From Pseudoclavibacter endophyticus (GTDB lineage: Bacteria > Actinomycetota > Actinomycetes > Actinomycetales > Microbacteriaceae): a DNA stretch of 64,000 nt. Positions 1-64,000 of the stretch are shown piece by piece (the first letter of the stretch is position 1; every line of letters starts with the position of its first letter). The notes under the pieces were generated by a model. The model saw nothing but the letters and a program-made list of their open reading frames with translations, ran no database searches and was not told where the DNA came from. The stretch lies in the NCBI RefSeq assembly GCF_008831085.1, contig NZ_WBJY01000001.1:1984001-2048000 (forward strand), given 5' to 3'. Both the position numbers and the translations under genes were made by a program.

Positions 1-1935
1 CACGACCGCCGTGAAGTACGCGCGGGTCCACCCTCGAGGCCACGGCACCTGCCGCATCGACGCGCGCTCGCCATCGGCGACGATGGGATGGGACTGCCGG
101 CGGTCGTCGGGGAGACCGGCCCCGGGAAGCGCCGCGACATTGACGGCGTTGCGCTCGATACCCGGTTGCGGTGGCCGCTCAGTCCGGTAGATGACGACCT
201 GCCCGCCGGGCGGCACGGTCCACGAAAGGTCGAACAGCGGCTCATCCGCACTGTCATGCAGGTCGAACGACAGGTCGCGGACCGGCTCGTGGATCGCCGA
301 GACGAGGAGGTCGTGATTCGTGGGGGCCGACAGGCGGGCCACGCCGTCGAACTCTGCCTCGGCGAACACCTGGTAGAGGTACCGCTGGCCGCGCTCGGCC
401 GTCGTGTCGACGAAACCGCCCAAGTTGTCGTCGTCGTGCAGGATGCGGTAGGTGGGGTCGCCGGATGCGCCTGCGGCCCGCTGGATGGGGATGCGGAACA
501 CCTGGACGCGGGTGGTGCCGGGAAGCACACGCCACTGGCCGATGACCCGCCCCTCGTCTTCGCGAAGATCGAAGTCGAGCACGGGCGACACGAGCTCGCC
601 TGACGCGTATTTCACCGGCTGCGAGAGCTTCGCATCCTCGATCGACGTGCCGACGTTGCGCCACACCTGGTAGTGGCGGGCGGCGTGCGCGAAGTCAAGG
701 TCGTCGACCGCCTCGGTTCCGCGCGTCGCGACGACGAGTCGCGCGGCGTCGGGCGAGTACGGCGGGTATTCGTCCGAGGAGATGAGACGGTCGATGACGA
801 TGGGTGGCCCGTCGCGGTCCGCCTCACCCGCCTTCCCCGCGTCGACCGGCCGAGCCTCGCGGTCGTCGCCGGCGCCGTCGTGCCCTGCTCGGCGCGGTCG
901 CTCGGGCGGCCAGGTGAGCATGATTCCGCCGTCCGGGCGACGGCGGAGGGTGATCGGGAGTGGCTCATCGCCGGAGCCGCCGAATTCATAGGGCGCGAAC
1001 CCCTCGGGGCCGATCGTGAGATCGGGCTGGGATGGGCTCGGCGGCGGGGCCGGCGCAGCGGCGGCCGTGGCGGAGGCTCCCGAGCCAGACCGCGCCGGGT
1101 CCATCGCGACCTCGTCGGCCGGCCGATCCGGCTGCGCGTCGATGCCGGCAACGGCACCGGCCACGAACTGCCCCGACCCACCAGGCGCGGCGCCCTGGCC
1201 CGCCGCGCGTGCCCCGGTCGCCGGCGAGGTGGGTGCCGGGCCGTTGTCAGGCCGCCCGCCGCCATTCGCACCGCCGGCGGGCCCGTCAACCCCGCTGCCG
1301 GCGCCGTTGGCACCGCCATTGGCCGCGCCGCGCCCCGCTGCGCCCGGGACCGTCGCACTGTTCGCGCCTCCGACCTGTGCTTCGGCGGCCGCGTTCCGCG
1401 GCGCGCCACCCGCGAGCGCGGCCTCGAGCTGGTCGGCGAACCGGCCGACGACGGGCGGGAAGATCGACCGGATCTCGCCCGCCGTCGTGACATGCGAGTT
1501 GGCGACGAGGCGAAGGTGCATCTCGCGGAGCCCCTCCGCCCCCGCGACGCCGCTCTCCACGGCGCGCCCGTGCCATGCGCGCAATCGGTCGAATCGCAGC
1601 TGTTCGCGGGACTGGGGCGGCGAGGCCTCGCCTGCTGGCGTGCCGGCGGGGGCGCCAGCACCGCCGCTCGGTGCACCGGCCGGCCGCACCAGGTGCTGGG
1701 GCAGCCGCGAGAGCGGGTTGACGACGCCCGCATCCGCCTGCTGCACGAGCCACGCGATGGTCCCTTGCCACATGCCGACCTCGCGCACTCGCTGGAGCAT
1801 CGGGGTCACGCCCCCCGACTGCGCGATCGCGACGAGGTGCGGCTTCGTCGGGACGGGAAACCCGCCACCGGCGGCGGCGTTCGCCCACTGCTCGAGCACG
1901 GCGTAGCGCGCTTGCTCGTTGGATGAGGTGGTCAT
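1..1935 (-). CDS. Fibronectin-type-III-like protein of the tubulin-like/vWA operon (partial, C-terminus outside window)
   Basis: At least 645 residues; the frame is open to base 1, so the C-terminus is missing. The ATG at 1935 follows an AAAGG about 14 nt upstream and lies 40 bp after the preceding gene, which fits one operon. Three parts are visible: a predicted helical N-terminal domain (about residues 1-75), a long Gly/Ala/Pro-rich linker (about 75-300), and a C-terminal half of beta-strand-like repeats. In that half, alternating hydrophobic strands with motifs such as RYLYQVFAEA and FDLSWTVPPGGQVVIYR resemble fibronectin type III folds. There is no signal peptide, so it is probably cytoplasmic. 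The role is unknown; inferred to be an adaptor for the tubulin-like protein. The fold assignment is by eye. Confidence 0.75.
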   Translation of the reverse strand, partial: MTTSSNEQARYAVLEQWANAAAGGGFPVPTKPHLVAIAQSGGVTPMLQRVREVGMWQGTIAWLVQQADAGVVNPLSRLPQHLVRPAGAPSGGAGAPAGTPAGEASPPQSREQLRFDRLRAWHGRAVESGVAGAEGLREMHLRLVANSHVTTAGEIRSIFPPVVGRFADQLEAALAGGAPRNAAAEAQVGGANSATVPGAAGRGAANGGANGAGSGVDGPAGGANGGGRPDNGPAPTSPATGARAAGQGAAPGGSGQFVAGAVAGIDAQPDRPADEVAMDPARSGSGASATAAAAPAPPPSPSQPDLTIGPEGFAPYEFGGSGDEPLPITLRRRPDGGIMLTWPPERPRRAGHDGAGDDREARPVDAGKAGEADRDGPPIVIDRLISSDEYPPYSPDAARLVVATRGTEAVDDLDFAHAARHYQVWRNVGTSIEDAKLSQPVKYASGELVSPVLDFDLREDEGRVIGQWRVLPGTTRVQVFRIPIQRAAGASGDPTYRILHDDDNLGGFVDTTAERGQRYLYQVFAEAEFDGVARLSAPTNHDLLVSAIHEPVRDLSFDLHDSADEPLFDLSWTVPPGGQVVIYRTERPPQPGIERNAVNVAALPGAGLPDDRRQSHPIVADGERASMRQVPWPRGWTRAYFTAVV

Positions 1936-1975
1936 TCGGGTCTCGAAGCCTTTCGGTTCACACCGGCACGTCGCA

Positions 1976-4693
1976 TCAGAACGGTGAGCCGCCGAAGAGG
2001 CCCGGCAGTTCCGTGTCGTCCTGGCGGTGTCCGGACGCACCGCGCCCCGCCGCGGCGGACGAGGGGGGCCTGCCTGGGTCGTCGAGGACGGGACCGGCCG
2101 ATGTCGCGCGCGTGAGCGGCGCCGCGATGACGAGCTCGTAGTCGTCGAACGATTGGCTGAGCTGCGTGAGGCATGCGACGCGATCGAGCCCCTGCTGCGC
2201 TCGCTGCGGGACGGAGCGTTCGATGCCGCTGCGACCGCGGGTCTGCGCGGTCTCGCTGAGCACGCGGTCGTCGAGCCGGTCGAGGCCGGGGTCGGTCTCG
2301 CTGTCGAGCCCCGCCATGAACGTTGCGTAGTCCACGGGCGGTCCGGACGGTTCGTTGGCATCGCGGACATGCCGGACGAGCTCGGTGACGGTGTTCGCGT
2401 GCTGCGTCTGCAGCTCGGCCATGGTGGCCTGCCATTTGCGCTCACCGATCGTCGGGTCCATGCCGTGCTCGATGAGCGAGCGCCCCCAGAGGTGCAGCAG
2501 GCTACCGTCGCCGTCACCGCGCTCTCGGAAGATGAGCTGCGGCTGGCCTTCGAGTTCGACCCCGCGTGGGCCGATGCGGGAACCCGCCCCTTCAAGCGCG
2601 GCGTTCCAGCACTCCGTGAGCCAGCCGGTTGCGAAGAGATCGCGCCGGAGCCGCATCACGGTGTTGCCCAAGTGCGTCTCGTCGACGGCGACGGTGCCGA
2701 CGCGGGTCGACATCGGCATCCCGGTCAACTTCTGGTCGTCGTCGCCTCGCTGGAGGGGCCGCTCGCCGAAGGGATTGGCGAGCACGCCACCGATCACTCG
2801 TGACCAACCGAGGAACTGGCCGTACGCCTCGCCGAGACGCCGAGCATCTCGAAGCGCATGGCGAAGGTTGCGCCGCGCGACCTCCTCGGCCGACACGACT
2901 TCTCGTCGCCGGTTGATGATCGCGAAGAGCGCCCGTTGTCCCTGCATGAACACGATGAGCGCGGCCCCGAACCAGACGGCGAGGATGCCGAGGACGACGA
3001 GGATCACGACCCACCATTGCAGAAGCTCGATGATGCCGAACACGACGGTGACGGTGATGCCGACGAGCGACATGATCGCGAGGACCTGCATGATGGTCGC
3101 GAGCTGGCGTTGTTGCTGCTGCAGGCCGGACAGCACGTCGCCGCTCGTGGCCGCGCGATGGATCTGCTCGAACAGGCCCCGGATCTCCTGCTGCACGTCG
3201 ACCATCGCGCCGGCGATCCGCCCGCCGACCCGCGCCGCGAAACTGTGGCCGTAGCGGCCCTTCCACCGCTGCAGATGATCAAGGGCGCCCGACGCATCGA
3301 TGCTCAGCGCGGGCTGCTCGGCGACCACGCGGATGCGATTCTCCAGGTCGTGGGTGCCGAGCGCGTCGAACGGCTCGACGGCGCGGGCGTTCACGCTGGC
3401 CGCGACGTGCGGTTTGAGATCGGCGAACGCCTCCGACGAGCTCGGCACGATCTGCTCGACGTTCCTGATGACACCCGGCTGCCCGCCAACGGCGATCGGG
3501 GTCAGGCCGGGTACCCGCTCCCCCGCGTCTCCGAGGGTCAATGCGGCCGCCGCGTAGTCCTGCCACAGCCCGGAGAGGTCGGCGTACGCCGCAAGCTCAC
3601 GCTGACCGGTTGCCTCGTCGAACAGGCGGTCGAGCGACGACGCCGCGTTGCGGTAGTCGAGCCAGCTCGCCGGCAGCCCGTTCGCGGTGACGCCCTGCAC
3701 GAACACCGAGTACGCGGCGGGCTCGCGACCGTAGACGAGGCCCTGGATCGCCCCGGCCGCGTTCGAGCTGACCTCGGCCGAGAGGCCGTTGAGCCACGCC
3801 CGCGGGGCATTCTTGATCGCGGCCCAGAGGAAGCCGAAGAACATGCGAAGCGCCTCGCCTGCGCCGATCGGCTGCTGCTGCGCCGGTGCGTGGGTCTCCC
3901 GCGGCCCGCGCAGCACGGTCGCGTGCTTCGCCCAGAGGCGCGTCGCCATGTTCTCGTTCGCCTGCGCGACGTCGTCGACGTAGACGGTCTGCACGCCGAA
4001 TTGCGAGGGCAGGGGCAGCCCGTCGTTCACCGAGAGCACGCCCTCGCGCAGGCGCAGCGTGACCTCGTCGGTCGCGAGGCGACGGAAGTAGGAGCGCGCC
4101 AGTCGGGCGCGCTGCCCGTCGATCACGCGCTCCCCGTCGAGCGGGGCGCGATCGACGCCCGACCAGAGGCCGAGCAGCCCGGCGACACCGGAGGCGGCGT
4201 GCCGGCCGAGGTCGGCCGTGTCGCTCGCGGCGTCGAGCCGCGTGCGTCCGAGACCGGGGCCCGTCGAGTCCTCCGGCGAGATGACGACGTTGTGCCAGCC
4301 GGCGACGACGAGGCCCGGCACGGCCACCCCGGGGTCCGCCCGCGTCACGATCGCGCGTACCCGGGTGACGGGCACCTTCGCGAACGACCGGTCGAGCACA
4401 TCGACGATGTCCTGTTCTTGACCGCGCGTCAATGGCGTGACGCCATCGAGTGCCGGCACGAGGACCCCGAGCCGAATGCCGTCGATCCGTTCGCGCCCCG
4501 CGATCGACTGCAACGGCGCCCTCAGGAGTTCACCGCCGCGCACGAGGATGGAGGCGTCGGCTCCCCCCTCGAGCATGGCCGGTTCGACCCAGTGGAAGTC
4601 GTCGACGAGACCCGCGGCCGACCAGTCGGCGAGCACATCGCGCACGCCGGCGAGGGGCCCCTCCGGCGCGAGGAGGAGCGTCAGCACCCGCAT
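1976..4693 (-). CDS. Large membrane protein (905 aa) coupled to the tubulin-like gene
   Basis: Begins MRVLTLLLAPEGP at 4693, where its ATG overlaps the TGA of the tubulin-like gene by one base (TGATG), so translation is probably coupled. Upstream in-frame sequence belongs to the other gene's frame and was discarded. A large N-terminal region of about 520 residues is followed by two adjacent hydrophobic stretches (about 525-549 and 552-580, rich in Ile, Val, Leu and Trp), then about 320 mostly hydrophilic residues. The protein ends LFGGSPF, echoing PFGG repeats in two operon partners. I recognise no catalytic motif or P-loop. It could be the membrane anchor or receptor for the tubulin-like protein; that is inference from operon position. 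Confidence 0.8.
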   Translation of the reverse strand: MRVLTLLLAPEGPLAGVRDVLADWSAAGLVDDFHWVEPAMLEGGADASILVRGGELLRAPLQSIAGRERIDGIRLGVLVPALDGVTPLTRGQEQDIVDVLDRSFAKVPVTRVRAIVTRADPGVAVPGLVVAGWHNVVISPEDSTGPGLGRTRLDAASDTADLGRHAASGVAGLLGLWSGVDRAPLDGERVIDGQRARLARSYFRRLATDEVTLRLREGVLSVNDGLPLPSQFGVQTVYVDDVAQANENMATRLWAKHATVLRGPRETHAPAQQQPIGAGEALRMFFGFLWAAIKNAPRAWLNGLSAEVSSNAAGAIQGLVYGREPAAYSVFVQGVTANGLPASWLDYRNAASSLDRLFDEATGQRELAAYADLSGLWQDYAAAALTLGDAGERVPGLTPIAVGGQPGVIRNVEQIVPSSSEAFADLKPHVAASVNARAVEPFDALGTHDLENRIRVVAEQPALSIDASGALDHLQRWKGRYGHSFAARVGGRIAGAMVDVQQEIRGLFEQIHRAATSGDVLSGLQQQQRQLATIMQVLAIMSLVGITVTVVFGIIELLQWWVVILVVLGILAVWFGAALIVFMQGQRALFAIINRRREVVSAEEVARRNLRHALRDARRLGEAYGQFLGWSRVIGGVLANPFGERPLQRGDDDQKLTGMPMSTRVGTVAVDETHLGNTVMRLRRDLFATGWLTECWNAALEGAGSRIGPRGVELEGQPQLIFRERGDGDGSLLHLWGRSLIEHGMDPTIGERKWQATMAELQTQHANTVTELVRHVRDANEPSGPPVDYATFMAGLDSETDPGLDRLDDRVLSETAQTRGRSGIERSVPQRAQQGLDRVACLTQLSQSFDDYELVIAAPLTRATSAGPVLDDPGRPPSSAAAGRGASGHRQDDTELPGLFGGSPF

Positions 4694-7600
4694 CAGAATG
4701 CCCCGAAGCCGGCGTCGGGCACGGCGGGCACGCTGCTGGAGCCGCCCTGCCCGACGGAGTCGGCCAGGTTCGTGGAGTTGACGGGTGCCGCCGCCGTCCC
4801 CTGCTTCGCACGCTGCGTCGCGACGTCGACGAGTTCGACGAGCTGGGAGGTCACCTCGATGATGTCGGGCGCGATGTCGCGGTAGAGGGGAGTGTTCGCG
4901 GCATGGTCGCGATTCTGAATCGCACCGTATGGGCCGGAGGATTCTCCCCGCCGCGCGGGCGCGATGAAGTTCGCGGCCGTGAATTCGCGAATCTGCTCGA
5001 CCCACTGCCGAGCGTTTGCCGATCGCTCCTCGAGCGTTTCGCCCTCAATGCGACTCGGGCTGCCGGAAGCGGTCTCGCCCGACTCGATCCAGCGGGCGAG
5101 CTCGAGCACGGCGTTCTTGGCGTCGACAAGACCGCGCTCCGGATGCTGGAGGTTGGAATCGGCGAGGCGACGCAGCCGGCGGTAGGGGCGGAGCGACGAC
5201 ATGACCGGGACCTCGTGCGCGCGGGCGATCGCGATGAGGTGCGACTCGAGAACGGCTGGCAGCCAGTCGACCGATTGCCCCCGGAACTCGCTCGGAGGTG
5301 TCAGCAGTGGGTGCGGGAACTCCAGCCACCGGCGCGACTCGTCATCCCATACCTCCACCGGCGAATCGTAGGGCGGCTGGGGGAAGCGCAGCTGGCCTGT
5401 GATCTGGGCCACGTACCAGCCCAGGATCATCGTGCGGCGCTCCGCATCACTCTCGGGCAGCGAGGAGTCGAGGGGTCGGCTCCGGCGCTGTGCCCAGAAC
5501 GCGAGTCGCCCCTGCGGTGCCGTTCCCGTCCACTGCTGCGAAACCGGCTTGAGGAGCGCGTCGAACACGAGCGGCGAGTAGTTGCGGTAGGACCCGAACA
5601 CGTCGATGCGAGTGAGCCTGTCGGCGTTGGCGAGTGCCTTGTCAAAGGCGTCGGCCACCTCTTCGGCCACGTTCGGGCGGGTGCGGACGACGCCGCGAAG
5701 CTCGCCCACGAGTTCGTTCAGGTGCTCGAAGGGGACCGCCGAGAACTTGAAGCGGTATTCGGGCGCCCGGTTGTGGATGGCGTTCACGGCATCGGCGTCG
5801 AGGCTGATGAGCGGGAGCGCTCGCGTCAGCGTCTCGTTGAACTTCGAGACGAGGTCGTGCAGGCGGCGCGGCAGCTCGGCGCTCGGGATGTCGACCCCCG
5901 TCGCGTAGTCGCGCAGCGAGAGGGAGCAGAACGCCTCGAACGCTTCACCCGGGCGGCGAACGAACTGGAGCGCGCGGTCGAGGAGCGCTGCGGGCGTGAC
6001 GTGCAGTTCGTATTTGCCATGCGAGGGCGTGAGCGGCTGCCCCGTCATCGGGTCGCGATTGAACATCGCCGGGCGCCAGTTCGCGTGCACCGAGAGGAGC
6101 CCGCCCGGCGCCTGCTGCCCCTCCGCGACCGGCCAGTACCCCGAGATGACGGCGCGAGAGCCGATGACGCGGGCATCGTCGAGCGTCGCCAGCTGTTCGC
6201 CGACGGAGACGGCGCGACGCAGATCATTCTCGTACTGGCGATCGAAACCCGCAGACGGCGTGAGCAGGATCTCGTTCTCCGCGACGTCGAACCGCTCGGG
6301 GACGATCTGGTCGACCTCGCTCGGCCACACCCCGTACTGGTCGGTCTGCACGTTCGCGAGACCGCTGGCCACGCGGGGCGCGGAGGCCGCGTTGTCGAGC
6401 ACGCCGATCGCGTTGGACAGTGCCGACTTCAGTGGTGCGATGACCTCGCTCACGAGCGACAGCAGCACGCCGCGCGCGAGATCCGCCGCGCGCGCGTAGA
6501 CCGTGTCGGTCAATTGCACGCGCTCGAGGTCGCACAACCGCTCCACGAGTCCCTGCGGATTCGCGATGCCCCCCTTCATCGCGGAGAGCTCGGCCATGAA
6601 CTGCGGCGGGATCTGCGACAGGTCGCCGGCCTGGTAGCCGGCGAGGTCGCCGAGCCGCGGCGTGAGGTCGTCGCGGATGAGCCGCTCGATGCGATCGAGG
6701 ACCTCACGCGCGTATGAGAGGCCAAAGAGCTCGGTGGCCTCCTGGACCTGGTGCAAGAGCGCCTGGTGCACGCGCTGCGACCAGGTGAACGCCCAGCGGT
6801 ACGCGCCCTCGGACGCCGCCGACTGCAGGGTCGGGGCGCGGTCGATCATGAATCGCTGAAGGGTCGGCAGCCACTGGTTCGCCTGGCCAGCCGGCTGCGG
6901 GACGAACGGCGCGAAGTTCGCGTCGATGATCTGCCGAGCGGTCTGGTCGGCCTCCTGACGGCTGAGCGCCTGCGTCGTGAACCAGCTTGCAGCCTGCTCG
7001 GGTGCGAGCGCGCCGTAGCCCGCGGCGACGGGGAAGCCGACCGAGCTGGCGACGCGGCTCCACTGCGAATCGGCGAGCGCGCGCAGCTGATCAACGCTCG
7101 ACGTGGTCACGCCCGGCTGCAGGTGGCCCGTGCGAAGGCGGTCGACCGCGAAACGGGCGAGTCGCTGGGCGGCGTAGTGGCGATACCGGTCGCGGCCGAG
7201 CGAAAGGCTCGCGAAACCGAAGGACCCCCACGGGATCGGGTTGGATGCACCCCAACCGAGGAAGTCGGGGTTGGCCGGCGCGGGATCGGAGTTGTTGCCG
7301 AGGTCGAACGAGACGAAGTCGCCCGAGGCGGAGCCGGATAGCGTCAAGGCCGCGAGTCCGCGGCCGAGGCCACGGTAGACGGCCGACTGCGAGCCGTCCC
7401 CGAACAGCGTCTTCTCGACACCGACGAAACGGCCGACGGGAAATACCCGCGCGAATGGCGGACGCCCGGTCGGCTGCACCTCGAGGCCGAGCGCGCGCAG
7501 CAGCGTGATGTCGTGGTCTTCGGCCGCGCCGGTCTGTGTGGCGACGATCTCTCCGAGCATGGCGAGCGCATTGGCGCGCACGCCGCCGCGAGCGGCTTCC

Positions 7601-8268
7601 GGCAGCTGGTCGAAGGCGTCGGGCGCGACCATGAACACGCCAGTCAGACCCGGGTCGACGCCGGGGACCAGTGAAAGGATGCGGCAGATGTCGAGCGCCA
7701 TCGAGGCGCCGGCGCCGCCGGCCATCGACGACACGACGAGGACGAGGGGCGGGTTCTCGGGACTGAAGCGGCCGCTGCCGGGCAGCGCGCCCGCCAACTG
7801 GGCCATCGACGAGTTCGTCTCGACCGTGTTGAGGCGGCGCACCGCCGCGTTAAGCCCGTCGAAGACGTCGCGGGCCCGGGCAAGCGTGATCACGCGGCCG
7901 ACGGCACGCATCTGTCCCGCGCCGACGGTCACGGGCACCGTGATCTGCGCCGGGTCGCGCGGGGCCCAGGTGCCGAACTCGCCGAAAGCGCCGGCCTGGC
8001 CGATCCACTGCGAGATCGAGTTGTCGAGCACCTGATACTTGCCCGTGGTCGGTGCGGTCGAGATGTAGGAGCCGCCCTGCTCGCGGACGTTGCCGACACC
8101 GTCGATGTTGGTGTCGGGCGCGGTCGGTACATCAATGTGGACGAACTGCCAGCCAGAGGGGATCTCGTCGATCCCGTACGGCTTCAGCTCGCCCTTCAAC
8201 TGATCCATCATGTAGGCGAGCGCCGAACCACCGGAACCGCCGCATCCGACGACGAGGGCTTTGTACAT
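4693..8268 (-). CDS. Tubulin/FtsZ-like protein (tubulin_2-type family)
   Basis: 1191 residues, start ATG at 8268 with an excellent AAGGAGA 9 nt upstream. The N-terminus MYKALVVGCGGSGGSALAYM resembles the first glycine-rich nucleotide-binding loop of tubulin/FtsZ proteins. Residues 181-190, SMAGGAGASM, match the position and character of the tubulin signature (GGGTGSG in FtsZ) with a relaxed sequence. It is about three times longer than FtsZ; roughly 800 C-terminal residues have no recognisable motif and look helical, ending AVPDAGFGAF. Known proteins of this type are annotated as tubulin-like domain proteins, and FtsZ-like families beside vWA genes have been proposed as membrane-remodelling systems. 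Polymerisation or GTP use cannot be shown from sequence alone. Confidence 0.85.
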   Translation of the reverse strand: MYKALVVGCGGSGGSALAYMMDQLKGELKPYGIDEIPSGWQFVHIDVPTAPDTNIDGVGNVREQGGSYISTAPTTGKYQVLDNSISQWIGQAGAFGEFGTWAPRDPAQITVPVTVGAGQMRAVGRVITLARARDVFDGLNAAVRRLNTVETNSSMAQLAGALPGSGRFSPENPPLVLVVSSMAGGAGASMALDICRILSLVPGVDPGLTGVFMVAPDAFDQLPEAARGGVRANALAMLGEIVATQTGAAEDHDITLLRALGLEVQPTGRPPFARVFPVGRFVGVEKTLFGDGSQSAVYRGLGRGLAALTLSGSASGDFVSFDLGNNSDPAPANPDFLGWGASNPIPWGSFGFASLSLGRDRYRHYAAQRLARFAVDRLRTGHLQPGVTTSSVDQLRALADSQWSRVASSVGFPVAAGYGALAPEQAASWFTTQALSRQEADQTARQIIDANFAPFVPQPAGQANQWLPTLQRFMIDRAPTLQSAASEGAYRWAFTWSQRVHQALLHQVQEATELFGLSYAREVLDRIERLIRDDLTPRLGDLAGYQAGDLSQIPPQFMAELSAMKGGIANPQGLVERLCDLERVQLTDTVYARAADLARGVLLSLVSEVIAPLKSALSNAIGVLDNAASAPRVASGLANVQTDQYGVWPSEVDQIVPERFDVAENEILLTPSAGFDRQYENDLRRAVSVGEQLATLDDARVIGSRAVISGYWPVAEGQQAPGGLLSVHANWRPAMFNRDPMTGQPLTPSHGKYELHVTPAALLDRALQFVRRPGEAFEAFCSLSLRDYATGVDIPSAELPRRLHDLVSKFNETLTRALPLISLDADAVNAIHNRAPEYRFKFSAVPFEHLNELVGELRGVVRTRPNVAEEVADAFDKALANADRLTRIDVFGSYRNYSPLVFDALLKPVSQQWTGTAPQGRLAFWAQRRSRPLDSSLPESDAERRTMILGWYVAQITGQLRFPQPPYDSPVEVWDDESRRWLEFPHPLLTPPSEFRGQSVDWLPAVLESHLIAIARAHEVPVMSSLRPYRRLRRLADSNLQHPERGLVDAKNAVLELARWIESGETASGSPSRIEGETLEERSANARQWVEQIREFTAANFIAPARRGESSGPYGAIQNRDHAANTPLYRDIAPDIIEVTSQLVELVDVATQRAKQGTAAAPVNSTNLADSVGQGGSSSVPAVPDAGFGAF

Positions 8269-8394
8269 ACCGTTGTCTCCTTGTTTTCCCTAGTCGTTTA
8301 CCCGAGTCGGTGGTCTGCCGAGTCGCCGCGCCGTCCGGACGCGACCACGATATTGCGTGCCTTCGACATCACTCCGCCGCGGCGCATCCACGCC

Positions 8395-11307
8395 CTACTG
8401 CGCGCCCCAGGGGCTCTGGCCGCCGCCCTGGAACGGCGACGGTCCCCGGCCCCCGCCCGGTGGCGTGCCCTGGCCGCCGCCTCCGAACGGCGCCGCACCC
8501 TGGCCGCCGGCCTGGAACGGCGACCCCTGGTGCTGCGGCGTCGGCCCCCCGCCGAACGGCGATCCGGCCGCCGCGAGTTCGTGGCCGCCGCCTCCCGACA
8601 CCGACCCGCCGCGCTCCCGCACGAGCTTGTCGAGCAGGTCGGGCAGCCGGCGGTTGATGTCGTTCTGCAGATCGTCGCGTGCACCGGCCGTTGCGTCGCC
8701 GCCGACGAGCACGAGCACCTGCGCGGTGTCGCCCGGGGCGCCGTCCGGGTGCAGCACCACCCAGGTGTTGTGCACCGCGAGCGGCAACCGCGCACGCACC
8801 CCGGACCTGTCGGTCGACGGCATCGTGCTGCCCGCCGACGCGCGACCCGGAGCGTCGACCGTAACGAACCCGGCGCCCGTCGGCGACGCACCGGTCCGCG
8901 CCTTCAGCGTGACGTCGCCCACTCGCAGACTGCGCCCACCCCCCGGCGGAATCGCCACCGTGTTGACCAGGTCGCGCGGCCCGAGCTCGAAGCGGCCGCC
9001 ACCGCGCATGACTTGCCCGTGCTGCACGGTCACGTCGATCGTCGTCGCGACGAGGGGCCGCGACGGGATCTTCGAGATGACCCACTTCGCGAGGTAGAGC
9101 AGCAGCAGGGGCAGGCCGATGCCGAGGATCGGCGCGGCGATGAGCACGAGCAGGAAATTGAGGGTGTTGAGCGGCCGCTCGAGGTTCGCGGTGAACGGGA
9201 CGTCGACGCGAATCGGCTCGCCCGCGCCGTCGGCGGAGCCGAGCATGATCGGCACGGTGCCGTTGATCGTCCCGTTCCCCGGCTCGTCGGTGCGCAACGT
9301 GAGCTCGAGCCCATCACCGCCGGCCTGCAGGCACGCGTCGGCCGAGGCATGGTCGTCGGCCGTCACCGAGACGCTGCCGATACCGTCGGGCGCCGCGGCC
9401 ATCGTCGGCGTCTCCGCCGGGTCGACCCAGGCGCATCCCTCGCCGCTGACCGGCAGCGACGCCGTGAGATCGACGTCGCCCGAGGCGCTGCCGAAATCAA
9501 TCGACTGGCCGAGCACCGGGTAGCTCGCCGGAGTCAGGATGTTGACGGGCACGTTGACGGCGGCCGGCGCCAATTGCGTCCCCGGCACGGGGGTGCCGTC
9601 TTGCCGCTGCGCCGGCGCCGTCGTGATGTTCAGCACGAGCCGCAACTGCGCCGCGCCGACCGCGGCGTCGGAAAGGTCGACCGAGGCCGGGCCGGCGAGC
9701 CCGGCCGGGTTGTCGGTCGAGAGCACGTCGAACGAGGTGCCGGCCGCATCCACCAGAGTCGCGGAGAAGCGCATTTCGCCGGGGATCGTCGCAGGGTCGA
9801 TCGGCCCCGTGCGCCGATCGTCGATGCCCAGCTGCATGTCGGCCGAGCCGCCCGCATGGAACTCCAGGGCGTCCTGCCCCTCGACCGACGGACGGAGCGA
9901 GCCCGAAATGTGGATGTTCGATCGGCTCTGCTGCCCGGCCGACTGGCCTGATGGATCGGTGAAGGCGAGCTGCCATAGCCCCATCCACGTGTCGCTGTTC
10001 GCCTGGGCCTGCGCCGCGTCGATCGAGATCGTGCGGTCGGTCTGCCAGGTGTAGGCGAACTCGATGCCGCCGACGTCGAGGGTCGACGGGGTGCCGAGGT
10101 CGGTCATGGGAAACTCGACGAGCTCGCCGTTCGGCAGTTGGATCGTGACCTGGAGGTTCGGCACGTCCGCCTGCGCGAGGATCCCGACGTCCGGCGTCGA
10201 CGTATCGAGCACGAACTCGTGCGCCTCCGACGCACAGGGCGCTTCCTGGCAGATGCCGCCATCGACCTGGATGGGGTCGTCGACGATCGAGTCGAAGGCG
10301 AAGAGCAGATCGTCGATGTCGCCCGCGAGGAAGAAGTCGCCTCGACTGCCATCCCCGAGCGAGCCACACGTTGTGCCGTCTTCGCCGCTGCCCTCGACGA
10401 TCGCTTGGAACAGCTCGAACTCGCTCGCCGTCTCGGGGTCCACGCTAAGCCCGATCCCGAAGATCTTGATTCCGGAGCTCGTCAGCTGGTCGGCGAGCCC
10501 ACCGTCGCGGCAGATGTCGTTGCGGGCGGCCTCGCGGACCTCGTCGGCAGCCTCCTGCGTCGTGAGTTGCACGCCCGGTGCGAACGGCTTCTCGGTGCCG
10601 TACTGCTGCTGCTCCTCCGGTGTCGTGCGCGGGAAGTAGTCGAGCTGGCCGTCGCTGAACATCACGATCGCCTGGCAGCGCGGGGGGCCGTCGGCGCTCT
10701 CCGCCGCTTTCGCGTTCATCGCGCGCTGGGATGCGTCGAGCGCGGTCCAGTAGTCGGTGTCGAATCCGTCGACGCGGTCGGCGAGCGTCGCGATCGAGTC
10801 CTGGATGCCCGAAAGGCTCGAGTCGTCGAGCGCCGACCAGGGCATGAGGGTTTCCGCGGAGTGCGCGAAGACATCGAGTTGAAGATCGACCGGCTGCCCG
10901 CCCTCGGAGACATAGTCGGCGAGCTCTCCGACGAAGTAGGAGGCGCTGTCTGCCCGCGCGGCGCCGGGGTCGGTCGTGGCGAGCGACGACGATTCGTCGA
11001 CGAGCAGCAGCAAATCGGCCTCGCCACCACCGTTCAGACAGGCACCGAACTCCTGCACCGCACTCGTGTCGTCTTCCTTCGTGTTCGCCGCCATCATCGC
11101 GAGAAGTTCCGGAGGGAAGGGCACCTCGGCCCGCGCCTGCGACTGGGCCGAGGTCGGCGACGCCCCTGCCGCGATCAGGGATGCCGCCGTCGCCGGCGCC
11201 GCAGCCGACGGTGCCGCGGCCGCGAGCGACAGGCCGGCGATGCTGAGCACGCCGGCCACAGCGGCGCAGACCCGCGCGGCAGCACGGCGATTCGAGCGAA
11301 CGGTCAC
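8395..11307 (-). CDS. Secreted, membrane-anchored von Willebrand factor A domain protein
   Basis: 970 residues from a GTG at 11307, with GGGAGG upstream and the TAA of the previous gene immediately before it. A signal peptide occupies about residues 1-37 (Arg-rich n-region, Ala/Leu core, APSAAAPA). The vWA domain begins near residue 95: LLLLVDESSSL carries the DxSxS metal-ion (MIDAS) motif, and MFSDGQLDYF supplies a later Asp. Long beta-rich extracellular repeats follow, then one membrane helix at about 714-742. The cytoplasmic tail ends in Gly/Pro/Phe-rich repeats (SPFGGGP, AAPFGGGG, SPFQGGG). A MIDAS suggests metal-dependent ligand binding outside the cell, with the tail able to contact the cytoplasmic operon products. 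A 126-bp gap with a strong RBS separates it from the tubulin-like gene. Confidence 0.85.
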   Translation of the reverse strand: MTVRSNRRAAARVCAAVAGVLSIAGLSLAAAAPSAAAPATAASLIAAGASPTSAQSQARAEVPFPPELLAMMAANTKEDDTSAVQEFGACLNGGGEADLLLLVDESSSLATTDPGAARADSASYFVGELADYVSEGGQPVDLQLDVFAHSAETLMPWSALDDSSLSGIQDSIATLADRVDGFDTDYWTALDASQRAMNAKAAESADGPPRCQAIVMFSDGQLDYFPRTTPEEQQQYGTEKPFAPGVQLTTQEAADEVREAARNDICRDGGLADQLTSSGIKIFGIGLSVDPETASEFELFQAIVEGSGEDGTTCGSLGDGSRGDFFLAGDIDDLLFAFDSIVDDPIQVDGGICQEAPCASEAHEFVLDTSTPDVGILAQADVPNLQVTIQLPNGELVEFPMTDLGTPSTLDVGGIEFAYTWQTDRTISIDAAQAQANSDTWMGLWQLAFTDPSGQSAGQQSRSNIHISGSLRPSVEGQDALEFHAGGSADMQLGIDDRRTGPIDPATIPGEMRFSATLVDAAGTSFDVLSTDNPAGLAGPASVDLSDAAVGAAQLRLVLNITTAPAQRQDGTPVPGTQLAPAAVNVPVNILTPASYPVLGQSIDFGSASGDVDLTASLPVSGEGCAWVDPAETPTMAAAPDGIGSVSVTADDHASADACLQAGGDGLELTLRTDEPGNGTINGTVPIMLGSADGAGEPIRVDVPFTANLERPLNTLNFLLVLIAAPILGIGLPLLLLYLAKWVISKIPSRPLVATTIDVTVQHGQVMRGGGRFELGPRDLVNTVAIPPGGGRSLRVGDVTLKARTGASPTGAGFVTVDAPGRASAGSTMPSTDRSGVRARLPLAVHNTWVVLHPDGAPGDTAQVLVLVGGDATAGARDDLQNDINRRLPDLLDKLVRERGGSVSGGGGHELAAAGSPFGGGPTPQHQGSPFQAGGQGAAPFGGGGQGTPPGGGRGPSPFQGGGQSPWGAQ

Positions 11308-11988
11308 TTACATCCTCCCGACCCAGAACGCGATCTGGAGGGATGCGATCACGACGGCGGCGAACGTGACGACGAGGCCCGCCGCGTACAGCATCGGGCC
11401 CCAGGTCGGCGGCGAATAGGTCAGGTGGGCGCGCGCCCGCACGTCTCGCATGAGATACACGGCGAAGAGACCGATGACCACGGGGCCGGCGAGGGCCCAG
11501 CAGATGATCGCGACGAGCGGGATGCCCCCGAAGACCGACGCGACGACGCCCGAGACCAGGGCGAGCGCGACCGCGGCGAAGAGCCAGCCGGTCGGCGCGG
11601 CGACCGGCTCGAGCGGGGCTGGCGCGCCGCCGAGTGAGCTGGCACTACCAAAGAGGTCGTTGCCGGCGCCCATCGACGAGTTCCCGAAGAGGTCGCGGCC
11701 CGCGCCGAAGGCGGCGCCACCCCCCTGCCGGCCCACTGGACCGGCCTGCCCGTCGTATGGCGCGGCGGTCTGCTCGCCGAACGGGCCGGATTGTCCCCCC
11801 GTGGGCGCTGCCTGTCCCCCGAACGGGCTGGGACCTCCGAACGGACTCGAGCTGCCGAACGCGTCCTGGGCATCCCCCCGACCGCCGAGGCCCGAGCCGC
11901 CGCCCGCACCCGAGGGCGGCGACGAGTACTCGCTGAAGTCCCAGCCTCCGTTAGAACTGCTCACGACTGCGCCCATCTGCCGATTCAC
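11308..11988 (-). CDS. Small membrane protein with PFGG-repeat N-terminal tail; first gene of the vWA/tubulin-like operon
   Basis: About 226 residues. The first 125 are Gly/Pro/Phe/Gln-rich with repeats SPFGGPSPFGG, GPFGEQ and DLFG, likely disordered. The last 100 contain three or four hydrophobic helices. The start is uncertain: GTG at 11988 or ATG at 11976 (MGAVVSSSNGGWDF), neither with a convincing RBS. It abuts the vWA gene (TAA then GTG) and follows a plausible promoter at 12,060-12,090. The low-complexity tail shares its short motif with the vWA cytoplasmic tail and the 905-residue protein. No enzymatic motif is visible; it is probably a structural membrane component. The resemblance to DUF4190-type small membrane proteins is weak. 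Confidence 0.75.
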   Translation of the reverse strand: MNRQMGAVVSSSNGGWDFSEYSSPPSGAGGGSGLGGRGDAQDAFGSSSPFGGPSPFGGQAAPTGGQSGPFGEQTAAPYDGQAGPVGRQGGGAAFGAGRDLFGNSSMGAGNDLFGSASSLGGAPAPLEPVAAPTGWLFAAVALALVSGVVASVFGGIPLVAIICWALAGPVVIGLFAVYLMRDVRARAHLTYSPPTWGPMLYAAGLVVTFAAVVIASLQIAFWVGRM

Positions 11989-12059
11989 CGCCGAGCCGGC
12001 GGCATTCCACCCGGGGCGCCGACCAGCTGCGTCAACGGGGCCGGGTGTTTTCGGGGCTC

Positions 12060-12090
12060 ACTCTACTGGCCACCTGTCTCAGAGGATCAA
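12060..12090 (-). promoter_or_regulatory. Candidate promoter of the tubulin-like/vWA operon
   Basis: On the minus strand, TTGATC (12,090-12,085) and TAGAGT (12,065-12,060) are separated by 19 bp. The -10 fits the actinobacterial TANNNT pattern, and the element lies about 75 bp upstream of the first gene of the operon. Long spacing makes this tentative. Confidence 0.35.
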
Positions 12091-12139
12091 CGGTTGCGGC
12101 CCATTCATGCTTCAGGATGACCATGCGGATGAGGGGCGC

Positions 12140-13099
12140 TCATCCATGAAGGTGCACGGGGCCCGGTTCCGGCGCGGAACTCGACGCATCCGCGGACACC
12201 GCGTGGGACGGCAGCTCCTCGGCGAACCCGAGTTCCGTCCGCGCGAACCGCGCCGCCTGTTCGCGAGTGAGGCGCCGTTCTTCGCGGTCTCCGCCGCGCG
12301 ACGTCACGAGACTCGAGAAGACGAACGCCCGCGAGCCGATTCCATCGCCCTGAACGCCGCCGGCGCCTGCCCGGTCGCCGCCGCCTCCCCCGCGGATACG
12401 ACCTGGCCCCGGGGAGCCGACGAGCGTGCGGGTCGCGTCCCGCCCCGTCACGCTCACGACCAGCGAACCGGTGAAGCGCGAGTCAGGCGACGTGCTGTGC
12501 CACGCGGCGCCTGGGGCGAATGCCTCGAGCCCCGGGACGGGGCCCGACACACGGTAGAGCCGGCCCGTCGGGCTCGTGACACGGTGACCGGCACCGACCA
12601 TGCGGCCGACGATCCCCTCGCCCCCGAATCCAACGTCGACGAGCAGAGCGCCGCCCGGCCTCGGTACTTCCAGGCAGCCGTGCCCCGCAGGGATGCCCCA
12701 GCGTTCCTCGGACGAGTCGGAGCCGCGCGGAGGCGGATCGCCGCGCCGCACTTCCGCGGCCCAGAGCCTCGGGCACAGCCCGATTTCGCCGAGCAGCCAG
12801 GCGAGCGCGCCGTTGAGCTCGTAGCACACGCCGCCCGCGCCATCGTCGACGATGCGACGCACGGCGCCGAGGGCGTCGGTGCGAATCCGGGCTCCACGTA
12901 TCACGCGTGCGTTCTCGAAGGGGATGGCCGCGACGTGGGCGGCGACGAGGTCCTCGAAGGCCGCGTGCTCACCTCGACGCAGAGCGGCCTCTGCCTCGGC
13001 GCTCAGTCCGAGCCGGCGAGCGTAGCCCGTGCGCAGGCGCGCGCGTTCGACGGCGTCGGCCGGAACCTCCGATTCGGCCGCATGGGTGCGCTGCGTCAT
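12140..13099 (-). CDS. Arylamine N-acetyltransferase (NAT) family protein
   Basis: 319 residues from ATG 13,099, preceded by GAGGAGGG at 10-12 nt. Longer in-frame sequence upstream runs into the next gene and was excluded. NATs transfer acetyl from acetyl-CoA to arylamines or hydrazines through a Cys-His-Asp triad. Candidates here are Cys in GGVCYELNGAL (the usual RGGYCxE site), His in AGHGCLEV and Asp in LLVDVGFGGEG. The N-terminal motif AIPFENARV is also typical. It is about 40 residues longer than most bacterial NATs, with a Gly-rich insertion (about 235-255) between late strands. It is cytoplasmic, monocistronic or paired with the upstream hydrolase 43 bp away, and convergent with nothing. 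Confidence 0.88.
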   Translation of the reverse strand: MTQRTHAAESEVPADAVERARLRTGYARRLGLSAEAEAALRRGEHAAFEDLVAAHVAAIPFENARVIRGARIRTDALGAVRRIVDDGAGGVCYELNGALAWLLGEIGLCPRLWAAEVRRGDPPPRGSDSSEERWGIPAGHGCLEVPRPGGALLVDVGFGGEGIVGRMVGAGHRVTSPTGRLYRVSGPVPGLEAFAPGAAWHSTSPDSRFTGSLVVSVTGRDATRTLVGSPGPGRIRGGGGGDRAGAGGVQGDGIGSRAFVFSSLVTSRGGDREERRLTREQAARFARTELGFAEELPSHAVSADASSSAPEPGPVHLHG

Positions 13100-13142
13100 C
13101 GGCGACCCTCCTCTCGTCGCACGCGGGCGGCGCAGAGTCTCC

Positions 13143-14282
13143 TCACGATGTCGTCGATCCGTCGGGTTGCCGGGCCCGCGCACGGTCAACGTGTTGCGCG
13201 GTCTGCGCGAGGGCCGACAACCGGTGGAAACCGGACAGGCCGTCCCATCCCGCTGTCCACTGCACCCTCGAGGCGGTGTCCCACACGCTCGCGTCCGGAT
13301 CCCGCTCGAGCACGGCCGCGACCTCTGCCGTGCGGGCTCGGTGGTGCGCGGCGATCGCCAGGGCTCGTGAGCGCAGCCCGACGAACCGGTAGCCGTGGCC
13401 GGGGAGTGCCTCGAGCGGGCGATCGCGGTCGGCGAGGCGGGCCCGATCGCCGCCGATCGGGGCGTCTTGCCGATCGCGATCGAGGTACCGCTCTCGGTCG
13501 GGCTCGTCGACGGTGACGCCCGAACGTGCGCGAGGACCGGTGGCGTCCAGCGCCGCGATCGCCTCGAGCGCAGCGATGCCGACGGAGGTCGCGTTGCCAT
13601 CGAAGGGGTGTCCCAGACCGAGGCCCGGATTGATGTGCGGCAGCACGTGATCGCCGGTGAACACCCGATTCGCCTCAGACTCGACGAAGCAGAGGTGGCC
13701 CGGCGTGTGCCCTGGCGTGACGAGGGCACGCACGCTGCGGCCGACGACGGGGAGCTCGTCGCCGTCGTCCAAGAGCAGGTCCGCGTCTGCCCCGCGCGCG
13801 CCGGCCTTCGATTCGGGGATCGCGAGCAGGTCGTCGCGTCGATCGCCGGGCACGCCCCAGGCGTCGAGCGCGGCGACGCGACCGGCGCGTTCCCGCCACG
13901 GCGCGTCGACTGAGTCGCCTTCGATGCGCCCGAGGCACAGACGCGCGCCGGTCTGCTCGCGAACGAGTGGAGCGAGCCCGACGTGATCGGGGTGCAGGTG
14001 GGTCGCCGTCACCGTCGCCACGCGGTCGATGCCATGGGCCCGCAGCTCTCGAAACAGGAGGTCGAGGTTGTCGGGTGCGTTGACGCCGGGATCGATCACG
14101 TGGGCCGCGCCCGTGCGATCGCGGAGCACGTAGCAGAGCGTCGAGACCACGAAGGGGATGCCCGTGGGCATCGGCACGACGAAGGTGTCACCGTCGATGC
14201 GCTCGGGTGCGGCGACGAAGCCGGCCCTCGTCGCCTCGGCCTGCGCGGAGCTCGTCGGGCGAGGGGCGACGTCGACGGTCAT
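13143..14282 (-). CDS. Metallo-beta-lactamase fold hydrolase
   Basis: 379 residues. The binuclear metal-binding motif THLHPDHVG is clear, followed by GHTPGHLCF, TGDHVLPH and a late PGHG, the normal order for glyoxalase II/RNase-Z-like MBL hydrolases. The C-terminal about 100 residues form a helical extension similar to the LACTB2-like subgroup. ATG at 14,282 was chosen because TACGCT lies exactly 6 nt upstream with no RBS, a leaderless arrangement; upstream in-frame sequence is non-coding in composition. The substrate is unknown, with hydrolysis of a thioester or lactone the usual activity of relatives. The NAT gene follows 43 bp downstream in the same direction. Confidence 0.88.
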   Translation of the reverse strand: MTVDVAPRPTSSAQAEATRAGFVAAPERIDGDTFVVPMPTGIPFVVSTLCYVLRDRTGAAHVIDPGVNAPDNLDLLFRELRAHGIDRVATVTATHLHPDHVGLAPLVREQTGARLCLGRIEGDSVDAPWRERAGRVAALDAWGVPGDRRDDLLAIPESKAGARGADADLLLDDGDELPVVGRSVRALVTPGHTPGHLCFVESEANRVFTGDHVLPHINPGLGLGHPFDGNATSVGIAALEAIAALDATGPRARSGVTVDEPDRERYLDRDRQDAPIGGDRARLADRDRPLEALPGHGYRFVGLRSRALAIAAHHRARTAEVAAVLERDPDASVWDTASRVQWTAGWDGLSGFHRLSALAQTAQHVDRARARQPDGSTTS

Positions 14283-14537
14283 GCCCAGAGCGTATCCCGT
14301 CGGTCGGGCACGGCCACGACTCGAACGGACGCCCTTGACGCACGTTTCGGGGTGCCGATGCAGGGGCCGAAGGCGTAGCGTCGACGCCACGACGAGCGGG
14401 ACGGCGGTGACGCGCGACGCAGCACGGACACGGCGCGCAGGCACGGTCATGCGCGCAGGAGTGCATCCGCGAACCGGACGGCGAGGAACGGGGCTCGGCG
14501 ATGCGCACGCCACGATCGCGGGATGAGGGAGGCCACC

Positions 14538-14759
14538 GTGAACCGTGACGATGACGACCGCAACGCCGCTGCGGTGCCCATCGCCGGTGCGGTGCACGGC
14601 GCCCGCGCGAAGGCCGGAGGCGGCTCCGAGACGGTGACGGGTGACCAGGACGGCGGAGGCGATGCCGCATGCTGGCTCGGCCTGGTGTGTCCCGGGTGCG
14701 GGGCCATGCGGGAGACGGGTCGCGATTCTGACGGCGAGGCATGCTGGCGGTGCGGTTGA
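14538..14759 (+). CDS. Small zinc-ribbon-like protein
   Basis: 73 residues from GTG 14,538, with AGGGAGG ending 5 nt upstream. An earlier ATG at 14,523 is possible but would leave the RBS inside the gene. The C-terminus has two Cys pairs, CPGC and CWRCG, separated by about 15 residues, the spacing of a treble-clef or rubredoxin-like zinc knuckle. The N-terminal half is hydrophilic and low-complexity. The RBS and Cys pairs support a real gene, but the composition of the N-terminus does not. Function unknown. Confidence 0.5.
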   Translation: MNRDDDDRNAAAVPIAGAVHGARAKAGGGSETVTGDQDGGGDAACWLGLVCPGCGAMRETGRDSDGEACWRCG

Positions 14760-14822
14760 CCGCCGTCACGGAGCATCGGCGCCCACGAGACGACTCGTAC
14801 CGATCGAATGGCTGAGCGCGGC

Positions 14823-14836
14823 GATGCGGCCGCATC
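14823..14836. promoter_or_regulatory. Perfect 14-bp palindrome upstream of the NYN-LOTUS gene
   Basis: GATGCGGCCGCATC is a perfect inverted repeat, about 85 bp before the NYN-LOTUS start, in a 160-bp intergenic region. It could be an operator, but short GC palindromes arise easily at this base composition. Confidence 0.25.
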
Positions 14837-14919
14837 AACGCCAGTCGACCCGGGTACGGTACTGCTGATCGGCCGAGCGCCAACGAGCAGTATCGAACCA
14901 GCGGGAGGACCGAGGGTCT

Positions 14920-16143
14920 ATGGAGAACGAAGGCCGTGTCGCCGTCTATATCGACTTCGACAACATCGTCATCTCCCGGTACAACCAGCTGTACGGGCGC
15001 GGGGCGTTCCAGAGCGATCGGGTGCGCGATTTCAACCCGACGACGCACACGGCGACCGGACGGGCACGCGGTCGTTCCGGCAGGTCGGCCGCCGACGACA
15101 CGGCCTCGTCATCCGATGCGTCGGTCCGCACCGAGCCCAACGCCAGCGTCAGCGCTGATCGGAAGCTGCTCGAGCGGCTCACCGAGGCGACCGTCGACAT
15201 CGGCGCGGTCCTCGACTACGCCTCGTCCTTCGGGCGGATCGTCGTGAGCCGCGCGTACGCCGACTGGTCGCAGCCGGTCAACGCCGGCTACCGAAGGCAG
15301 CTCGTCGACCGCGCCATCGATCTGACGCAGATGTTCCCGCTGTCGGCCACCAAAAACGGCGCGGACATCCGGCTCGCGATCGACGTCGTCGAGGATCTTT
15401 TCCGGCTCGCCGACGTGACCCACGTGGTGCTCGTCGCGGGCGATTCCGACTACGTCGCCCTCGCACAGCGCGTCAAGCGCCTCGGTCGCACGATCATCGC
15501 GGTCGGCGTGGCCGGCGCGACGAGCCGCGCACTCCCCGCGGCGTGCAACGACTTCAGCCTCTACGACGACCTGCCGGGCTTCAGCGGCTCCGACGCCGAC
15601 TCGGGCGAGCTCGACGGTGAGGTCGACGCCGCGGAGGGAAACAGCGCCGGGGCCGGCGCCGCAGACGTGGCGATCGCCGACGCCGCGGTCGCGTCGGAAT
15701 CGGATGCTCCCACCGCAGATGCGGCGGCGTCCGACCCGGCAACGGACGGCGACGCCGCGCCCACCACCCGGGCCGGCGGCCGCAAGTCGCGCAAGCGCAA
15801 GGCGGGCGAGCCCACCGGCGACCAGTCGGCGGATGCGGGCGCGGCGGGCGAGGGCGACGTCGACGACGACGCGCAGGCCACGAAGATGTCGGCGCGCGCC
15901 GCGACGACCTTACTGCGGCGGGCCCTCGCGCTCGGGCATGACAAGAACGACGACGAATGGCTGCACACGTCGGCGGTGAAACAGCAGATCAAACGGCTCG
16001 ACCCGTCGTTCCACGAGAAGTCGATCGGCTACGGCTCATTCACCGACTTCGTGAAGTCCCGCTCGCGAATCGCGGAGCTCGAGAAGGACTCGAACGGCCA
16101 GCGGGTGCGCCTGCGCTCGCGCCGCACGGCCCACGAGTCGTGA
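14920..16143 (+). CDS. NYN-domain protein with C-terminal OST-HTH/LOTUS domain
   Basis: 407 residues; GGGAGG sits 12 nt before the ATG. The N-terminus VAVYIDFDNIV, then ADIRLAIDVVEDL and VVLVAGDSDYVALAQRVK, are the conserved acidic motifs of NYN (PIN-like, LabA/DUF88) nucleases; the Asp residues would hold the catalytic metal. An insert of about 45 Ser/Arg-rich residues follows the first strand. An acidic Ala/Asp-rich linker (about 220-310) leads to a LOTUS-type winged helix (about 325-395, with WLHTSAVKQQIKRLDPSF and GYGSFTDFVKSR). Such proteins are inferred to bind and cut structured RNA in the cytoplasm. It is a single gene with its own promoter region. Confidence 0.9.
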   Translation: MENEGRVAVYIDFDNIVISRYNQLYGRGAFQSDRVRDFNPTTHTATGRARGRSGRSAADDTASSSDASVRTEPNASVSADRKLLERLTEATVDIGAVLDYASSFGRIVVSRAYADWSQPVNAGYRRQLVDRAIDLTQMFPLSATKNGADIRLAIDVVEDLFRLADVTHVVLVAGDSDYVALAQRVKRLGRTIIAVGVAGATSRALPAACNDFSLYDDLPGFSGSDADSGELDGEVDAAEGNSAGAGAADVAIADAAVASESDAPTADAAASDPATDGDAAPTTRAGGRKSRKRKAGEPTGDQSADAGAAGEGDVDDDAQATKMSARAATTLLRRALALGHDKNDDEWLHTSAVKQQIKRLDPSFHEKSIGYGSFTDFVKSRSRIAELEKDSNGQRVRLRSRRTAHES

Positions 16144-16270
16144 CGACGGTTCGCTGACGGGTGCGGCGGACGCGCCAGAGCACGACCGTCGTGCGATCGC
16201 CGCGGCGCCCCCGCAACTGGAGGCGCACCGCGTCCAGGCGCTCGGGATGGGCGTTCGCTACGTTCCGCAT

Positions 16271-17053
16271 ATGAGCACACCGGATGTCGTCATCAACAAG
16301 GCCCGCACCCTCGCCGATCTGCATCAAGCCCCCACGATCTTGCGCGTCGTGAACGTGTGGGATCCGATCTCAGCCCGAACCGTGGCCGAACTGCCCGAGA
16401 CCTCGGCCATCGCGACCGCCGGTCATTCGATCGCCGCGTCGCACGGCTATCAGGACGGCGAGCTGCCCGTCGACCTCATGATCGCGGCGGTCGAGCGCAT
16501 CGTCGCGGCGACGGACCTGCCCGTCTCGGCGGACCTCGACGCGGGATACGGCGATCCGGGTGAGACGGTCCGCCGGGCGATCGGGGTCGGCGCCGTCGGC
16601 GCGAACGTCGAAGACCGGCTGGTTCCCCTGCCGGATGCGGTCGCGAACGTCCGGTCGATGATCGCCGCGAGCGAGGCGGAACGCGTCCCATTTCAGCTGA
16701 ACGCCCGCACCGACGCGTTCGTCCGCGCGGGTGACCGGCCCCACGACGAGAGCGTCGCCGACGCGATCGAGCGCGGACGCGCGTTCCTCGACGAGGGGGC
16801 GAGCCTCGTGTTCGTACCCGGTGTGCTCGATCGCGAGACGACGGAGCGGCTCGTCGAGGGCCTCGGCGAGAACCGCCTGAGCGTGATCGGCCTGCCTGGC
16901 GCCCTGTCCGCCGCCGAATACGAATCACTCGGGGTCGCGCGCATCTCGTACGGCCCGCTTACGCAGCGCGTCGCGCTCCGGGCACTTCGCGATCTTGCCC
17001 TCGACCTCTACGGCGACGGTGTCATCCCCGAAGACACCCCGGCCCTGAACTAG
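16271..17053 (+). CDS. Isocitrate lyase/phosphoenolpyruvate mutase family protein
   Basis: 260 residues of the PEP mutase/isocitrate lyase TIM-barrel family, whose members form or cleave C-C or C-P bonds next to a carboxylate with Mg2+. Typical elements are NVWDPISART near the N-terminus, VSADLDAGYGD (metal-binding Asp residues), GANVEDRL and LNARTDAFV. The Cys of the KKCGH active-site loop of true isocitrate/methylisocitrate lyases is absent, so the reaction is not predictable. ATG 16,271 is preferred over 16,247 because TACGTT lies 6 nt upstream of it, a leaderless promoter; neither start has an RBS. It stands alone between the NYN and MFS genes. Confidence 0.85.
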   Translation: MSTPDVVINKARTLADLHQAPTILRVVNVWDPISARTVAELPETSAIATAGHSIAASHGYQDGELPVDLMIAAVERIVAATDLPVSADLDAGYGDPGETVRRAIGVGAVGANVEDRLVPLPDAVANVRSMIAASEAERVPFQLNARTDAFVRAGDRPHDESVADAIERGRAFLDEGASLVFVPGVLDRETTERLVEGLGENRLSVIGLPGALSAAEYESLGVARISYGPLTQRVALRALRDLALDLYGDGVIPEDTPALN

Positions 17054-17156
17054 CACGGCGGCCACTCGGAGCTGAACAAGCGCGCACGCTCGAGGCCCGC
17101 CGACCGACACCGGAGGCGCGGCCCCGATCGCGTCTGCAGAGCTAGGCTCGTCCGCC

Positions 17157-18476
17157 ATGAGCCAACCCACGGCGCGCGACGAGCGCGAGGCCCTGCGGGA
17201 ACGGGTGCAGCGCCGCACCCTCGCCGTCGTCGTCGTCAGCCAGGTGCTCGGCGGGGCTGGGCTCGCCGCTGGAATCTCGGTCGGCGCGCTGCTGGCGGAG
17301 GACCTGCTCGGCACCGGGAGCGTTGCGGGCCTGCCGACGGCACTGTTCACGCTCGGCTCGGCACTCACCGCGTTTCTGGTCGGCCGGTTGACGCAGCGCT
17401 GGGGGCGCCGCAGCGGCCTCGGCATCGGCTTCGCCGCCGGCGGGATCGGCGCGCTCGGCGTCACCCTCGCGGCCGTGATCGGCAGCGTCCCGCTTCTGTT
17501 CGTCTCGTTCTTCGTGTACGGCGCCGGAACGGCCACGAACCTCCTGGCCAGGTACGCGGGCGGCGACCTCGCCCCGGCGTCCCGCCGGGCGACCTCGATC
17601 AGCGTCGCGCTGGTCTCGACGACGCTCGGCGCCGTCGCAGGACCGAACCTCATCGAACCGCTCGGTCGGTTCGCCGAGGCTCTCGGCATCCCGGCGTTGA
17701 CGGGCCCGTTCCTGCTCGCGGGGGCGGCCTACCTGCTCGCCGGCGCGACGCTCGTCGTGTTCCTCCGGCCCGATCCCTTCCTGCTCGCGCGCAAGTTGGA
17801 TGCTGCGGAGCAGGCGGAGGAGCGGAACGCGACCGGCCCCGGCGGGATCGGCGGAGTCCCTCATGATGGGGGCGGGAACGAGGCCGCCGCCGGGCCCGCG
17901 CCGAGGATCGGCGTCAACGCGTTCGTGGGCGCCACGATCATGGTGCTCACCCAGATCACCATGGTCGCGATCATGACGATGACGCCCGTCCACATGCGCG
18001 CGCACGGTCACGAGCTCGACGCGGTCGGCCTCGTGATCAGTCTCCATGTCGCGGCGATGTTCCTTCCGTCACTGTTGACGGGATGGCTTGTCGACCGGGT
18101 CGGGCGCACCGGTATGGCGATCGCATCCGGTGTCATCCTGCTCGCCGCCGGACTCGTCGCGGCGCTCGCGCCGGACGATTCCCTCGGGATGCTCCTGCTC
18201 GCGCTTGTCCTGCTCGGGCTCGGCTGGAACGTCGGCCTCATCGCGGGCACTGCGCTCGTGGTCGACGCGACCGTGCCGGCCAATCGCGCCCGTGCACAGG
18301 GGACCATCGACGTGCTCGTCGCGCTCGCCGGGGCCGGTGGCGGGGCGATGTCCGGGATGGTCATGGCGGCGACGAGCTTCCACTGGCTCTCGGTTTCCGG
18401 TGGCGTCCTGGCTCTGCTGCTCATCCCGGTGCTGCTGTGGGCGCGGTCACGCCGCGAGGTCGCGCCGCCACGCTGA
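17157..18476 (+). CDS. Major facilitator superfamily transporter
   Basis: 439 residues with twelve predicted membrane helices in two groups of six, joined by a hydrophilic Gly/Glu-rich loop at about 220-255. The loop after helix 2 reads GRLTQRWGRRSG, an MFS signature, and the equivalent after helix 8 reads WLVDRVGRTG. TAGGCT ends 8 nt before the ATG with no RBS, pointing to leaderless expression. The substrate is unknown; it resembles drug/proton antiporters of actinobacteria. It converges with the TadE-like gene, 29 bp apart. Confidence 0.88.
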   Translation: MSQPTARDEREALRERVQRRTLAVVVVSQVLGGAGLAAGISVGALLAEDLLGTGSVAGLPTALFTLGSALTAFLVGRLTQRWGRRSGLGIGFAAGGIGALGVTLAAVIGSVPLLFVSFFVYGAGTATNLLARYAGGDLAPASRRATSISVALVSTTLGAVAGPNLIEPLGRFAEALGIPALTGPFLLAGAAYLLAGATLVVFLRPDPFLLARKLDAAEQAEERNATGPGGIGGVPHDGGGNEAAAGPAPRIGVNAFVGATIMVLTQITMVAIMTMTPVHMRAHGHELDAVGLVISLHVAAMFLPSLLTGWLVDRVGRTGMAIASGVILLAAGLVAALAPDDSLGMLLLALVLLGLGWNVGLIAGTALVVDATVPANRARAQGTIDVLVALAGAGGGAMSGMVMAATSFHWLSVSGGVLALLLIPVLLWARSRREVAPPR

Positions 18477-18505
18477 TCGCCCCTGCAGGAGCCGTGAGCC
18501 GTGCC

Positions 18506-18985
18506 TCAGGGAAGGTCGTCGGGGCCCGTGATGAGACTGGCCTCCGCCTCGCCCGTCACCGTGAGGACGCCGATGCCGATGATCGACACGAAGCGGGTCT
18601 CGTACGTCGTTTCGGTCGTGACCGTGATCGTCGATCCGGTGGCGACCGCGACGCCCGTCATGCCGGCTGCGGCGAGATATTCGAGCGCCGCGTGTTCGGC
18701 CAGGTGCGGGTCGACGGCGAGGGAGGCGCCGTCGACGGTGTCGCCGCTGATCGCGTTCGTCGCCGCCCTCGCGGCGGATGCCGCGACCTGCTGGGCCGCT
18801 GTCGCCGCCTGGACCTTACCTGCGCCGTCGACGACGAGGCCGATCACGACGATGAGCGTCACGACCGTGAGCACCAGGAAGGCCTGCGCCGACCCGCGTT
18901 CGCTCCGGTCACGTCCGCGTCCGATCGAGCCGCGGCCTGCCGAGGTGCACCGTTTCGCGTCGTGGTCGGTTCGATGGCGTCGCAT
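18506..18985 (-). CDS. TadE/TadG-like pilus-assembly or secreted protein, orphan
   Basis: 159 residues. ATG 18,985 follows GGGGAG by 3-6 nt; an upstream in-frame ATG lacks an RBS. After a basic N-terminus, ERGSAQAFLVLTVVTLIVVI begins one membrane helix, followed by DGAGKVQAATAAQQVAASAA, the usual context of TadE-like minor pilins. The rest is a short extracytoplasmic beta-rich domain. TadE proteins are exported by Flp/Tad pilus machinery. Here no tadA, tadB, tadC or flp gene is adjacent, so partners must lie elsewhere or the gene has another role. Confidence 0.8.
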   Translation of the reverse strand: MRRHRTDHDAKRCTSAGRGSIGRGRDRSERGSAQAFLVLTVVTLIVVIGLVVDGAGKVQAATAAQQVAASAARAATNAISGDTVDGASLAVDPHLAEHAALEYLAAAGMTGVAVATGSTITVTTETTYETRFVSIIGIGVLTVTGEAEASLITGPDDLP

Positions 18986-19159
18986 CCGCTCCCCTTCGTG
19001 TGCGGCACCAGGGACGGGCCGGGCGCACCTGCGCGCGCCACCGCGGACCGGCCGCGAGCATCCCTGCGAACGAAGTCTGGCACCGCCGCGCAAACGCTCG
19101 GCGAACTCGGGGAGACCTGTGGAGAACGCTTGAGCCGCGCTCCGGTCAACCCCGCCCGA

Positions 19160-19861
19160 TCATGGCCACGACGGTTCCTCGGCGTGGGCGATGAAGAGTT
19201 CCCGCACCTCGCATCCTGACGGCTGGGAGAGGGCGAACAGCACCGCGTTGGCAACGTTCTCCGGGTCGTTGAGCTGCGAGTCGTCGTGGGGCTTGTACTG
19301 CTCGGTCCGATCGTCGAAGAACCGCGTCTTCATCCCTCCGGGGATGAGCTGGGTGACGCCGACCTCGCCCTTGAGTTCGGCCGCGAGCGCCTGGGTGAAC
19401 CCGAGCACGCCGAACTTGGAGGCGCAGTAGGCGGTGGCGTCCGAGACACCCTTCAGCGCGAGCGTGGAGGCCACCGTGATCACGCGCCCCCTCGAGGCCT
19501 TGAGCGCCGGCAACGCCGCGCGGACCGTCGAGACGGTGCCGAAGAGGTTCACCCGCACGACGAGCTCCCAGTCGTCGACCGAGACGTCCTCGAGGCGACC
19601 ACAGCGGTCGATCCCCGCAGCGGTCACCACGGCATCGAGCCCGCCCGCTTCCGCGGCGGCGCGGGTCACGGCATCGGTGACCGCCGCCGTGTCCGCGACG
19701 TCCACCTCGTAGGCGGTCACGCCGACGAGCGTACTGATGTCGCGGTCCAGGACGATCGGGGTTCCGCCGCTGTCGCGTACCGCGGCCACGACCGCCGCGC
19801 CCAGGCCCGAGCCGCCGCCGGTGATCAGGACCCGGCCGATGCCGGTGGGCTGAGGGTTCAT
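19160..19861 (-). CDS. Short-chain dehydrogenase/reductase
   Basis: 233 residues, ATG 19,861 with AGAGGA 6-11 nt upstream. Rossmann motif LITGGGSGLG near the N-terminus, the conserved Asp in YEVDVADTAAV, TAAG in place of NNAG, catalytic Ser in TVASTLALKG and YCASK (YxxxK). This is a complete classical SDR, probably using NAD(P)H on a carbonyl or secondary alcohol. It diverges from the aldehyde dehydrogenase across 189 bp and sits at the edge of the glycan locus, so a role in modifying a sugar or lipid precursor is possible but not shown. Confidence 0.9.
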   Translation of the reverse strand: MNPQPTGIGRVLITGGGSGLGAAVVAAVRDSGGTPIVLDRDISTLVGVTAYEVDVADTAAVTDAVTRAAAEAGGLDAVVTAAGIDRCGRLEDVSVDDWELVVRVNLFGTVSTVRAALPALKASRGRVITVASTLALKGVSDATAYCASKFGVLGFTQALAAELKGEVGVTQLIPGGMKTRFFDDRTEQYKPHDDSQLNDPENVANAVLFALSQPSGCEVRELFIAHAEEPSWP

Positions 19862-19960
19862 GCAAAGTCCTCTCATCGAAAAACAACCACCACACGCACT
19901 CCCCGTTGCCGCCACGGACGGGCACCCGGGGCATGCCCAGGGGGGATCGCGTCCCGTCAG

Positions 19961-20009
19961 TATGCTCGACCGGGCGGGTGCGTCGCCTCCTGGCCGCTCG
20001 CCCGGGTCG
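19961..20009 (+). promoter_or_regulatory. Candidate -10 and 5'-UTR hairpin upstream of the aldehyde dehydrogenase
   Basis: TATGCT at 19,961-19,966 fits a -10 element. It is followed by a near-perfect inverted repeat: CGACCGGGCG (from 19,968) against CGCCCGGGTCG (ending 20,009), with one bulged base. The hairpin would form in an about 80-nt leader. There is no T-run, so it is not an obvious terminator. Confidence 0.35.
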
Positions 20010-20050
20010 TTCGTGACCGTCTCTTGCCATTCGACTGCGACAGGACATCC

Positions 20051-21442
20051 ATGACCACTGGAGCGCCCACGACATCCGAGATCACCGTGCTGAACCCCCA
20101 CGACGGCACGCTGGTCGGCTCGCTGCCCTGCGCGGGCGAGGACGAGATCCGCGGAGCCCTCACCGCGGCTCGTTCCGCGGCCAGCGACTGGGCCCGCACC
20201 GACCCAGAAGAGCGAGGCAGGATGCTCCGCGCCGCGGCTGAGGCGCTGGTGCAGCATGCAACGGAGCTCGCCGAGCTCAATACCCGGGAGACCGGCAAGC
20301 TCGCCCAGGAGGCACTCGGCGGGGTGATGGCGGGCGTCGGGACCCTCCGGCAATACGCAGAGCTCGGGCCGGTGCACCGAGGGCACAGCCTGCGCGGCGG
20401 CGTGCTGGCCGCCGACTGGACCGTGGCCGAGCCGCGCGGGGTCGTCGTGGCGCTCACGCCGTGGAACGATCCCGTGGCCGTCGCGGCCGGCCTGCTCGGT
20501 GCGGCCATCGTCACGGGCAACGCGGTGGTGCACAAGCCGAGCGAACGCTGCCCGCACACCGGTGCCCGACTCGGCGAGATCCTCGCGGAGGTGCTGCCGG
20601 AGGGTGTGCTCGTCACCGTCACGGGCGGCCCGGAGGCGGGGCGCCTGCTGACGCAGCTGCCCGAGGTCGATGCCGTCGCGCATGTCGGATCGAGCGCCAC
20701 CGGCCGCGCCATCGCCCTCGCGGCCGCCCAGACCGGCGCGCACGTGATCCGCGAGAACGGCGGCAACGACGCCCTCGTGATCGACGACGACGTCGATCCG
20801 GCGTGGGCCGCCGAGCAGGCCGCGATCGGGGCATTCACCAACGCCGGCCAGATCTGCACTTCCGTGGAGCGGGTCTACGTCCACCGGCAGATCGCCGAGC
20901 CCTTCCTGGAGGCGCTCGCCGCCGAGGCCCGTGCACGCAACAGGGATCGCGACACGATGCTGGCGCCGCTCGTCGACCGCCGCCTGCGCGAAACGGTGCA
21001 GGGGCACGTCGCCGCCGCCGTCGCCGACGGGGCCACCGTGCTCGAGGGCGGTGTGGTGCCCGACGGCCCGGGGTCGTTCTATCCGGCCACGGTGCTGCGC
21101 GACTGCACCGAGCGGATGCAGGTCATGCGCGAGGAGACGTTCGGTCCGGTCGCGCCGGTGGCGGTGGTCGAGAGCTTCGCCGAGGGCCTGCGACTCGCCG
21201 CCGCCGATCGCTATGGTCTGGCCGCGACGGTCCTCACGGGCCGCATCGCGCACGCCCAGCGCGCCGTCGCCGAACTCGCTGTTGGCACGGTCAAGATCAA
21301 CAACGTCTTCGGCGGCGCTCCGGGCGGTTCTGCGCAGCCGCGTCGCGACAGCGGTGCCGGGTTCGGGTACGGCCCCGAGCTGCTCGACGAAATGACGCAG
21401 GTCAAGGTCGTGCACGTCGAGATGCCGCCGGCCCGGGGGTGA
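20051..21442 (+). CDS. NAD(P)-dependent aldehyde dehydrogenase
   Basis: 463 residues from ATG 20,051, with AGGA 6-9 nt upstream; the long open frame before it overlaps the divergent SDR and is not coding. Family landmarks: ALTPWNDPV (cofactor-binding TPWN), VHKPSE, HVGSSATGR, catalytic Glu in RENGGNDA, catalytic Cys in NAGQICTSVERV and REETFGPVAPV. It oxidises an aldehyde to a carboxylate in the cytoplasm. Its stop codon overlaps the GTG start of the tandem glycosyltransferase, so the two are co-translated, tying it to glycan synthesis. The substrate is unknown. Confidence 0.92.
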   Translation: MTTGAPTTSEITVLNPHDGTLVGSLPCAGEDEIRGALTAARSAASDWARTDPEERGRMLRAAAEALVQHATELAELNTRETGKLAQEALGGVMAGVGTLRQYAELGPVHRGHSLRGGVLAADWTVAEPRGVVVALTPWNDPVAVAAGLLGAAIVTGNAVVHKPSERCPHTGARLGEILAEVLPEGVLVTVTGGPEAGRLLTQLPEVDAVAHVGSSATGRAIALAAAQTGAHVIRENGGNDALVIDDDVDPAWAAEQAAIGAFTNAGQICTSVERVYVHRQIAEPFLEALAAEARARNRDRDTMLAPLVDRRLRETVQGHVAAAVADGATVLEGGVVPDGPGSFYPATVLRDCTERMQVMREETFGPVAPVAVVESFAEGLRLAAADRYGLAATVLTGRIAHAQRAVAELAVGTVKINNVFGGAPGGSAQPRRDSGAGFGYGPELLDEMTQVKVVHVEMPPARG

Positions 21443-23271
21443 CGGTGACGACGGAATCGACACAGGCGCCGGCGGGTTCTTCGACCCGAGGCGCACGGAC
21501 GACGGTGGTCATCGCTACCCGGAACCGTCGGGCGGAGCTCCTCCAGCACCTCAGCCGCCACGAGGCGCCGGTGATCGTCGTCGACAACGCCTCCACCGAC
21601 GGGTCACCCGAGGCGGTGGAAGCCGCGTACCCCGAGGTGAGGGTGGTGCGACTGCGCCGCAACGTGGGCGCCGTCGGGCGCACGATCGGTGCGCGGCTCG
21701 CGGCGACCGACTACGTCGCCTTCGCCGATGATGACTCGTGGTGGGCGCCCGGAGCCCTCGCGGCCGCGGAGGACCTGCTCGATGGCCACGCCGGCGTGGG
21801 GCTGCTCGCCGCGTCGATCGCGGTCGGCCCCGAGGAACGTCCTGACCCCATCAACGCCGTCCTCGCCGACTCGCCGCTCGGCCCGTCCCGGTCCGGCATC
21901 GGCCCGCGGCTGCTGGGGTTCGTGGCCTGCGCGGCGATCGTCCGCCGGTCTGCCTTCCTCGCCGTCGGCGGCTTCGACACCGTCGTGCGCTTTCCCGGTG
22001 AGGAGGAGCGGCTTGCGCTCGACCTCGCCGAGGCCGATTGGGAGATGGTCTATGCGCCCCAGCTGCTCGTGCACCACCACCCGTCAACGCATCGCGAGCC
22101 GGGCGAGACGCGTCAGCGGGAGATGCTCCGCAGCGGCCTACTGACCGCCGTCATGCGGCGCCCGTGGGACGTCGTGGCCGCGCGCGTCCGGAGCCTCTGG
22201 GCCGCCGGCTCGCGAGGCCGGCGCGCCCTCCTTTCGGCCCTCCCCCGGATTCCGGCGGCCGCGGTCAGGCGCCGGCCCGTTTCGGAGGCGGTCGAGGCGG
22301 ATCTCGCCCGGCTCGCATGGTCCGCGCGGGTCATGGGAGGTCCCGGAGACGACGGCACCGGGCCCTCGTTGAACCGTCGGGTCTCGGTCGTGATGATCAC
22401 CTACAACCGCCGGGAGGAGGCCCTTCAGTCGCTCGAGCGGCTCGTGGCCCTGCCGGACCGGCCGCCCGTCGTGGTCGTCGACAACGGCTCCACGGACGGG
22501 ACCGCGGAGGCCATCCGGGCACGCTTCGTCGGCGACGGCCAGGTGACGCTCGTGGCGAGCGAGGAGAACCTCGGCGCGGTCGGGCGCAACCTCGCCATGG
22601 AGCAGGTCAACACGGAGTTCGTCGCCTTCTGCGATGACGACACGTGGTGGGAGCCCGGTGCTCTCGACACGGCCGCCGACGTGCTTTCCGCGCATCCCAG
22701 GCTGGGCGTGCTCACCGGCAAGATCCTGGTGGAGCCGGGCAGCCGCGAGGACCCCATCAACGCGGAGCTGGAGCACTCCCCCGTCACCGGCCCCGACTGG
22801 CTGCCGGGCCCGGCGCTCGGAAGCTTCCTCGCCGGCGCCTCCGTCATGCGTGCCCGTGCGTTCCGTGACGTCGGTGGATTCAGTCGCCGACTGTGGCTGG
22901 GCGGCGAAGAGGAGCTGATGGCCGCCGACCTCGCAACGGCCGGGTGGGAGCTCTGCCACCTTCCCGACCTCGTCGTGCACCATCAGGCGTCGGCGGCCCG
23001 CGATCCGCACCTGCGTCGCCGCCACGGCCTCCGCAACACGCTGTGGTTCATCTGGTTGCGCCGACCGATCGGTGCGGCGATGCGCCGCACCCGTGATGTG
23101 CTGGCCACGGCGCCCCGTGACCGGATCACCGCGGCGGGCGTGGTCGATGCGCTCCGGGGCGCCGGATGGGTGCTGCGGGAACGACGAGTGCTGCCGCCGC
23201 ACGTCGAACGGCGCTTCCTCGCGCTCGAGGAGTCGCAGCGCAGCAGCAAGGCCCGGCAGTACGTCAGCTGA
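21439..23271 (+). CDS. Tandem-duplicated GT2 glycosyltransferase
   Basis: 610 residues starting at a GTG that overlaps the previous TGA (GTGA); a second GTG lies two codons later. The protein has two GT-A (GT2) domains in tandem. Domain 1 (about 15-260) has VVIATRNRRAEL, VDNASTDG, NVGAVGR and FADDDSWW. Domain 2 (about 315-570) has VVMITYNRREEAL, VDNGSTDG, NLGAVGR and FCDDDTWW. Each DDD cluster (near residues 95 and 397) should bind the metal and nucleotide sugar. Matching DPINAVLADSP and DPINAELEHSP blocks show internal duplication. It probably adds two sugars or alternates linkages. It converges with the minus-strand glycan operon 49 bp away. Confidence 0.9.
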   Translation: MTVTTESTQAPAGSSTRGARTTVVIATRNRRAELLQHLSRHEAPVIVVDNASTDGSPEAVEAAYPEVRVVRLRRNVGAVGRTIGARLAATDYVAFADDDSWWAPGALAAAEDLLDGHAGVGLLAASIAVGPEERPDPINAVLADSPLGPSRSGIGPRLLGFVACAAIVRRSAFLAVGGFDTVVRFPGEEERLALDLAEADWEMVYAPQLLVHHHPSTHREPGETRQREMLRSGLLTAVMRRPWDVVAARVRSLWAAGSRGRRALLSALPRIPAAAVRRRPVSEAVEADLARLAWSARVMGGPGDDGTGPSLNRRVSVVMITYNRREEALQSLERLVALPDRPPVVVVDNGSTDGTAEAIRARFVGDGQVTLVASEENLGAVGRNLAMEQVNTEFVAFCDDDTWWEPGALDTAADVLSAHPRLGVLTGKILVEPGSREDPINAELEHSPVTGPDWLPGPALGSFLAGASVMRARAFRDVGGFSRRLWLGGEEELMAADLATAGWELCHLPDLVVHHQASAARDPHLRRRHGLRNTLWFIWLRRPIGAAMRRTRDVLATAPRDRITAAGVVDALRGAGWVLRERRVLPPHVERRFLALEESQRSSKARQYVS

Positions 23272-23320
23272 CGGAACGGTCGCCGTTGCGCCGGCGGGGG
23301 CGACGGCGACCAGCGCCGCA

Positions 23321-24343
23321 TCACGAGTGACGGGCGGCCGTCTCCAGGTTGTCCTCGTCGACGGCCGTGCGGAACCACGCCACGGTGCGCTCCAGCCCCT
23401 CGGCCCAGGAGACCTCCGGTGACCAGTCCAGCACGCGCCCGGCCAACGAGGTGTCCGGGCGGCGGACCATAGGGTCGTCGACCGGACGGTCGATGAACTC
23501 GATCGGTGAATCGGACCCCGTCGCGGCCACCACGTCCTGGGCGATCTGCAGTACCGACAGCTCGTGCGGGTTGCCGATGTTCATCGGGCCGGTGTGCCCG
23601 TCCCAGGCCAGGGCGAGGATCCCGCGCACCAGGTCGGAGACGTAGCAGACCGAACGCGTCTGGGAGCCGTCGCCGGCGACGGTCAGCGGCTCTCCCGCCA
23701 GTGCCTGCCGGATGAAGGTGGGGATGGCGCGGCCGTCGTACGGCCGCATCCGGGGACCGAAGGTGTTGAAGATGCGCGCGATCGCCGTGTCGACGCCGTG
23801 CTGGCCGCGGTAGGCCACCGTCATGGCCTCCGCGAAGCGCTTGGCCTCGTCATAGACGCCCCGCGGTCCGACCGGGTTCACGTGACCCCAGTAGTCCTCG
23901 GGCTGGGGATGCACCTGCGGATCCCCGTAGACCTCCGAGGTGGAGGCGAGGACGAACCGGGCGCCCTTCTCCTTCGCCAGGCCGAGGGCGTGCAGCGTGC
24001 CGATCGAACCGACCTTGAGGGTCTGGATCGGCAGCTTCAGGTAGTCGATCGGCGAGGCGGGCGAGGCGAAGTGCAAGACGAGGTCGACGTCGCCGGGGAC
24101 GTGGACATAGTCGGTCACGTCGCACTGCACGAGCCGAAACCAGGGATCGCCGATCAGGTGCTCGATGTTGCCCGCGTTTCCGGTGAGGAAGTTGTCCAGG
24201 CAGACCACCTCGACCTCACGCCGGCGGAGCTCGGTGCAGAGGTGGCTGCCGAGGAAGCCCGCCCCGCCGGTGACCACGGCGCGGCGGATGCTCCGCTCGT
24301 TTCGCCCGGTGCCGGCGTCGATTGGTCGGTGCTCACGGTTCAC
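23321..24343 (-). CDS. UDP-glucuronate decarboxylase (UDP-xylose synthase)-like NAD-dependent epimerase/dehydratase
   Basis: 340 residues from GTG 24,343, with AAAGGA 8-13 nt upstream; it overlaps the preceding GT9 gene by 11 bp. [12 protein letters not shown] binds [32 protein letters not shown], the [13 protein letters not shown] block and GVYDEAKR (YxxxK) match the UXS/ArnA decarboxylase subgroup rather than generic epimerases. The likely reaction is UDP-glucuronate to UDP-xylose, providing a pentose donor for the cluster's transferases. It is the last gene of the nine-gene operon and convergent with the tandem GT2 gene. UDP-apiose or other UDP-sugar chemistry cannot be excluded. Confidence 0.88.
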
Positions 24344-25430
24344 GGTGCATCCTTTCGGGAACGGGTACGGCGGAGAGTTGTGCCTGTGCGGCGCGCACCA
24401 CCTCGTCGACGGAGATCCGGGCCAGCAGCGGGTCGAGGGCGTCGCCGTGCGGATCGCCCCACTCGCCGGCATCCGGATCGCCGTGCCAGAGCACGCTGTG
24501 CAGGCCGGCATCGATGGCCGGTCCCCACCGCGCCGGCGGAACGGGGCCGAACAGCACGACCGACGGAACGCACCATCCGGTGGCGAGATGGGCGACACCG
24601 GTGTCGGCGCTCAACACCAGGTCGGCGTCCCTCACCCGGTCGGACAGGTCGGACAGCCGGTAGCGCCCCGTGTGATCTTCGACGCCGGGGAGTCCCTCCG
24701 CCACCGCGCGGCCCAGGGGGGCCTCGGCGGCCGCACCGGTCACCACGACGCGGTGCCCTTCGTCCGAAAGAGCGGCCGACACCTGCCTCCAGCGGTCCAC
24801 GGGCCAGCGTCGCGACGCCGAAGCGGCCCCAGGGTGGACCAGCACGGTCGCGGATCCGGCTCGGCGTCGTCGTGCCTGATCGGCGACGGCGCGAGGCCGC
24901 AGTCGCAGGTCCTCCCGAGAGCACTCCGCCCCGGCGTCCCGGACCAGGCGGCACCAGCGGTCCACCTCGTGCTCGTCTTCTCGCCATTCCGGCCCGGGAT
25001 GCTGCGCTTCCGGCGCCGCGAACGCGACCAGCCGCGACGGACGGGCTGCTTGCAGCAGTCGGTGACTCGCCGGACCCCGGCCGTGCAGATTGACGGCCAC
25101 GAGCCCCGGTGAGACCTCTGGCAGTGGCACGAGCCCCGGCACGGCAAGCACCTCGTCGACGATGCCCAATTCGCGCAGCAACCCACCCGATGCGGTCGGC
25201 GCGGCCAGCACGAGACGACGGCCCGGATACCCTCGCCGCAGTCCCCGCAGGGCGGCGACGCCCGTCAGCGCATCGCCCAGTCCCAGGGCACGGAGCACCA
25301 GGATGTCGGCGGGGGCCAGCGCCGGCCCCGCCCGGTCGCCCCGGCCCTCCGCGGGCCCCGGCGCGTCTCCCAGGCGTCCGGCGGCGGCCAGCCAGTCGGC
25401 CGTGTACGGTTCGGGGCCCTCAGTGGGCAT
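24333..25430 (-). CDS. GT9 (heptosyltransferase-like) glycosyltransferase, copy A
   Basis: 365 residues with the GT-B layout of family 9: [20 protein letters not shown] near the N-terminus, [19 protein letters not shown] in the middle and [19 protein letters not shown] followed by [12 protein letters not shown] in the donor-binding half. GT9 enzymes transfer heptose from ADP-heptose, as LPS heptosyltransferases do; ADP-heptose enzymes sit directly upstream, which supports that donor. The start ATG 25,430 lies inside the end of the hldE-like gene (11-bp overlap), so translation is coupled. The first about 40 residues are poorly conserved, and a later start is possible. Confidence 0.88.
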
Positions 25431-26865
25431 CCACGTTTCCCGCGGTCATCCGCTCGACGATGCCGGTGGTGGAACGACCCGGCAGGTACGGCAGCACCTC
25501 CACGCGACCGCCCCAGCTCCGCACCAGGGGCGCCTCGGGCAGGTCTTCCGGACGGTAGTCGCCGCCCTTGACCCAGACCTCCGGGCGCAACCGGTCCAAC
25601 GCGGCGCGGGGATCATCCTCATGGAAGACGATCACGCCATCCACGTCGCGCAGGCCCATGAGCAGGGCCGCGCGGTCGAGCTGCCCGACCACCGGGCGCG
25701 CGGGACCCTTGAGCCGCCGGACCGAGTCGTCGGAGTTCAGGAGCACCACGAGCGTGTCGCCCAGGGCTCTCGCCTGGCGCAGCGTCTCCAGGTGCCCGGG
25801 GTGCAGGAGGTCGAAGCATCCTCCCGTGGCAACCACCGTGCCGCCGCGCGCCCTGGTGGCGGCGACGGTGTGGATGGCCGCCTCGTATGGGTCCTCCGAG
25901 AGCGGGCGCTCCGCGGTGCGTCGGGCCGCAGCGGGCCCCTCCGGGCCGATCCTGCCGTCCCGGAAGGCCGCGGCACCGCCGGCCTCCACCCACTGGGCGG
26001 CGGCCGCCACGGCCGCGCCGATCGACCGGTGCACCGACGCACCGGAGGCCAGCGAGACGGCGACGGCGGCCGCGAACCGGTCGCCGGCGCCGCAGGGATC
26101 CGACGAGTCGACCGGAACTGCCGGCAACAGCTCGGCAGTGCCCGTGGTGGCGAGGAAGGCCCCGCGAGCCCCGGCCGTCACCGCCACGGAGCGAGCGTCC
26201 CACCCCGTACGCAGCGCTTCTGCGAGCTCGTCATCCGCCGTCTCGTCGCGTGCGGGCCCGGCCGGGCCCATGGCGGCCAATGCGGCGCGGGCCTCCGCGA
26301 GATTCGGCGTGACCACGGTGCATCCAGGGACCGGGTTTCCGCCGCGGGGATGCGGGTCCCACACCACCGGCACCCGGACGGCGGCTTCCGCCAGTGCCCG
26401 CCGGACCACCGGGTCCCGGGTGACCCCGCCCCCGTAGTCGGAGACCAGGATGACCTCGGCACCGTCCAGTGCTGCGGACAGCCGCGCCGGGTCGACGTGC
26501 ACCGGCGCACCGGGCCCGCCCTCGTCAACGCGCACCAGGGTTTGGCCGGAGCTGCGGATGCGGGTCTTGGTGCGCGTGCCGCCCTCGTGCCCGAGGGCAT
26601 GGATCTCGATGCCCGCCAGGGCGGTCCGGATCTCCGCGGCGGCAGCGTCCTCGGCCAGGGGCGTCACCAGGACGACGTCGGGGGGCTCGCCCGGCAGTCC
26701 TCCGGCGCGGCCGCCGCACAACAGGGCGGCGAGCCCCGCGCCTCCGGGGCTCGCGTGGATGTGCTCGACGTCCACGACGGGCACGGGAGCGTCTGGGCTG
26801 AGCCGCTCCGATCTGCCGGTGACGTCGCGGTCCAGCATCACGTCCCCCACCACGACGATGCGCAC
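25420..26865 (-). CDS. hldE: Bifunctional D-beta-D-heptose 7-phosphate kinase / 1-phosphate adenylyltransferase (HldE-like)
   Basis: 481 residues, almost the length of E. coli HldE (477). Residues 1-310 form a PfkB/ribokinase kinase with VVGDVMLDRDVTG, ASPGGAGLAA, TPNLAEARAAL and the catalytic GAGD motif near 258 (DPCGAGDRFAAA). Residues 340-480 form a cytidylyltransferase-like domain with GGCFDLLHPGH (HxGH), LLNSDDSVRRLKG and VKGGDY. It phosphorylates heptose 7-phosphate at C1 and, after GmhB action, adds AMP to give ADP-heptose. GTG 26,865 is the best start: an AGGG lies 12 nt upstream and the preceding stop is 2 bp away. A neighbouring CTG is less likely. Confidence 0.93.
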   Translation of the reverse strand: MRIVVVGDVMLDRDVTGRSERLSPDAPVPVVDVEHIHASPGGAGLAALLCGGRAGGLPGEPPDVVLVTPLAEDAAAAEIRTALAGIEIHALGHEGGTRTKTRIRSSGQTLVRVDEGGPGAPVHVDPARLSAALDGAEVILVSDYGGGVTRDPVVRRALAEAAVRVPVVWDPHPRGGNPVPGCTVVTPNLAEARAALAAMGPAGPARDETADDELAEALRTGWDARSVAVTAGARGAFLATTGTAELLPAVPVDSSDPCGAGDRFAAAVAVSLASGASVHRSIGAAVAAAAQWVEAGGAAAFRDGRIGPEGPAAARRTAERPLSEDPYEAAIHTVAATRARGGTVVATGGCFDLLHPGHLETLRQARALGDTLVVLLNSDDSVRRLKGPARPVVGQLDRAALLMGLRDVDGVIVFHEDDPRAALDRLRPEVWVKGGDYRPEDLPEAPLVRSWGGRVEVLPYLPGRSTTGIVERMTAGNVDAH

Positions 26866-26867
26866 GT

Positions 26868-28724
26868 TCAGGGTTTTCCCTTCCTGTCCCCGTCCGGCGC
26901 ATGCGCCGGATCCGACCTGCAGTGATCGAAACCTTCGTCCATCACAGCACACACCGCGTGCAACAGGACGAGATGGGCCTCCTGGACCACGGACGTCGAG
27001 CCGCCCGGCACGCACACTGCCTCGTCCGCGAGCTCGGCAAGCGGGTTCGGCCCCGGGCCGGTCAGGGCCCAGACGTGCAGGCCATGCCGCCTGGCCCGCC
27101 GGGCCGCCTCAAGGACGTTGGGACTCGTACCGCTCGTGGACAGCAGCAGCAGGATGTCGTCCGGGCGACCATGCGCCTCGACCTGCCGGGCGAAGACCTC
27201 GTCGGCGCCGTAGTCGTTGACGATGGCCGTCAGTGACGACGTCTCGGCCGACAGGCAGACGGCGGCCAGGGGCCGCCGCTCGTTCCGGAAGCGACCGACG
27301 AGTTCGGCGGTGAAGTGCTGCGCCTCGGCGGCGCTGCCGCCGTTGCCGGCGGCGAGCACCCGACCCCCGTCGCGCAGCAGCTCGTACAGGCGCCGTCCCC
27401 AGCGGTCCAGGAGTCCGGCCTCCGCTTCCACCTCCGCCAGGACGCGATCGAGCTCGATGCGGTGCTCTGCCAGCCGCCGACGTGTGGCGTCGGGCCGGCT
27501 CGGACGCTGCTCGGCGTACCCGGCGCGGGCCTCGTGGTAGGCCGCCTCGGTCAGCTCGGCGACGCGTTCCCAGGTGAAGCACTGCTGCACTCGCTCCCTG
27601 CCGGCGCGACCCATGCGATCGGCAAGCGCGGGGTCGTCTGCGAGGCGTCGGATGGCGCCAGCCGTTGCGCCCACATCCCGCGGCGGCACGAGCACACCGG
27701 TCGTCCCGTCGTCGATGCTGTCTAGCAGGCCGCCGACGGCGGAGCCGACCACTGGCCGGCCACAGGCCATGGCCTCGAGCGGCACAATGCCGAAGGGCTC
27801 GTACCACGGCGTGCAGGTCACGAGGTCGGCCGAGGCCAGCAGCCGCGCGGCGTCATCGCGGTCGACGCGTCCGACCAGCTCGACCCGGTCGGCCACGCCG
27901 TACTCCTCGGCCAGGGCCGTGAGGCGAACCGCCTCGGGGTCTTCGCCCAGTTCGCGGCGGTCGGGGCCTCCGGCCACGGTCAGCCGCGCGTTGGGCACCT
28001 GAGCGAGCGCCCGCACGACGACGTCGACGCCCTTGCGTTCGACGAGCCGTCCGAGCGCCACGACGTGGGCGGGCTCATCCGGATTCCGCCGGGGCCGCCC
28101 TGCGGCCGCCGGGGCGAACGCTTCCGCGTCGACGCCGCAGGGGACGATCCGGATGCGGTCCGGATCGGCACCGAGGCCCATCAGCTCGTCGACCTCGTCG
28201 CGGCAGGTCGCCAGCACCAGCTGGTTGTCGGAGACAAGGAGCGCTTCGGTCGCGAGGCGGCTCGCCGGGCTCGTGTCGGCCGAGCCCTGGTATCGGCGCT
28301 TGACCGAGCCGAGGGCGTGGAAGGTCTGGACGGCAGGGATGCGCGCGGCCCTCGCGGCGGCCGTCGCCGCCATTCCCGACATCCAGAAATGACCGTGCAC
28401 GAGGTCCGGGACGCCGTTCCGGCGCCAGTCCGCCGACATCCACCGTGCGAACTCGCCCATGTACGGCTCGAGCTCATCCTTCGGCAGGGTCGTCGGAGGC
28501 CCGGCCGACACGTGCACGACGGTCACGCCGGGCGCCGCCTCGACGGTCTCCGGCAGTGCTGCGTCGTCCCTCCTGGTGTAGACCCGCACCCGGTGGCCGC
28601 GGCGCCCCAGCTGCGTGGCCAGGGATGCCACGAAGACGTTCTGCCCGCCCGCATCGACCCCGCCGAGCGCGGCGAGGGGCGAGGCGTGCTCCGAGACCAG
28701 AGCGATATCCATCGGTCCCGTCAT
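26868..28724 (-). CDS. GT4 glycosyltransferase fused to sedoheptulose 7-phosphate isomerase (GmhA)
   Basis: 618 residues. Residues 1-415 are a GT-B family 4 transferase (LGGVDAGGQNVFVA, HGHFWMSGM, VVALGRLVERKGVD and the EPFGIVPLEAMACG nucleotide-sugar site). Residues 440-605 are a complete GmhA SIS domain: AAGNGGSAAEAQHFTAEL (about 458-475, including the His and Glu matching E. coli GmhA), SAETSSLTAIVNDYG, STSGTSPNVLEAA and VVQEAHLVLLHAVC with the late catalytic His. The isomerase makes the heptose 7-phosphate that HldE then uses. Free-standing GmhA is about 190 residues and tetrameric, so the fusion implies an oligomeric transferase. Its ATGA start overlaps the upstream gene. Confidence 0.92.
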   Translation of the reverse strand: MTGPMDIALVSEHASPLAALGGVDAGGQNVFVASLATQLGRRGHRVRVYTRRDDAALPETVEAAPGVTVVHVSAGPPTTLPKDELEPYMGEFARWMSADWRRNGVPDLVHGHFWMSGMAATAAARAARIPAVQTFHALGSVKRRYQGSADTSPASRLATEALLVSDNQLVLATCRDEVDELMGLGADPDRIRIVPCGVDAEAFAPAAAGRPRRNPDEPAHVVALGRLVERKGVDVVVRALAQVPNARLTVAGGPDRRELGEDPEAVRLTALAEEYGVADRVELVGRVDRDDAARLLASADLVTCTPWYEPFGIVPLEAMACGRPVVGSAVGGLLDSIDDGTTGVLVPPRDVGATAGAIRRLADDPALADRMGRAGRERVQQCFTWERVAELTEAAYHEARAGYAEQRPSRPDATRRRLAEHRIELDRVLAEVEAEAGLLDRWGRRLYELLRDGGRVLAAGNGGSAAEAQHFTAELVGRFRNERRPLAAVCLSAETSSLTAIVNDYGADEVFARQVEAHGRPDDILLLLSTSGTSPNVLEAARRARRHGLHVWALTGPGPNPLAELADEAVCVPGGSTSVVQEAHLVLLHAVCAVMDEGFDHCRSDPAHAPDGDRKGKP

Positions 28725-29680
28725 GCGACCACCCGCTCGGTCAAGGCGTCCCAGTCGGCGAGGAAGCGTTCGAGGCCGTACCGATCAAGGGCGTGGGCGC
28801 GCGCGGCCGCGCCGGCGTCGGCGGCCAGGCCCGGGTCGTCGAGCCACTGCCGGCCGCGGTGCTGCAACTCGGCGGGATCGTTGCTGAGCAGCCCGGCCGA
28901 GGCGGGCACGGCACGGGGGGCCTCCGTGGTCGACAGTGCGAGCACGGGCATCCCGAGGGTCATCGCCTCAAGCAGCGCCAATCCGAGGCTTGTCCACCGG
29001 TACGGGTGGAAGTACGCACGGTGCGCGGCCATCGCCCGGTGCAGCTCGGATTGCCGGAAGTTCTCGTGCAGGCGCCCGTCCAGCCAGGGCGCCGCATCCG
29101 CCAGCTGGTCCATGCCCATGCCGTAGACGTCGACGGGTAGTTCGCGGGAGAGCTTCAGCATCACGTCGGTGCCGGCGACGCGGGTGCGGCGCACCGGCTC
29201 GTTCACGACGACGGCGAGCGAGGGCCGCTCCCCCGTGTACAGGTGGCCGGGGTCGCAGATGCCGTGCTCGATGACGTCGGTGGGAGCCGTACCGGTGTCC
29301 CACATCATCCGGTTGAAGTGCGTGACGTGCACGACCGGAATCGCGGTCTGGTCGGCGTACGGATGGCGGGAGGCGGATGCCGTTCCGGTCGGCGCGTTGT
29401 GCTCCAGATACACGGCGGGCACGTCGATGCCGGCCCGCAGCCCGGTCCACGTCTCCAGGAGCTGTGCCTCGTGGGGCCGCTGCAGGATCACCAGGTCGGG
29501 GCGTTCTCCGGCCAATTCGCCGGCGGTCAGCTCGCGCGCCGACGCGGGCCAGTCCCACGTCTGGGCCCGGCCGCGGCCGTCGGGTCCTCGCTCGTCGTCC
29601 ATCGGCAGCAGATACTCGTGCCGACCCTGCACGAAGGCCGTCATCCAGGACCCGTGGACATGCCACATCAGGATTCTCAT
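28721..29680 (-). CDS. Glycosyltransferase (GT4-like, GT-B fold)
   Basis: 319 residues. ATG 29,680 has GGAGGGG 5 nt upstream and overlaps the preceding stop (ATGA). The N-terminal half is divergent (MRILMWHVHGSWMTAFVQG, then YLEHNAPTG). The C-terminal half has YFHPYRWTSLGLALLEAMTL, the usual family 4 donor-site block with its Glu, and ends with a typical helix. It is shorter than average, and the N-domain acceptor-binding part is atypical. The donor and acceptor are unknown. The neighbouring heptose and UDP-xylose genes are the obvious candidates for donor supply. Confidence 0.85.
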   Translation of the reverse strand: MRILMWHVHGSWMTAFVQGRHEYLLPMDDERGPDGRGRAQTWDWPASARELTAGELAGERPDLVILQRPHEAQLLETWTGLRAGIDVPAVYLEHNAPTGTASASRHPYADQTAIPVVHVTHFNRMMWDTGTAPTDVIEHGICDPGHLYTGERPSLAVVVNEPVRRTRVAGTDVMLKLSRELPVDVYGMGMDQLADAAPWLDGRLHENFRQSELHRAMAAHRAYFHPYRWTSLGLALLEAMTLGMPVLALSTTEAPRAVPASAGLLSNDPAELQHRGRQWLDDPGLAADAGAAARAHALDRYGLERFLADWDALTERVVA

Positions 29681-30786
29681 CTGTCCCCTCCGGGTGTGTG
29701 CAGGTGTCTGACGACGTCGTCGTCGGTGGATCGGGCGGCGACGGTTCGGCCGGCGAGCTCGGCGACCGCGGCGACCACCGCGGCCCCGCTGATCTCGCTC
29801 AGGCACGGATGGCCGGGCACCGGACATTCCCGGGCGCGGCTGTCCCGGCACGGCGCGCCCTGGTCGCCGAGCAGGCGAACCGGGACCCCGTACGGCCGCC
29901 AGCGTTCCGCCGGGACCACTGGCGAGAACAACGACACGACGGGCGTTCCGACGGCGGCCGAAAGGTGCGCCGGTCCGGTGTTGCCCACGACCGTGCAGTC
30001 CGCGGCCTCCAGTACGGCGGCGAGGCCGGCGAGGTCCGTGCTCCCGGCCAGGTCGAGCACCGTCGCGTCCGGGCATTCACGGCGAGCGCGCTCCACGGTC
30101 GCGGCGACCAGCTCGCGTTCGGACGAACCTCCCGTCAGGACGACGGCATGCCCGGCGGCGGCCAGCGCCGAGGCGAGCGAGCCGGCGTGCTCGGCCCGGA
30201 GGCCCCGCGCCGGAACTGAGGCGCCGGGGTGCAACACCACGTATCCCCGCGACCGCACCTCGACGGGCACGCGATCAGGCAGGGGCGGCAGTGGGCGCCG
30301 CACGTCCAGGCGAGGTCGATCCGGTCGCGGGGCACCCGCAGCGACGGCCGCTTCCAGGGCGGCCTCGACCTCGTGGCCGCCGCCGGGAGGGTCGGATCGC
30401 TTCAGCCGTACGTCGAGCAACGATCCGGGGTAGTCGACGCTCGTGCCCACGACGTGCGGGATGCCGGCCATTCTCGCCAGCAGGGCCACCGGCAGCGGGC
30501 TCTGGTGGAAGGACGTGAAGATCACGGCCTGGTCGTAGCCCCCATCACGCAGTCGTTCGATCAGCGAATGTACGGCTCGGGTGTCCACCGACGGCGGCCG
30601 GAGGCCAGACCAGGGTGCGTCGAACTCGAGGACAGCGTCGACGCCCGGCAGCAGCCGCGCGGCGGCCGCGCCGGAGGGTGAGGCGAGGAGGTCCACGGTG
30701 CCGATCCGCGACAGTGCGCGGATGGCGGGGCCGGTCAGCAGAACGTCGCCGTCGGAATCGAGTCGTACCGCCAGGATGCGCGTCAT
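29677..30786 (-). CDS. GT9 (heptosyltransferase-like) glycosyltransferase, copy B
   Basis: 369 residues beginning MTRILAVRLDSDGDVLLTGP, the classic family 9 N-terminus. VVLHPGASVPARGL and VVGNTGPAHLSAAVGTPVVS, followed by LFSPVVPAERW, are the donor-site motifs. It also has a Cys-containing C-terminal segment (CRDSRARECPVPGHPCL) found in many heptosyltransferase-like proteins. It starts within the stop of the previous gene (ATGA) and ends in the ATGA of the next. Two divergent GT9 enzymes in one operon suggest that at least two heptose residues, or two different acceptors, are used. Confidence 0.88.
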   Translation of the reverse strand: MTRILAVRLDSDGDVLLTGPAIRALSRIGTVDLLASPSGAAAARLLPGVDAVLEFDAPWSGLRPPSVDTRAVHSLIERLRDGGYDQAVIFTSFHQSPLPVALLARMAGIPHVVGTSVDYPGSLLDVRLKRSDPPGGGHEVEAALEAAVAAGAPRPDRPRLDVRRPLPPLPDRVPVEVRSRGYVVLHPGASVPARGLRAEHAGSLASALAAAGHAVVLTGGSSERELVAATVERARRECPDATVLDLAGSTDLAGLAAVLEAADCTVVGNTGPAHLSAAVGTPVVSLFSPVVPAERWRPYGVPVRLLGDQGAPCRDSRARECPVPGHPCLSEISGAAVVAAVAELAGRTVAARSTDDDVVRHLHTPGGDR

Positions 30787-32399
30787 ATGGATGACCGATC
30801 ACCGTCCCGGGGGCGGGACGGTGGCTGGGCGACGCCGCTCGCCCACGAGAGAACGAGCTCCACGGCCGTCGCCAGGTCGGGCGCGGTGACCGGGGCGTCC
30901 GCGATCTCTTCCTGGCGGGTCACGGGCGTCGGCACCAGCACCGAGCGGGCGCCGGCCGATTGCGCGGCCTCGACGTCCGCACCGATGTCGCCGATGACCA
31001 CGCACTCCTCCGGTCGCACGCCCAGGGCGTGGGCGGCGGCGAGCACCATGCCGGGCTGCGGTTTGCGGCAGGCGCAGTGCTCCGCCGGCCCGTGCGGGCA
31101 GATCTGCCACGAGTCGAAGGGCCCGAGGAGGTCATCCACCCGTGCGTTCACGGCGTCCACCTGATCGCGCGTGACGATTCCGCGCGCCACTCCGGACTGA
31201 TTCGTGATGACGGCGGTGCGCAAGCCCGCCGCCCGCACGCGCTGCACCAGCTCGCCCGCGCCGTCGACGGGCCGCACCTGTTGGGGATCGCCGTTGTAGG
31301 GGACGTCGTGGACGATCGTGCCGTCTCGGTCGAAGAGCACGGCCCGCGGGCGCACCGGCCACGGGCCGGTCGCCCGGTGCCGAAGCCAACCGCGCAGACG
31401 GTGCCACACCGCGACCGGCGGAATGGTCGCGCTGGTCATCGACATGCGGCGCAGTTCCGGGCGGAACTCCGGGTCGCCGGGCTGGGGGCCCGGTGCCATC
31501 CGCAGGCGCAGGAACCGTCCGTACAGCCCGGCCCACGCGAGCGCGCCGGCGCCGGCCAGGCGACCGGCACCGCGCCGTCCGGCCAGCCCGCCCAGGGTGC
31601 CCGCCACCGCGACGGCGGCGGCCACCGTCGTGGCCACGTGCCATCCGAATGCTCCTCCCGGCGCCCGGGCCAGTTCGCGCCACTGCGGGCCGTGGAGCCG
31701 GCGCATCAGTGCGTTGTCGGCGTTGCCGGCCTGAACGCGATGGCTCACCCAGTCGTCCGCCGGGCGAACGGGATGGAGGATGTGCCGGTTGCCGCGTTCG
31801 AGCCGGTATCCGGCGCGACGCACGCGGACGGCCAGGTCGGCGTCCTCGCGGTAGGCCCGCGGGAACCGCTCGTCGAATCCCCCGACCCTGTCGAGCGCGG
31901 ACCTGCGGTAGGCCATGTCTGCCGTGGCCCACTCGGCGTCCTGCAGCGAGGCCGTATTGCGTTCCCAGTCGGTTGGCCGGCGGCCCTCGGGCAGGGGAAC
32001 CACGATCCGGCCCTGGCTGGCTCCGGCCTCGGGCGGGCACGCCGCCAGATCAGCCGCGAGTTCCCGTGCCCACGTGGCGGGGAGCTCGACGTCGTCGTCG
32101 AGGAACGCGATCCACTCCACCGACGGGTCGATGGCGCGCCAGCCGCGGTTCCGGGCGGCGGCCGGCCCGCGACCGTAGCCGCGCACGACGCGCACGGGCG
32201 CGCCGCCCACGGCTGGCGTCAACGCGGCGAGTGGCGCTTCGCCCTCCGCGGGCGCACGTCGATCATCCACGATGACGATGTCGACCGGTCCCGGATGCCA
32301 TTCGTCGGTCGCCAGCGCGGCAATCGTGTCGAGGAGACGGTCCAGTGAGGGCCGGCCGACGGATGGGATGACGATGGCGAACGAGTGTTGCGTCCTCAT
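30783..32399 (-). CDS. GT2 glycosyltransferase fused to heptose-bisphosphate phosphatase (GmhB)
   Basis: 538 residues. Residues 1-250 are a GT2 transferase (FAIVIPSVGRPSL, VIVDDRRAP, FLDDDVELP, AYREDADLAVRV). A hydrophobic stretch at about 253-275 could dip into the membrane. Residues 350-515 are a HAD-IIIA phosphatase of the GmhB type: VLFDRDGTI (nucleophile Asp), ITNQSGVARG, the zinc-loop block with CPHGPAEHCACRKP and VIGDIGADVEAA. GmhB removes the C7 phosphate from heptose 1,7-bisphosphate between the two HldE steps. The start overlaps the carbamoyltransferase stop (ATGA). Both catalytic halves look intact. Confidence 0.92.
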   Translation of the reverse strand: MRTQHSFAIVIPSVGRPSLDRLLDTIAALATDEWHPGPVDIVIVDDRRAPAEGEAPLAALTPAVGGAPVRVVRGYGRGPAAARNRGWRAIDPSVEWIAFLDDDVELPATWARELAADLAACPPEAGASQGRIVVPLPEGRRPTDWERNTASLQDAEWATADMAYRRSALDRVGGFDERFPRAYREDADLAVRVRRAGYRLERGNRHILHPVRPADDWVSHRVQAGNADNALMRRLHGPQWRELARAPGGAFGWHVATTVAAAVAVAGTLGGLAGRRGAGRLAGAGALAWAGLYGRFLRLRMAPGPQPGDPEFRPELRRMSMTSATIPPVAVWHRLRGWLRHRATGPWPVRPRAVLFDRDGTIVHDVPYNGDPQQVRPVDGAGELVQRVRAAGLRTAVITNQSGVARGIVTRDQVDAVNARVDDLLGPFDSWQICPHGPAEHCACRKPQPGMVLAAAHALGVRPEECVVIGDIGADVEAAQSAGARSVLVPTPVTRQEEIADAPVTAPDLATAVELVLSWASGVAQPPSRPRDGDRSSI

Positions 32400-34036
32400 C
32401 GCGCGAAGAATCCCGCCCGGCGGACAAGGTGCGGTCCGAGCACCAGCGCGGCCACGGGTGCCGAGCCGAACAGTTCAAGGGCGTCACGGGGGTCGTCCAC
32501 CATGGGCCGTCCCGCCGTGTTGAGGCTGGTGTTGACGACCACGGGCACCCCGGTGCGCTCGCCGAACGCCCGGAGCAGGGCCGCGATGCCCGCATTCCCC
32601 TCATCGCTGACCGTCTGAATCCGGGCAGAGCCGTCCACGTGCGTGACGGCGGGAATGCGCTCCCGCCACTCCGGGAGCACCTCGTGCGTGAAGAGCATGT
32701 AGGGGCTCGGGATTGGGCCTCCGCGGAAGATCTCCGCGGCGCGCTCCTCGAGCACCATGGGGGCCACGGGTCGGAACTGCTCCCGGCCCTTGACGTCATT
32801 CAGCCGCTCGAGGTTCTCGGCGAGCATTGGATTCGCGATCAGGGAGCGGTGGCCGAGGGCCCGGGGGCCGAACTCGCTGCGGCCGTCGAACCAGGCGACG
32901 ACGCCGTTCTCTTCGAGGACCTCGGCGACCTCGCTGGCGAGCGCCTCCCGGGATCCGGGCGTCGTGAAGGGAACTTGCGCCGTGGTGAGCCACCTGGCCA
33001 GCTCGTCGTCGGTCCAGCTGCGCCCGAGGGCCGCCGTCGGCTCAGGATCGGCGAGATCGCCGTCCCGTTGAGCGAGGGTCAGGGCGGCGCCCAATGCGGT
33101 CCCGGAGTCTCCTGACGCGGGCTGCACCCAGACGTCGTCGAAGCCGGCCTCGCGCCAGATGCGGGAATTGGCGACGCAGTTCAGTGCCGTCCCGCCGGCC
33201 ATCGTGAGGACGCGCTGGCCGGTCTGCTCGCGCAGCCACCGGGCGAGCTCAACCAGGGTCTCTTCGACGACGCACTGGACGGAGGCGGCGAGGTCGGCGT
33301 GGGCACCGCCCCAGGTCCCGTCGTCGATGCGCCGGGGGGCGAACCGCTCCCACTCGGGCGCACGTGCCGTGAAGCCGCCGTCTCCGGTGGCGTGCACGAA
33401 CTGGCGCAGCTCGTCCACGAAACGGGGGGTGCCGTAGGAGGCCAGGGCCATGACCTTGAACTCGTCTGACGAGCGGAGGAAGCCGAGGTGGTCGGTGAGC
33501 GACTCGTAGACGAGTCCGAGGGAATCCGGAAGCTCCTGGCGCGCGAGGATGGTCAATTCCCCGTCCACGTACTGGCCGGCAAGGTGCGAGTGCCGCTCAC
33601 CGCGCCCATCGGAGACGAGAACCGCGCCGGTGCGGTACGGGCCGGCCAGACCGGCCGAGGCGGCGTGCGCGACGTGGTGCTCGACGTAGGACACCTTCGA
33701 CGGGTCCAGACCGGGAAGTGCCTCGGCGATGAAGCCGGGGGCGCGACGGACGTAATCCAGCCGGATGTGGTCGTACGGGTCATCGGGGATCTCCGCCGCG
33801 ATCGCCGGGTCGAAGGAATACCCGACCCCGTCGAGCTCATCGGGGCTCACGCCGGCTTCGGCCAATGCCCAGCGCATGGACTGCTCCGGCAGCTCCCACG
33901 CCGAGAAGGGCACTGGCCGCTTCCCGTGCTTGCGTCGCGAGAACCGCTCCTCCTCGGAGGCGGCCACGACCTTGCCGTCGAGCACTACGACCGCGGCGGG
34001 GTCATGGAACGTTGCATTGATACCCAAGTAGCGCAC
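32396..34036 (-). CDS. NodU/CmcH-type O-carbamoyltransferase
   Basis: 546 residues. YLGINATFHDPAA at the N-terminus, VEHHVAHAASAG (metal-binding HHxxH, near residue 115), SDGRGE, FKVMALASYG, GGTALNCVANS and the C-terminal GRSEFGPRALGHRS with VNTSLNTAGRP are the family signature. The enzyme makes carbamoyl-adenylate from carbamoyl phosphate and ATP, then carbamoylates a hydroxyl, usually on a sugar. The start was set at GTG 34,036 (VRYLGINA); GTG 34,054 is an alternative and neither has a clear RBS. It lies 55 bp downstream of the pyruvyl-transferase-like gene. Carbamoylated heptose is a plausible product but unproven. Confidence 0.92.
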   Translation of the reverse strand: MRYLGINATFHDPAAVVVLDGKVVAASEEERFSRRKHGKRPVPFSAWELPEQSMRWALAEAGVSPDELDGVGYSFDPAIAAEIPDDPYDHIRLDYVRRAPGFIAEALPGLDPSKVSYVEHHVAHAASAGLAGPYRTGAVLVSDGRGERHSHLAGQYVDGELTILARQELPDSLGLVYESLTDHLGFLRSSDEFKVMALASYGTPRFVDELRQFVHATGDGGFTARAPEWERFAPRRIDDGTWGGAHADLAASVQCVVEETLVELARWLREQTGQRVLTMAGGTALNCVANSRIWREAGFDDVWVQPASGDSGTALGAALTLAQRDGDLADPEPTAALGRSWTDDELARWLTTAQVPFTTPGSREALASEVAEVLEENGVVAWFDGRSEFGPRALGHRSLIANPMLAENLERLNDVKGREQFRPVAPMVLEERAAEIFRGGPIPSPYMLFTHEVLPEWRERIPAVTHVDGSARIQTVSDEGNAGIAALLRAFGERTGVPVVVNTSLNTAGRPMVDDPRDALELFGSAPVAALVLGPHLVRRAGFFAR

Positions 34037-34091
34037 CGGGTCAGTCTTACACACGGTGGTCTCGACGAATCCGAGGGTGCGACACGACGTG

Positions 34092-35006
34092 TCAGCGCGC
34101 CACCAGACAGTCGAGCAGCTCCTCCAAGGCGCCCTGGACCAGCGCACCCGGGTCCAGTTGTGACGACGCACGGCTCGCCGCAGCTCGCCCATCCGCGAGG
34201 CACCACTCGAAGTGCGCGTGCAGGCTCGCCTCGCTGACGGCATCGGCCGCCAGCACGGCGGGCCAGCCCAGGGCCCGCGCCTGCGCGGTCACCTTCCCTC
34301 CGCCGTCCACGGGATCGAGCGCGAGGGCCGGCACGCCGGATCTCAGGGCGAGGACCAGGCCGTGCATGCGCATGGTGACCACCGCGTCGAGTCGACGGAT
34401 GACCGACTGCAGCTGTTCCGGCGTCGCGGGCAGGCGCCAGTCTCGCGGGTCGAGCCGGGTGTCCAGATCCAGGCGGGCGGCGTCGAACCCGGTCAGCCAG
34501 TGCCGGACGGTGTCGATCAGCGCATCGTGCCGCCGACGGGGCCCGTACTCCTGTTGGCCGGCGGTCAGGAAGACCCCGATCACGGGAGGGAGATCGTCGG
34601 CCGATGCAAGGGGTGCGACAGCGGCCAAATCGGGGCGGGGCTCGGAGTGCGGGTGGTCTCGGGCGATGACCCGGTGGAACCCCGCCACCACCGGGTCGGC
34701 CGGGTTGATGACGCTCACGCCGATGGCGATCCTGGTGCAGTGCGCGAAGCGGGCGTGCAGCTCGGCGATGGCGGTTCCAGTGGCCGGTCCGCAGGTGAAG
34801 ACCATATGCGTGTACGCCTGGGCATCGATGTCGTCAAGGGTCAGTCCCCCTGGCGGGCGCATGACCGGGCTCCAGGCGGTTTCGTACCGGATGCCGGCAT
34901 CCGTGAGGGCGGCGCCCACGGTGCGCATAGCCAGCACGTCCCCGGCCGTGGCCTCCCCGTGTAGAACGGACGGCCACCCGAGCAGGAGTACTCGGCGGCC
35001 GCTCAC
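34092..35006 (-). CDS. Polysaccharide pyruvyl transferase family protein
   Basis: 304 residues from GTG 35,006, which overlaps the stop of a short upstream ORF (GTGA) and has no RBS of its own. The recognisable part is the C-terminal VVTMRMHGLVLALRSGVPAL block, the hallmark of the PS_pyruv_trans (CsaB/WcaK) family, preceded by GVFLTAGQQEYGPRRR. These enzymes add a pyruvate ketal to sugars of cell-wall polymers, which can then hold S-layer proteins in Gram-positives. It is the first long gene of the operon. The N-terminal half is divergent, so the activity is not certain. Confidence 0.85.
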   Translation of the reverse strand: MSGRRVLLLGWPSVLHGEATAGDVLAMRTVGAALTDAGIRYETAWSPVMRPPGGLTLDDIDAQAYTHMVFTCGPATGTAIAELHARFAHCTRIAIGVSVINPADPVVAGFHRVIARDHPHSEPRPDLAAVAPLASADDLPPVIGVFLTAGQQEYGPRRRHDALIDTVRHWLTGFDAARLDLDTRLDPRDWRLPATPEQLQSVIRRLDAVVTMRMHGLVLALRSGVPALALDPVDGGGKVTAQARALGWPAVLAADAVSEASLHAHFEWCLADGRAAASRASSQLDPGALVQGALEELLDCLVAR

Positions 35007-35059
35007 GGGCGAACGCCGGAAACGGGAGTGGACAGGGCTGCGCCAACGTCGATTCGCAC
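35003..35059 (-). CDS. Putative leaderless leader peptide of the glycan operon (18 aa)
   Basis: A GTG at 35,059 lies exactly 6 nt after TACGTT, the leaderless-promoter spacing seen at other genes here. It opens an 18-codon frame (MRIDVGAALSTPVSGVRP) whose TGA overlaps the GTG of the pyruvyl-transferase-like gene as GTGA. The next gene lacks an RBS, so reinitiation or coupling from this ORF would explain its translation. The alternative is that the ORF is chance. No regulatory codon run or attenuator hairpin was seen. Confidence 0.4.
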   Translation of the reverse strand: MRIDVGAALSTPVSGVRP

Positions 35060-35065
35060 GCCCCC

Positions 35066-35071
35066 AACGTA
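35066..35071 (-). promoter_or_regulatory. -10 element of the glycan operon
   Basis: TACGTT on the minus strand, 6 nt before the leader GTG. The divergent methyltransferase promoter (TAGGCT at 35,126-35,131) lies about 55 bp away, so the two transcripts start within one short shared region. No clear -35 was found for either. Confidence 0.5.
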
Positions 35072-35137
35072 GCGATGGAACGGGGGCGGCGAGACCACAC
35101 GGAAGTCTGTGGCGCCGGTCGGCGTTAGGCTCCCGGC

Positions 35138-35812
35138 GTGAGCACGCATGCCGTCGGAGCCGCCTACGATGCCCGTGCCGACGACTACGTCGAGTTGCTC
35201 GGCGATGTCGCCCTGCTCTCGCCCCTCGATCGTGCCACCATCGCGGAATGGGGCGGCGGGATCCCCGGGGCCGTGCTCGACGCGGGGTGCGGTCCAGGGC
35301 ACTGGGCCGACGAGCTCAGCAGGACGCGCCCTCCGGGTGTGCGCGCCACCTTCCCGCAGCCGGCACGCGCGGTCGTCTGCGTCGACGCCTCGCGGCGCTT
35401 CGTCGACGCCGCGCGCGAGCGATTCCCGCACCTGGACGTCCGCGTCGGCGACCTGGCCGCGCTCCCCGTCGGCGACGCCTCGGTCGCCGGCGTTCTCGCG
35501 TGGTACTCGGTCATCCACACAGTCCCCGACGAGCTCGGGGCCGTCTTCGCCGAGTTCGCTCGCGTGCTCGCGCCGGGCGGCTCGGTCCTGCTTGGCTTCG
35601 TCGACGGCGAGCCCGCTGCGCCGTTCGACCACGCCGTCGCCGCGGCGTGGTCGTGGCGTGCCGAGTCGCTCGCCGAGCGACTCGCGCCCCACGGGCTCGA
35701 GGTCACGCGGTCGTCGACACGCCACGACCCCGGCGCGCGCCCGCACGGCGAGCTCGTCGCGGTCCGGCCACCGCTTCGATCCCGCGCGCAGCCCTCGCGA
35801 GATCAGGGCTGA
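35138..35812 (+). CDS. Class I SAM-dependent methyltransferase
   Basis: 224 residues from GTG 35,138. TAGGCT ends 6 nt upstream with no RBS, so it is probably leaderless. The SAM-binding motif I is [16 protein letters not shown], motif II is [11 protein letters not shown] and motif IV is [15 protein letters not shown], followed by [11 protein letters not shown]. This is the UbiE/type-11 subgroup of small-molecule methylases. The substrate is unknown. The end overlaps the convergent ABC ATPase gene by 10 bp. Location next to the glycan operon does not show a link, because it is transcribed away from it. Confidence 0.88.
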
Positions 35813-37002
35813 CCGGCGCCCACGGCGTCCGCCGGCGCCGGCACGACCGCCAGCCCCGTCGCGGCATCGAAGAAGCGAACGGACGACGGATCGGCCGTCA
35901 CGACGATTCGGTCGCCGACAACGACCGGCGACCCCTTGTCGAATCGCACGATCATGGTCGTGCTGGTCGTCGGTGTCACCGTCTCTCCCCCGTCATCAGT
36001 AGCGTCGGCGCCGTCGTCGAGCACCTCGGCCGCCGACCCGTCGGCGGGGATCGTCGTCACGAGCGTCGCGTGCACGTACGAGTCCGCCCCGAGGTCTTCG
36101 ATGGCCGCGACCTCGAGCGCGATGCCCGGAGCATCCGCGCCGCCCGGTGCGACGCGCAGGTCTTCCGGCCGGATGCCGACGATGAGCTCGGCGTCATCCG
36201 CGACGCCGCGTGGGCGCGGGAGCCGAAGCCCGTCCACGACGACGGTGCCCGGGTCTTCGACCGTGGCCGCGAGCAGGTTCATCATCGGCGATCCGATGAA
36301 GCCCGCGACGAACAGCGTGCGCGGATTGTCGTACAGCTCGCGCGGCGTGCCGATCTGCTCGATCCTGCCGCCGTTCATGACGACGACGCGGTCACCCATC
36401 GTCATGGCCTCGGTCTGGTCGTGCGTCACGTACACGGTCGTGACGCCGAGGCGCCGCTGCAGCGCCGAGATCTGGGCCCGCGTCTGCACCCGCAGCTTGG
36501 CGTCGAGGTTGGAGAGCGGCTCGTCCATGAGGAATACCTCTGGCTGACGCACGATCGCCCGCCCCATGGCGACGCGCTGCCGCTGACCCCCCGACAGTTC
36601 ACGCGGTTTGCGATCGAGGTACTGATCCATGTCCAGCATGCGCGCGGCCTCGAGCACGCGCGCCGCCCGTTCCGCCTTCGGAACGCGCAGGTTCTTCAGG
36701 GCGAACGACATGTTGTCCGAGACGGTCATATGGGGGTAGAGGCCGTAGTTCTGAAACACCATCGCGACATCGCGTCCCCGACCGGGCACGGCTGTGACGT
36801 CGCGGTCGCCGAAGAGGATCTGACCGCTGTCGGGCAATTCGAGGCCCGCCAGCATCCGGAGCGTCGTCGACTTGCCGCAGCCGGAGGGCCCAACGAGGAC
36901 GAGGAACTCGCCGTCGCGGATTTCGAGGTCGAGTCCCTCGACCGCCGGCCGCTCGGCCTTCTCGTAGGTCAACGTGACGTCGCGAAGGGTGATGCCTACC
37001 AC
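35803..37002 (-). CDS. Sugar ABC transporter ATP-binding protein (MsmK/UgpC type)
   Basis: 399 residues, GTG 37,002 with GAGGAG 11 nt upstream. Walker [10 protein letters not shown] (about 38-46), Q-loop [11 protein letters not shown], signature [14 protein letters not shown], Walker [16 protein letters not shown] and switch HDQTEAM are all intact. The C-terminal about 120 residues form the TOBE/OB regulatory domain of CUT1 ATPases, with an unusual Thr/Asp-rich insert near 325-345. It energises uptake of an oligosaccharide or polyol phosphate by the permeases encoded upstream. It lies beyond the hairpin that follows the binding-protein gene, so it may be less expressed or shared with other transporters. 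Confidence 0.93.
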
Positions 37003-37105
37003 GATTGCGGTACTCCTCGGGGGGTCTGGGACGAAATCGGAATCGCCGGATGCGCCTGGGGCGGTAATCCCGGTGCCGCTGGCTTCAGGGTCGGTGCGAC
37101 GCGGG

Positions 37106-37143
37106 CCCCGCCCTCCGCGCCTGTTCGGGCGCGGAGGGCGGGG
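37106..37143 (-). terminator. Strong GC hairpin between the binding-protein and ATPase genes
   Basis: A perfect 16-bp stem: CCCCGCCCTCCGCGCC (37,106-37,121) pairs with GGCGCGGAGGGCGGGG (37,128-37,143) around a 6-nt loop. It begins just past the binding-protein stop codon. There is no T-tract on either side. It may be an intrinsic terminator or attenuator of actinobacterial type, or an mRNA-stabilising 3' end that raises binding-protein levels over the ATPase. Confidence 0.75.
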
Positions 37144-37150
37144 GGTCGCG

Positions 37151-38482
37151 CTAGCCCTCGAGCTCTGGCGCGACGTCGGTCTCGTAGACGCCCTCGAACT
37201 CTTCGCGCAGCGACGTGAGCGTTGTCTGCACGTCGTCGCTCCCGGTGAGGAGCTGCTGGAGCGTCTGCGCGAGGCGCAGGTCGCCGCCCGGGAGGAACGC
37301 GCGGGCGAAGTCCTGGCTGCGCGTGGCCTCGAGCTGCTGCACGGCGACCTCGAAGGCCGGCGTCTCGGCGTAAACGTCGCTCATGTCGGCGTCGGTGCGA
37401 ACGGGGAGGTAGCCGGTGCCTGCCGAGTAGGTGGCCGTGTTCTCGGCGTTCGTGACGAAGTCGACGAACATGGCCGCGGCGACCTGCTTCTCGGGCGACG
37501 ACGCCGAAGCGACGGCGAGCCCCGCGCCGCCGGTCGGGACGATGCCGGTGTCGGCCTCCGGGCCGCCGGGGAGGAAGCCGACGCCGACCTCGAAGTCGGC
37601 GTTCTCAAGGATGGTCGTGAGCGATCCGGTCGACGCGATCACCTGCGACGTGGCGCCCGATGCGAAGGCCGTTCCCGGGTCGCCCGAGGCGACCTGCGCC
37701 CAGCCGTCGGTGACCGCGGACTGCGCGAACGTGAGCGCGTTCACCGTGCCCTCGCCGTCGAGTGGCGAGAAGTCCCACTCGTCGCTCCACGCGCCGCCAT
37801 AGCCCCACACGAGGTTCGCCATGGTCCAGGCCGGATACTCCGACTCCTCGGGGAAGACGAAGCCCGTGTCGGCGGCGCCGGCGGCGACGAGCGCCTCGCT
37901 GTTGGCCTTCACGTCGTCCCACGTCGCGGGGCCGGCGACCTCGAGGCCTGCCGCCTCGTACTGGTCTTTGTTGTAATAGAAGATCGGCGTCGAGCGCGCG
38001 TAGGGAGCGGCGTAGTGGCTGCCCTCGTAGAGGTAGTCGTTGAAGAGCGTCTCCTGGTACGTGGCCGAGTCGGCGCCGGCCTGCTCGAACAGCGGGTCGA
38101 TCGGTGCCAGCGAGCCGTTGAGGTAGGCGGGGAACCACGTCGCGTCGGACACCACGACGACGTCGCCGACATCGCCGGAGGTCTGTCCGTTCTGGAAGCG
38201 CTGCGCCACCTCCTCGTAGTTCGAGCCGGCGGTCACGTGCTCGACCTCAATGCCAGTTTCTTCCGTGAAGGACTCGATGAGCGAGGCCTCGATGTCCATG
38301 GAGCCGCCGGGGTGGTTGGTCCAGAACGTGATCGAGTCGGCCGGCTCGACGCCCGAGAGGTCGGCGGTGTCGGCCGCGGCGTCGTCACCGCCGACGGCGG
38401 GGCCGCAGGCGGTCAGGGCGAGCGCGGCGGCGGCCGCGAGCGACACGCCCCCGAGGGCTCGGCGGGAGTTGGAACGGAACAT
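37151..38482 (-). CDS. Sugar ABC transporter extracellular solute-binding lipoprotein
   Basis: 443 residues, ATG 38,482 with AAAGGA 6 nt upstream. A signal peptide ends in the lipobox LTACG, so the mature protein is lipid-anchored at the membrane outer face. The fold is that of family 1 (MalE/UgpB) binding proteins: [58 protein letters not shown] and [14 protein letters not shown]. Acidic residues dominate the first 20 mature residues. The ligand is unknown; family members bind maltodextrins, glycerol phosphate or related compounds. It follows the second permease by 65 bp and has its own RBS. Confidence 0.93.
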
Positions 38483-38547
38483 GTGCGTCCTTTCGGTGGA
38501 GCGGGTCGGGTCGACGGAGCTTCGGTGATGAGAGGTTGCGGCGACGG

Positions 38548-39534
38548 CTACTTCACGGCGCCCTGCGTCAGGCCCGCGACGATGTAGCGCTGCAGGGCGG
38601 CGAAGATGACGAGCACGGGCACGATGACGAGCACGGCACCCGCCATAAGCACGCCGTAGGTCCCGGTCGCGCCCTCGATCGAGCGCAGGAGGTTGAGCCC
38701 GACGGGGAGGGTCATCACGTTGGGGTCGTCGGTGATGAGCATGGGCCACAGGAAGTCGTTCCACTCGCCGACGATCGTCACGAGCGCGACCGTCGCGATC
38801 GTCGGGGCCGAGACCGGCACGACGATCCGCCACAGCCGCTTCCAGTGGCCGGCCCCGTCGAGCTCGGCCGCTTCGATGAGCTCCCTCGGCAGGGTCTTGA
38901 ACTGCTGCCGCAGGAGGAACGTGCCGAACGCGGTGCCGAGGCCGGGCAGGATGATGCCCCACAGGGTGTTGAGCCCGCCGAGGCCCGCGATCGTCAGGTA
39001 GTTCGGCAGCATCGAGACCTCCGGCGGCACCATGAGGGCGACGAGGATGCCCAGGAAGATGACGTTCTTGAACGGCACGTTGATGAACACGAGGGCGTAC
39101 GCGGTCGTGATGGCGAGGAACACCTTGACGGCGGCCCCCACCGACGTCGTGATGACGCTGTTCATCAGCACCCGTCCGAGCGGCACCCGGTCGGCGACGT
39201 ACTCGTAATTGCCGACGGTCGGGTTCTGCGGCCAGAACGTGGGCGCCAGCGTGATGATCTCGGGGTTCGGCTTGAACGACGAGATGACCATCCACAGCAG
39301 CGGCAGGACGATGATGAGCAGCGCGAGCAGGATGGGGAGGTAGCCGGCGACGATCGTCGCGGTGAGGTTGCGCGGGGCGAAGGCCTCTGCCCAGTCGCTC
39401 CGCCCGCGCGACCGGGCACGGGGCTTCGGCGACGCGACCGGCGTGTCCTCCGGGGTGTCGTGCTGCGTCCCGCGATCGGTGTCGTGCTGGGTTCCTTGCA
39501 CAGGATCGTGCTCGCTCGTCCGGACGTGGCTCAT
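38548..39534 (-). CDS. Sugar ABC transporter permease (MalG/UgpE type)
   Basis: 328 residues, ATG 39,534 overlapping the previous stop (ATGA). Six membrane helices follow a hydrophilic N-terminal tail of about 50 residues that contains a short tandem repeat (GTQHDTDR, GTQHDTPE). The EAA loop EAAELDGAGHWKRLWRIVVP, which docks to the ATPase, is intact. The tail is longer than in MalG and lies in the cytoplasm. It works with the other permease, the binding lipoprotein and the ATPase as a CUT1 importer. Confidence 0.93.
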   Translation of the reverse strand: MSHVRTSEHDPVQGTQHDTDRGTQHDTPEDTPVASPKPRARSRGRSDWAEAFAPRNLTATIVAGYLPILLALLIIVLPLLWMVISSFKPNPEIITLAPTFWPQNPTVGNYEYVADRVPLGRVLMNSVITTSVGAAVKVFLAITTAYALVFINVPFKNVIFLGILVALMVPPEVSMLPNYLTIAGLGGLNTLWGIILPGLGTAFGTFLLRQQFKTLPRELIEAAELDGAGHWKRLWRIVVPVSAPTIATVALVTIVGEWNDFLWPMLITDDPNVMTLPVGLNLLRSIEGATGTYGVLMAGAVLVIVPVLVIFAALQRYIVAGLTQGAVK

Positions 39535-40493
39535 GCGTAGTGCACCTTCCGCTCGACGAAGCGCATCTGCACCGACGTGATGACGAGCATGGTGAGGAAC
39601 AGCACGACCGAGATGGCGGCGGAGTAGCCGGCGCGCTGGTAGGCGCCGAACGACTGCAGCCACACCTCGAAGATGATCATGTTGGTGCCGTTGCCCGTCG
39701 GCGTCATGATGCGCAGCAGGTCGAAGGCCTGCATGGAACTCAGGATGGTCGTGACGGTCAAGAAGAAGACGGTGGGGCTGAGCAGCGGCAGGGTGACGCG
39801 GAAGAACCGCGTGAGCGGCTTCGCGCGGTCGAGCTCTGCGGCCTCCATGAGGTCGTTCGGAATCGACTGCAGCCCCGCGAGGAACACGACGGCGCAATAG
39901 CCGAGGTTCTTCCAGACATAGACGACGATGACCATCACGAGGGCCAGGTCCGGGTCGATGAACCACTGCGGCGATGCCTCGCCGAAGAAGCGGAACACGT
40001 GGCTCAGCAGGCCGAGGTTGGGGTCGAAGATGAACAGCCACACGAGCCCGACACCGACGCCGGAGAGAACATACGGCGCGAAGATCGCGGTGCGCGCGAT
40101 CGTGCGCCCCGGCAGGCGTCGGTTGAGCACCAGTGCGACGAGCAGGCCGATGACCATCGAGCCCACGACCGTCGCGAGCGTGAACGTGATCGTGATCCGC
40201 CACACCTCCAGACCGCCTGGTGACGTGAAGAACCGCACGTAGTTGTCGAGGCCCGCGAACGTGGCGTTCGAGGAGCCGAGACGCCAGTTCAGGGTCGAGT
40301 AGTAGACGTTCGAGATGAGCGGCCAGTAGGTGAAGGCGAGGATCAGCAGGATGTTCGGGCCGGTGAACAGCACGAACAGCGACCAGTTCCTCGCCCGCGC
40401 GGAACGCCGGGCCCGCCTGACATCGGCGTTCGGCGCGGCTTCGGCCGATCGGCGCCGCCCGCGCAGTGCTGAGCCACCGGCCTCGTTCGGCAT
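39531..40493 (-). CDS. Sugar ABC transporter permease (MalF/UgpA type)
   Basis: 320 residues, ATG 40,493 with GGGAG 5 nt upstream; an open frame upstream is not coding. It has a basic N-terminal tail, then six membrane helices starting at WSLFVLFTGPNILLILAFTY. The EAA loop is EAAELDRAKPLTRFFRVTLP. It is the first gene of the four-gene operon, with the promoter expected in 40,494-40,657. No convincing LacI-type operator was seen there. Confidence 0.93.
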   Translation of the reverse strand: MPNEAGGSALRGRRRSAEAAPNADVRRARRSARARNWSLFVLFTGPNILLILAFTYWPLISNVYYSTLNWRLGSSNATFAGLDNYVRFFTSPGGLEVWRITITFTLATVVGSMVIGLLVALVLNRRLPGRTIARTAIFAPYVLSGVGVGLVWLFIFDPNLGLLSHVFRFFGEASPQWFIDPDLALVMVIVVYVWKNLGYCAVVFLAGLQSIPNDLMEAAELDRAKPLTRFFRVTLPLLSPTVFFLTVTTILSSMQAFDLLRIMTPTGNGTNMIIFEVWLQSFGAYQRAGYSAAISVVLFLTMLVITSVQMRFVERKVHYA

Positions 40494-40657
40494 GTCGCTC
40501 CCGTTCCCTGCTGACGTGCCCCTCCGTAGTGCGGCGGGCGAACGTCGTGACCGTAGGGCGCCCAAGTGACGCGCCTCACCGCACCAGGTGTCGCGAGGGT
40601 GAACACGTGCGCGATCGGGCAGGTACCCCGGCGCGACGGGATGCGGTGGCGTCCGCC

Positions 40658-41815
40658 TCACTCGAGGTCTTCGTCGCGGTCGCGGCGTCGGCGACGGCTT
40701 CGGCGAAGGCGACCGAGCAACCCGAGGCCGCCGCCCCCGTCCACGCGGTCGACCGTTGTGATGTGGGCGGTCTCCGGCGGCGGCAACTCGCTCACGAGCT
40801 CGAGCCGGATGCGCCGCAGATCTTCGAGCAGCGAGCCGATGAGCACCCAGTGGCCCGACTCGGGCGTTTCGACGCGCAGGGGCTTCGTGAGCGCCGGGAT
40901 GGCAGAGGTGATGGGCTCGGGCTCGACGTTGGCCAGGTGCACTGCGAGGCGGACGTCGTGCGCGGCGCGCCGCAACTGCTCGGCGATGTCGGCGACCGCG
41001 GGCTCGTCGACCAACGAGTCGTCGTACCGGTCGATGAAGGCGCGCGTCATGCCGGTGACCTGCGTGACGATGGGCGTCAGCCGGGCCTCGAGCAGCTGCT
41101 GCATGCCGAGCAGCTCGTCTCGGTGCCGCGAGCGGCGTGGGTTGAGCGTCAACGACTCGAGGCCGTCGGCGATGGCGCTCTCGGCCGCGTCGCGCATCGG
41201 CCGCAGCAGCCGCGCCTCGATCATGAGCTGCTCCAGCTGCGCCCTCGAGCGCGGCGACTCGAGCGCGTCGGCGAGCCGCACGAGCGACGCCGCGAGCTCG
41301 CCACCGAGCAGCGCGAGCTTGCCGCGGGCCGGCTCAAGGTGCACGGGCGGCACGATGAGCGCGTTCACGACGATGCCGAGCACGGCCCCGATGAGTGTCT
41401 CGATGATTCGGTAGAGCGAGTAGTTCGGATCGTCCGAACTCAGGGCGAGCACGAGCATCGCACTGATGGCGACCTGATTCGAGGTACCGGCTGTGATCTT
41501 GAGCAACCAGCCGACGGCGAGGGCGATCGCGACGGCGACGAGCACGACCCACGACGCGGCGCCGATGACGATCGTGACGAGTGACGCGACGGCGACGCCG
41601 ATGACGACGCCGATCGAACGCTCGACGCCCTTCGACAGCGACTGGTTGACGCTCGGCTGCACCACGAGGAGGGCCGCGATCGCCGCGAAGATCGGAAGCG
41701 GAACCTGCAGCACGAGCGACGCGACGAGCCACGACAGCCCGATGGCGACCGCCGACTTGCCGACCTGCAGCAGCGGCGCTCGTCTCGATGCCCTGAATGC
41801 CGCAACGAATCGCAC
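40658..41815 (-). CDS. FUSC / aromatic-acid-exporter-like membrane protein
   Basis: 385 residues. GTG 41,815 has TACCCT 6 nt upstream and no RBS, so it is probably leaderless. The N-terminal half has five or six hydrophobic helices (AVAIGLSWLVASLVL, FAAIAALLVVQPSVNQS, VGVAVASLVTIV-like segments), and the LVVQPSVNQSLSKGVER block typical of FUSC-family proteins. The C-terminal half is helical and cytoplasmic, ending in Arg-rich sequence. Family members are thought to export aromatic or other organic acids. It diverges from yccF-like by 84 bp. Confidence 0.85.
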   Translation of the reverse strand: MRFVAAFRASRRAPLLQVGKSAVAIGLSWLVASLVLQVPLPIFAAIAALLVVQPSVNQSLSKGVERSIGVVIGVAVASLVTIVIGAASWVVLVAVAIALAVGWLLKITAGTSNQVAISAMLVLALSSDDPNYSLYRIIETLIGAVLGIVVNALIVPPVHLEPARGKLALLGGELAASLVRLADALESPRSRAQLEQLMIEARLLRPMRDAAESAIADGLESLTLNPRRSRHRDELLGMQQLLEARLTPIVTQVTGMTRAFIDRYDDSLVDEPAVADIAEQLRRAAHDVRLAVHLANVEPEPITSAIPALTKPLRVETPESGHWVLIGSLLEDLRRIRLELVSELPPPETAHITTVDRVDGGGGLGLLGRLRRSRRRRRDRDEDLE

Positions 41816-41899
41816 GAGCCCAGGGTAGGCCGTGGCGCGGAGCGCGCCGCCGCGAACGTCGCCGGGGCGATTGTCGACGGCGGCTGCCATCATGGTCGC

Positions 41900-42274
41900 G
41901 TGAAGACGCTGCTGAACATCATCTGGGTCGTGCTGTCGGGGTTCTGGCTGTTCCTCGGCTACATGTTCGCGGCGCTCATCATGTTCGTGCTCATCGTCAC
42001 GATTCCCTGGGGCATCGCCGCCGCCCGCATCGGGCTGTACTCGCTGTGGCCCTTCGGCCGTGACGTCGTCGAGCGGCCGACGTCCGGACTCGGGGCCACC
42101 CTCGGCAACATCGTCTGGGTCGTTCTCGCCGGCTGGTGGCTCGCCATCGAGCACATCGTCAGCGGTCTCGCCCTGTGCGTCACGATCATCGGCATCCCCT
42201 TCGGCATCGCCAACTTCAAGATGGTGCCGGTCGCCCTGCTGCCGCTCGGCAAGCGGATCGTCGACAAGCCGTAG
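41900..42274 (+). CDS. YccF domain-containing membrane protein
   Basis: 124 residues with two copies of the short YccF repeat: LNIIWVVLSGFWLFLGYM and GNIVWVVLAGWWLAIEHI, each followed by a TIPWGIA- or IGIPFGIA-type motif and an LWPFGR or LLPLGKR end. About four membrane helices in total. GTG 41,900 has CATCAT 6 nt upstream, a weak leaderless match. Function of YccF is unknown; it is an inner-membrane protein in E. coli. It converges with the methyltransferase gene 30 bp away. Confidence 0.9.
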   Translation: MKTLLNIIWVVLSGFWLFLGYMFAALIMFVLIVTIPWGIAAARIGLYSLWPFGRDVVERPTSGLGATLGNIVWVVLAGWWLAIEHIVSGLALCVTIIGIPFGIANFKMVPVALLPLGKRIVDKP

Positions 42275-42304
42275 GGTCCTGCTGCCGCGCCCGGAGGCGG
42301 CGCG

Positions 42305-42934
42305 TCACACGGCCTCGTCGCCCGGCGTCGCGGAAATGAGCACCGCGACGAGAAAGTCGTCAGCGGGCGGATGCAGCTGCCACGTCGAGTAGCGCTGCTC
42401 GAGGCGAAGCCCCGCTCGGTCGGCATCCGCACCGAACGCCGCGACGTCGTAGCCGCGGCCGGCGCCGAATCCGACGACGAGCCGGCCGGCCGGGGCGAGA
42501 TGCTGGCGCAGCCGCTGCAGCGCGGGCAGCCGCTCGGACTCCGCGAGGAAGGTCATGACGTTGCCTGCCGACACGATCAGATCGAACCGGCGCCGCTCGC
42601 CGGCCCCGTCCGCGAGGTCGAGCGCCGCGAGGTCGCCGACGATCCACTCGACGCTCGGGTAGTCCTCGCGGGCGACCGAGACAAGGTGTGCGTCCAGGTC
42701 GACGCCGACGACCTCGTGCCCGCGCTCGGCGAGCCAGCCGCCGATTCGGCCGGTGCCGCACCCCGCGTCGAGGATGCTGCTGCCGCGATCGGCCATCGCG
42801 TCGATCAGCCGGGCCTCGCCATGGATGTCGCGGCCTTGCGCGACGAGGCTGCGCCAGCGCCGCGCGTAGTTCTCGGCGTGGTCGGGGTCGTTGCGGACGG
42901 CGGCGAGCCACACGTTCTCCTGTGGAGCGGTCAT
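42305..42934 (-). CDS. Class I SAM-dependent methyltransferase
   Basis: 209 residues. Motif I SILDAGCGTGRIGGWLAERG, motif II EVVGVDLDAHLVSVA, then VGDLAALDLADG and LIVSAGNVMTFL. The N-terminal NYARRWRSLVAQGRDIHGEA resembles small-molecule methylases near Trm-like families, but the substrate cannot be told. ATG 42,934 has CACACT 6 nt upstream and no RBS. It diverges from the Nudix gene, whose start lies 138 bp away. Confidence 0.87.
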   Translation of the reverse strand: MTAPQENVWLAAVRNDPDHAENYARRWRSLVAQGRDIHGEARLIDAMADRGSSILDAGCGTGRIGGWLAERGHEVVGVDLDAHLVSVAREDYPSVEWIVGDLAALDLADGAGERRRFDLIVSAGNVMTFLAESERLPALQRLRQHLAPAGRLVVGFGAGRGYDVAAFGADADRAGLRLEQRYSTWQLHPPADDFLVAVLISATPGDEAV

Positions 42935-43072
42935 TTCGCCAGTGTGCCTCACCGGGGCCTCGCAGCGCACCGTTGGCGAGCGTCGGCCGGGCCGTCGATG
43001 GGCACGGTGACGTCAGTCGGCAACCGGTCCCTCGGCACGAACCGCGCCCCCTCCCCCGGTACGCTCGCGGGC

Positions 43073-43855
43073 GTGACCGAGCACCAGCATCCACAACCGC
43101 AGACGGAGGGGGCGAGGCGGCAATTGGCCGCGGCTACCGCCGCCCTCGATTGGCGCGGCCGGCTGCCGGAGCTCCCCGACGTCGAGGCCGCCCGCGAGGC
43201 CGCCGTGCTCATGCTGTTCGGCGTGCTCGACCGCGTACCCGCCATGACGCCCGACGCGGCCGTGGCCCGCGACCTCGACGTCCTGCTGCAGCGACGGGCA
43301 CCGACGCTCGCCTCGCATCCGGGGGAGATCTCGTTTCCGGGCGGCCGGCGGGAGCCCACTGACGCGAATGCCGCCGCCACCGCACTGCGCGAGGCCGAAG
43401 AGGAGACCGGGCTCGACCCGACGAGCGTGGAGGTGCTCGCGACGCTCCCGGATGCACCGCTGCTCGCGAGCAATCACCGCGTCACGCCCGTGCTCGGTTG
43501 GTGGACGGCTCCGACACGCGTCGCCGCCGTCGACCACGCCGAAACGGTCGAAGTGCTGCGCGTGCCCGTCGCACAACTGCTCAACCCCGGGGCTCGCTTC
43601 ACGACGGTCGTACGCTTCGGAACCCGCGCCTTCAGGGGCCCTGCCTTCGACATCGACGGCCTGGTCGTGTGGGGGTTCACCGCGATGCTGCTCGACCGGC
43701 TCTTCGACGCCGCCGGATGGACCGTGCCGTGGGACACGGCGGACGAGCGCGAGGTCGTGCGTCGCGGCAGCTCGCCCGTGGACCCGCCACCGCCCCGCCC
43801 GGCGAACCGCGGGGAGCATTCCGAGAACGGCCATGGCGTCGGCCCGGAGGCGTGA
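43073..43855 (+). CDS. Nudix hydrolase, CoA pyrophosphatase type
   Basis: 260 residues from GTG 43,073; TACGCT ends 7 nt upstream and there is no RBS. The Nudix box runs from GGRREPTD to REAEEETGL, the CoA-pyrophosphatase variant with Asp in place of the usual Glu. The upstream SHPGEISFPGGR and the LLQRR of the CoA subgroup (NudL/YeaB) are also present. It cleaves CoA or acyl-CoA to phosphopantetheine and ADP with Mg2+. The last 30 residues are a Pro/Gly-rich tail. Confidence 0.88.
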   Translation: MTEHQHPQPQTEGARRQLAAATAALDWRGRLPELPDVEAAREAAVLMLFGVLDRVPAMTPDAAVARDLDVLLQRRAPTLASHPGEISFPGGRREPTDANAAATALREAEEETGLDPTSVEVLATLPDAPLLASNHRVTPVLGWWTAPTRVAAVDHAETVEVLRVPVAQLLNPGARFTTVVRFGTRAFRGPAFDIDGLVVWGFTAMLLDRLFDAAGWTVPWDTADEREVVRRGSSPVDPPPPRPANRGEHSENGHGVGPEA

Positions 43856-43907
43856 CGGCTTATCCTGTACCCGTTGCCGGCGAGGCAAACGGACCAGGGA
43901 GGCGCGC

Positions 43908-44582
43908 GTGGACGCAGGCGGTGGACGCCGGGCGCAACGGGCCGCCGCACCCGCATCTCACGCCCTCGAGCCGCTCGCAAGCGGCGATCGCACGGCGAAA
44001 GCGGCCCTCACGGCCGTCGTCGCGACCGCCGGAACGCTCGTTGCACACGTCGCCGGCGGTGCCGCCGCGCCCGGTCTTATCGTCGTCGCAGCGGCCGTCG
44101 CGCTCGCCGTTCTCGTCGCGTTGCCCCTCAGCGGCCGCGCCGTCTCGCCGCTCCGCCTGACGGGCGTGGTCATCGCGAGCCAGGCCCTCTTTCACCTGTT
44201 CTTCCTCCTCGCCGAGCCGACCGGGGCCGCGCTGGTCCTCGTACCCGCACCCGGCCACGAGGGTCACGCGGTCGTCGCCCTCGCCGGCGAGATCTCGCAT
44301 GGTCTCCACGTGACCCCGCCGATGGTCGCGGCGCACGCGATCGCCGGCGCGCTCACGCTCCTCGCGCTGCACTGCGGCGAGCGCATCGTGGAGCGCCTCG
44401 CCGAGGCCGCGCGGAGCGCCTGGCGCGGTCTCCGCGTGCTCGTCGGCATCGTCGGCGACCTCCCAACCCCGGCGCCCGCGACGCGGATCGCGCACGCGTG
44501 GGCGTCGCCCGCGAAACCCGACGAACTGCTGCGCGCCTGGCCGGGAACCAGGCGCGGGCCGCCGCTGCCCGCCGTGGCCTGA
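43908..44582 (+). CDS. Hypothetical membrane protein next to copC-like gene
   Basis: 224 residues, GTG 43,908 with AGGGAGG 5-11 nt upstream. A possible -10 TATCCT lies at 43,861-43,866. Four or so hydrophobic helices: from AALTAVVATAGTLVAHVAGG, a second pair in the Ala/Val-rich region, LTGVVIASQALFHLFFLL and PPMVAAHAIAGALTLLAL. Several His residues lie at or near the membrane (HLFFL, GHEGHAV, ISHGLHV), which could bind copper or another metal. The CopC-like gene follows 103 bp downstream. No family recognised; a copper role is inferred only from context and the His residues. Confidence 0.72.
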   Translation: MDAGGGRRAQRAAAPASHALEPLASGDRTAKAALTAVVATAGTLVAHVAGGAAAPGLIVVAAAVALAVLVALPLSGRAVSPLRLTGVVIASQALFHLFFLLAEPTGAALVLVPAPGHEGHAVVALAGEISHGLHVTPPMVAAHAIAGALTLLALHCGERIVERLAEAARSAWRGLRVLVGIVGDLPTPAPATRIAHAWASPAKPDELLRAWPGTRRGPPLPAVA

Positions 44583-44685
44583 CCGGCCACCCAGCTGCAT
44601 CGCACAACCCGGCCCGCAGAGCGGTCCGCCCCTTTTCCGCGGCACCACCAGCCGCGACCATGCACGTCAGCAGAAAGGCGCATCC

Positions 44686-45453
44686 ATGCGCATCATCACA
44701 GCACCAACCGCCGGCGCGAGCGCGACCGCGCGATCGATCCACGTGGCAGCAGCCCCCTCGTCGCGGCTCGCACGCCTGGCGATCACCCTCGCGGCCGCAC
44801 TCCTGGCCGCGGTGATCGCCGCATTTACCACCCTCGGCGCCTCGCCCGCGAGCGCGCACTCGCAGCTCGTGTCATCGAGCCCCGCGAGCGACGACTCCCT
44901 CGACACGCCGCCGTCCGAGGTTTCGCTCACCTTCAACGAAGACCTCATCGACTACGGCGGCGCGATCGAGGTCGTCGACGCCGACGAGACCGACTGGAGC
45001 GACGGCGAGCTCACGTTCACGGGCCCGACCGTCACTGTCGGGCTTTCGGCGGACATGCCCGCCGGCAGCTACGAGGTGCACTGGCAGGTCGTGTCGGCCG
45101 ACGGCCACCCGGTCAGCGGCGTCATCCCCTTTACCGTCGACGACGCCTCGGCCGAGACGCCGGGCGCGACGAACGGCGACGCCGAGCCCGACACGGCCGG
45201 CGCGGACGGCCTCGCCGGCGCGACGGCGACGCCCGCAGCGACCGCCGGTCTCAGCGGTGACGATGTCTCGACCGATGACGCGGCGAGCGATGCCGGAGCC
45301 GGCCTCAGCCCGTGGATCATCGTGCTGATCGTCGTCGCCGTGATCGTCGTGGCAGCGGCGATCGTGTTCGCGGTGCGGCGCCGCCCACACACCGGCAACG
45401 CCGACGCGACGACCGGGGCGTCCCCCGACGCCGAGCGGGGCACCGCGGAGTAA
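44686..45453 (+). CDS. copC: CopC-domain copper-binding protein, membrane-anchored
   Basis: 255 residues, ATG 44,686 with AAAGG 8 nt upstream. The signal peptide ends at ASPASAHSQLVSS, so the mature protein starts with the His of CopC that binds Cu(II). The single CopC domain (about 58-155) includes FNEDLID, PAGSYEVHWQVVSADGHPVSG and its second conserved His. An Ala/Asp/Thr-rich linker and one membrane helix (about 208-228) with an Arg-rich stop follow. It binds copper outside the membrane. CopD is not adjacent; its usual place is taken by the His-bearing membrane protein upstream. Confidence 0.9.
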   Translation: MRIITAPTAGASATARSIHVAAAPSSRLARLAITLAAALLAAVIAAFTTLGASPASAHSQLVSSSPASDDSLDTPPSEVSLTFNEDLIDYGGAIEVVDADETDWSDGELTFTGPTVTVGLSADMPAGSYEVHWQVVSADGHPVSGVIPFTVDDASAETPGATNGDAEPDTAGADGLAGATATPAATAGLSGDDVSTDDAASDAGAGLSPWIIVLIVVAVIVVAAAIVFAVRRRPHTGNADATTGASPDAERGTAE

Positions 45454-45533
45454 CGGCGACCTCGATCGCCGCCTTGTGAGGGGGAGGGCCCACCGTGACC
45501 CGCGAGCAGCGTGGTCGGTAGCCCACCCCCTCC
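45454..45533. terminator. Inverted repeats between convergent copC-like and MerR genes
   Basis: A 6-bp hairpin CGGCGA/TCGCCG (45,454-45,471) directly follows the copC stop. A longer imperfect repeat pairs GAGGGGGAGGGCCCACC (from 45,478) with GGTAGCCCACCCCCTCC (ending 45,533). Lying between convergent genes, they may serve as a bidirectional terminator. Neither has a T-tract. Confidence 0.4.
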
Positions 45534-45591
45534 ATCGGCACCCTGCTCGGCACCACTCAGGCCCGCGTCGGACTTCCATCGACTCCGCGGG

Positions 45592-46389
45592 CTATGAGGC
45601 GGCGGTGCCGCCCGCACCGAGGTGCACCCTGAGGGCCTCGCGGACGAAGGCTGCTCCCTCGGTCCCGCCGTAGTTGGCGGCGAAGCGCTCATCGGCGACG
45701 TACATGTCGGCAAGGCCGAGCACGTACTCGTGCGAGGCCTCGCCGGAGGCGTGGCCGCGGGGCGTCGCGGGCACGCGGCCAAGCCACGCGACGTGACGCT
45801 CCGCCACCGCCCGGGCGTCGAGGCCCGCGGGGTCAGCGCCGGCGGCGTGCAGGTCGCCCCACGCGCGATTCAGCGCCTCGACCTCGCGCGCGAAGGCCGC
45901 ACGTTCGTCTGGCGACTGGGCCGCCCACCAGTCGGAGCCGCGCTTCGCCGCATCGGCACCCCAGCGCTCGGCGACCTCGTGCTCGTACTGCGAGTGGTCG
46001 AATCCATCGAGCATGTCGTTCATGGTGATCTCCTCTTCGCTCTCCAGGGCGGTGAGGGTGGAGCGCACGGCGACGAGCTGCCGGCCGAGCCGATCGCGCT
46101 CGGCCTCGAGCCAGCGCACGTGATCGCGCAGGGCACGCTGCTCGTTGGTCTCGCGCTCGAGCACCTCGGCGATCACGCCGAGCCCGAGCCCGAGCTCGCG
46201 CAGCAGCAGGATCCGCTGCAGCCGCACGAGTGCGTGGCGGCCGTAGAAGCGGTATCCGTTCGGCCCGATGCGCGACGGCTCGAGCAAGCCGAGCTGGCCG
46301 TAGTGGCGCAGCGTGCGGCTCGTCGTTCCGACGGCCTTCGCGACCTGCGTGATCGACCACTCGGAGTCGGACCGATCGGCGTGCTCCAC
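45592..46389 (-). CDS. MerR-family regulator with TipAS ligand-binding domain
   Basis: 265 residues, GTG 46,389 with GGGAGGA 4 nt upstream. The N-terminal winged helix starts WSITQVAKAVGTTSRTLRHY and GYRFYGRHALVRLQRI. A coiled-coil region (about 75-115) leads to a TipAS-like all-helical domain (MLDGFDHSQYEHEVAERWG, EYVLGLADMYVADERFAANY), which in Streptomyces TipAL binds thiopeptide antibiotics. It should bind one or more peptide-like antibiotics or other hydrophobic ligands and activate its targets. The promoter at 46,449-46,479 has its likely own operator. The Cys used by TipAL for covalent thiostrepton binding is not evident. Confidence 0.9.
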   Translation of the reverse strand: MEHADRSDSEWSITQVAKAVGTTSRTLRHYGQLGLLEPSRIGPNGYRFYGRHALVRLQRILLLRELGLGLGVIAEVLERETNEQRALRDHVRWLEAERDRLGRQLVAVRSTLTALESEEEITMNDMLDGFDHSQYEHEVAERWGADAAKRGSDWWAAQSPDERAAFAREVEALNRAWGDLHAAGADPAGLDARAVAERHVAWLGRVPATPRGHASGEASHEYVLGLADMYVADERFAANYGGTEGAAFVREALRVHLGAGGTAAS

Positions 46390-46448
46390 GATTCCTCCCT
46401 CACCTGACGACCGGCCCCGCGGTTCGGGTGCCGTGCCGCTCGAGAACG

Positions 46449-46479
46449 ACGGTACGAGTTGACGTTACGTCAAGGTCAA
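46449..46479 (-). promoter_or_regulatory. MerR-type promoter with 19-bp spacer and central palindrome
   Basis: On the minus strand, TTGACC (-35, 46,479-46,474) and TACCGT (-10, 46,454-46,449) flank a 19-bp spacer that contains the perfect palindrome TTGACGTAACGTCAA (46,473-46,459). MerR proteins activate such overlong-spacer promoters by twisting DNA at a spacer palindrome. It lies about 60 bp before the MerR GTG, indicating autoregulation. Confidence 0.8.
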
Positions 46480-46546
46480 GGACGGTTCACGTGCGTCGCT
46501 CGGGGCGACCGTCCGCAACGGTCACCGGGTCCGTGATGGCGATGCC

Positions 46547-47353
46547 TCAGTCGCGTCGGCGCGCAAGCACGACACCGTCGTCGAGCGGGGCGGGTCCACC
46601 GTCGGGGTCGTTCACCTCGCGCTGCCGCAGCTCGCACGCCTCGATGGTCCACTCGCGTTCGTCGAGGGCGAGCTCGGCGAGCTCCTCCTGGGGAGTGAGA
46701 AATCGGTACCCCTCTGGAACTCCGTCCGCCCACGGCGCCGGCGCGGCGTGGCTCGTGATGAGCAGCAGGCCGCCCGGGGTCACGAGTTCGGCCGCCCGCC
46801 GCAGGAGCAGCGTTCGTGGCAGTTCCACGGTCGGTGGCGCATGAAAGAAGGAAGCGGACACGAGGTCGAAGGCGACGTCGGAATCGGCGACGGCCGCGTC
46901 GGTGCCGGTGCCGGTGCCGGTGCCGGCAGCGTCGGCGTGGCGGCCCACCGCGAGCGCGCCAACACGGGCTGAGCTGATTGCCTCGGCGATGTCACCCGCG
47001 ATGAACCGCGCGGTCGCCGCGCCGGCCGACGCAGCGGCGCGCTGCGCCCGTGCTACCGCGGTCGGCGAGATGTCGACGCCGCTCGCCCGCCAACCTCGCA
47101 GCGCGAGCCAGATGACATCGGCGCCCTCACCGCAGCCCAGGTCGAGCGCCGTGCCGGGCGCGAGTCCGGCCGCGACCTGCGTGAGGACGAGGTTGGCGCG
47201 CCCCGACCATTGCCGGCCGTTGTCCGCGTTCACGTAGGCGTGCTCCCAGAACTCGCGGGGTTCCGTCGGCCACCCTTCCCCGAATGGTCGGGGGCCGGCG
47301 GTGCCGTGCCGGAGGGCATGGTTCGAGTGCGAAACGGCTGCGTCGTTGGTCAT
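46547..47353 (-). CDS. SAM-dependent methyltransferase (tellurite-resistance/TehB-like)
   Basis: 268 residues. FWEHAYVNADNGRQWSGRAN near the N-terminus, motif I ALDLGCGEGADVIWLALRGW, then GVDISPTAVARA and LVTPGGLLLITSHA. The fold and N-terminus suit the class that includes TehB-like and small-molecule methylases. A short Gly-Thr repeat (GTGTGTGT) is coded by a GGTGCC-type tandem at about 46,900-46,930. Start ATG 47,353 was chosen because a TAGGAT -10 lies about 65 bp upstream; an in-frame earlier ATG falls inside that -10. It reads toward the MerR promoter. Confidence 0.8.
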   Translation of the reverse strand: MTNDAAVSHSNHALRHGTAGPRPFGEGWPTEPREFWEHAYVNADNGRQWSGRANLVLTQVAAGLAPGTALDLGCGEGADVIWLALRGWRASGVDISPTAVARAQRAAASAGAATARFIAGDIAEAISSARVGALAVGRHADAAGTGTGTGTDAAVADSDVAFDLVSASFFHAPPTVELPRTLLLRRAAELVTPGGLLLITSHAAPAPWADGVPEGYRFLTPQEELAELALDEREWTIEACELRQREVNDPDGGPAPLDDGVVLARRRD

Positions 47354-47581
47354 GCCGTCATGCTTCAGCCGACTCGCGCGCTCGCGCAACTCGTGTTGCA
47401 GTTTGGCAATTCCCATCCTAGGCGCGGCCGAAACGAACCCGACGATATCGTGCGAATGCTCGCGGGCCCGTCGGGGTCTGCGAGAGGGTTGGCGGGCGGA
47501 TGCAGCCAGCGCGCATCCGCCCACGTGCCGGCTCGCAGGCATCGGCACGCCACGAACCAGCAAGCAGTGGAGGAAACGACG

Positions 47582-47884
47582 ATGGCAACGTCGAAATCGA
47601 AGTCGTCTTCGAAGCGCTCGAAGGGCGACCCCGGCCCCAGCGTCAAGGACGACGAACTCTACGAGGAGCTTCGCGAGGACGGCGCGTCGAAGGAGAAGGC
47701 CGCGCGTATCGCGAACGCCTCGGCCGCCCGTGGCCGCACGAACGTTGGGCGCAAAGGCGGCGAGGCGGAGAGCTACGACGACCGCACCGTCGCCGAGCTG
47801 CGTGAGCGGGCGAAGGAGCTCGGCCTGACGGGCTATTCGCGGCTCCGCAAGTCAGAGCTCATCGACAAGCTCCGCAATCACTGA
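47582..47884 (+). CDS. Rho-N/SAP-like DNA- or RNA-binding small protein
   Basis: 100 residues from ATG 47,582, with GGAGGAAA 6-13 nt upstream. The N-terminal 20 residues are Ser/Lys-rich. DDELYEELREDGASKEKAAR and IANASAARGR form a helical segment of a type common in actinobacteria, and RTVAELRERAKELGLTGYSR then LRKSELIDKLRNH is a Rho-N or SAP-like helix-extended-helix. It probably binds nucleic acid in the cytoplasm. It converges with the flavin monooxygenase gene 11 bp away, which limits any long 3' end. Confidence 0.88.
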   Translation: MATSKSKSSSKRSKGDPGPSVKDDELYEELREDGASKEKAARIANASAARGRTNVGRKGGEAESYDDRTVAELRERAKELGLTGYSRLRKSELIDKLRNH

Positions 47885-47894
47885 GCCGAAGCGC

Positions 47895-49268
47895 TCACAC
47901 GACGCGCGAGATCGCCCCCGGCGTCTCGGAAGGCACCATGCCGAGCCGCTCGCGCAGCGTCTCGCGGTGCGGGTGATCGGGTTCCGGTCTCCTGGCCCCG
48001 CGCAGACGACCGCGCCGCCGAAGCTCCGGACCGACGTGCTCAGCGAACGCCAGCAGGCTCGCGTTGTGCACGGCCGCAGTGACGACGAACCCGTCGCACG
48101 CGCCCGAGTCAACCCACTCGCAGAGCTCATCGGCGATGCTCGCGCCGGCACCGACGAACTGCGGCGCGAGCTGAGTCATCGACTGCAGTGTGGCGAAGCG
48201 ACCGACCGTGAGCCGTTCGCGCTCGCAACGGCGGCGCAGCATCCGCTCGAAGCCCTCGGCGCCGGTCGCGCCGCGATGCCGGTCGAGGAACTCCGTCGCC
48301 GGTTCCGCCGGATCGATGACCGTCGCATCCGCGTGGAAGATGCGCGCCAGCGCCCGCATCGTCAGCTCGGGATCGAGTCGATCCTCGAGATCGCGGACGA
48401 GCATCCGCGCCGCCTCGTCGCTCGCGGCGGCGATGGGCTGGACGCCGACGCAGACGCGTAATCCGTCCGGGTCTCGCCCGATCGCGGCGGCGCGGTGACG
48501 CAGGTCGGCGCGGGCCGCGGCGGCGGTCTCGCGATCCTCCGCCCAGATGAAGGCGATCTCGGCCCACCGCGCCGCGAACTCGAGGCCACGATCGGAGGCG
48601 CCCGCCTGCATCAGCACCGGATGGTCCTGGCGGCTGCGCGGAACCGTCAACGGGCCCATGGCGCGTCGGTGTCCGCGACCGTCGGTTGTCTCGCCGCCTC
48701 GAGCCGCTCGGTGCACGCGGCACGGATCGGCGAACCGGCCCCCATCGGCGTCGAGCAGCAGCGCGCCCGGCTCCCACGAGCGCATGAGCTCCACGACCTC
48801 GTCGACCACGCGATCGGCGCGATCGTAGCGCTCCGCCTTCGGCGCGATGCGCTCGCCACCCATGTTGCGGGCCTCGGCGTCGGTCGTCGAGGTCACGATG
48901 TTCCAGGCGCAACGCCCACCCGAGAGGTGATCGAGCGTGAGGAGCGAGCGCGCGATCAGATACGGCGGCGCGAAGCTCGTCGACACCGTCGCCCCGAGCC
49001 CGATCGTGCTGGTCGCGCCGGCCACGGTCGCGAGGGTGACGACGGGGTCGAGGTACACGGCCCCCTTGCCGCCCGTCTCGAGGGTCGTCTCGAAGCTGCC
49101 CTCCCGATCTTCGGGCACCGCGAGCGCGTCCGGCAAGAACATGAGGTCGAAGCCGCCCACCTCGAGGGCGCGCGCCGTGTCGATCCAGTACGTCGCATCG
49201 AGCCAGTCGCTTCGCGCCTCCGGGTGCATCCAGCTCGCGGCGTACTGCCCCGTGGGCGGCGTTGCCAT
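47895..49268 (-). CDS. LLM-class flavin-dependent monooxygenase (NtaA/SnaA/DszA family)
   Basis: 457 residues. LDATYWIDTARALEVGGFDL, LDPVVTLATVAGATSTIGLG, FAPPYLIARSLLTLDHLSGG and ARNMGGE are conserved in the NtaA/SnaA/DszA branch of bacterial luciferase-like enzymes. These use reduced FMN from a separate reductase to oxygenate organic substrates. A loop near residue 200 (RAARGGETTDGRG) is shorter than in NtaA. ATG 49,268 has CACGCT 7 nt upstream and no RBS. No flavin reductase is adjacent. The ykoC gene lies 28 bp upstream in the same direction. Confidence 0.9.
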   Translation of the reverse strand: MATPPTGQYAASWMHPEARSDWLDATYWIDTARALEVGGFDLMFLPDALAVPEDREGSFETTLETGGKGAVYLDPVVTLATVAGATSTIGLGATVSTSFAPPYLIARSLLTLDHLSGGRCAWNIVTSTTDAEARNMGGERIAPKAERYDRADRVVDEVVELMRSWEPGALLLDADGGRFADPCRVHRAARGGETTDGRGHRRAMGPLTVPRSRQDHPVLMQAGASDRGLEFAARWAEIAFIWAEDRETAAAARADLRHRAAAIGRDPDGLRVCVGVQPIAAASDEAARMLVRDLEDRLDPELTMRALARIFHADATVIDPAEPATEFLDRHRGATGAEGFERMLRRRCERERLTVGRFATLQSMTQLAPQFVGAGASIADELCEWVDSGACDGFVVTAAVHNASLLAFAEHVGPELRRRGRLRGARRPEPDHPHRETLRERLGMVPSETPGAISRVV

Positions 49269-49296
49269 GCCGACCAGCGTGACCGATCTTGGTGCG

Positions 49297-50205
49297 TCAC
49301 GCACGGCGGCCGCCGTGAATGAAGACGGAGGGCTCGACGAGCGCGGCGATCGTGAGCCATCCGGTCGCGGACGCCACGAGTACCACCGCGAGCGCGGCGA
49401 CGACGACGACCACGAGCACGATGTCGCGCGCGCCGAGCGGTACCGGTCGCCAGACGGTGCGCGGCCCGTCGCCGAGGCCGCGCGACTCGAGCGCGAGCGC
49501 AATGCGCTCAGACGCACGCACCTGAGCGACGAGCAGCGCGAAGGCGGCGCGCGCGGCATCCACGGGCCCGAAGCGGGGCCTGCCGTTTCGGCGCAGCGGA
49601 GCGCGAACCGATTGGGCGGCCCTGATCGTGGCCCATCGCTGCGGCATGGCCTCGAGCATCCGGTGCCCCGCGAGCAGGGCGTGCGCGTAGCGCGGGCTCA
49701 GGCGGGCGTGCAGCATGAGGCTGACCAGAAGGTCGCGCGGCGGCGTGGTCGCGAGGAACGAGATCGCCAGCACGCCGATGAACATCGCGCGAAGCGCGAG
49801 CGCGAGCCCGATGGTGACCCCCTCAACCGTGATGCGCACCGGGAGGTCGGGCCACAGCTCGGTGCCCGGCCTGCTGAGTGCGTTGACCGACACGATGCCG
49901 ACCGCGAACGCGACGAACGGCAGCTGCCCGACCGCGAGCGTCCGCGGCGAGACGCGGGCGGACGCGAGTGCCGCGACGAGTGCCGCCGCGTAGAGCACGA
50001 GCACGGGAACCGGATCGAAGAGCACCATGACCGCGATCGACGCGACGAAGAGCACCGCGAACTTCACGGTCGGGTTGCAGCACGCGAGCCAGGACCCCCG
50101 GCTCGGCTCGCGATCCCGCCGTACCGCGCCCGCGGGAAGGGCCGATGCGGGCTCGGCGGCGAGACCGCGCGAACGGACCCGCGTCGCCGCCCGCTCGGCG
50201 GTCAC
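49297..50205 (-). CDS. ykoC: ECF transporter transmembrane component (YkoC/EcfT)
   Basis: 302 residues from a GTG that overlaps the ykoD stop (GTGA). Six or so membrane helices include FAVLFVASIAVMVLFDPVPV and VTIGLALALRAMFIGVLAIS. The conserved coupling motifs appear as APLRRNGRPRFG- and ASERIALALESRGLG (the A-R-G-like motif that docks to the ATPase). This is the shared membrane component of energy-coupling-factor transporters. With YkoD, YkoE and YkoF it imports thiamine or its pyrimidine precursor. Confidence 0.9.
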   Translation of the reverse strand: MTAERAATRVRSRGLAAEPASALPAGAVRRDREPSRGSWLACCNPTVKFAVLFVASIAVMVLFDPVPVLVLYAAALVAALASARVSPRTLAVGQLPFVAFAVGIVSVNALSRPGTELWPDLPVRITVEGVTIGLALALRAMFIGVLAISFLATTPPRDLLVSLMLHARLSPRYAHALLAGHRMLEAMPQRWATIRAAQSVRAPLRRNGRPRFGPVDAARAAFALLVAQVRASERIALALESRGLGDGPRTVWRPVPLGARDIVLVVVVVAALAVVLVASATGWLTIAALVEPSVFIHGGRRA

Positions 50206-52013
50206 GCGGCATCTCCCGCGAGCGCGAGGGCGAGGTCGTCGAGCGCCCTCAGAATCCGGGGTACCCCGTTCGATGCGTCCGGGTCGCGCTCCCCCAGGAC
50301 CCCGCCGGGCTCCGCGAGCCAGCGAAGCAGCCGCGGCAACCGCAGCCGGGCGCGCTCGAGCAGCCGGTGGTCGCGCACCAGTCGAGCCGGCGTCGTATCG
50401 GCGAGCACCCGCCCCTCGCCGAGCACGACGACGCGGTCGGCGTAGGCCGCGACCGCACGCAGATCGTGACTCGAGAAGCACACGCCCCTCCCCTCCTCGG
50501 CCGCGGCGACGAGGGCGCGCATCGCCCCGATCTGCGCCCGACGATCGAGCCCGAACGTCGGCTCGTCAGCGAGCAGGAACGCGCGGTCGTGCAGCAGCAT
50601 CGCGGCGAGGCTCACGCGCCGCTGCTGCCCGCCCGAGAGACGGTGCGGCTGACGGTCGGCGAGGTCATCGAGATCGAATCGGCGCAGCTGCTCGTCGACG
50701 CGCGCATCGGTGTGCTGACCGGTCGGCAGGCCGTGGGCGAGCTCGGCGCGCACCGTCGTGGCGGCGAACTGGTGCTCCGGATGCTGGAACACCATTCCGG
50801 CCCGGGGTCCAGTGACCGTGCCGGCCGCGGGGCGTTCGAGCCCCGCGAGGCAGGCCAGCAGGCTCGACTTGCCCGTGCCGTTCGCGCCGACGAGCGCGAC
50901 GACCTCGCCGGTCCGCAGCTCGAGGTCCACGCCCGCCACCACCGTTGCACGTGCCCGGCGCGGGCCACGGGCGACTGACACGGATGCTGCCCGCAGTGCC
51001 GCGGTCGGGCGGCGGAACGTGCCACCAGCGGCAACGCCCGCGGCGGCACCGGCGCGAGACGCGCCACCGACGTCCTCGCCCGAATCGCCAGCCGCGGCCT
51101 CAGTCGAGGCGAGGGACCTGAGCCGATCGGCGAGCCCCGCCGCATCCGACGCGCCGAGCAGCGCCGGCAGCTCGAGCTCGAGGGGAACCCAGCATCCGTC
51201 ACGGATGAGCTCGCGGGCCGTCTCGGCCTTCAGCTCGCGAGCCGGCCCGTCGAAGCGCACGCGCCCGTCGCGGCCGATGACGAGCCAGCGATTCGGCAGC
51301 GCCTCGATGCCGGCGTCGCCCGCCAGCTCATCGAGGCGATGCTCGACCAGCACACAGCTCGCACCCGTCGTGACGCAGGCCGAATCGATGGCGGCGCGGA
51401 CCGCATCGATGCCCTCGGCGTCGAGCATCGAGGTGGGTTCGTCGAGGAGCAGCACCTCGGGCGTCGCCGCGACCGCGGCCGCGAGCGCGATGCGTTGGAG
51501 CTCGCCCCCCGACAACTCCCCCGTACGACGGCCGGCGAGGTGGCGCGCGCCCGCCATCTCGAGCGCCGCGTCAACGGACGGCCCGATGCTCGCCGGGTCG
51601 ACCGAGAGGTTCTCGAGTGGGAAGGCGACTTCGTCGTCGACGTCGGGCAGGCAGACGCCCGACTCGGGATCCTGCGCGACGACGCCGAGCACGTCGGCGA
51701 GCCCGGCGACCGTCACCGCGCCCACGTCGCGCCCCACGAGGCGAACCGACCCACCCGTCTCCGCCGCGATCGCATGCGGGACGGCGCCGTGGAGCATCCG
51801 GAGCAGCGTCGATTTGCCCGATCCCGACGGACCGAGCACAAGCATCCGTTCACCCGGTGCGAGTGAGAACGAAACGGGGCCGACGCCGTCGCCCGACGCA
51901 AACTCGGCCCATGCACCGCGGGTGTCGATCGCCGCGACGGGCGGCTCGCGCCCCTCGATTGCCACCGCTTCGCGCTGCGTCGGCGCCGAGACGGGCACCG
52001 AGCTATCGCCCAT
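50202..52013 (-). CDS. ykoD: ECF transporter dual ATP-binding protein (YkoD)
   Basis: 603 residues carrying two ABC domains in one chain. Domain 1: Walker A GPSGSGKST (about 61-69), signature LSGGELQRIA, Walker B LLLDEPTSMLD. Domain 2: Walker A GANGTGKSS (about 375), signature LSGGQQRRVS, Walker B FLLADEPTFGLD, switch HDLRAV. YkoD is such a fusion in B. subtilis; it serves as EcfA and EcfA' in one. The start ATG 52,013 overlaps the ykoE end by 11 bp; an adjacent GTG at 52,016 is possible. The first domain has a His switch (VLVEHR). Confidence 0.92.
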   Translation of the reverse strand: MGDSSVPVSAPTQREAVAIEGREPPVAAIDTRGAWAEFASGDGVGPVSFSLAPGERMLVLGPSGSGKSTLLRMLHGAVPHAIAAETGGSVRLVGRDVGAVTVAGLADVLGVVAQDPESGVCLPDVDDEVAFPLENLSVDPASIGPSVDAALEMAGARHLAGRRTGELSGGELQRIALAAAVAATPEVLLLDEPTSMLDAEGIDAVRAAIDSACVTTGASCVLVEHRLDELAGDAGIEALPNRWLVIGRDGRVRFDGPARELKAETARELIRDGCWVPLELELPALLGASDAAGLADRLRSLASTEAAAGDSGEDVGGASRAGAAAGVAAGGTFRRPTAALRAASVSVARGPRRARATVVAGVDLELRTGEVVALVGANGTGKSSLLACLAGLERPAAGTVTGPRAGMVFQHPEHQFAATTVRAELAHGLPTGQHTDARVDEQLRRFDLDDLADRQPHRLSGGQQRRVSLAAMLLHDRAFLLADEPTFGLDRRAQIGAMRALVAAAEEGRGVCFSSHDLRAVAAYADRVVVLGEGRVLADTTPARLVRDHRLLERARLRLPRLLRWLAEPGGVLGERDPDASNGVPRILRALDDLALALAGDAA

Positions 52014-52791
52014 CACGCAGGGTCCGGTCCGCCGCATCGTCCGCGCTCGCGGCGGGGCCCACGGGGCGGGGCGGGGCCGCCGAGTCGCCCGATTCCGCCT
52101 CCGCGCCGATCGCGGTCTCGGCCTCAGCGACCTCGGCCGCGGCCTCGGCGCGCCTCGAGCTCGCGCTCGCCTGGCCGCCGCGCCGGGCGGTGGTGCGGGG
52201 CGTGTGGCCGGCCCGGCCAATGGCGAACTCGTCGAGCACCCCCGTGCGGGCAAGCGCGTCGACGATGACCTTGGCGAGCAGCCCGCCGAGCACGATGCCC
52301 GAAACGATCTGCATGCCGAGGCGCAGCAGCAGGATGTCCTGTCCCCACCAGTCGTAGCGCGCCGCGGAGTACCCGAAGACCAGCAACGCGCCGAGGGCTC
52401 CCGAGATCGCGAACAGGAGCCACGAGAAGCGCCGGTACCGTGTGACCGCGAACGGAAGCTCGCTGCCGACGCCCTGCAGGAGAGCGGCGAGCAGGAGGGG
52501 AGCGCCGACGGGCGATCCGAGGAAGACCACCTCGATGATCGAGGCGATCACCTCGGCGATGACACCGACGAAAGGGCGGCGAATGATCGCCACGGCGATC
52601 GGGGCGACGAGCAACCATCCGCCGAAGACGACGTGCTGGGCGAGGTCGCCGGCCGGCCCCATGGCGACCGCGAGCGCGTTCCACGCCTGCACGAGCGCCC
52701 AGTACAGGAAGCCGAAGACGGCGCCGAGCATGACCATGAGCACGATATCGCGCAGCTGCAGGCGGGGCGCGCGTCCCGCGAGGCGGGTCAT
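52003..52791 (-). CDS. ykoE: ECF transporter substrate-binding membrane component (YkoE)
   Basis: 262 residues. LRDIVLMVMLGAVFGFLYWALVQAWN at the N-terminus and VVFGGWLLVAPIAVAIIRRPF are typical of YkoE, the S component for hydroxymethylpyrimidine or thiamine. Five or six membrane helices are followed by a cytoplasmic Ala/Glu-rich tail of about 70 residues that is absent in Bacillus YkoE. The ATG overlaps the ykoF stop (ATGA). It binds the vitamin precursor in the membrane and couples to YkoC. Confidence 0.92.
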   Translation of the reverse strand: MTRLAGRAPRLQLRDIVLMVMLGAVFGFLYWALVQAWNALAVAMGPAGDLAQHVVFGGWLLVAPIAVAIIRRPFVGVIAEVIASIIEVVFLGSPVGAPLLLAALLQGVGSELPFAVTRYRRFSWLLFAISGALGALLVFGYSAARYDWWGQDILLLRLGMQIVSGIVLGGLLAKVIVDALARTGVLDEFAIGRAGHTPRTTARRGGQASASSRRAEAAAEVAEAETAIGAEAESGDSAAPPRPVGPAASADDAADRTLRDGR

Positions 52792-53459
52792 GCCGACGCC
52801 TCCGTGTGGCTCGGGCTGTTGAGCGAGATGGTGGCGTGGCAGGTGACGTGCTGCACCGTGCGACCCACCATCGTCCATCCCGCGAAGATCGTGCCGAGCA
52901 CGGTGCCCAGGTCGCCTTCGAGACGGGTGACGAAGTGCGCCGAGCCGCGGAACGTGCCGTTGTCGCGCGCGAGCTCGATCGCGGCGGAGATGTCTCGCAT
53001 GTGGTCCGGCTCGACGCCGTCGGCGACCGGTTGATCGGCGAGTGGGTACAGCGCCCACTCCGCCGCGGCATACCGCCCCGTCTCCCGGGGCGCCGGAGCC
53101 TCGACGGACCTGGCTCCGGCCCCGCCCGGCGCCTCGCACACGGCCTCGCCGGGGCAGCCGCGCGAGAGGTGCAGGGCGACCGAGGCGTGATGGCCGGATG
53201 CGGCGATGGACTCGGCAAGATCGGTCACGGCGCGCAACAGCCTCGCCTCATCGCCGCCCAGATACGTGCTCACGTCGCCGGTCTCGACGACGAGGCCCTG
53301 CGTGTCCAGTGCGCCGAGCGCATCGGTGATGGTCTCGATATACGCGTCGGTCATGACGGCCACGGTGATGCGCGCCCCGACGCCGAATCGCAGCGGGTCG
53401 GCCTGAAGCTGCTCCGGCGTCGGATCGGCCGCCGCGGCGGTTGTGGCGGTGTCGGTCAT
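52788..53459 (-). CDS. ykoF: YkoF-family thiamine/hydroxymethylpyrimidine-binding protein
   Basis: 223 residues, ATG 53,459 with GGGAGGA 4 nt upstream. The protein contains two copies of the ACT-like YkoF fold: FGVGARITVAVMTDAYIETI and then AEWALYPLADQPVADGVEPD. YkoF binds thiamine or its pyrimidine between the repeats and delivers it in the cytoplasm. Gene order ykoF-ykoE-ykoD-ykoC, all overlapping, matches B. subtilis. The TPP riboswitch and a hairpin covering this RBS control the operon. Confidence 0.9.
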   Translation of the reverse strand: MTDTATTAAAADPTPEQLQADPLRFGVGARITVAVMTDAYIETITDALGALDTQGLVVETGDVSTYLGGDEARLLRAVTDLAESIAASGHHASVALHLSRGCPGEAVCEAPGGAGARSVEAPAPRETGRYAAAEWALYPLADQPVADGVEPDHMRDISAAIELARDNGTFRGSAHFVTRLEGDLGTVLGTIFAGWTMVGRTVQHVTCHATISLNSPSHTEASA

Positions 53460-53463
53460 GGTT

Positions 53464-53507
53464 CCTCCCGTGTGTCGGCGGTGCCGGTGCACCCGCTACA
53501 CGGAAGG
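53464..53507 (-). promoter_or_regulatory. Anti-Shine-Dalgarno helix of the TPP-regulated ykoF leader
   Basis: In the leader RNA, CCUUCCGUGU (53,507-53,498) can pair over 10 bp, including one G-U, with ACACGGGAGG (53,473-53,464), which contains the ykoF RBS. Inside it, GUGC and GCAC can extend the helix. This predicts translational control by RBS masking. A separate hairpin CCACGA/TCGTGG lies at 53,511-53,525 and may be the competing structure. Confidence 0.6.
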
Positions 53508-53529
53508 ACGCCACGAGGGTCGTGGACGC

Positions 53530-53628
53530 GCCTGAGCTCGCTTCCTTCGCCGGCATGACCCGGATCAGGTTCAACGGTCGGAGTTCGAGTACTCCCTCTC
53601 AGCCCAGCTCACCGGGCTCCCGTGCAGT
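53530..53628 (-). ncRNA. TPP riboswitch (THI-box)
   Basis: The minus strand carries the hallmark sequences of the thiamine pyrophosphate aptamer in order: GGGAGCCC near the 5' end, GGGCTGAGAGGGAG, a variable arm, ACCGTTGAACCTGATCCGGG, TCATGCCGGCGAAGG, then AAGCGAGC. The aptamer lies about 75 nt upstream of ykoF. High TPP should fold it and switch off expression of the transporter. Confidence 0.93.
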
Positions 53629-53635
53629 GCCGGAC

Positions 53636-53641
53636 ACGTTA
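53636..53641 (-). promoter_or_regulatory. -10 element of the ykoFEDC operon
   Basis: TAACGT on the minus strand, 7-8 nt before the first aptamer base. TGTGAC lies 16 bp upstream as a weak -35. Confidence 0.5.
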
Positions 53642-53751
53642 GCACGGGCGCGACGCGGTCACAGGCGGCGGCGACGAGCTGACCGATCCCGTGGACGATT
53701 GCCCCACGGCCCACTCCTCGGACTCGTGTGCGCGACGCCCACCGAGATCGG

Positions 53752-54918
53752 TCACGCGGCGGCGGGCGCCGTGATGCGGCCCGCCGCGAGCGCCGCCCGG
53801 CGCCCGGCTCGTGTCGCGCCGAGCGTCGACGCGCTCGCACCGTAGCCGACCACGAAGAGGCCGGGCTCGCGCACGACCGTGACATCGTCTTCCCCGACGA
53901 GGAGGCCGCCGCCCGGCTCGCGCACGCGGAGCGGGGCGAGATGGCCGAGCGATGGGCGGAAGCCCGTCGCCCAGAGGATCGCGCCGACCTCCTCGTGCGA
54001 GCCGTCGGCGAAGTCGACCCCGCCCGAGGTGAGCTGCCGGATCGGCCCGCGCGAGACGAGCACGCCCCGCTCGATGCCCGCGCGGTAACGCGGCAACAGC
54101 GCGAGCCCGGTGTTCGAGACGACCGAACCCGACGGCAGGCCGCGATGCGTCTTAACCCGCACGCGCTCCTCGACGCCACGGCCCCACTCCGGATTGAACG
54201 ACGCGTCGATCCACTGGGGCGGCCGGCGCGTCGACCACACGGTGTCGACGCCGTGCGCTTCGAGCAGGAGCACGAACTGCACGGCCGACGCGCCTCCACC
54301 GACCACGAGCACCCGCTCGCCCATGAGCTCGTCGGGCGAGACGAAGTCTCGCGTCGTGAGCTGACGCCCCTCGAATCGTCCTGGGTGCGACGGGACGAAC
54401 GGGCTGTCCCACGTCCCGGTCGCACTGATGACCACGTCGGTCGAGATGACGATCACGGCGTCCCGCTCCGACCCGAGCGTCACTCCCCCGGCGCCGTCGG
54501 CGGTCGACCCCCCGGACACGGCTCCGCCCTCGCCGCGGGACACGCCCCGGACGAGAAAACCGCCGCCCTCACGCCGTTCGACGGCCGTCACGCGCACGGG
54601 CCGGCGGACGCGGAGTCCCTCGCGCGCCTCGTAGTCGCCGTAGTAGCGCTTGACGACCTCGCGCGCGGGCTCGGACGGATCGACCTCGCCGACCGGGAAA
54701 CCCGGCAGATCGTGGATGCCGTGCGCGTCATCGAAGGTGAGCGCGTCCCACCGGTGGCTCCATGCACCGCCCGGTGTCGGGTTGGCGTCGAGGATCTCGA
54801 GGTCGACACCGGGTGTGAAACCGCGGCGCCGCAGGTGGTGCGCCGCGGCGAGCCCCGCCTGGCCGGCGCCGATGACGACGGCGCGCCGCACGGGCTCGGC
54901 GGATGCGACGGTGGTCAT
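53752..54918 (-). CDS. FAD-dependent monooxygenase/oxidoreductase (flavin-containing monooxygenase-like)
   Basis: 388 residues. AVVIGAGQAGLAAAHHLRRRG binds FAD and VLVVGGGASAVQFVLLLE binds NADPH. ATGTWDSPFVPSHPG and LWATGFRPSLGHLAPL complete the pattern for class B flavoprotein monooxygenases. The FMO-fingerprint FxGxxxHxxx appears as PGRFEGRQL, so it is a distant member, and reductive or disulfide chemistry is possible. It starts 14 bp after the LLM gene stop, forming a two-gene operon. Substrate unknown. Confidence 0.88.
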   Translation of the reverse strand: MTTVASAEPVRRAVVIGAGQAGLAAAHHLRRRGFTPGVDLEILDANPTPGGAWSHRWDALTFDDAHGIHDLPGFPVGEVDPSEPAREVVKRYYGDYEAREGLRVRRPVRVTAVERREGGGFLVRGVSRGEGGAVSGGSTADGAGGVTLGSERDAVIVISTDVVISATGTWDSPFVPSHPGRFEGRQLTTRDFVSPDELMGERVLVVGGGASAVQFVLLLEAHGVDTVWSTRRPPQWIDASFNPEWGRGVEERVRVKTHRGLPSGSVVSNTGLALLPRYRAGIERGVLVSRGPIRQLTSGGVDFADGSHEEVGAILWATGFRPSLGHLAPLRVREPGGGLLVGEDDVTVVREPGLFVVGYGASASTLGATRAGRRAALAAGRITAPAAA

Positions 54919-54932
54919 TCTCGCTCGTCCGC

Positions 54933-56186
54933 TCAGTCCCCGGCGCTCGCAGCGCCCGCCTCCGGGTCGGCGCCCTCAGCGCCCGTCCGCGCAGCTCCCG
55001 CCGACTCCGCCTCGCGCGCCGCCCGCACCTCGTCGGTGTCGAGGTAGGGCGAGCCGCCCGTCACGTTGTCGCCGCGGTTGGCCTGCGGCCGCGGCTGGCG
55101 GGGAGTCGTGTCGCCGTACTTGGCGCGCACGAGGCGCTCGTGCGTCGGCGCGGGCGCCGACTCGGGGTCGCGCCGCGACTCGAGCTCCTTGCGCACGACC
55201 GGCACCACCTCGCCGCCGAGCAGTTCGAGCTGATCGAGCACGATGCCGAGGGGCAGGCCCGCGTGGTCTTGCAGGAACAGCTGGCGCTGGTAGTCGCCGA
55301 ACGCATCGTGGTAGGTCAGGATCTTGTCGATCACCTCTTGCACGCTGCCGACGGCGAGGGGCGTCTGGCTGCTGAACTGCTCGAGCGACGGCCCGTGGCC
55401 GTACACGGGGGCCTCGTCGAAGTAGGGGCGGAACTCCCGGTAGGCGTCCTGCGAGTTGCGCGCGATGTGGGTCTGCCCGCCGAGCCCGACGATCGCCTGT
55501 TTCGCGGTGCCGTGACCGTGGTGCTCGAACCGCTGCCGGTAGAACTCGATCAGGCGCAGGGAGTGCTGCGTGGGCCAGAAGATGTGGTTGGCGAAGAACC
55601 CGTTGCCGTAGTAGGCGGCCTGCTCGGCGATCTCGGGCGTGCGGATCGACCCGTGCCACACGAACGGCGGCACGTCGTCGAGCGGGCGCGGCGTCGAGGT
55701 GAATCCCTGCAGTGGCGAGCGGAACCTCCCCTCCCAGTCGACGACGTCCTCACGCCAGAGCCGGTGCAGCAGGTCGTAATTCTCGATCGCGAGCGGCAGA
55801 CCCTGGCGGATGTCCTGCCCGAACCAGGGGTAGACGGGCGCCGTGTTGCCGCGGCCGAGCATGAGGTCCATGCGCCCCTTCGACACGTGCTGCAGCATCG
55901 CGTACTCCTCCGCGATGCGTACCGGGTCGTTGGTCGTGATGAGGGTCGTCGAGGTCGTCACAATGAGCCGCGACGTGCTCGCGGCGATCGCCGCAAGCAG
56001 GGTCGTGGGTGATGACGAGAAGAACGGCGGGTTGTGGTGCTCGCCGATCGCGAAGACGTCGAGGCCGACCTCTTCCGTCTTCTTGGCGATCTGGATGACG
56101 GCGTCGATGCGCTCCGCCTCGCTCGGCGTCTCGCCGGTGACGGGGTTGCGGGTGACGTCGCTCACGGACATGAGGCCGAACTGCAT
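54933..56186 (-). CDS. LLM-class flavin-dependent oxidoreductase
   Basis: 417 residues, ATG 56,186 with AGGAA 8 nt upstream; an in-frame ATG 72 bp earlier lies in the palindromic promoter region. GEHHNPPFFSSSP, LIVTTSTTLITTNDPVR, LQHVSKGRMDLMLGRGNT and PPFVWHGSIRTPEIAEQAAYYG are typical of bacterial-luciferase-like oxidoreductases of the CE1758 type. It uses FMN or F420; which one is not decidable. A 60-residue Ala/Gly/Glu-rich C-terminal tail is unusual. It is followed by the flavoprotein gene. Confidence 0.88.
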   Translation of the reverse strand: MQFGLMSVSDVTRNPVTGETPSEAERIDAVIQIAKKTEEVGLDVFAIGEHHNPPFFSSSPTTLLAAIAASTSRLIVTTSTTLITTNDPVRIAEEYAMLQHVSKGRMDLMLGRGNTAPVYPWFGQDIRQGLPLAIENYDLLHRLWREDVVDWEGRFRSPLQGFTSTPRPLDDVPPFVWHGSIRTPEIAEQAAYYGNGFFANHIFWPTQHSLRLIEFYRQRFEHHGHGTAKQAIVGLGGQTHIARNSQDAYREFRPYFDEAPVYGHGPSLEQFSSQTPLAVGSVQEVIDKILTYHDAFGDYQRQLFLQDHAGLPLGIVLDQLELLGGEVVPVVRKELESRRDPESAPAPTHERLVRAKYGDTTPRQPRPQANRGDNVTGGSPYLDTDEVRAAREAESAGAARTGAEGADPEAGAASAGD

Positions 56187-56251
56187 GGGCTGCTTCCTAA
56201 CGTGCGGGTGCTGCGGCGAGCGTGCTGAGGGCGTTCGCAGGGACGGTATCA

Positions 56252-56280
56252 CGTTCATGCGTATGCATAGATAGTGAACG
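56252..56280. promoter_or_regulatory. Inverted repeat upstream of the flavin-oxidoreductase operon
   Basis: CGTTCA (56,252-56,257) and TGAACG (56,275-56,280) form an inverted repeat with a 17-bp spacer. The palindrome TATGCATA (56,262-56,269) sits at almost the same centre. The segment is AT-rich for this genome and lies 66 bp before the LLM start. It is a good operator candidate, perhaps for the WYL regulator encoded immediately upstream. Confidence 0.45.
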
Positions 56281-56327
56281 CTCGAAGACGCCGGTTATTC
56301 CCGGGATGCAGCGGGACACCGAACGGG

Positions 56328-57290
56328 TCACGAAACGGCGGCGAGCATCCGCTCGAGCGCCTCACGCATCTCATCCGGGCCGCCCGCGCCGAACTCGACC
56401 CTGTAGGTGACCCCCTCCGGCACCCAGGAGCACGCGTACATGACGTCGCGCCAGTCGTGCCCGCCGGCCCGCCACCGCGTGCGCTGCTCACCCTCAGCGA
56501 CCGCCCCCTGCGCCCACGGCCCGAACGCCTCGCGCACCCGGTCGAGCGGCAGATCGATCACGATCTCGGCCGCCGCGGGAGTACGCAAGTAGCCGCGCGC
56601 GGCGAGCACGCGCGCCTCGATCTCCTCGGGGCTGATGGGGCGCGGCTCGAACAGCACGCGCGTGTGCTCCACGCGCTCGAGCCGGTCAACGCGGAAGGTG
56701 CGCCAGTCGGCGCGATCGAGATCCCACGCCAGGAGATACCAGTGTCGATCGGCGGGCACGAGCGCGTGGGGATCGACCCGGCGCCGCGTCGCCGCTCCGG
56801 ACGCCGCCGTGTAGGCGAAACGGACACGCTCATGATCACGACACGCGAGCGCGAGTTCGCCGATCACCTCACTCGAGACCGCTGCGCCGGCCTGGATGCC
56901 GGCGGGCAGGACCGCGTCGGCCAGCGCGTTCACGCGGCGTCGCAGGGGCGAGGGGAGGACTCGCTCGAGCTTCGCGAGTGCGGTGAGCGTCGTCTCGGCA
57001 CCACTGACGAGCCGACCGGATGCGGCGATGCGCAGCCCGATCGCCATCGCGATGGCCTCCTCATCGGTGAGGAGCAGTGGCGGCACGGCCGCGCCCGCTT
57101 CGAGGCGGTAGCCACCGGCCGAGCCGGGTGACGACTCGATGCGATACCCGAGCTCACGCAGCCGCTCGACATCGCGACGCACAGTTCGCTCGGTCACCCT
57201 GAGCCGCTCCGCGAGCTCCGGACCCGGCCAGTGTCGGTGGGTCTGCAGCAGGTTCAGCAATTCGAGCGCACGGGCCGTCGTATCGGACAT
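56328..57290 (-). CDS. WYL-domain transcriptional regulator (YafY/DeoR-like)
   Basis: 320 residues. The N-terminal winged helix reads RALELLNLLQTHRHWPGPEL and VTERTVRRDVERLRELGY. GGYRLEAGAAVPPLLLTDEEA leads to the middle domain. The WYL domain (about 140-250) has HWYLLAWDLDRADWRTFRVD with the WYL-like core, and a WCX-type C-terminal domain follows. WYL proteins bind small ligands or nucleic acid to control target promoters. ATG 57,290 has GAATCT 6 nt upstream, a weak leaderless match. The flavin-oxidoreductase genes downstream are likely targets. Confidence 0.9.
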   Translation of the reverse strand: MSDTTARALELLNLLQTHRHWPGPELAERLRVTERTVRRDVERLRELGYRIESSPGSAGGYRLEAGAAVPPLLLTDEEAIAMAIGLRIAASGRLVSGAETTLTALAKLERVLPSPLRRRVNALADAVLPAGIQAGAAVSSEVIGELALACRDHERVRFAYTAASGAATRRRVDPHALVPADRHWYLLAWDLDRADWRTFRVDRLERVEHTRVLFEPRPISPEEIEARVLAARGYLRTPAAAEIVIDLPLDRVREAFGPWAQGAVAEGEQRTRWRAGGHDWRDVMYACSWVPEGVTYRVEFGAGGPDEMREALERMLAAVS

Positions 57291-57721
57291 GGCACCAGAT
57301 TCTTCCGCAATACGGTCAGTATCCGTCCGCGATCGGTGGCTTCACCGTGTCGGAACGGCAGCGCAGTCCGGTGACGCGCGGAGGCACCGCGATTCATGTG
57401 TACATATTCGAGCGCGATGCGTTAGGCTTCGAGAGATTCCAAACTCGACGGCCGCGTCTAACGCCGGCCAAACGAACCGCACGCGACAGGCAGCACCTCT
57501 GCTGCCGCTCGTCGCCCGATAGGCCAGCGCGACACTTCGCGCCTCACGACATTCCGACCGACCGCCGATGACGGCGGCGGTCGAGACGAACGAAACGAAG
57601 ACTGATCTTTCTCGCACTTCCCGCTGTACGGCCGAAATCCCCAGCACGACCGAAAACCACCGCCCGCCCGGCCGATTATCGACCGTGCGGCCCTCTCTCG
57701 TGGCGCCAAGCCGCCCCAGAC
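57291..57721. other. Intergenic stretch with no gene recognised
   Basis: About 430 bp between the WYL and cspA regions with lower GC than the neighbours in places (for example near 57,395-57,445). Short open frames on both strands lack RBS and coding composition. It probably holds the WYL and cspA promoters. Nothing else can be supported. Confidence 0.5.
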
Positions 57722-58069
57722 GTGCACGTCGCCACCATCGACGGCGAATTCGCCGGCCATGTCGTCGGCCCCGCCGACACTCGCCGCTTCGCCGCATTCG
57801 GCCCGCAGGGACAGCGCCTCGGCAGCTTCGCCGAGCTCGACGCGTCCCGCGACGAACTGCTGCGCCACCACGTCGCCGCGAGCTCAGCCGCTGCGTTCGC
57901 GTCGACCGACGCGGGCCCGTCGTCGCTGCCCGGCTGCGTGTGCGCGGCGACCACGCGCCCGGCTCCTGCTCTCCGCGAGCAGCAGCCGCGCCTCAAGACC
58001 CCGCGTCGGCGTCGCCGATGCGGTCACCCGGATCACGCCCGTGGTCCACAACACCGAAGGAATGACGAT
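57722..58069 (+). pseudogene. Open frame upstream of cspA, possibly a decayed small gene
   Basis: From GTG 57,722 a frame stays open into cspA. The first about 55 residues look protein-like ([20 protein letters not shown], then [17 protein letters not shown]), while the rest turns Arg/Pro-rich. There is a strong RBS directly before cspA's own ATG, so a fusion is unlikely. It may be a small gene whose 3' end has decayed. Low certainty. Confidence 0.25.
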
Positions 58070-58273
58070 ATGGCCACTGGCACCGTCAAATGGTTCAACT
58101 CCGAAAAAGGCTACGGCTTCATCGCACCCGATGACGGCTCTGACGACGTGTTCGCGCACTTCAGCGCGATCGACGGCTCGGGGCACCGCAATCTCGAAGA
58201 GAACCAGCGCGTCGAGTTCGACACCGAGCGCGGACAGAAGGGCCTGCAGGCCGCGAACATTCGCGCGATCTAA
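58070..58273 (+). CDS. cspA: Cold-shock protein (CspA family)
   Basis: 67 residues, ATG 58,070 with AAGGA 8 nt upstream. The single OB-fold has RNP1 KGYGFIAP and RNP2 DVFAHFSAI, with GTVKWFNSE at the N-terminus. It binds single-stranded RNA or DNA and melts secondary structure, acting as an RNA chaperone in the cytoplasm. It stands alone. The upstream 350 bp could hold a long 5' leader, as is usual for cold-shock genes, but no cold-box was identified. Confidence 0.96.
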
Positions 58274-58684
58274 GCAGCCCTCGGCCTCGCGGGCGCCCCA
58301 AGACGGCCCCGCGAACTACGCCGGTGCCGCGACGCGACGACAATCGTCGACGTCGCCGCGCCGGCGTTCGCCGTTTTGCCCCGGCTCTTCCGGGTCGGTC
58401 ATGCCTTCGCCTCGTTTGACAGGTCTCCTAAGGACTTCACTCAGCCGGGGCGGCTAACCTGAACGCAGCGAACGGCGACTTGCCTCGAGCTTGACCAGGT
58501 AGTAGGCAACAATCTCCAGGACGCCGAAGCGTACGGATTCGCCACTGCCGATGAACACACAAGGGCAGTACTCATTACTTCTTCGAACGCCCCCTCGATC
58601 TCGAATAACCACGAGCGCTCGGAACGCGAAGCGCTCTCGACCCGCAACGATCGCCGAGGCACGGCTCCGTCCGGCCTCGGACCC
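58274..58684. other. Intergenic stretch between cspA and desaturase
   Basis: About 410 bp with no convincing gene. TTGACA at 58,416-58,421 is a consensus -35, but no good -10 sits 16-18 bp on; TAACCT at 58,455-58,460 is 33 bp away. From 58,463 the desaturase frame is open upstream of its GTG without any ATG, GTG or TTG codon, so it is not an extension with a normal start. Confidence 0.5.
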
Positions 58685-59746
58685 GTGCGGACCACCTACG
58701 CCGGCACCGACGAGATTCCTCGTTTGGCCAATGCGTACACATCCGTCGCGCAGGTCGTGCGCGAATCCGGCCTCATGCGTCGCGCCCGTGGCTTCTACCT
58801 CGGGGTCGGCATCGTGCTCACGCTCGCGCTGGGCGGCATCGGCGCCGGCTTCGTGCTGCTGGGCGACAGCTGGCTGCAACTTCTCATGGCCGCCGCGCTC
58901 GGCATCGTCTTCACGCAGGCCGCGTTTCTGGCGCACGAGGCGTCGCACGGGCAGATCATGGCCACAGGGCCTGCCAACAAGCGACTCGCGCGAATCCTCG
59001 GCGGCGTGATCGGCATGAGCATGTCGTGGTGGGACGACAAGCACAACGCGCACCACCGCAATCCGAACCGCGTTGGCCGCGACCCCGATATCGAGGTCGA
59101 CACGATCTCGTTCCTCGCCGAAGACGCGGCGCGCTCGAAGGGCCTGCTCGCCGTGATCACGCGGCGCCAGGGCTGGCTGTTCTTCCCTCTGTTGATGTTC
59201 GAGGGGCTCAACCTGCACTTCCTGAGCATCAAGCACCTCGTGTCCCGTGAGCCGCGGCCCGGCCGGTGGATCGAGCTCGGGCTCATCGCCGCGCACTTCG
59301 CGATCCTGCTCATCCCCGTCTTCCTCATGCTGCCGCTCGGCATGGCCTTCGCCTTCATCGGCGTGCAGATGGCCGTGTTCGGCGTGTACATGGGCGCCTC
59401 ATTCGCCCCCAACCACAAGGGCATGCCCATCATCGCGCCCGACGCCAAGCTCGACTTCTTCTCGAAGCAGGTGCGCACGTCGCGCAACATCTCGGGAGGC
59501 TGGTGGGCCACCGCAATGTACGGCGGGCTCAATCACCAGGTCGAGCATCACCTCTTCCCGGCTATGGCCCGGCCTCACCTCGCGCGCGCCAGAGAGATTG
59601 TGCGCGACTACTGCCAGAGCAACAACGTGCCGTACACCGAGACGACGGTGCTGCAGTCATACGCCATCGTGATCCGCTACCTCAACGAGGTGGGGCTCTC
59701 CGCCCGCGATCCGTGGGCATGTCCCATGTCGGCCCAGCTGCGCTAG
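58685..59746 (+). CDS. Membrane fatty acid desaturase (acyl-CoA/linoleoyl-CoA type)
   Basis: 353 residues. The three histidine boxes that hold the di-iron centre are present: HEASH, HNAHH and HQVEHH. Four membrane helices in two pairs flank them (LTLALGGIGAGFVLLG, LGLIAAHFAILLIPVFLM and others). HQVEHHLFP marks the front-end (Delta-6-like) subgroup. It inserts a double bond in acyl chains to adjust membrane fluidity, fitting the cold-shock gene upstream. GTG 58,685 is the only start codon before the conserved TTYAGTDEI; no RBS is visible. Confidence 0.9.
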   Translation: MRTTYAGTDEIPRLANAYTSVAQVVRESGLMRRARGFYLGVGIVLTLALGGIGAGFVLLGDSWLQLLMAAALGIVFTQAAFLAHEASHGQIMATGPANKRLARILGGVIGMSMSWWDDKHNAHHRNPNRVGRDPDIEVDTISFLAEDAARSKGLLAVITRRQGWLFFPLLMFEGLNLHFLSIKHLVSREPRPGRWIELGLIAAHFAILLIPVFLMLPLGMAFAFIGVQMAVFGVYMGASFAPNHKGMPIIAPDAKLDFFSKQVRTSRNISGGWWATAMYGGLNHQVEHHLFPAMARPHLARAREIVRDYCQSNNVPYTETTVLQSYAIVIRYLNEVGLSARDPWACPMSAQLR

Positions 59747-59771
59747 CCGCGGAGGTCGGCCCGATGCGCGG

Positions 59772-59991
59772 AGATCGCCGAAGGCCGTCAGCACCAGGAT
59801 GCGCGTGGCGGCGAGCGTTGCATCCGCTCTGATCGCGTGGGTCGCCTCGATACCGCTGTCGTCCGGCATCCGGAGGTCCATGAGCACGACGTCGGGACGA
59901 TGTTTCCCGGCTGGCGCGACCGCTTCGCGGCCCGTGCGAGCCTCCGCGACGACCCGCACTGCATCGTCGTTCAGTACGAGCGCCCGGGTCC
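59772..59991 (-). pseudogene. Remnant of a response-regulator receiver domain
   Basis: The minus-strand frame includes LNDDAVRVVAEARTGREAVA, then HRPDVVLMDLRMPDDSGIEA and ATRILVLTAFGD, a clear NarL-type receiver core with phosphorylatable Asp in VLMD. The first strand with its acidic pair is missing or fused by a deletion, and there is no beta5-alpha5 or HTH domain. No start codon with RBS precedes it. It is a relic left next to the desaturase gene. Confidence 0.7.
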
Positions 59992-60096
59992 CCGGAGAGC
60001 CCGGCCGTGACGCGCTTCCCCCGTTGCCAGCCCAGCCGCCACGCTGAGGCCGCGGGTTCGGCCTGGCCCTGTTGACGGTGCCTGACCGTACATCGA

Positions 60097-60296
60097 GTGC
60101 TGTGGGGCGTCGCGTTTGCGGGAATCGGGCCCCGCCTGGGCGGCAACCTGGCCGGTCTCGACCCCGCGACTCACGCCGTCAACATGCCCACGCTCGCGCG
60201 GATCTCCCACCCTCTTCACGGGCGTGGTCGTCTGCGCGATCACGGGCCTGATCGCGTGGGGTTTTCCTGGCCTCGCCCGGCCCGACGCACGGTAAC
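60097..60296 (+). pseudogene. Frameshifted C-terminal remnant of a membrane protein
   Basis: The frame from 60,097 reads VLWGVAFAGIGPRLGGNLAG then LDPATHAVNMPTLARI, after which the coding signal moves to another frame as TLFTGVVVCAITGLIAWGF and ends at TAA near 60,296. The split helix and absence of a start or RBS point to a decayed gene with a frameshift around 60,205-60,216. The family is not recognised. Confidence 0.55.
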
Positions 60297-60345
60297 GGAT
60301 GCGGGGCGCGGCCGAGCGCTGGGCGCCGACCGGCCCGCGCACCAC

Positions 60346-61680
60346 CTACGCGCGCGCGTCGGTCATCGCCGGCACCGCCACCTCGTCGTCATCGAAGCTG
60401 CGCATCGCTCCGTTCCGGACGAAGAGGATCGCCACGAAGCTCACCAGCCCGATCACCGCCATGTACGTCGCGATCGACATGGACGTTCCCGACCACTCGA
60501 GGAGCGCCGTGGCGACGAGCGGCGCGATGGCCCCGCCAAGGATCGATCCGACCTGGTACGCGGTCGATGCCCCGCTGTAGCGCACGCTCGACGGGAAGAG
60601 CGACGCGACCAGCGCGGCCTGGGGCCCCGCCATGCCGCCGACGGCCGTCGTCGCCAGCAGGAACGCGACCAGGATGAGGCCAGGGCTCCCCGTGTCGACG
60701 AGCCAGAAGAAGGGGAAGGCCGTGACGATCACGAGGAGGGCGCCACCCGCGAAGACCGGTTTCCGGCCGATCTTGTCGGCGAGTTGCGCCGAAAGCCCGA
60801 TCACGATCGTCCACCACGCGGCGCCGCCGACGACCAGCCACAGCATGGTCAGTTGCGGCAGCTCGAGCTGCGTCGTGCCGTAGGTGATCATGTACACGAG
60901 CACGAGGTAGCCGAGCGCCGGGGCCGCAATCGAGGCGAACGAGGCAAGAATCAGCGGCTTCCAGTGACGCGCCAGCATCTCCAGCAACGGGAAGCGCTTG
61001 ACCGCCTGCGTGTCCCGCAGCTTGGCGAACGTCGGGCTCTCCGTCACCCTGAGCCGGATCACGAGCCCGACGACGACGAGCAGCGCGCTCACGAGGAACG
61101 GCAGTCGCCAGCCCCACGCGGCGAAGGCGTCCGGCTCGATGACGTTGAGCACCAGGATGAAGGCCAGGTTCGACAGGATGATGCCGAGCGGCACCCCCAT
61201 CTGCACGAGCGACCCGTAGAAGGTGCGCTTGGCTCGTGGCGCGTGCTCGACGGTCATCAGCACCGCCCCGCCCCACTCCCCGCCGACGCCGAAGCCCTGC
61301 ACGAGGCGGAGAAAGACGAGCAGAATCGGCGCGAGCACGCCGATGGCCTCATAGTTCGGTAGCAGGCCGATGCCGACGGTGCCGACGCCCATCAGGAGCA
61401 CCGACAGGACGAGCATCGACTTGCGGCCGACCCGGTCACCGAAGTGCCCCATGACGAGACCGCCGATCGGCCGGGCGATGAACCCGACGGCGAAGGTCGC
61501 GAACGAGGCGAGCAGGCCCGTAACGGGGTCCTCCGACGGGAAGAACTGCGGCGCGAAGACGAGCGCTGCCGCGGCGGCGTAAATGAAGTAGTCGTACCAC
61601 TCGATCGTCGTGCCGAGGGTGCTGGTGAAGGCGACCCTGCGCTGCATCGATCTCGTGACCACGGGGGGTTCGTGTGACAT
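60346..61680 (-). CDS. MFS transporter, metabolite:H+ symporter (MHS) type
   Basis: 444 residues, ATG 61,680 with GAGGAGA 7 nt upstream. The N-terminus TLGTTIEWYDYFIYAAAAAL is typical of the MHS subfamily (ShiA, ProP, citrate and alpha-ketoglutarate carriers). GHFGDRVGRKSML is the loop 2-3 signature and VQGFGVGGEWGGAVLM lies in helix 4-5. Twelve helices predicted. It imports a carboxylate, probably an aromatic acid or related compound given the flavoprotein gene upstream and LysR control. The substrate is inferred. Confidence 0.9.
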   Translation of the reverse strand: MSHEPPVVTRSMQRRVAFTSTLGTTIEWYDYFIYAAAAALVFAPQFFPSEDPVTGLLASFATFAVGFIARPIGGLVMGHFGDRVGRKSMLVLSVLLMGVGTVGIGLLPNYEAIGVLAPILLVFLRLVQGFGVGGEWGGAVLMTVEHAPRAKRTFYGSLVQMGVPLGIILSNLAFILVLNVIEPDAFAAWGWRLPFLVSALLVVVGLVIRLRVTESPTFAKLRDTQAVKRFPLLEMLARHWKPLILASFASIAAPALGYLVLVYMITYGTTQLELPQLTMLWLVVGGAAWWTIVIGLSAQLADKIGRKPVFAGGALLVIVTAFPFFWLVDTGSPGLILVAFLLATTAVGGMAGPQAALVASLFPSSVRYSGASTAYQVGSILGGAIAPLVATALLEWSGTSMSIATYMAVIGLVSFVAILFVRNGAMRSFDDDEVAVPAMTDARA

Positions 61681-61823
61681 GTCGATTCTCCTCATTGAGC
61701 ATCGGTTTCGGCGTTGCCGCCGTCGGTGTGCGCGGGTCGCGCACGTTGCAGACCCGCGGGGGTGCGGGCCGGATGCATGACCGCTGCCTTGCGGCTCGCG
61801 CATCCGGCCCCGGTGGATGCGAT

Positions 61824-63005
61824 CTACACGGCCGCTCGCGATGCGAGATAGCGCACGCCTGCCTGGCGCCAATTGAGCGTGACGTGGTGCGACACGAGTT
61901 CCGCATCGCGCAGTGCGCGCGAGACGGGGTGGTCGGGAAACCCCGACTTCGACCCGACGAGTGACGAGAGCCGCTGCGCGCTGCGCAGGGCGACTCGGGC
62001 CACGAACGCATTGTCGCGGTTCTCGCGCGCGAGGTCTTGTTCGCTCGACTCGCGATGCTGCCTCGCCCGCTCAGATGCCTCCTCACTGCGACGCTCGATC
62101 ACGAGCTTGGCCGTCTCGAGCTGCGCCATGATGTCGGTGATCTCGGTCGCGACGTAGTCCTGGTCGATGAGCCGCACCTGCCCACCGACGGCGCTCGCAA
62201 CGCGAGTGGCCGTCGAAGCGGTGTCGAGGAAGTACTTCGCGGCGCCATAGACGGCGCCGACGCCGACCGACGAGAACGTGAAGCGTCCGTACGACGGGTA
62301 CGGCGCGTACATCGCGTCGAACGTCGGGTGCAGGGTACGGCGCTCGGCCAGCTTGTCGACCGTCTCACTCGTCCGCTGCGCCCGGTGCTCTGGCACGAAG
62401 ACACGGTCGATCGCCTGGCTCCGACTACCGGTTCCCCGCAGCCCGGTCGGATGCCAGTCATCGATCGTGGTGACCTCTTCGCGGGGTACGAGGAACATGT
62501 ACCCCTCCCGTTCGGGGCCGAGGGGCGCGTGGAAGATCAGCCACTCGGAAAAGTCTGAGCCGCTGCAGAAACCCCACTTCCCCGTCACGCGATAGCCGCC
62601 GTCCACCTTCTCCGCCGCGGCCTTGAGGTTCAGCGTTGTGTTGCCCGCGAGCGTGGCATCGGGGTTCTGACCCCAGATGTCTTCCTGCGCCTGCTCGGGG
62701 AACGAGCAGATGGCCATGTTGTCGGAGCTCAGGATCGACCACACCCACGCCGTCGATGCACAGCCTTCGGCGAGCGTGACGGCCACCTTGGCGTGATCGG
62801 CCTCGCTCATCTCGTAGCCGCCGTACCTCGTCGGCTTGAGGATGCGCCAGAGGCCGGCGTCGATGAGCTCGCGGTACGTCTCATCGGGGATGCGACGCTC
62901 GCGATCCACGAGAACGGCGCGCTCGCGCAGGACAGGGATCAGGTTTTCGGCGATCCGGACGACGTCCTCGGTCGTCGGCCGGGCCACGGGAGTCACGGTA
63001 GACAT
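61824..63005 (-). CDS. Acyl-CoA-dehydrogenase-like flavoprotein monooxygenase (HsaA/DszC type)
   Basis: 393 residues. ATG 63,005 has only a weak AAGCGAG upstream; a longer frame before it is Arg-rich and unlikely. ENLIPVLRERAVLVDRERRI, GLWRILKPTRYGGYE, GCASTAWVWSI, WGFCSGSDFSEWLIF and GTGSRSQAIDRVFVP are characteristic of the two-component flavin monooxygenases with an acyl-CoA-dehydrogenase fold. They hydroxylate aromatic or sulfur compounds with reduced flavin from a partner reductase. No reductase gene is seen here. It diverges from the LysR gene and is followed by the MHS transporter, forming a catabolic unit. Confidence 0.87.
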   Translation of the reverse strand: MSTVTPVARPTTEDVVRIAENLIPVLRERAVLVDRERRIPDETYRELIDAGLWRILKPTRYGGYEMSEADHAKVAVTLAEGCASTAWVWSILSSDNMAICSFPEQAQEDIWGQNPDATLAGNTTLNLKAAAEKVDGGYRVTGKWGFCSGSDFSEWLIFHAPLGPEREGYMFLVPREEVTTIDDWHPTGLRGTGSRSQAIDRVFVPEHRAQRTSETVDKLAERRTLHPTFDAMYAPYPSYGRFTFSSVGVGAVYGAAKYFLDTASTATRVASAVGGQVRLIDQDYVATEITDIMAQLETAKLVIERRSEEASERARQHRESSEQDLARENRDNAFVARVALRSAQRLSSLVGSKSGFPDHPVSRALRDAELVSHHVTLNWRQAGVRYLASRAAV

Positions 63006-63144
63006 AGAAATACTCGCTTTCGCGCTTGCTGTGCGCTCGGGAGGGGTGCGGCGTCGGGCCCGTCCGCCGTGTACCTCGTTGTTCACGGTGCAAGTAAGTC
63101 TCTGCACTCGACAAACCACCGTCAAACGCGTGTAATTGCTGAAC

Positions 63145-63165
63145 TAGAACGATTGGGTCGTTTTA
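63145..63165. promoter_or_regulatory. Inverted repeat between LysR and flavoprotein genes
   Basis: AACGA (63,148-63,152) and TCGTT (63,158-63,162) with a 5-bp spacer, flanked symmetrically by TA at 63,145-63,146 and 63,164-63,165. It lies about 30-50 bp before the LysR start in the 191-bp divergent region, as LysR-type regulator sites usually do. Confidence 0.45.
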
Positions 63166-63196
63166 CTCCGATGCCGGTCAGTGAGGAGGCGCGCTC

Positions 63197-64000
63197 GTGC
63201 AATCGAACCCGGACGCCGACGCCCCGGCGATGGAGCGAGGGCGACAGCGAGACGGCGTCGAGTTCTCGCTCCGCCAGCTCTCCCACTTCGTCGCGGTCGC
63301 GGAGGAGGGGGCGATCAACGCTGCGGCGGAGCGATTGTTCATGTCACCATCCGCGGTTGCCGCGTCGATCACGGAGCTCGAGCGCATCCTCGGCACCGAT
63401 CTCTGCATCCGCCGACGTGCACAAGGCGTGCTGCTGACCCCGTCGGGCAGGCTGGTGCTCACCCGTGCCCGGGCCCTGCTCGGCGAGGCCGCTGAGCTGC
63501 GCTACTTCGTCGAGGGGGGAGTCGAGGCGATCGTCGGCCCGCTCGAGATCGGCTGCTATCTCACCCTCGCCCCGACGCTGCTTCCCGGACTCCTGCACGA
63601 GTACGAGGCCCTGCATCCGGGCGTGACCGTCAACTTCGTCGAAAGCGCTCAAGACTCGCTCACGGCCTCGCTGCGCGACGGAGAAGTCGATGTCGCCATC
63701 CTCTATGACCTCGGCGGGCTCGATGAGTTCGAGCGGATCACGCTCTTCCGCTCTCGCGGCTACGCGTTCTTCGCGGAGGACCATCCGTTCGCGTCACGCG
63801 ATACGGTCAAGCTCGCCGATCTGGCACGCGAGCCCCTCGTGCTGTTCGACCGCCCGCCGAGCGTCGACTACGTCATGGCGGCGTTCGGCGCCCACGGGCT
63901 CGTGCCGACGTTCCGGCACCGCACGAGCTCGTACGAGACGACGCGTGCGCTCGTCGCACGCGGCACCACCTACGGCATCCTCGTCCAGCGCCCGCACAAC
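63197..64000 (+). CDS. LysR-family transcriptional regulator (partial, C-terminus outside window)
   Basis: At least 268 residues; the frame is open at the right edge. GTG 63,197 has GAGGAGG 7 nt upstream. The N-terminal helix-turn-helix reads SLRQLSHFVAVAEEGAINAA and ERLFMSPSAVAASITELERI, then LLTPSGRLVLTRARALL. The effector domain starts near residue 105 (GPLEIGCYLTLAPTLLPGLL, then VTVNFVESAQDSLTASLRDG). It probably controls the divergent flavoprotein and transporter in response to their substrate. An N-terminal extension of about 20 residues is longer than usual. Confidence 0.92.
   Translation, partial: MQSNPDADAPAMERGRQRDGVEFSLRQLSHFVAVAEEGAINAAAERLFMSPSAVAASITELERILGTDLCIRRRAQGVLLTPSGRLVLTRARALLGEAAELRYFVEGGVEAIVGPLEIGCYLTLAPTLLPGLLHEYEALHPGVTVNFVESAQDSLTASLRDGEVDVAILYDLGGLDEFERITLFRSRGYAFFAEDHPFASRDTVKLADLAREPLVLFDRPPSVDYVMAAFGAHGLVPTFRHRTSSYETTRALVARGTTYGILVQRPHN

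Follow-up and report, generated by a model that had tools for sequence, protein, structure and literature searches.

A predicted cwg-type locus for a heptose-containing envelope glycan, with a linked short-chain dehydrogenase, in Pseudoclavibacter endophyticus

Introduction

What would a Gram-positive actinobacterium build with a gene set that looks like a complete route to an activated seven-carbon sugar? The ADP-heptose pathway of Gram-negative lipopolysaccharide (LPS; GmhA, HldE, GmhB and HldD, with the transferases WaaC/WaaF) shares the GmhA, HldE and GmhB activities and GT9 transferases with a locus of Pseudoclavibacter endophyticus. The locus lies in a stretch of 64,000 nucleotides (contig NZ_WBJY01000001.1, positions 1,984,001 to 2,048,000; here, the window), in which an earlier note had described positions 19160 to 35060 as a heptose cluster.

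Organization of the locus

Genes were called with a codon-usage caller trained on the window; it missed the window SDR, and errors are possible in small genes and in the starts it set elsewhere. The genes of the span, with domain or structure matches, are as follows.

19160-19876 (start may be 19861), minus strand: classical short-chain dehydrogenase (SDR); PF00106 7.1e-39
20051-21442, plus strand: aldehyde dehydrogenase (ALDH), divergent from the SDR; PF00171 3e-115
21505-23271, plus strand: tandem GT2 glycosyltransferase; PF00535, two stretches
23321-24343, minus strand: UDP-glucuronate decarboxylase / UDP-xylose synthase (UXS); human UXS1 2b69 1e-105
24333-25430, minus strand: GT9 heptosyltransferase-like enzyme, GT9a; PF01075 4.2e-21
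25420-26865, minus strand: HldE, heptose-7-phosphate kinase and heptose-1-phosphate nucleotidyltransferase; NF008454 3e-84, under cut-off
26868-28712, minus strand: GT4 (MshA/sucrose-phosphate-synthase-like) fused to GmhA; PF00534 1e-37, PF13580 7.9e-25
28721-29680, minus strand: short GT-B (GT4-like) glycosyltransferase, GTx; weak Pfam, AlphaFold2 model
29677-30786, minus strand: GT9 heptosyltransferase-like enzyme, GT9b; PF01075 8.1e-26
30783-32399, minus strand: GT2 fused to GmhB (heptose-1,7-bisphosphate phosphatase); PF00535 6.3e-11, NF006506 2.9e-33, under cut-off
32396-34036, minus strand: O-carbamoyltransferase (NodU/TobZ/GdmN type), CarbT; PF16861 3.7e-63, PF02543 3.2e-50
34092-35006 (longest ORF; gene caller start 34937), minus strand: polysaccharide pyruvyl transferase-like protein; PF04230 4.1e-9

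The nine minus-strand genes from 23321 to 35006, whose neighbours overlap or are separated by at most 55 bp, form an operon, and the described heptose cluster holds; the SDR (minus), ALDH (plus) and tandem GT2 protein (plus) in the left part of the span lie outside the operon. The SDR and ALDH had been passed over in the earlier note. Frame composition and homology favoured the genes listed above over four other ORFs, which were rejected: 19160-21496 (778 aa, taken in full), 21604-22080, 22138-23202 and 35003-35746 (minus strand). As previously noted, no polymerase, flippase or ligase was named by Pfam or NCBIfam in a scan of most, though not all, of the window genes, and no exporter or carrier-priming transferase was recognised there. 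An MFS transporter gene is located at 17157-18476.

Predicted enzymes for an activated heptose

The GmhA, HldE kinase, GmhB and HldE nucleotidyltransferase domains were all present, catalytic motifs included, in agreement with the activities assigned earlier. The motifs are GNGGSAAEAQHFTAEL and QEAHLVLLH in GmhA, DPCGAGD and GCFDLLHPGH in HldE, and DRDGT and CPHGPAEHCACRKP in GmhB, which we take to be the catalytic and metal-binding stretches. None of the three enzymes reached its NCBIfam equivalog cut-off (HldE, 283 bits vs 521; GmhA, 161 vs 209; GmhB, 115 vs 178). Against the PDB, HldE matched 5x9q (8.6e-32; titled a putative cytidylyltransferase and presumably HldC) and the heptose 7-phosphate kinase 4e84 (1.3e-16), the GmhA domain matched the GmhA structure 1tk9 (7.6e-45), its solved relatives being phosphoheptose isomerases, and the GmhB domain matched 4pnh (2.2e-19), its solved relative being D,D-heptose 1,7-bisphosphate phosphatase. 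Compared with the STTR5 motif of promiscuous nucleotidyltransferases, (F/L)XXGRSTT, the window HldE reads YLPGRSTT, with Arg at position 5 and Tyr replacing F/L at position 1.

The best HldD match in the organism's own genome (97.8% complete) scored 108.5 bits against a cut-off of 274.6, none of 296 sampled Actinomycetota genomes had HldD, and LpxC was absent from the own genome. The product would not be LPS, and two earlier proposals, a complete ADP-heptose route without LPS and, on the epimerase evidence, a D,D form of the sugar, are supported.

Transferases and decorating enzymes

Pfam and NCBIfam recovered the two GT9 enzymes, UXS, carbamoyltransferase and pyruvyl transferase-like protein that had been listed before, the last as a weak relative. 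Neither GT9a nor GT9b reached a heptosyltransferase cut-off, and the GT9 motif reads GNTGPAH in GT9b versus DTGVAH in GT9a. The AlphaFold2 model of GTx (pLDDT 90.4) had PimB', BshA and others as top PDB matches, at 13-18% identity. UXS matched human UXS1 (2b69) far better than any UDP-glucose epimerase (1e-105 vs 1e-36 for the best), and a UDP-glucose dehydrogenase gene lies inside the cluster of four relatives with UXS. CarbT matched the structure 7xb6 (5.1e-84).

For the pyruvyl transferase-like protein, the PF04230 match spans 38 residues only, the CsaB score was 29 bits against a cut-off of 213, and a profile search of the PDB gave no match. Its model (P0241; pTM 0.57), made without the first 29 residues of that ORF at its longest, was a poor fold match to the listed GT-B enzymes (TM-scores of 0.30-0.39 by query length). 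Such a gene is also found near the Streptomyces loci L090 and L093.

Comparison with the Streptomyces cwg operon

Among the targets of sigma-E, an envelope-stress factor, the cwg operon was one of the first two to be described. In S. coelicolor it comprises 12 genes, SCO6179-SCO6190, of which eight labels, cwgB-E and cwgG-J, are legible in the source (PMC5839063); it is partly sigma-E dependent and vancomycin induced, and the accessible text describes its product as a predicted cell wall glycan (PMC6767563). Exactly 12 genes, with domains checked, follow one another in the Streptomyces locus L092: UXS-CarbT-GT2-GmhB-GT9b-GTx-GT4-GmhA-HldE-GT9a-GT2-GT2. This order agrees with the eight legible cwg labels (PMC5839063), most loosely for 'dehydratase' at position D, in a match that rests on published labels and other Streptomyces loci rather than on S. 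coelicolor proteins. All 12 genes were found in two of ten Streptomyces loci (L090 and L092). Among the rest there are loci without GT9a or GT2 genes, and in L099 the set is reduced to a GmhA-HldE fusion.

All 12 enzyme families of L092 are present in the window, within nine genes when three fused pairs (GT2+GmhB, GT4+GmhA and GT2+GT2) are counted, the tandem GT2 protein being the counterpart of the two single GT2 genes that end L092. The order of a nine-step core is identical in the two, CarbT-GT2-GmhB-GT9b-GTx-GT4-GmhA-HldE-GT9a. The window differs from L092 in having UXS last rather than first and the GT2 pair on the opposite strand, and from the cwg type in its added SDR, ALDH and pyruvyl transferase-like gene. 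A simple sigma-E-like pattern had no match at the operon start and 3 in the window versus 5.7 expected; the sigma factors of the genus may differ.

Distribution and mosaic origin

ADP-heptose had been regarded as exceptional outside Gram-negatives save for a few antibiotics; instead, the locus type is widespread in actinobacteria, with HldE-like proteins (E<=1e-40) in 35 of 296 sampled Actinomycetota genomes, ten of which had solely distant (35-42% identical) or partial matches. The gene set recurs in other families of the phylum and so is not a chance assembly. A minority of Gram-positive actinobacteria can accordingly be expected to make NDP-heptoses, which vertebrate ALPK1 senses. Among 51 loci chosen for having HldE and scored, the window included and L053 excluded (its distant HldE is accompanied by no more than GmhA and a GmhB-like gene), GT4m and GmhA were each found in 50, GT9b and GTx in 48, GmhB in 44, GT9a in 40 (loose threshold), CarbT in 30 and UXS in 21. 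Fusions of GT2+GmhB (18), GT4+GmhA (6), GT9b+GmhB (3) and GmhA+HldE (1) tie the transferases to the heptose enzymes.

Among named relatives, a Micrococcus MAG and Citricoccus zhacaiensis, both Micrococcaceae, come nearest. Common in the window's own family is a second locus type with the order GT9b-GTx-GT4-GmhA-HldE-SDR ... ALDH-second HldE-GT2; it shares the core with the window and holds the closest SDR and ALDH, whereas neither carbamoyltransferase nor UXS was scored in it and the second HldE of most such loci is missing from the window. The window locus is a mosaic, newly described here, in which the operon genes group with Kocuria/Kineococcus-type proteins and the SDR and ALDH group with the second locus type. 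The HldE and SDR trees were built carefully and those of GT4m, GTx, GT9b and ALDH quickly; the HldE tree used 7 of 240 listed proteins, the ALDH tree had merely two rows outside the main group (one flagged long), and the GTx tree placed the second-type set in one clade with a support of only 28. An AU test gave p 0.0014 for a group chosen from identities, which included six of those seven HldE proteins. Structure alignment A4 was limited to 22 of the 120 proteins listed. The second HldE of the relatives was considered as a kinase-dead copy, an idea rejected because its GAGD is intact in the alignment and both of its domains are recognised by Pfam.

Proposed pathway and alternatives

Taken together, we consider it probable (roughly 0.6 for the reading as a whole) that the window operon is a cwg-type locus in which ADP- (perhaps CDP/UDP-) D,D-heptose feeds a carbamoylated, xylose-containing envelope glycan. 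With the order of reactions taken from known families, GT9a and GT9b would transfer heptose to a putative acceptor, the GT4, GT4-like and GT2 enzymes would attach further sugars, including xylose made by UXS, and the carbamoyltransferase, in this lineage perhaps with the pyruvyltransferase, would decorate the glycan. An additional oxidoreductase step, acting on the heptose donor or on the product once heptosylated, may fall to the SDR together with the ALDH. Assembly would be cytoplasmic, and the product would reach the cell envelope via a presumed exporter coded elsewhere. The literature listings searched gave no heptose-bearing actinobacterial wall structure. Read as a heptose/xylose/carbamoyl glycan pathway shared across Actinomycetota, cwg would be open to a direct chemical test, and such a reading points to an enzyme, the SDR, bound to the pathway.

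Because no exporter, priming transferase or polymerase was recognised among the scanned window genes, the product could also be an intracellular or secreted small glycoconjugate, such as a septacidin-like or other sugar-bearing metabolite, in place of an envelope glycan. The solved relatives of CarbT include antibiotic enzymes (novobiocin, GdmN, TobZ), HldE occurs together with P450 and radical SAM genes in a Streptomyces plasmid cluster, and septacidin, an antibiotic of Streptomyces fimbriatus, uses heptose (PMC11461863, PMC11573728). An actinomycete would make NDP-heptose in both systems; however, no natural-product core was recognised in the window cluster, recurrence in many families (14 for the SDR-positive genomes alone) suits an envelope role better, and the matching Streptomyces operon is under envelope-stress control (PMC6767563), which together make a small natural product unlikely. 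Protein glycosylation, with the GT9 enzymes as protein heptosyltransferases of the Aah/TibC kind, is less likely again: GT9a matched the Aah/TibC model weakly (9.5e-05) and a simple hydropathy scan gave little or no membrane-spanning sequence in the cluster enzymes, but the GT9a score was 21.5 against a cut-off of 200, the cluster lacks an adhesin-like partner, and seven transferase domains with a carbamoyltransferase suggest an oligosaccharide. That the kinase/nucleotidyltransferase and GT9 enzymes act on a sugar other than heptose is the least probable, for although HldE, GmhA and GmhB fall under their equivalog cut-offs and the neighbouring GT-B enzyme resembles enzymes with many donor types, three different heptose-pathway enzymes lie together with intact motifs and have heptose-pathway proteins as solved relatives.

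A short-chain dehydrogenase linked to the heptose genes

The SDR is tied to actinobacterial heptose loci, a linkage reported here for the first time. Twenty of the 35 HldE genomes carried it and none of the 261 others did (Fisher test, 5.7e-22, kinship ignored), the HldE and SDR surveys of 296 genomes each being treated as the same draw since size and handles agree. The 20 positive genomes are spread over 14 families, and in all 19 besides that of the window the SDR match lies within 200 bp of the HldE match. The SDR-negative set is mixed, as nine of the ten genomes with distant or partial HldE matches are among its 15. The SDR was scored in none of the Streptomyces loci and was absent genome-wide from G443 at E<=1e-40, and it is thus not required by all such loci.

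Together with the ALDH, the SDR is the less explained part of the span and could alter the expectation of D,D-heptose only. Tentatively, the cluster-bound SDR (with the ALDH in the window's family) might replace HldD as the Actinobacteria's own branch of the heptose pathway, so that D,D-heptose, either as a nucleotide sugar or once attached to the glycan, would become another heptose, e.g. a C6 epimer or an oxidised form, within a carbamoylated envelope glycan. This is hinted at by the presence beside a cwg-type operon of an SDR-ALDH pair whose closest kin are in the second locus type of the family, as though keeping the pair brought some advantage. In an alignment of 16 SDR sequences Ser, Tyr and Lys were invariant and Asn nearly so, and the divergent SDR/ALDH pair is kept in two near relatives.

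Operon layout and surroundings

The source genome (3.26 Mb, 97.8% complete) carries nine minus-strand genes at 23321-35006 of the window whose neighbours overlap or are separated by gaps of at most 55 bp, and which look like one transcription unit. In order of transcription they encode a pyruvyltransferase-like protein, a carbamoyltransferase (CarbT), GT2+GmhB, the heptosyltransferase-like GT9b, a short GT4-like enzyme (GTx), GT4+GmhA, HldE, a second heptosyltransferase-like enzyme (GT9a) and UDP-xylose synthase (UXS). Past UXS the plus strand encodes a tandem GT2 protein and then an aldehyde dehydrogenase (ALDH), after which a short-chain dehydrogenase (SDR) gene follows on the minus strand.

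Features surrounding the operon in the window
1-11259, minus: row of large genes, tubulin-like/vWA operon
35138-35812, plus: methyltransferase gene, divergent from the operon
35803-40373, minus: ABC sugar-importer-like set (ATPase, solute-binding protein, permease), beyond the methyltransferase gene
47895-56258, minus: two luciferase-like monooxygenases, YkoF, CbiQ-like ECF transporter T component, double-ABC protein

The methyltransferase gene and importer-like set are not known to be part of the heptose locus. The genes at 1-11259 encode proteins of at least 645 aa and of 905 aa lacking a Pfam match, one of 1191 aa with Tubulin_2 (PF13809, 1.4e-38) and one of 954 aa with a weak VWA domain. 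The T component at 47895-56258 scores below its cut-off; as a whole this gene set resembles a thiamine-precursor uptake locus.

Heptose and sugar-modifying enzymes

The earlier note had all three of GmhA, HldE and GmhB encoded. Their domains carry the expected motifs and are related to solved heptose-pathway structures, which bears this out with no NCBIfam equivalog cut-off reached by any of the three, and the pathway appears intact in the window. The absence of an HldD epimerase was likewise upheld genome-wide (best match 108.5 bits, cut-off 274.6). Of 296 Actinomycetota genomes, 0 have an HldD over the cut-off; among 14 control genomes in the search, E. coli and Caulobacter were detected. 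LpxC was absent from the source genome. UXS, also named in the earlier note, matched human UXS1 at 1e-105 versus a UDP-glucose epimerase at 1e-36 and is clearly a UDP-glucuronate decarboxylase; the carbamoyltransferase is of the TobZ/GdmN/NodU kind. The pyruvyltransferase-like protein has family members in Citricoccus, Kocuria, Streptomyces and others, and in two Streptomyces loci, L090 and L093, one lies close to the cluster, but the predicted fold of the window protein matches poorly. The predicted structure of GTx (pLDDT 90.4) is that of a small GT-B enzyme; PimB', BshA and further GT4 enzymes come nearest, at 13-18% identity, a modelled likeness that does not fix the acceptor.

Distribution and likeness to the cwg operon

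HldE-like proteins were found at E<=1e-40 in 35/296 Actinomycetota genomes, source genome included, and at E<=1e-60 in 24/61 genomes of a sample named Streptomyces by a 95% identical Streptomyces protein. Within the window's family, 121/199 genomes had a match at E<=0.001, many being short hits, probably to other kinases or nucleotidyltransferases, and 25/199, source genome included, at E<=1e-100. A protein search gave at least 7,994 proteins at E<=1e-30 among 7,998 candidates scored. The heptose gene set first noticed in the window is real, recurs widely and is ordinary in kind for Actinomycetota. Its nearest named HldE relatives are from a Micrococcus MAG (80%, best segment) and Citricoccus zhacaiensis (77%), both Micrococcaceae, which suggests that the window's own family is Micrococcaceae too. 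In these two relatives the operon begins with an extra GT4 gene that the window lacks (L103, 13820-15016; L104, 456-1652); its 398-aa product shares about 30% identity with the MshA-like GT4, GT4m.

Genes were called in regions of at most 20 kb surrounding HldE, and 51 loci, chosen for having HldE and including the window, were scored; L053, a distant locus with little else, was excluded. GT4m and GmhA were each present in 50, GT9b and GTx in 48, GmhB in 44, GT9a in 40, CarbT in 30 and UXS in 21. Fusions (GT2+GmhB 18, GT4+GmhA 6, GT9b+GmhB 3, GmhA+HldE 1) tie the transferases to the heptose enzymes.

In Streptomyces locus L092 exactly twelve genes follow one another (UXS-CarbT-GT2-GmhB-GT9b-GTx-GT4-GmhA-HldE-GT9a-GT2-GT2), their Pfam domains as expected, and unrelated genes flank them on both sides. 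Of the ten Streptomyces loci, L090 also has all twelve; the remaining eight have fewer, and L099 only a GmhA-HldE fusion. The cwg operon of S. coelicolor also has twelve genes, SCO6179-SCO6190, and in a published table cwgB, C, E, G and J are labelled transferases, cwgD a dehydratase, cwgH a phosphoheptose isomerase and cwgI a bifunctional synthase/transferase (PMC5839063). These eight labels fit L092 positions B-E and G-J, most loosely at D, where "dehydratase" stands against GmhB, a relative of HisB. A second source describes cwg as a target that depends in part on sigma-E and responds to vancomycin by induction, with a cell wall glycan as its predicted product (PMC6767563). By this comparison, loci of the cwg type are probably pathways to heptose glycans. 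In open-licence literature, mostly listings, no wall analysis of a strain bearing such a locus was found.

Linkage of the SDR to HldE

The SDR was searched in the 296 Actinomycetota genomes at E<=1e-40. All 20 positive genomes, spanning 14 families, were among the 35 with HldE (0/261 others; Fisher p 5.7e-22, kinship ignored). The SDR match ended within 200 bp of the HldE match in 19/19 other positive genomes, and among the 51 loci the two genes adjoined in 33/33 where the SDR was scored (the window, L024 and L025 were not). Of the SDR active-site residues, Ser137, Tyr150 and Lys154 were invariant in 16 aligned sequences, and Asn110 was conserved in 15 of them. Identity to the window SDR had a median of 62.8% over 35 loci, two of them (37-38%) probably not orthologues, and to the window HldE 48.9% over 38 loci, two of them (34-36%) of the second or a distant kind. 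For none of the 25 top NCBIfam models listed did the SDR reach the cut-off. The SDR is thus predicted to be a dedicated step at heptose loci. Its absence at E<=1e-40 from Streptomyces G443 and 14 further HldE genomes, some fragmentary or with distant HldE matches only, counts against a universal need. The heptose gene set of the window brings to light a tightly linked oxidoreductase without an assigned role.

Mosaic make-up of the locus

In the HldE tree the window groups with L054, L058 and proteins from Citricoccus, Kocuria, Tersicoccus and Kineococcus (100/98). A separate set (100/100) holds 17 loci of the window's family and L061; forcing it into one group with the rows of the window, Citricoccus, Kocuria and Tersicoccus was rejected (p-AU 0.0014). 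Current taxonomy places Citricoccus, Kocuria and Tersicoccus in the same family, so this family holds two locus types. In quick trees of GT4m, GTx and GT9b, L058 or L054 was nearest after the Citricoccus-type rows. In the SDR tree the window instead falls within the set of the other locus type (100/100), where L061 is its partner (92/88, not starred); L061 is likewise the partner of the window ALDH (quick tree, 99). Three genomes of the same genus were compared: the locus of G073 (L046) is of the other type, and no HldE match was found in G136 or G188. In C. zhacaiensis and the Micrococcus MAG a divergent SDR-ALDH pair, 79-90% identical, lies at the opposite end of the operon, no more than about 3 kb away, so the pair changed place but remained linked. 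A possible history, its direction being our inference, has a cwg-type operon taking the place of an older heptose locus whose SDR-ALDH pair was retained.

L034, L041, L043, L052, L061 and other second-type loci carry a second HldE paralogue (GAGD intact, 34-41% identical to the window HldE), which lies some kb away from the first HldE, next to an aldehyde dehydrogenase gene and in many cases a GT2 gene; it is absent from the window.

Predicted donor nucleotide

Arg at position 5 of (F/L)XXGRSTT is reported to be linked to CTP and UTP use by Tang et al. (as described in PMC11573728 and PMC11461863), and one commentary holds that it is not strictly needed for promiscuity (PMC11461863). The window HldE reads YLPGRSTT, and its Arg before STT predicts CDP- or UDP-heptose as product. 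Among 39 first-type HldE proteins this residue was Arg in 24, His in 3 and Tyr in 1, and 11 did not match the pattern.

An HldE-containing cluster on Streptomyces sp. FR1 plasmid pFRL3 (L082, 2938-14084), with a radical SAM protein, P450, serine hydroxymethyltransferase, GT9, carbamoyltransferase and GDSL esterase, may represent a different, natural-product-like use of heptose.
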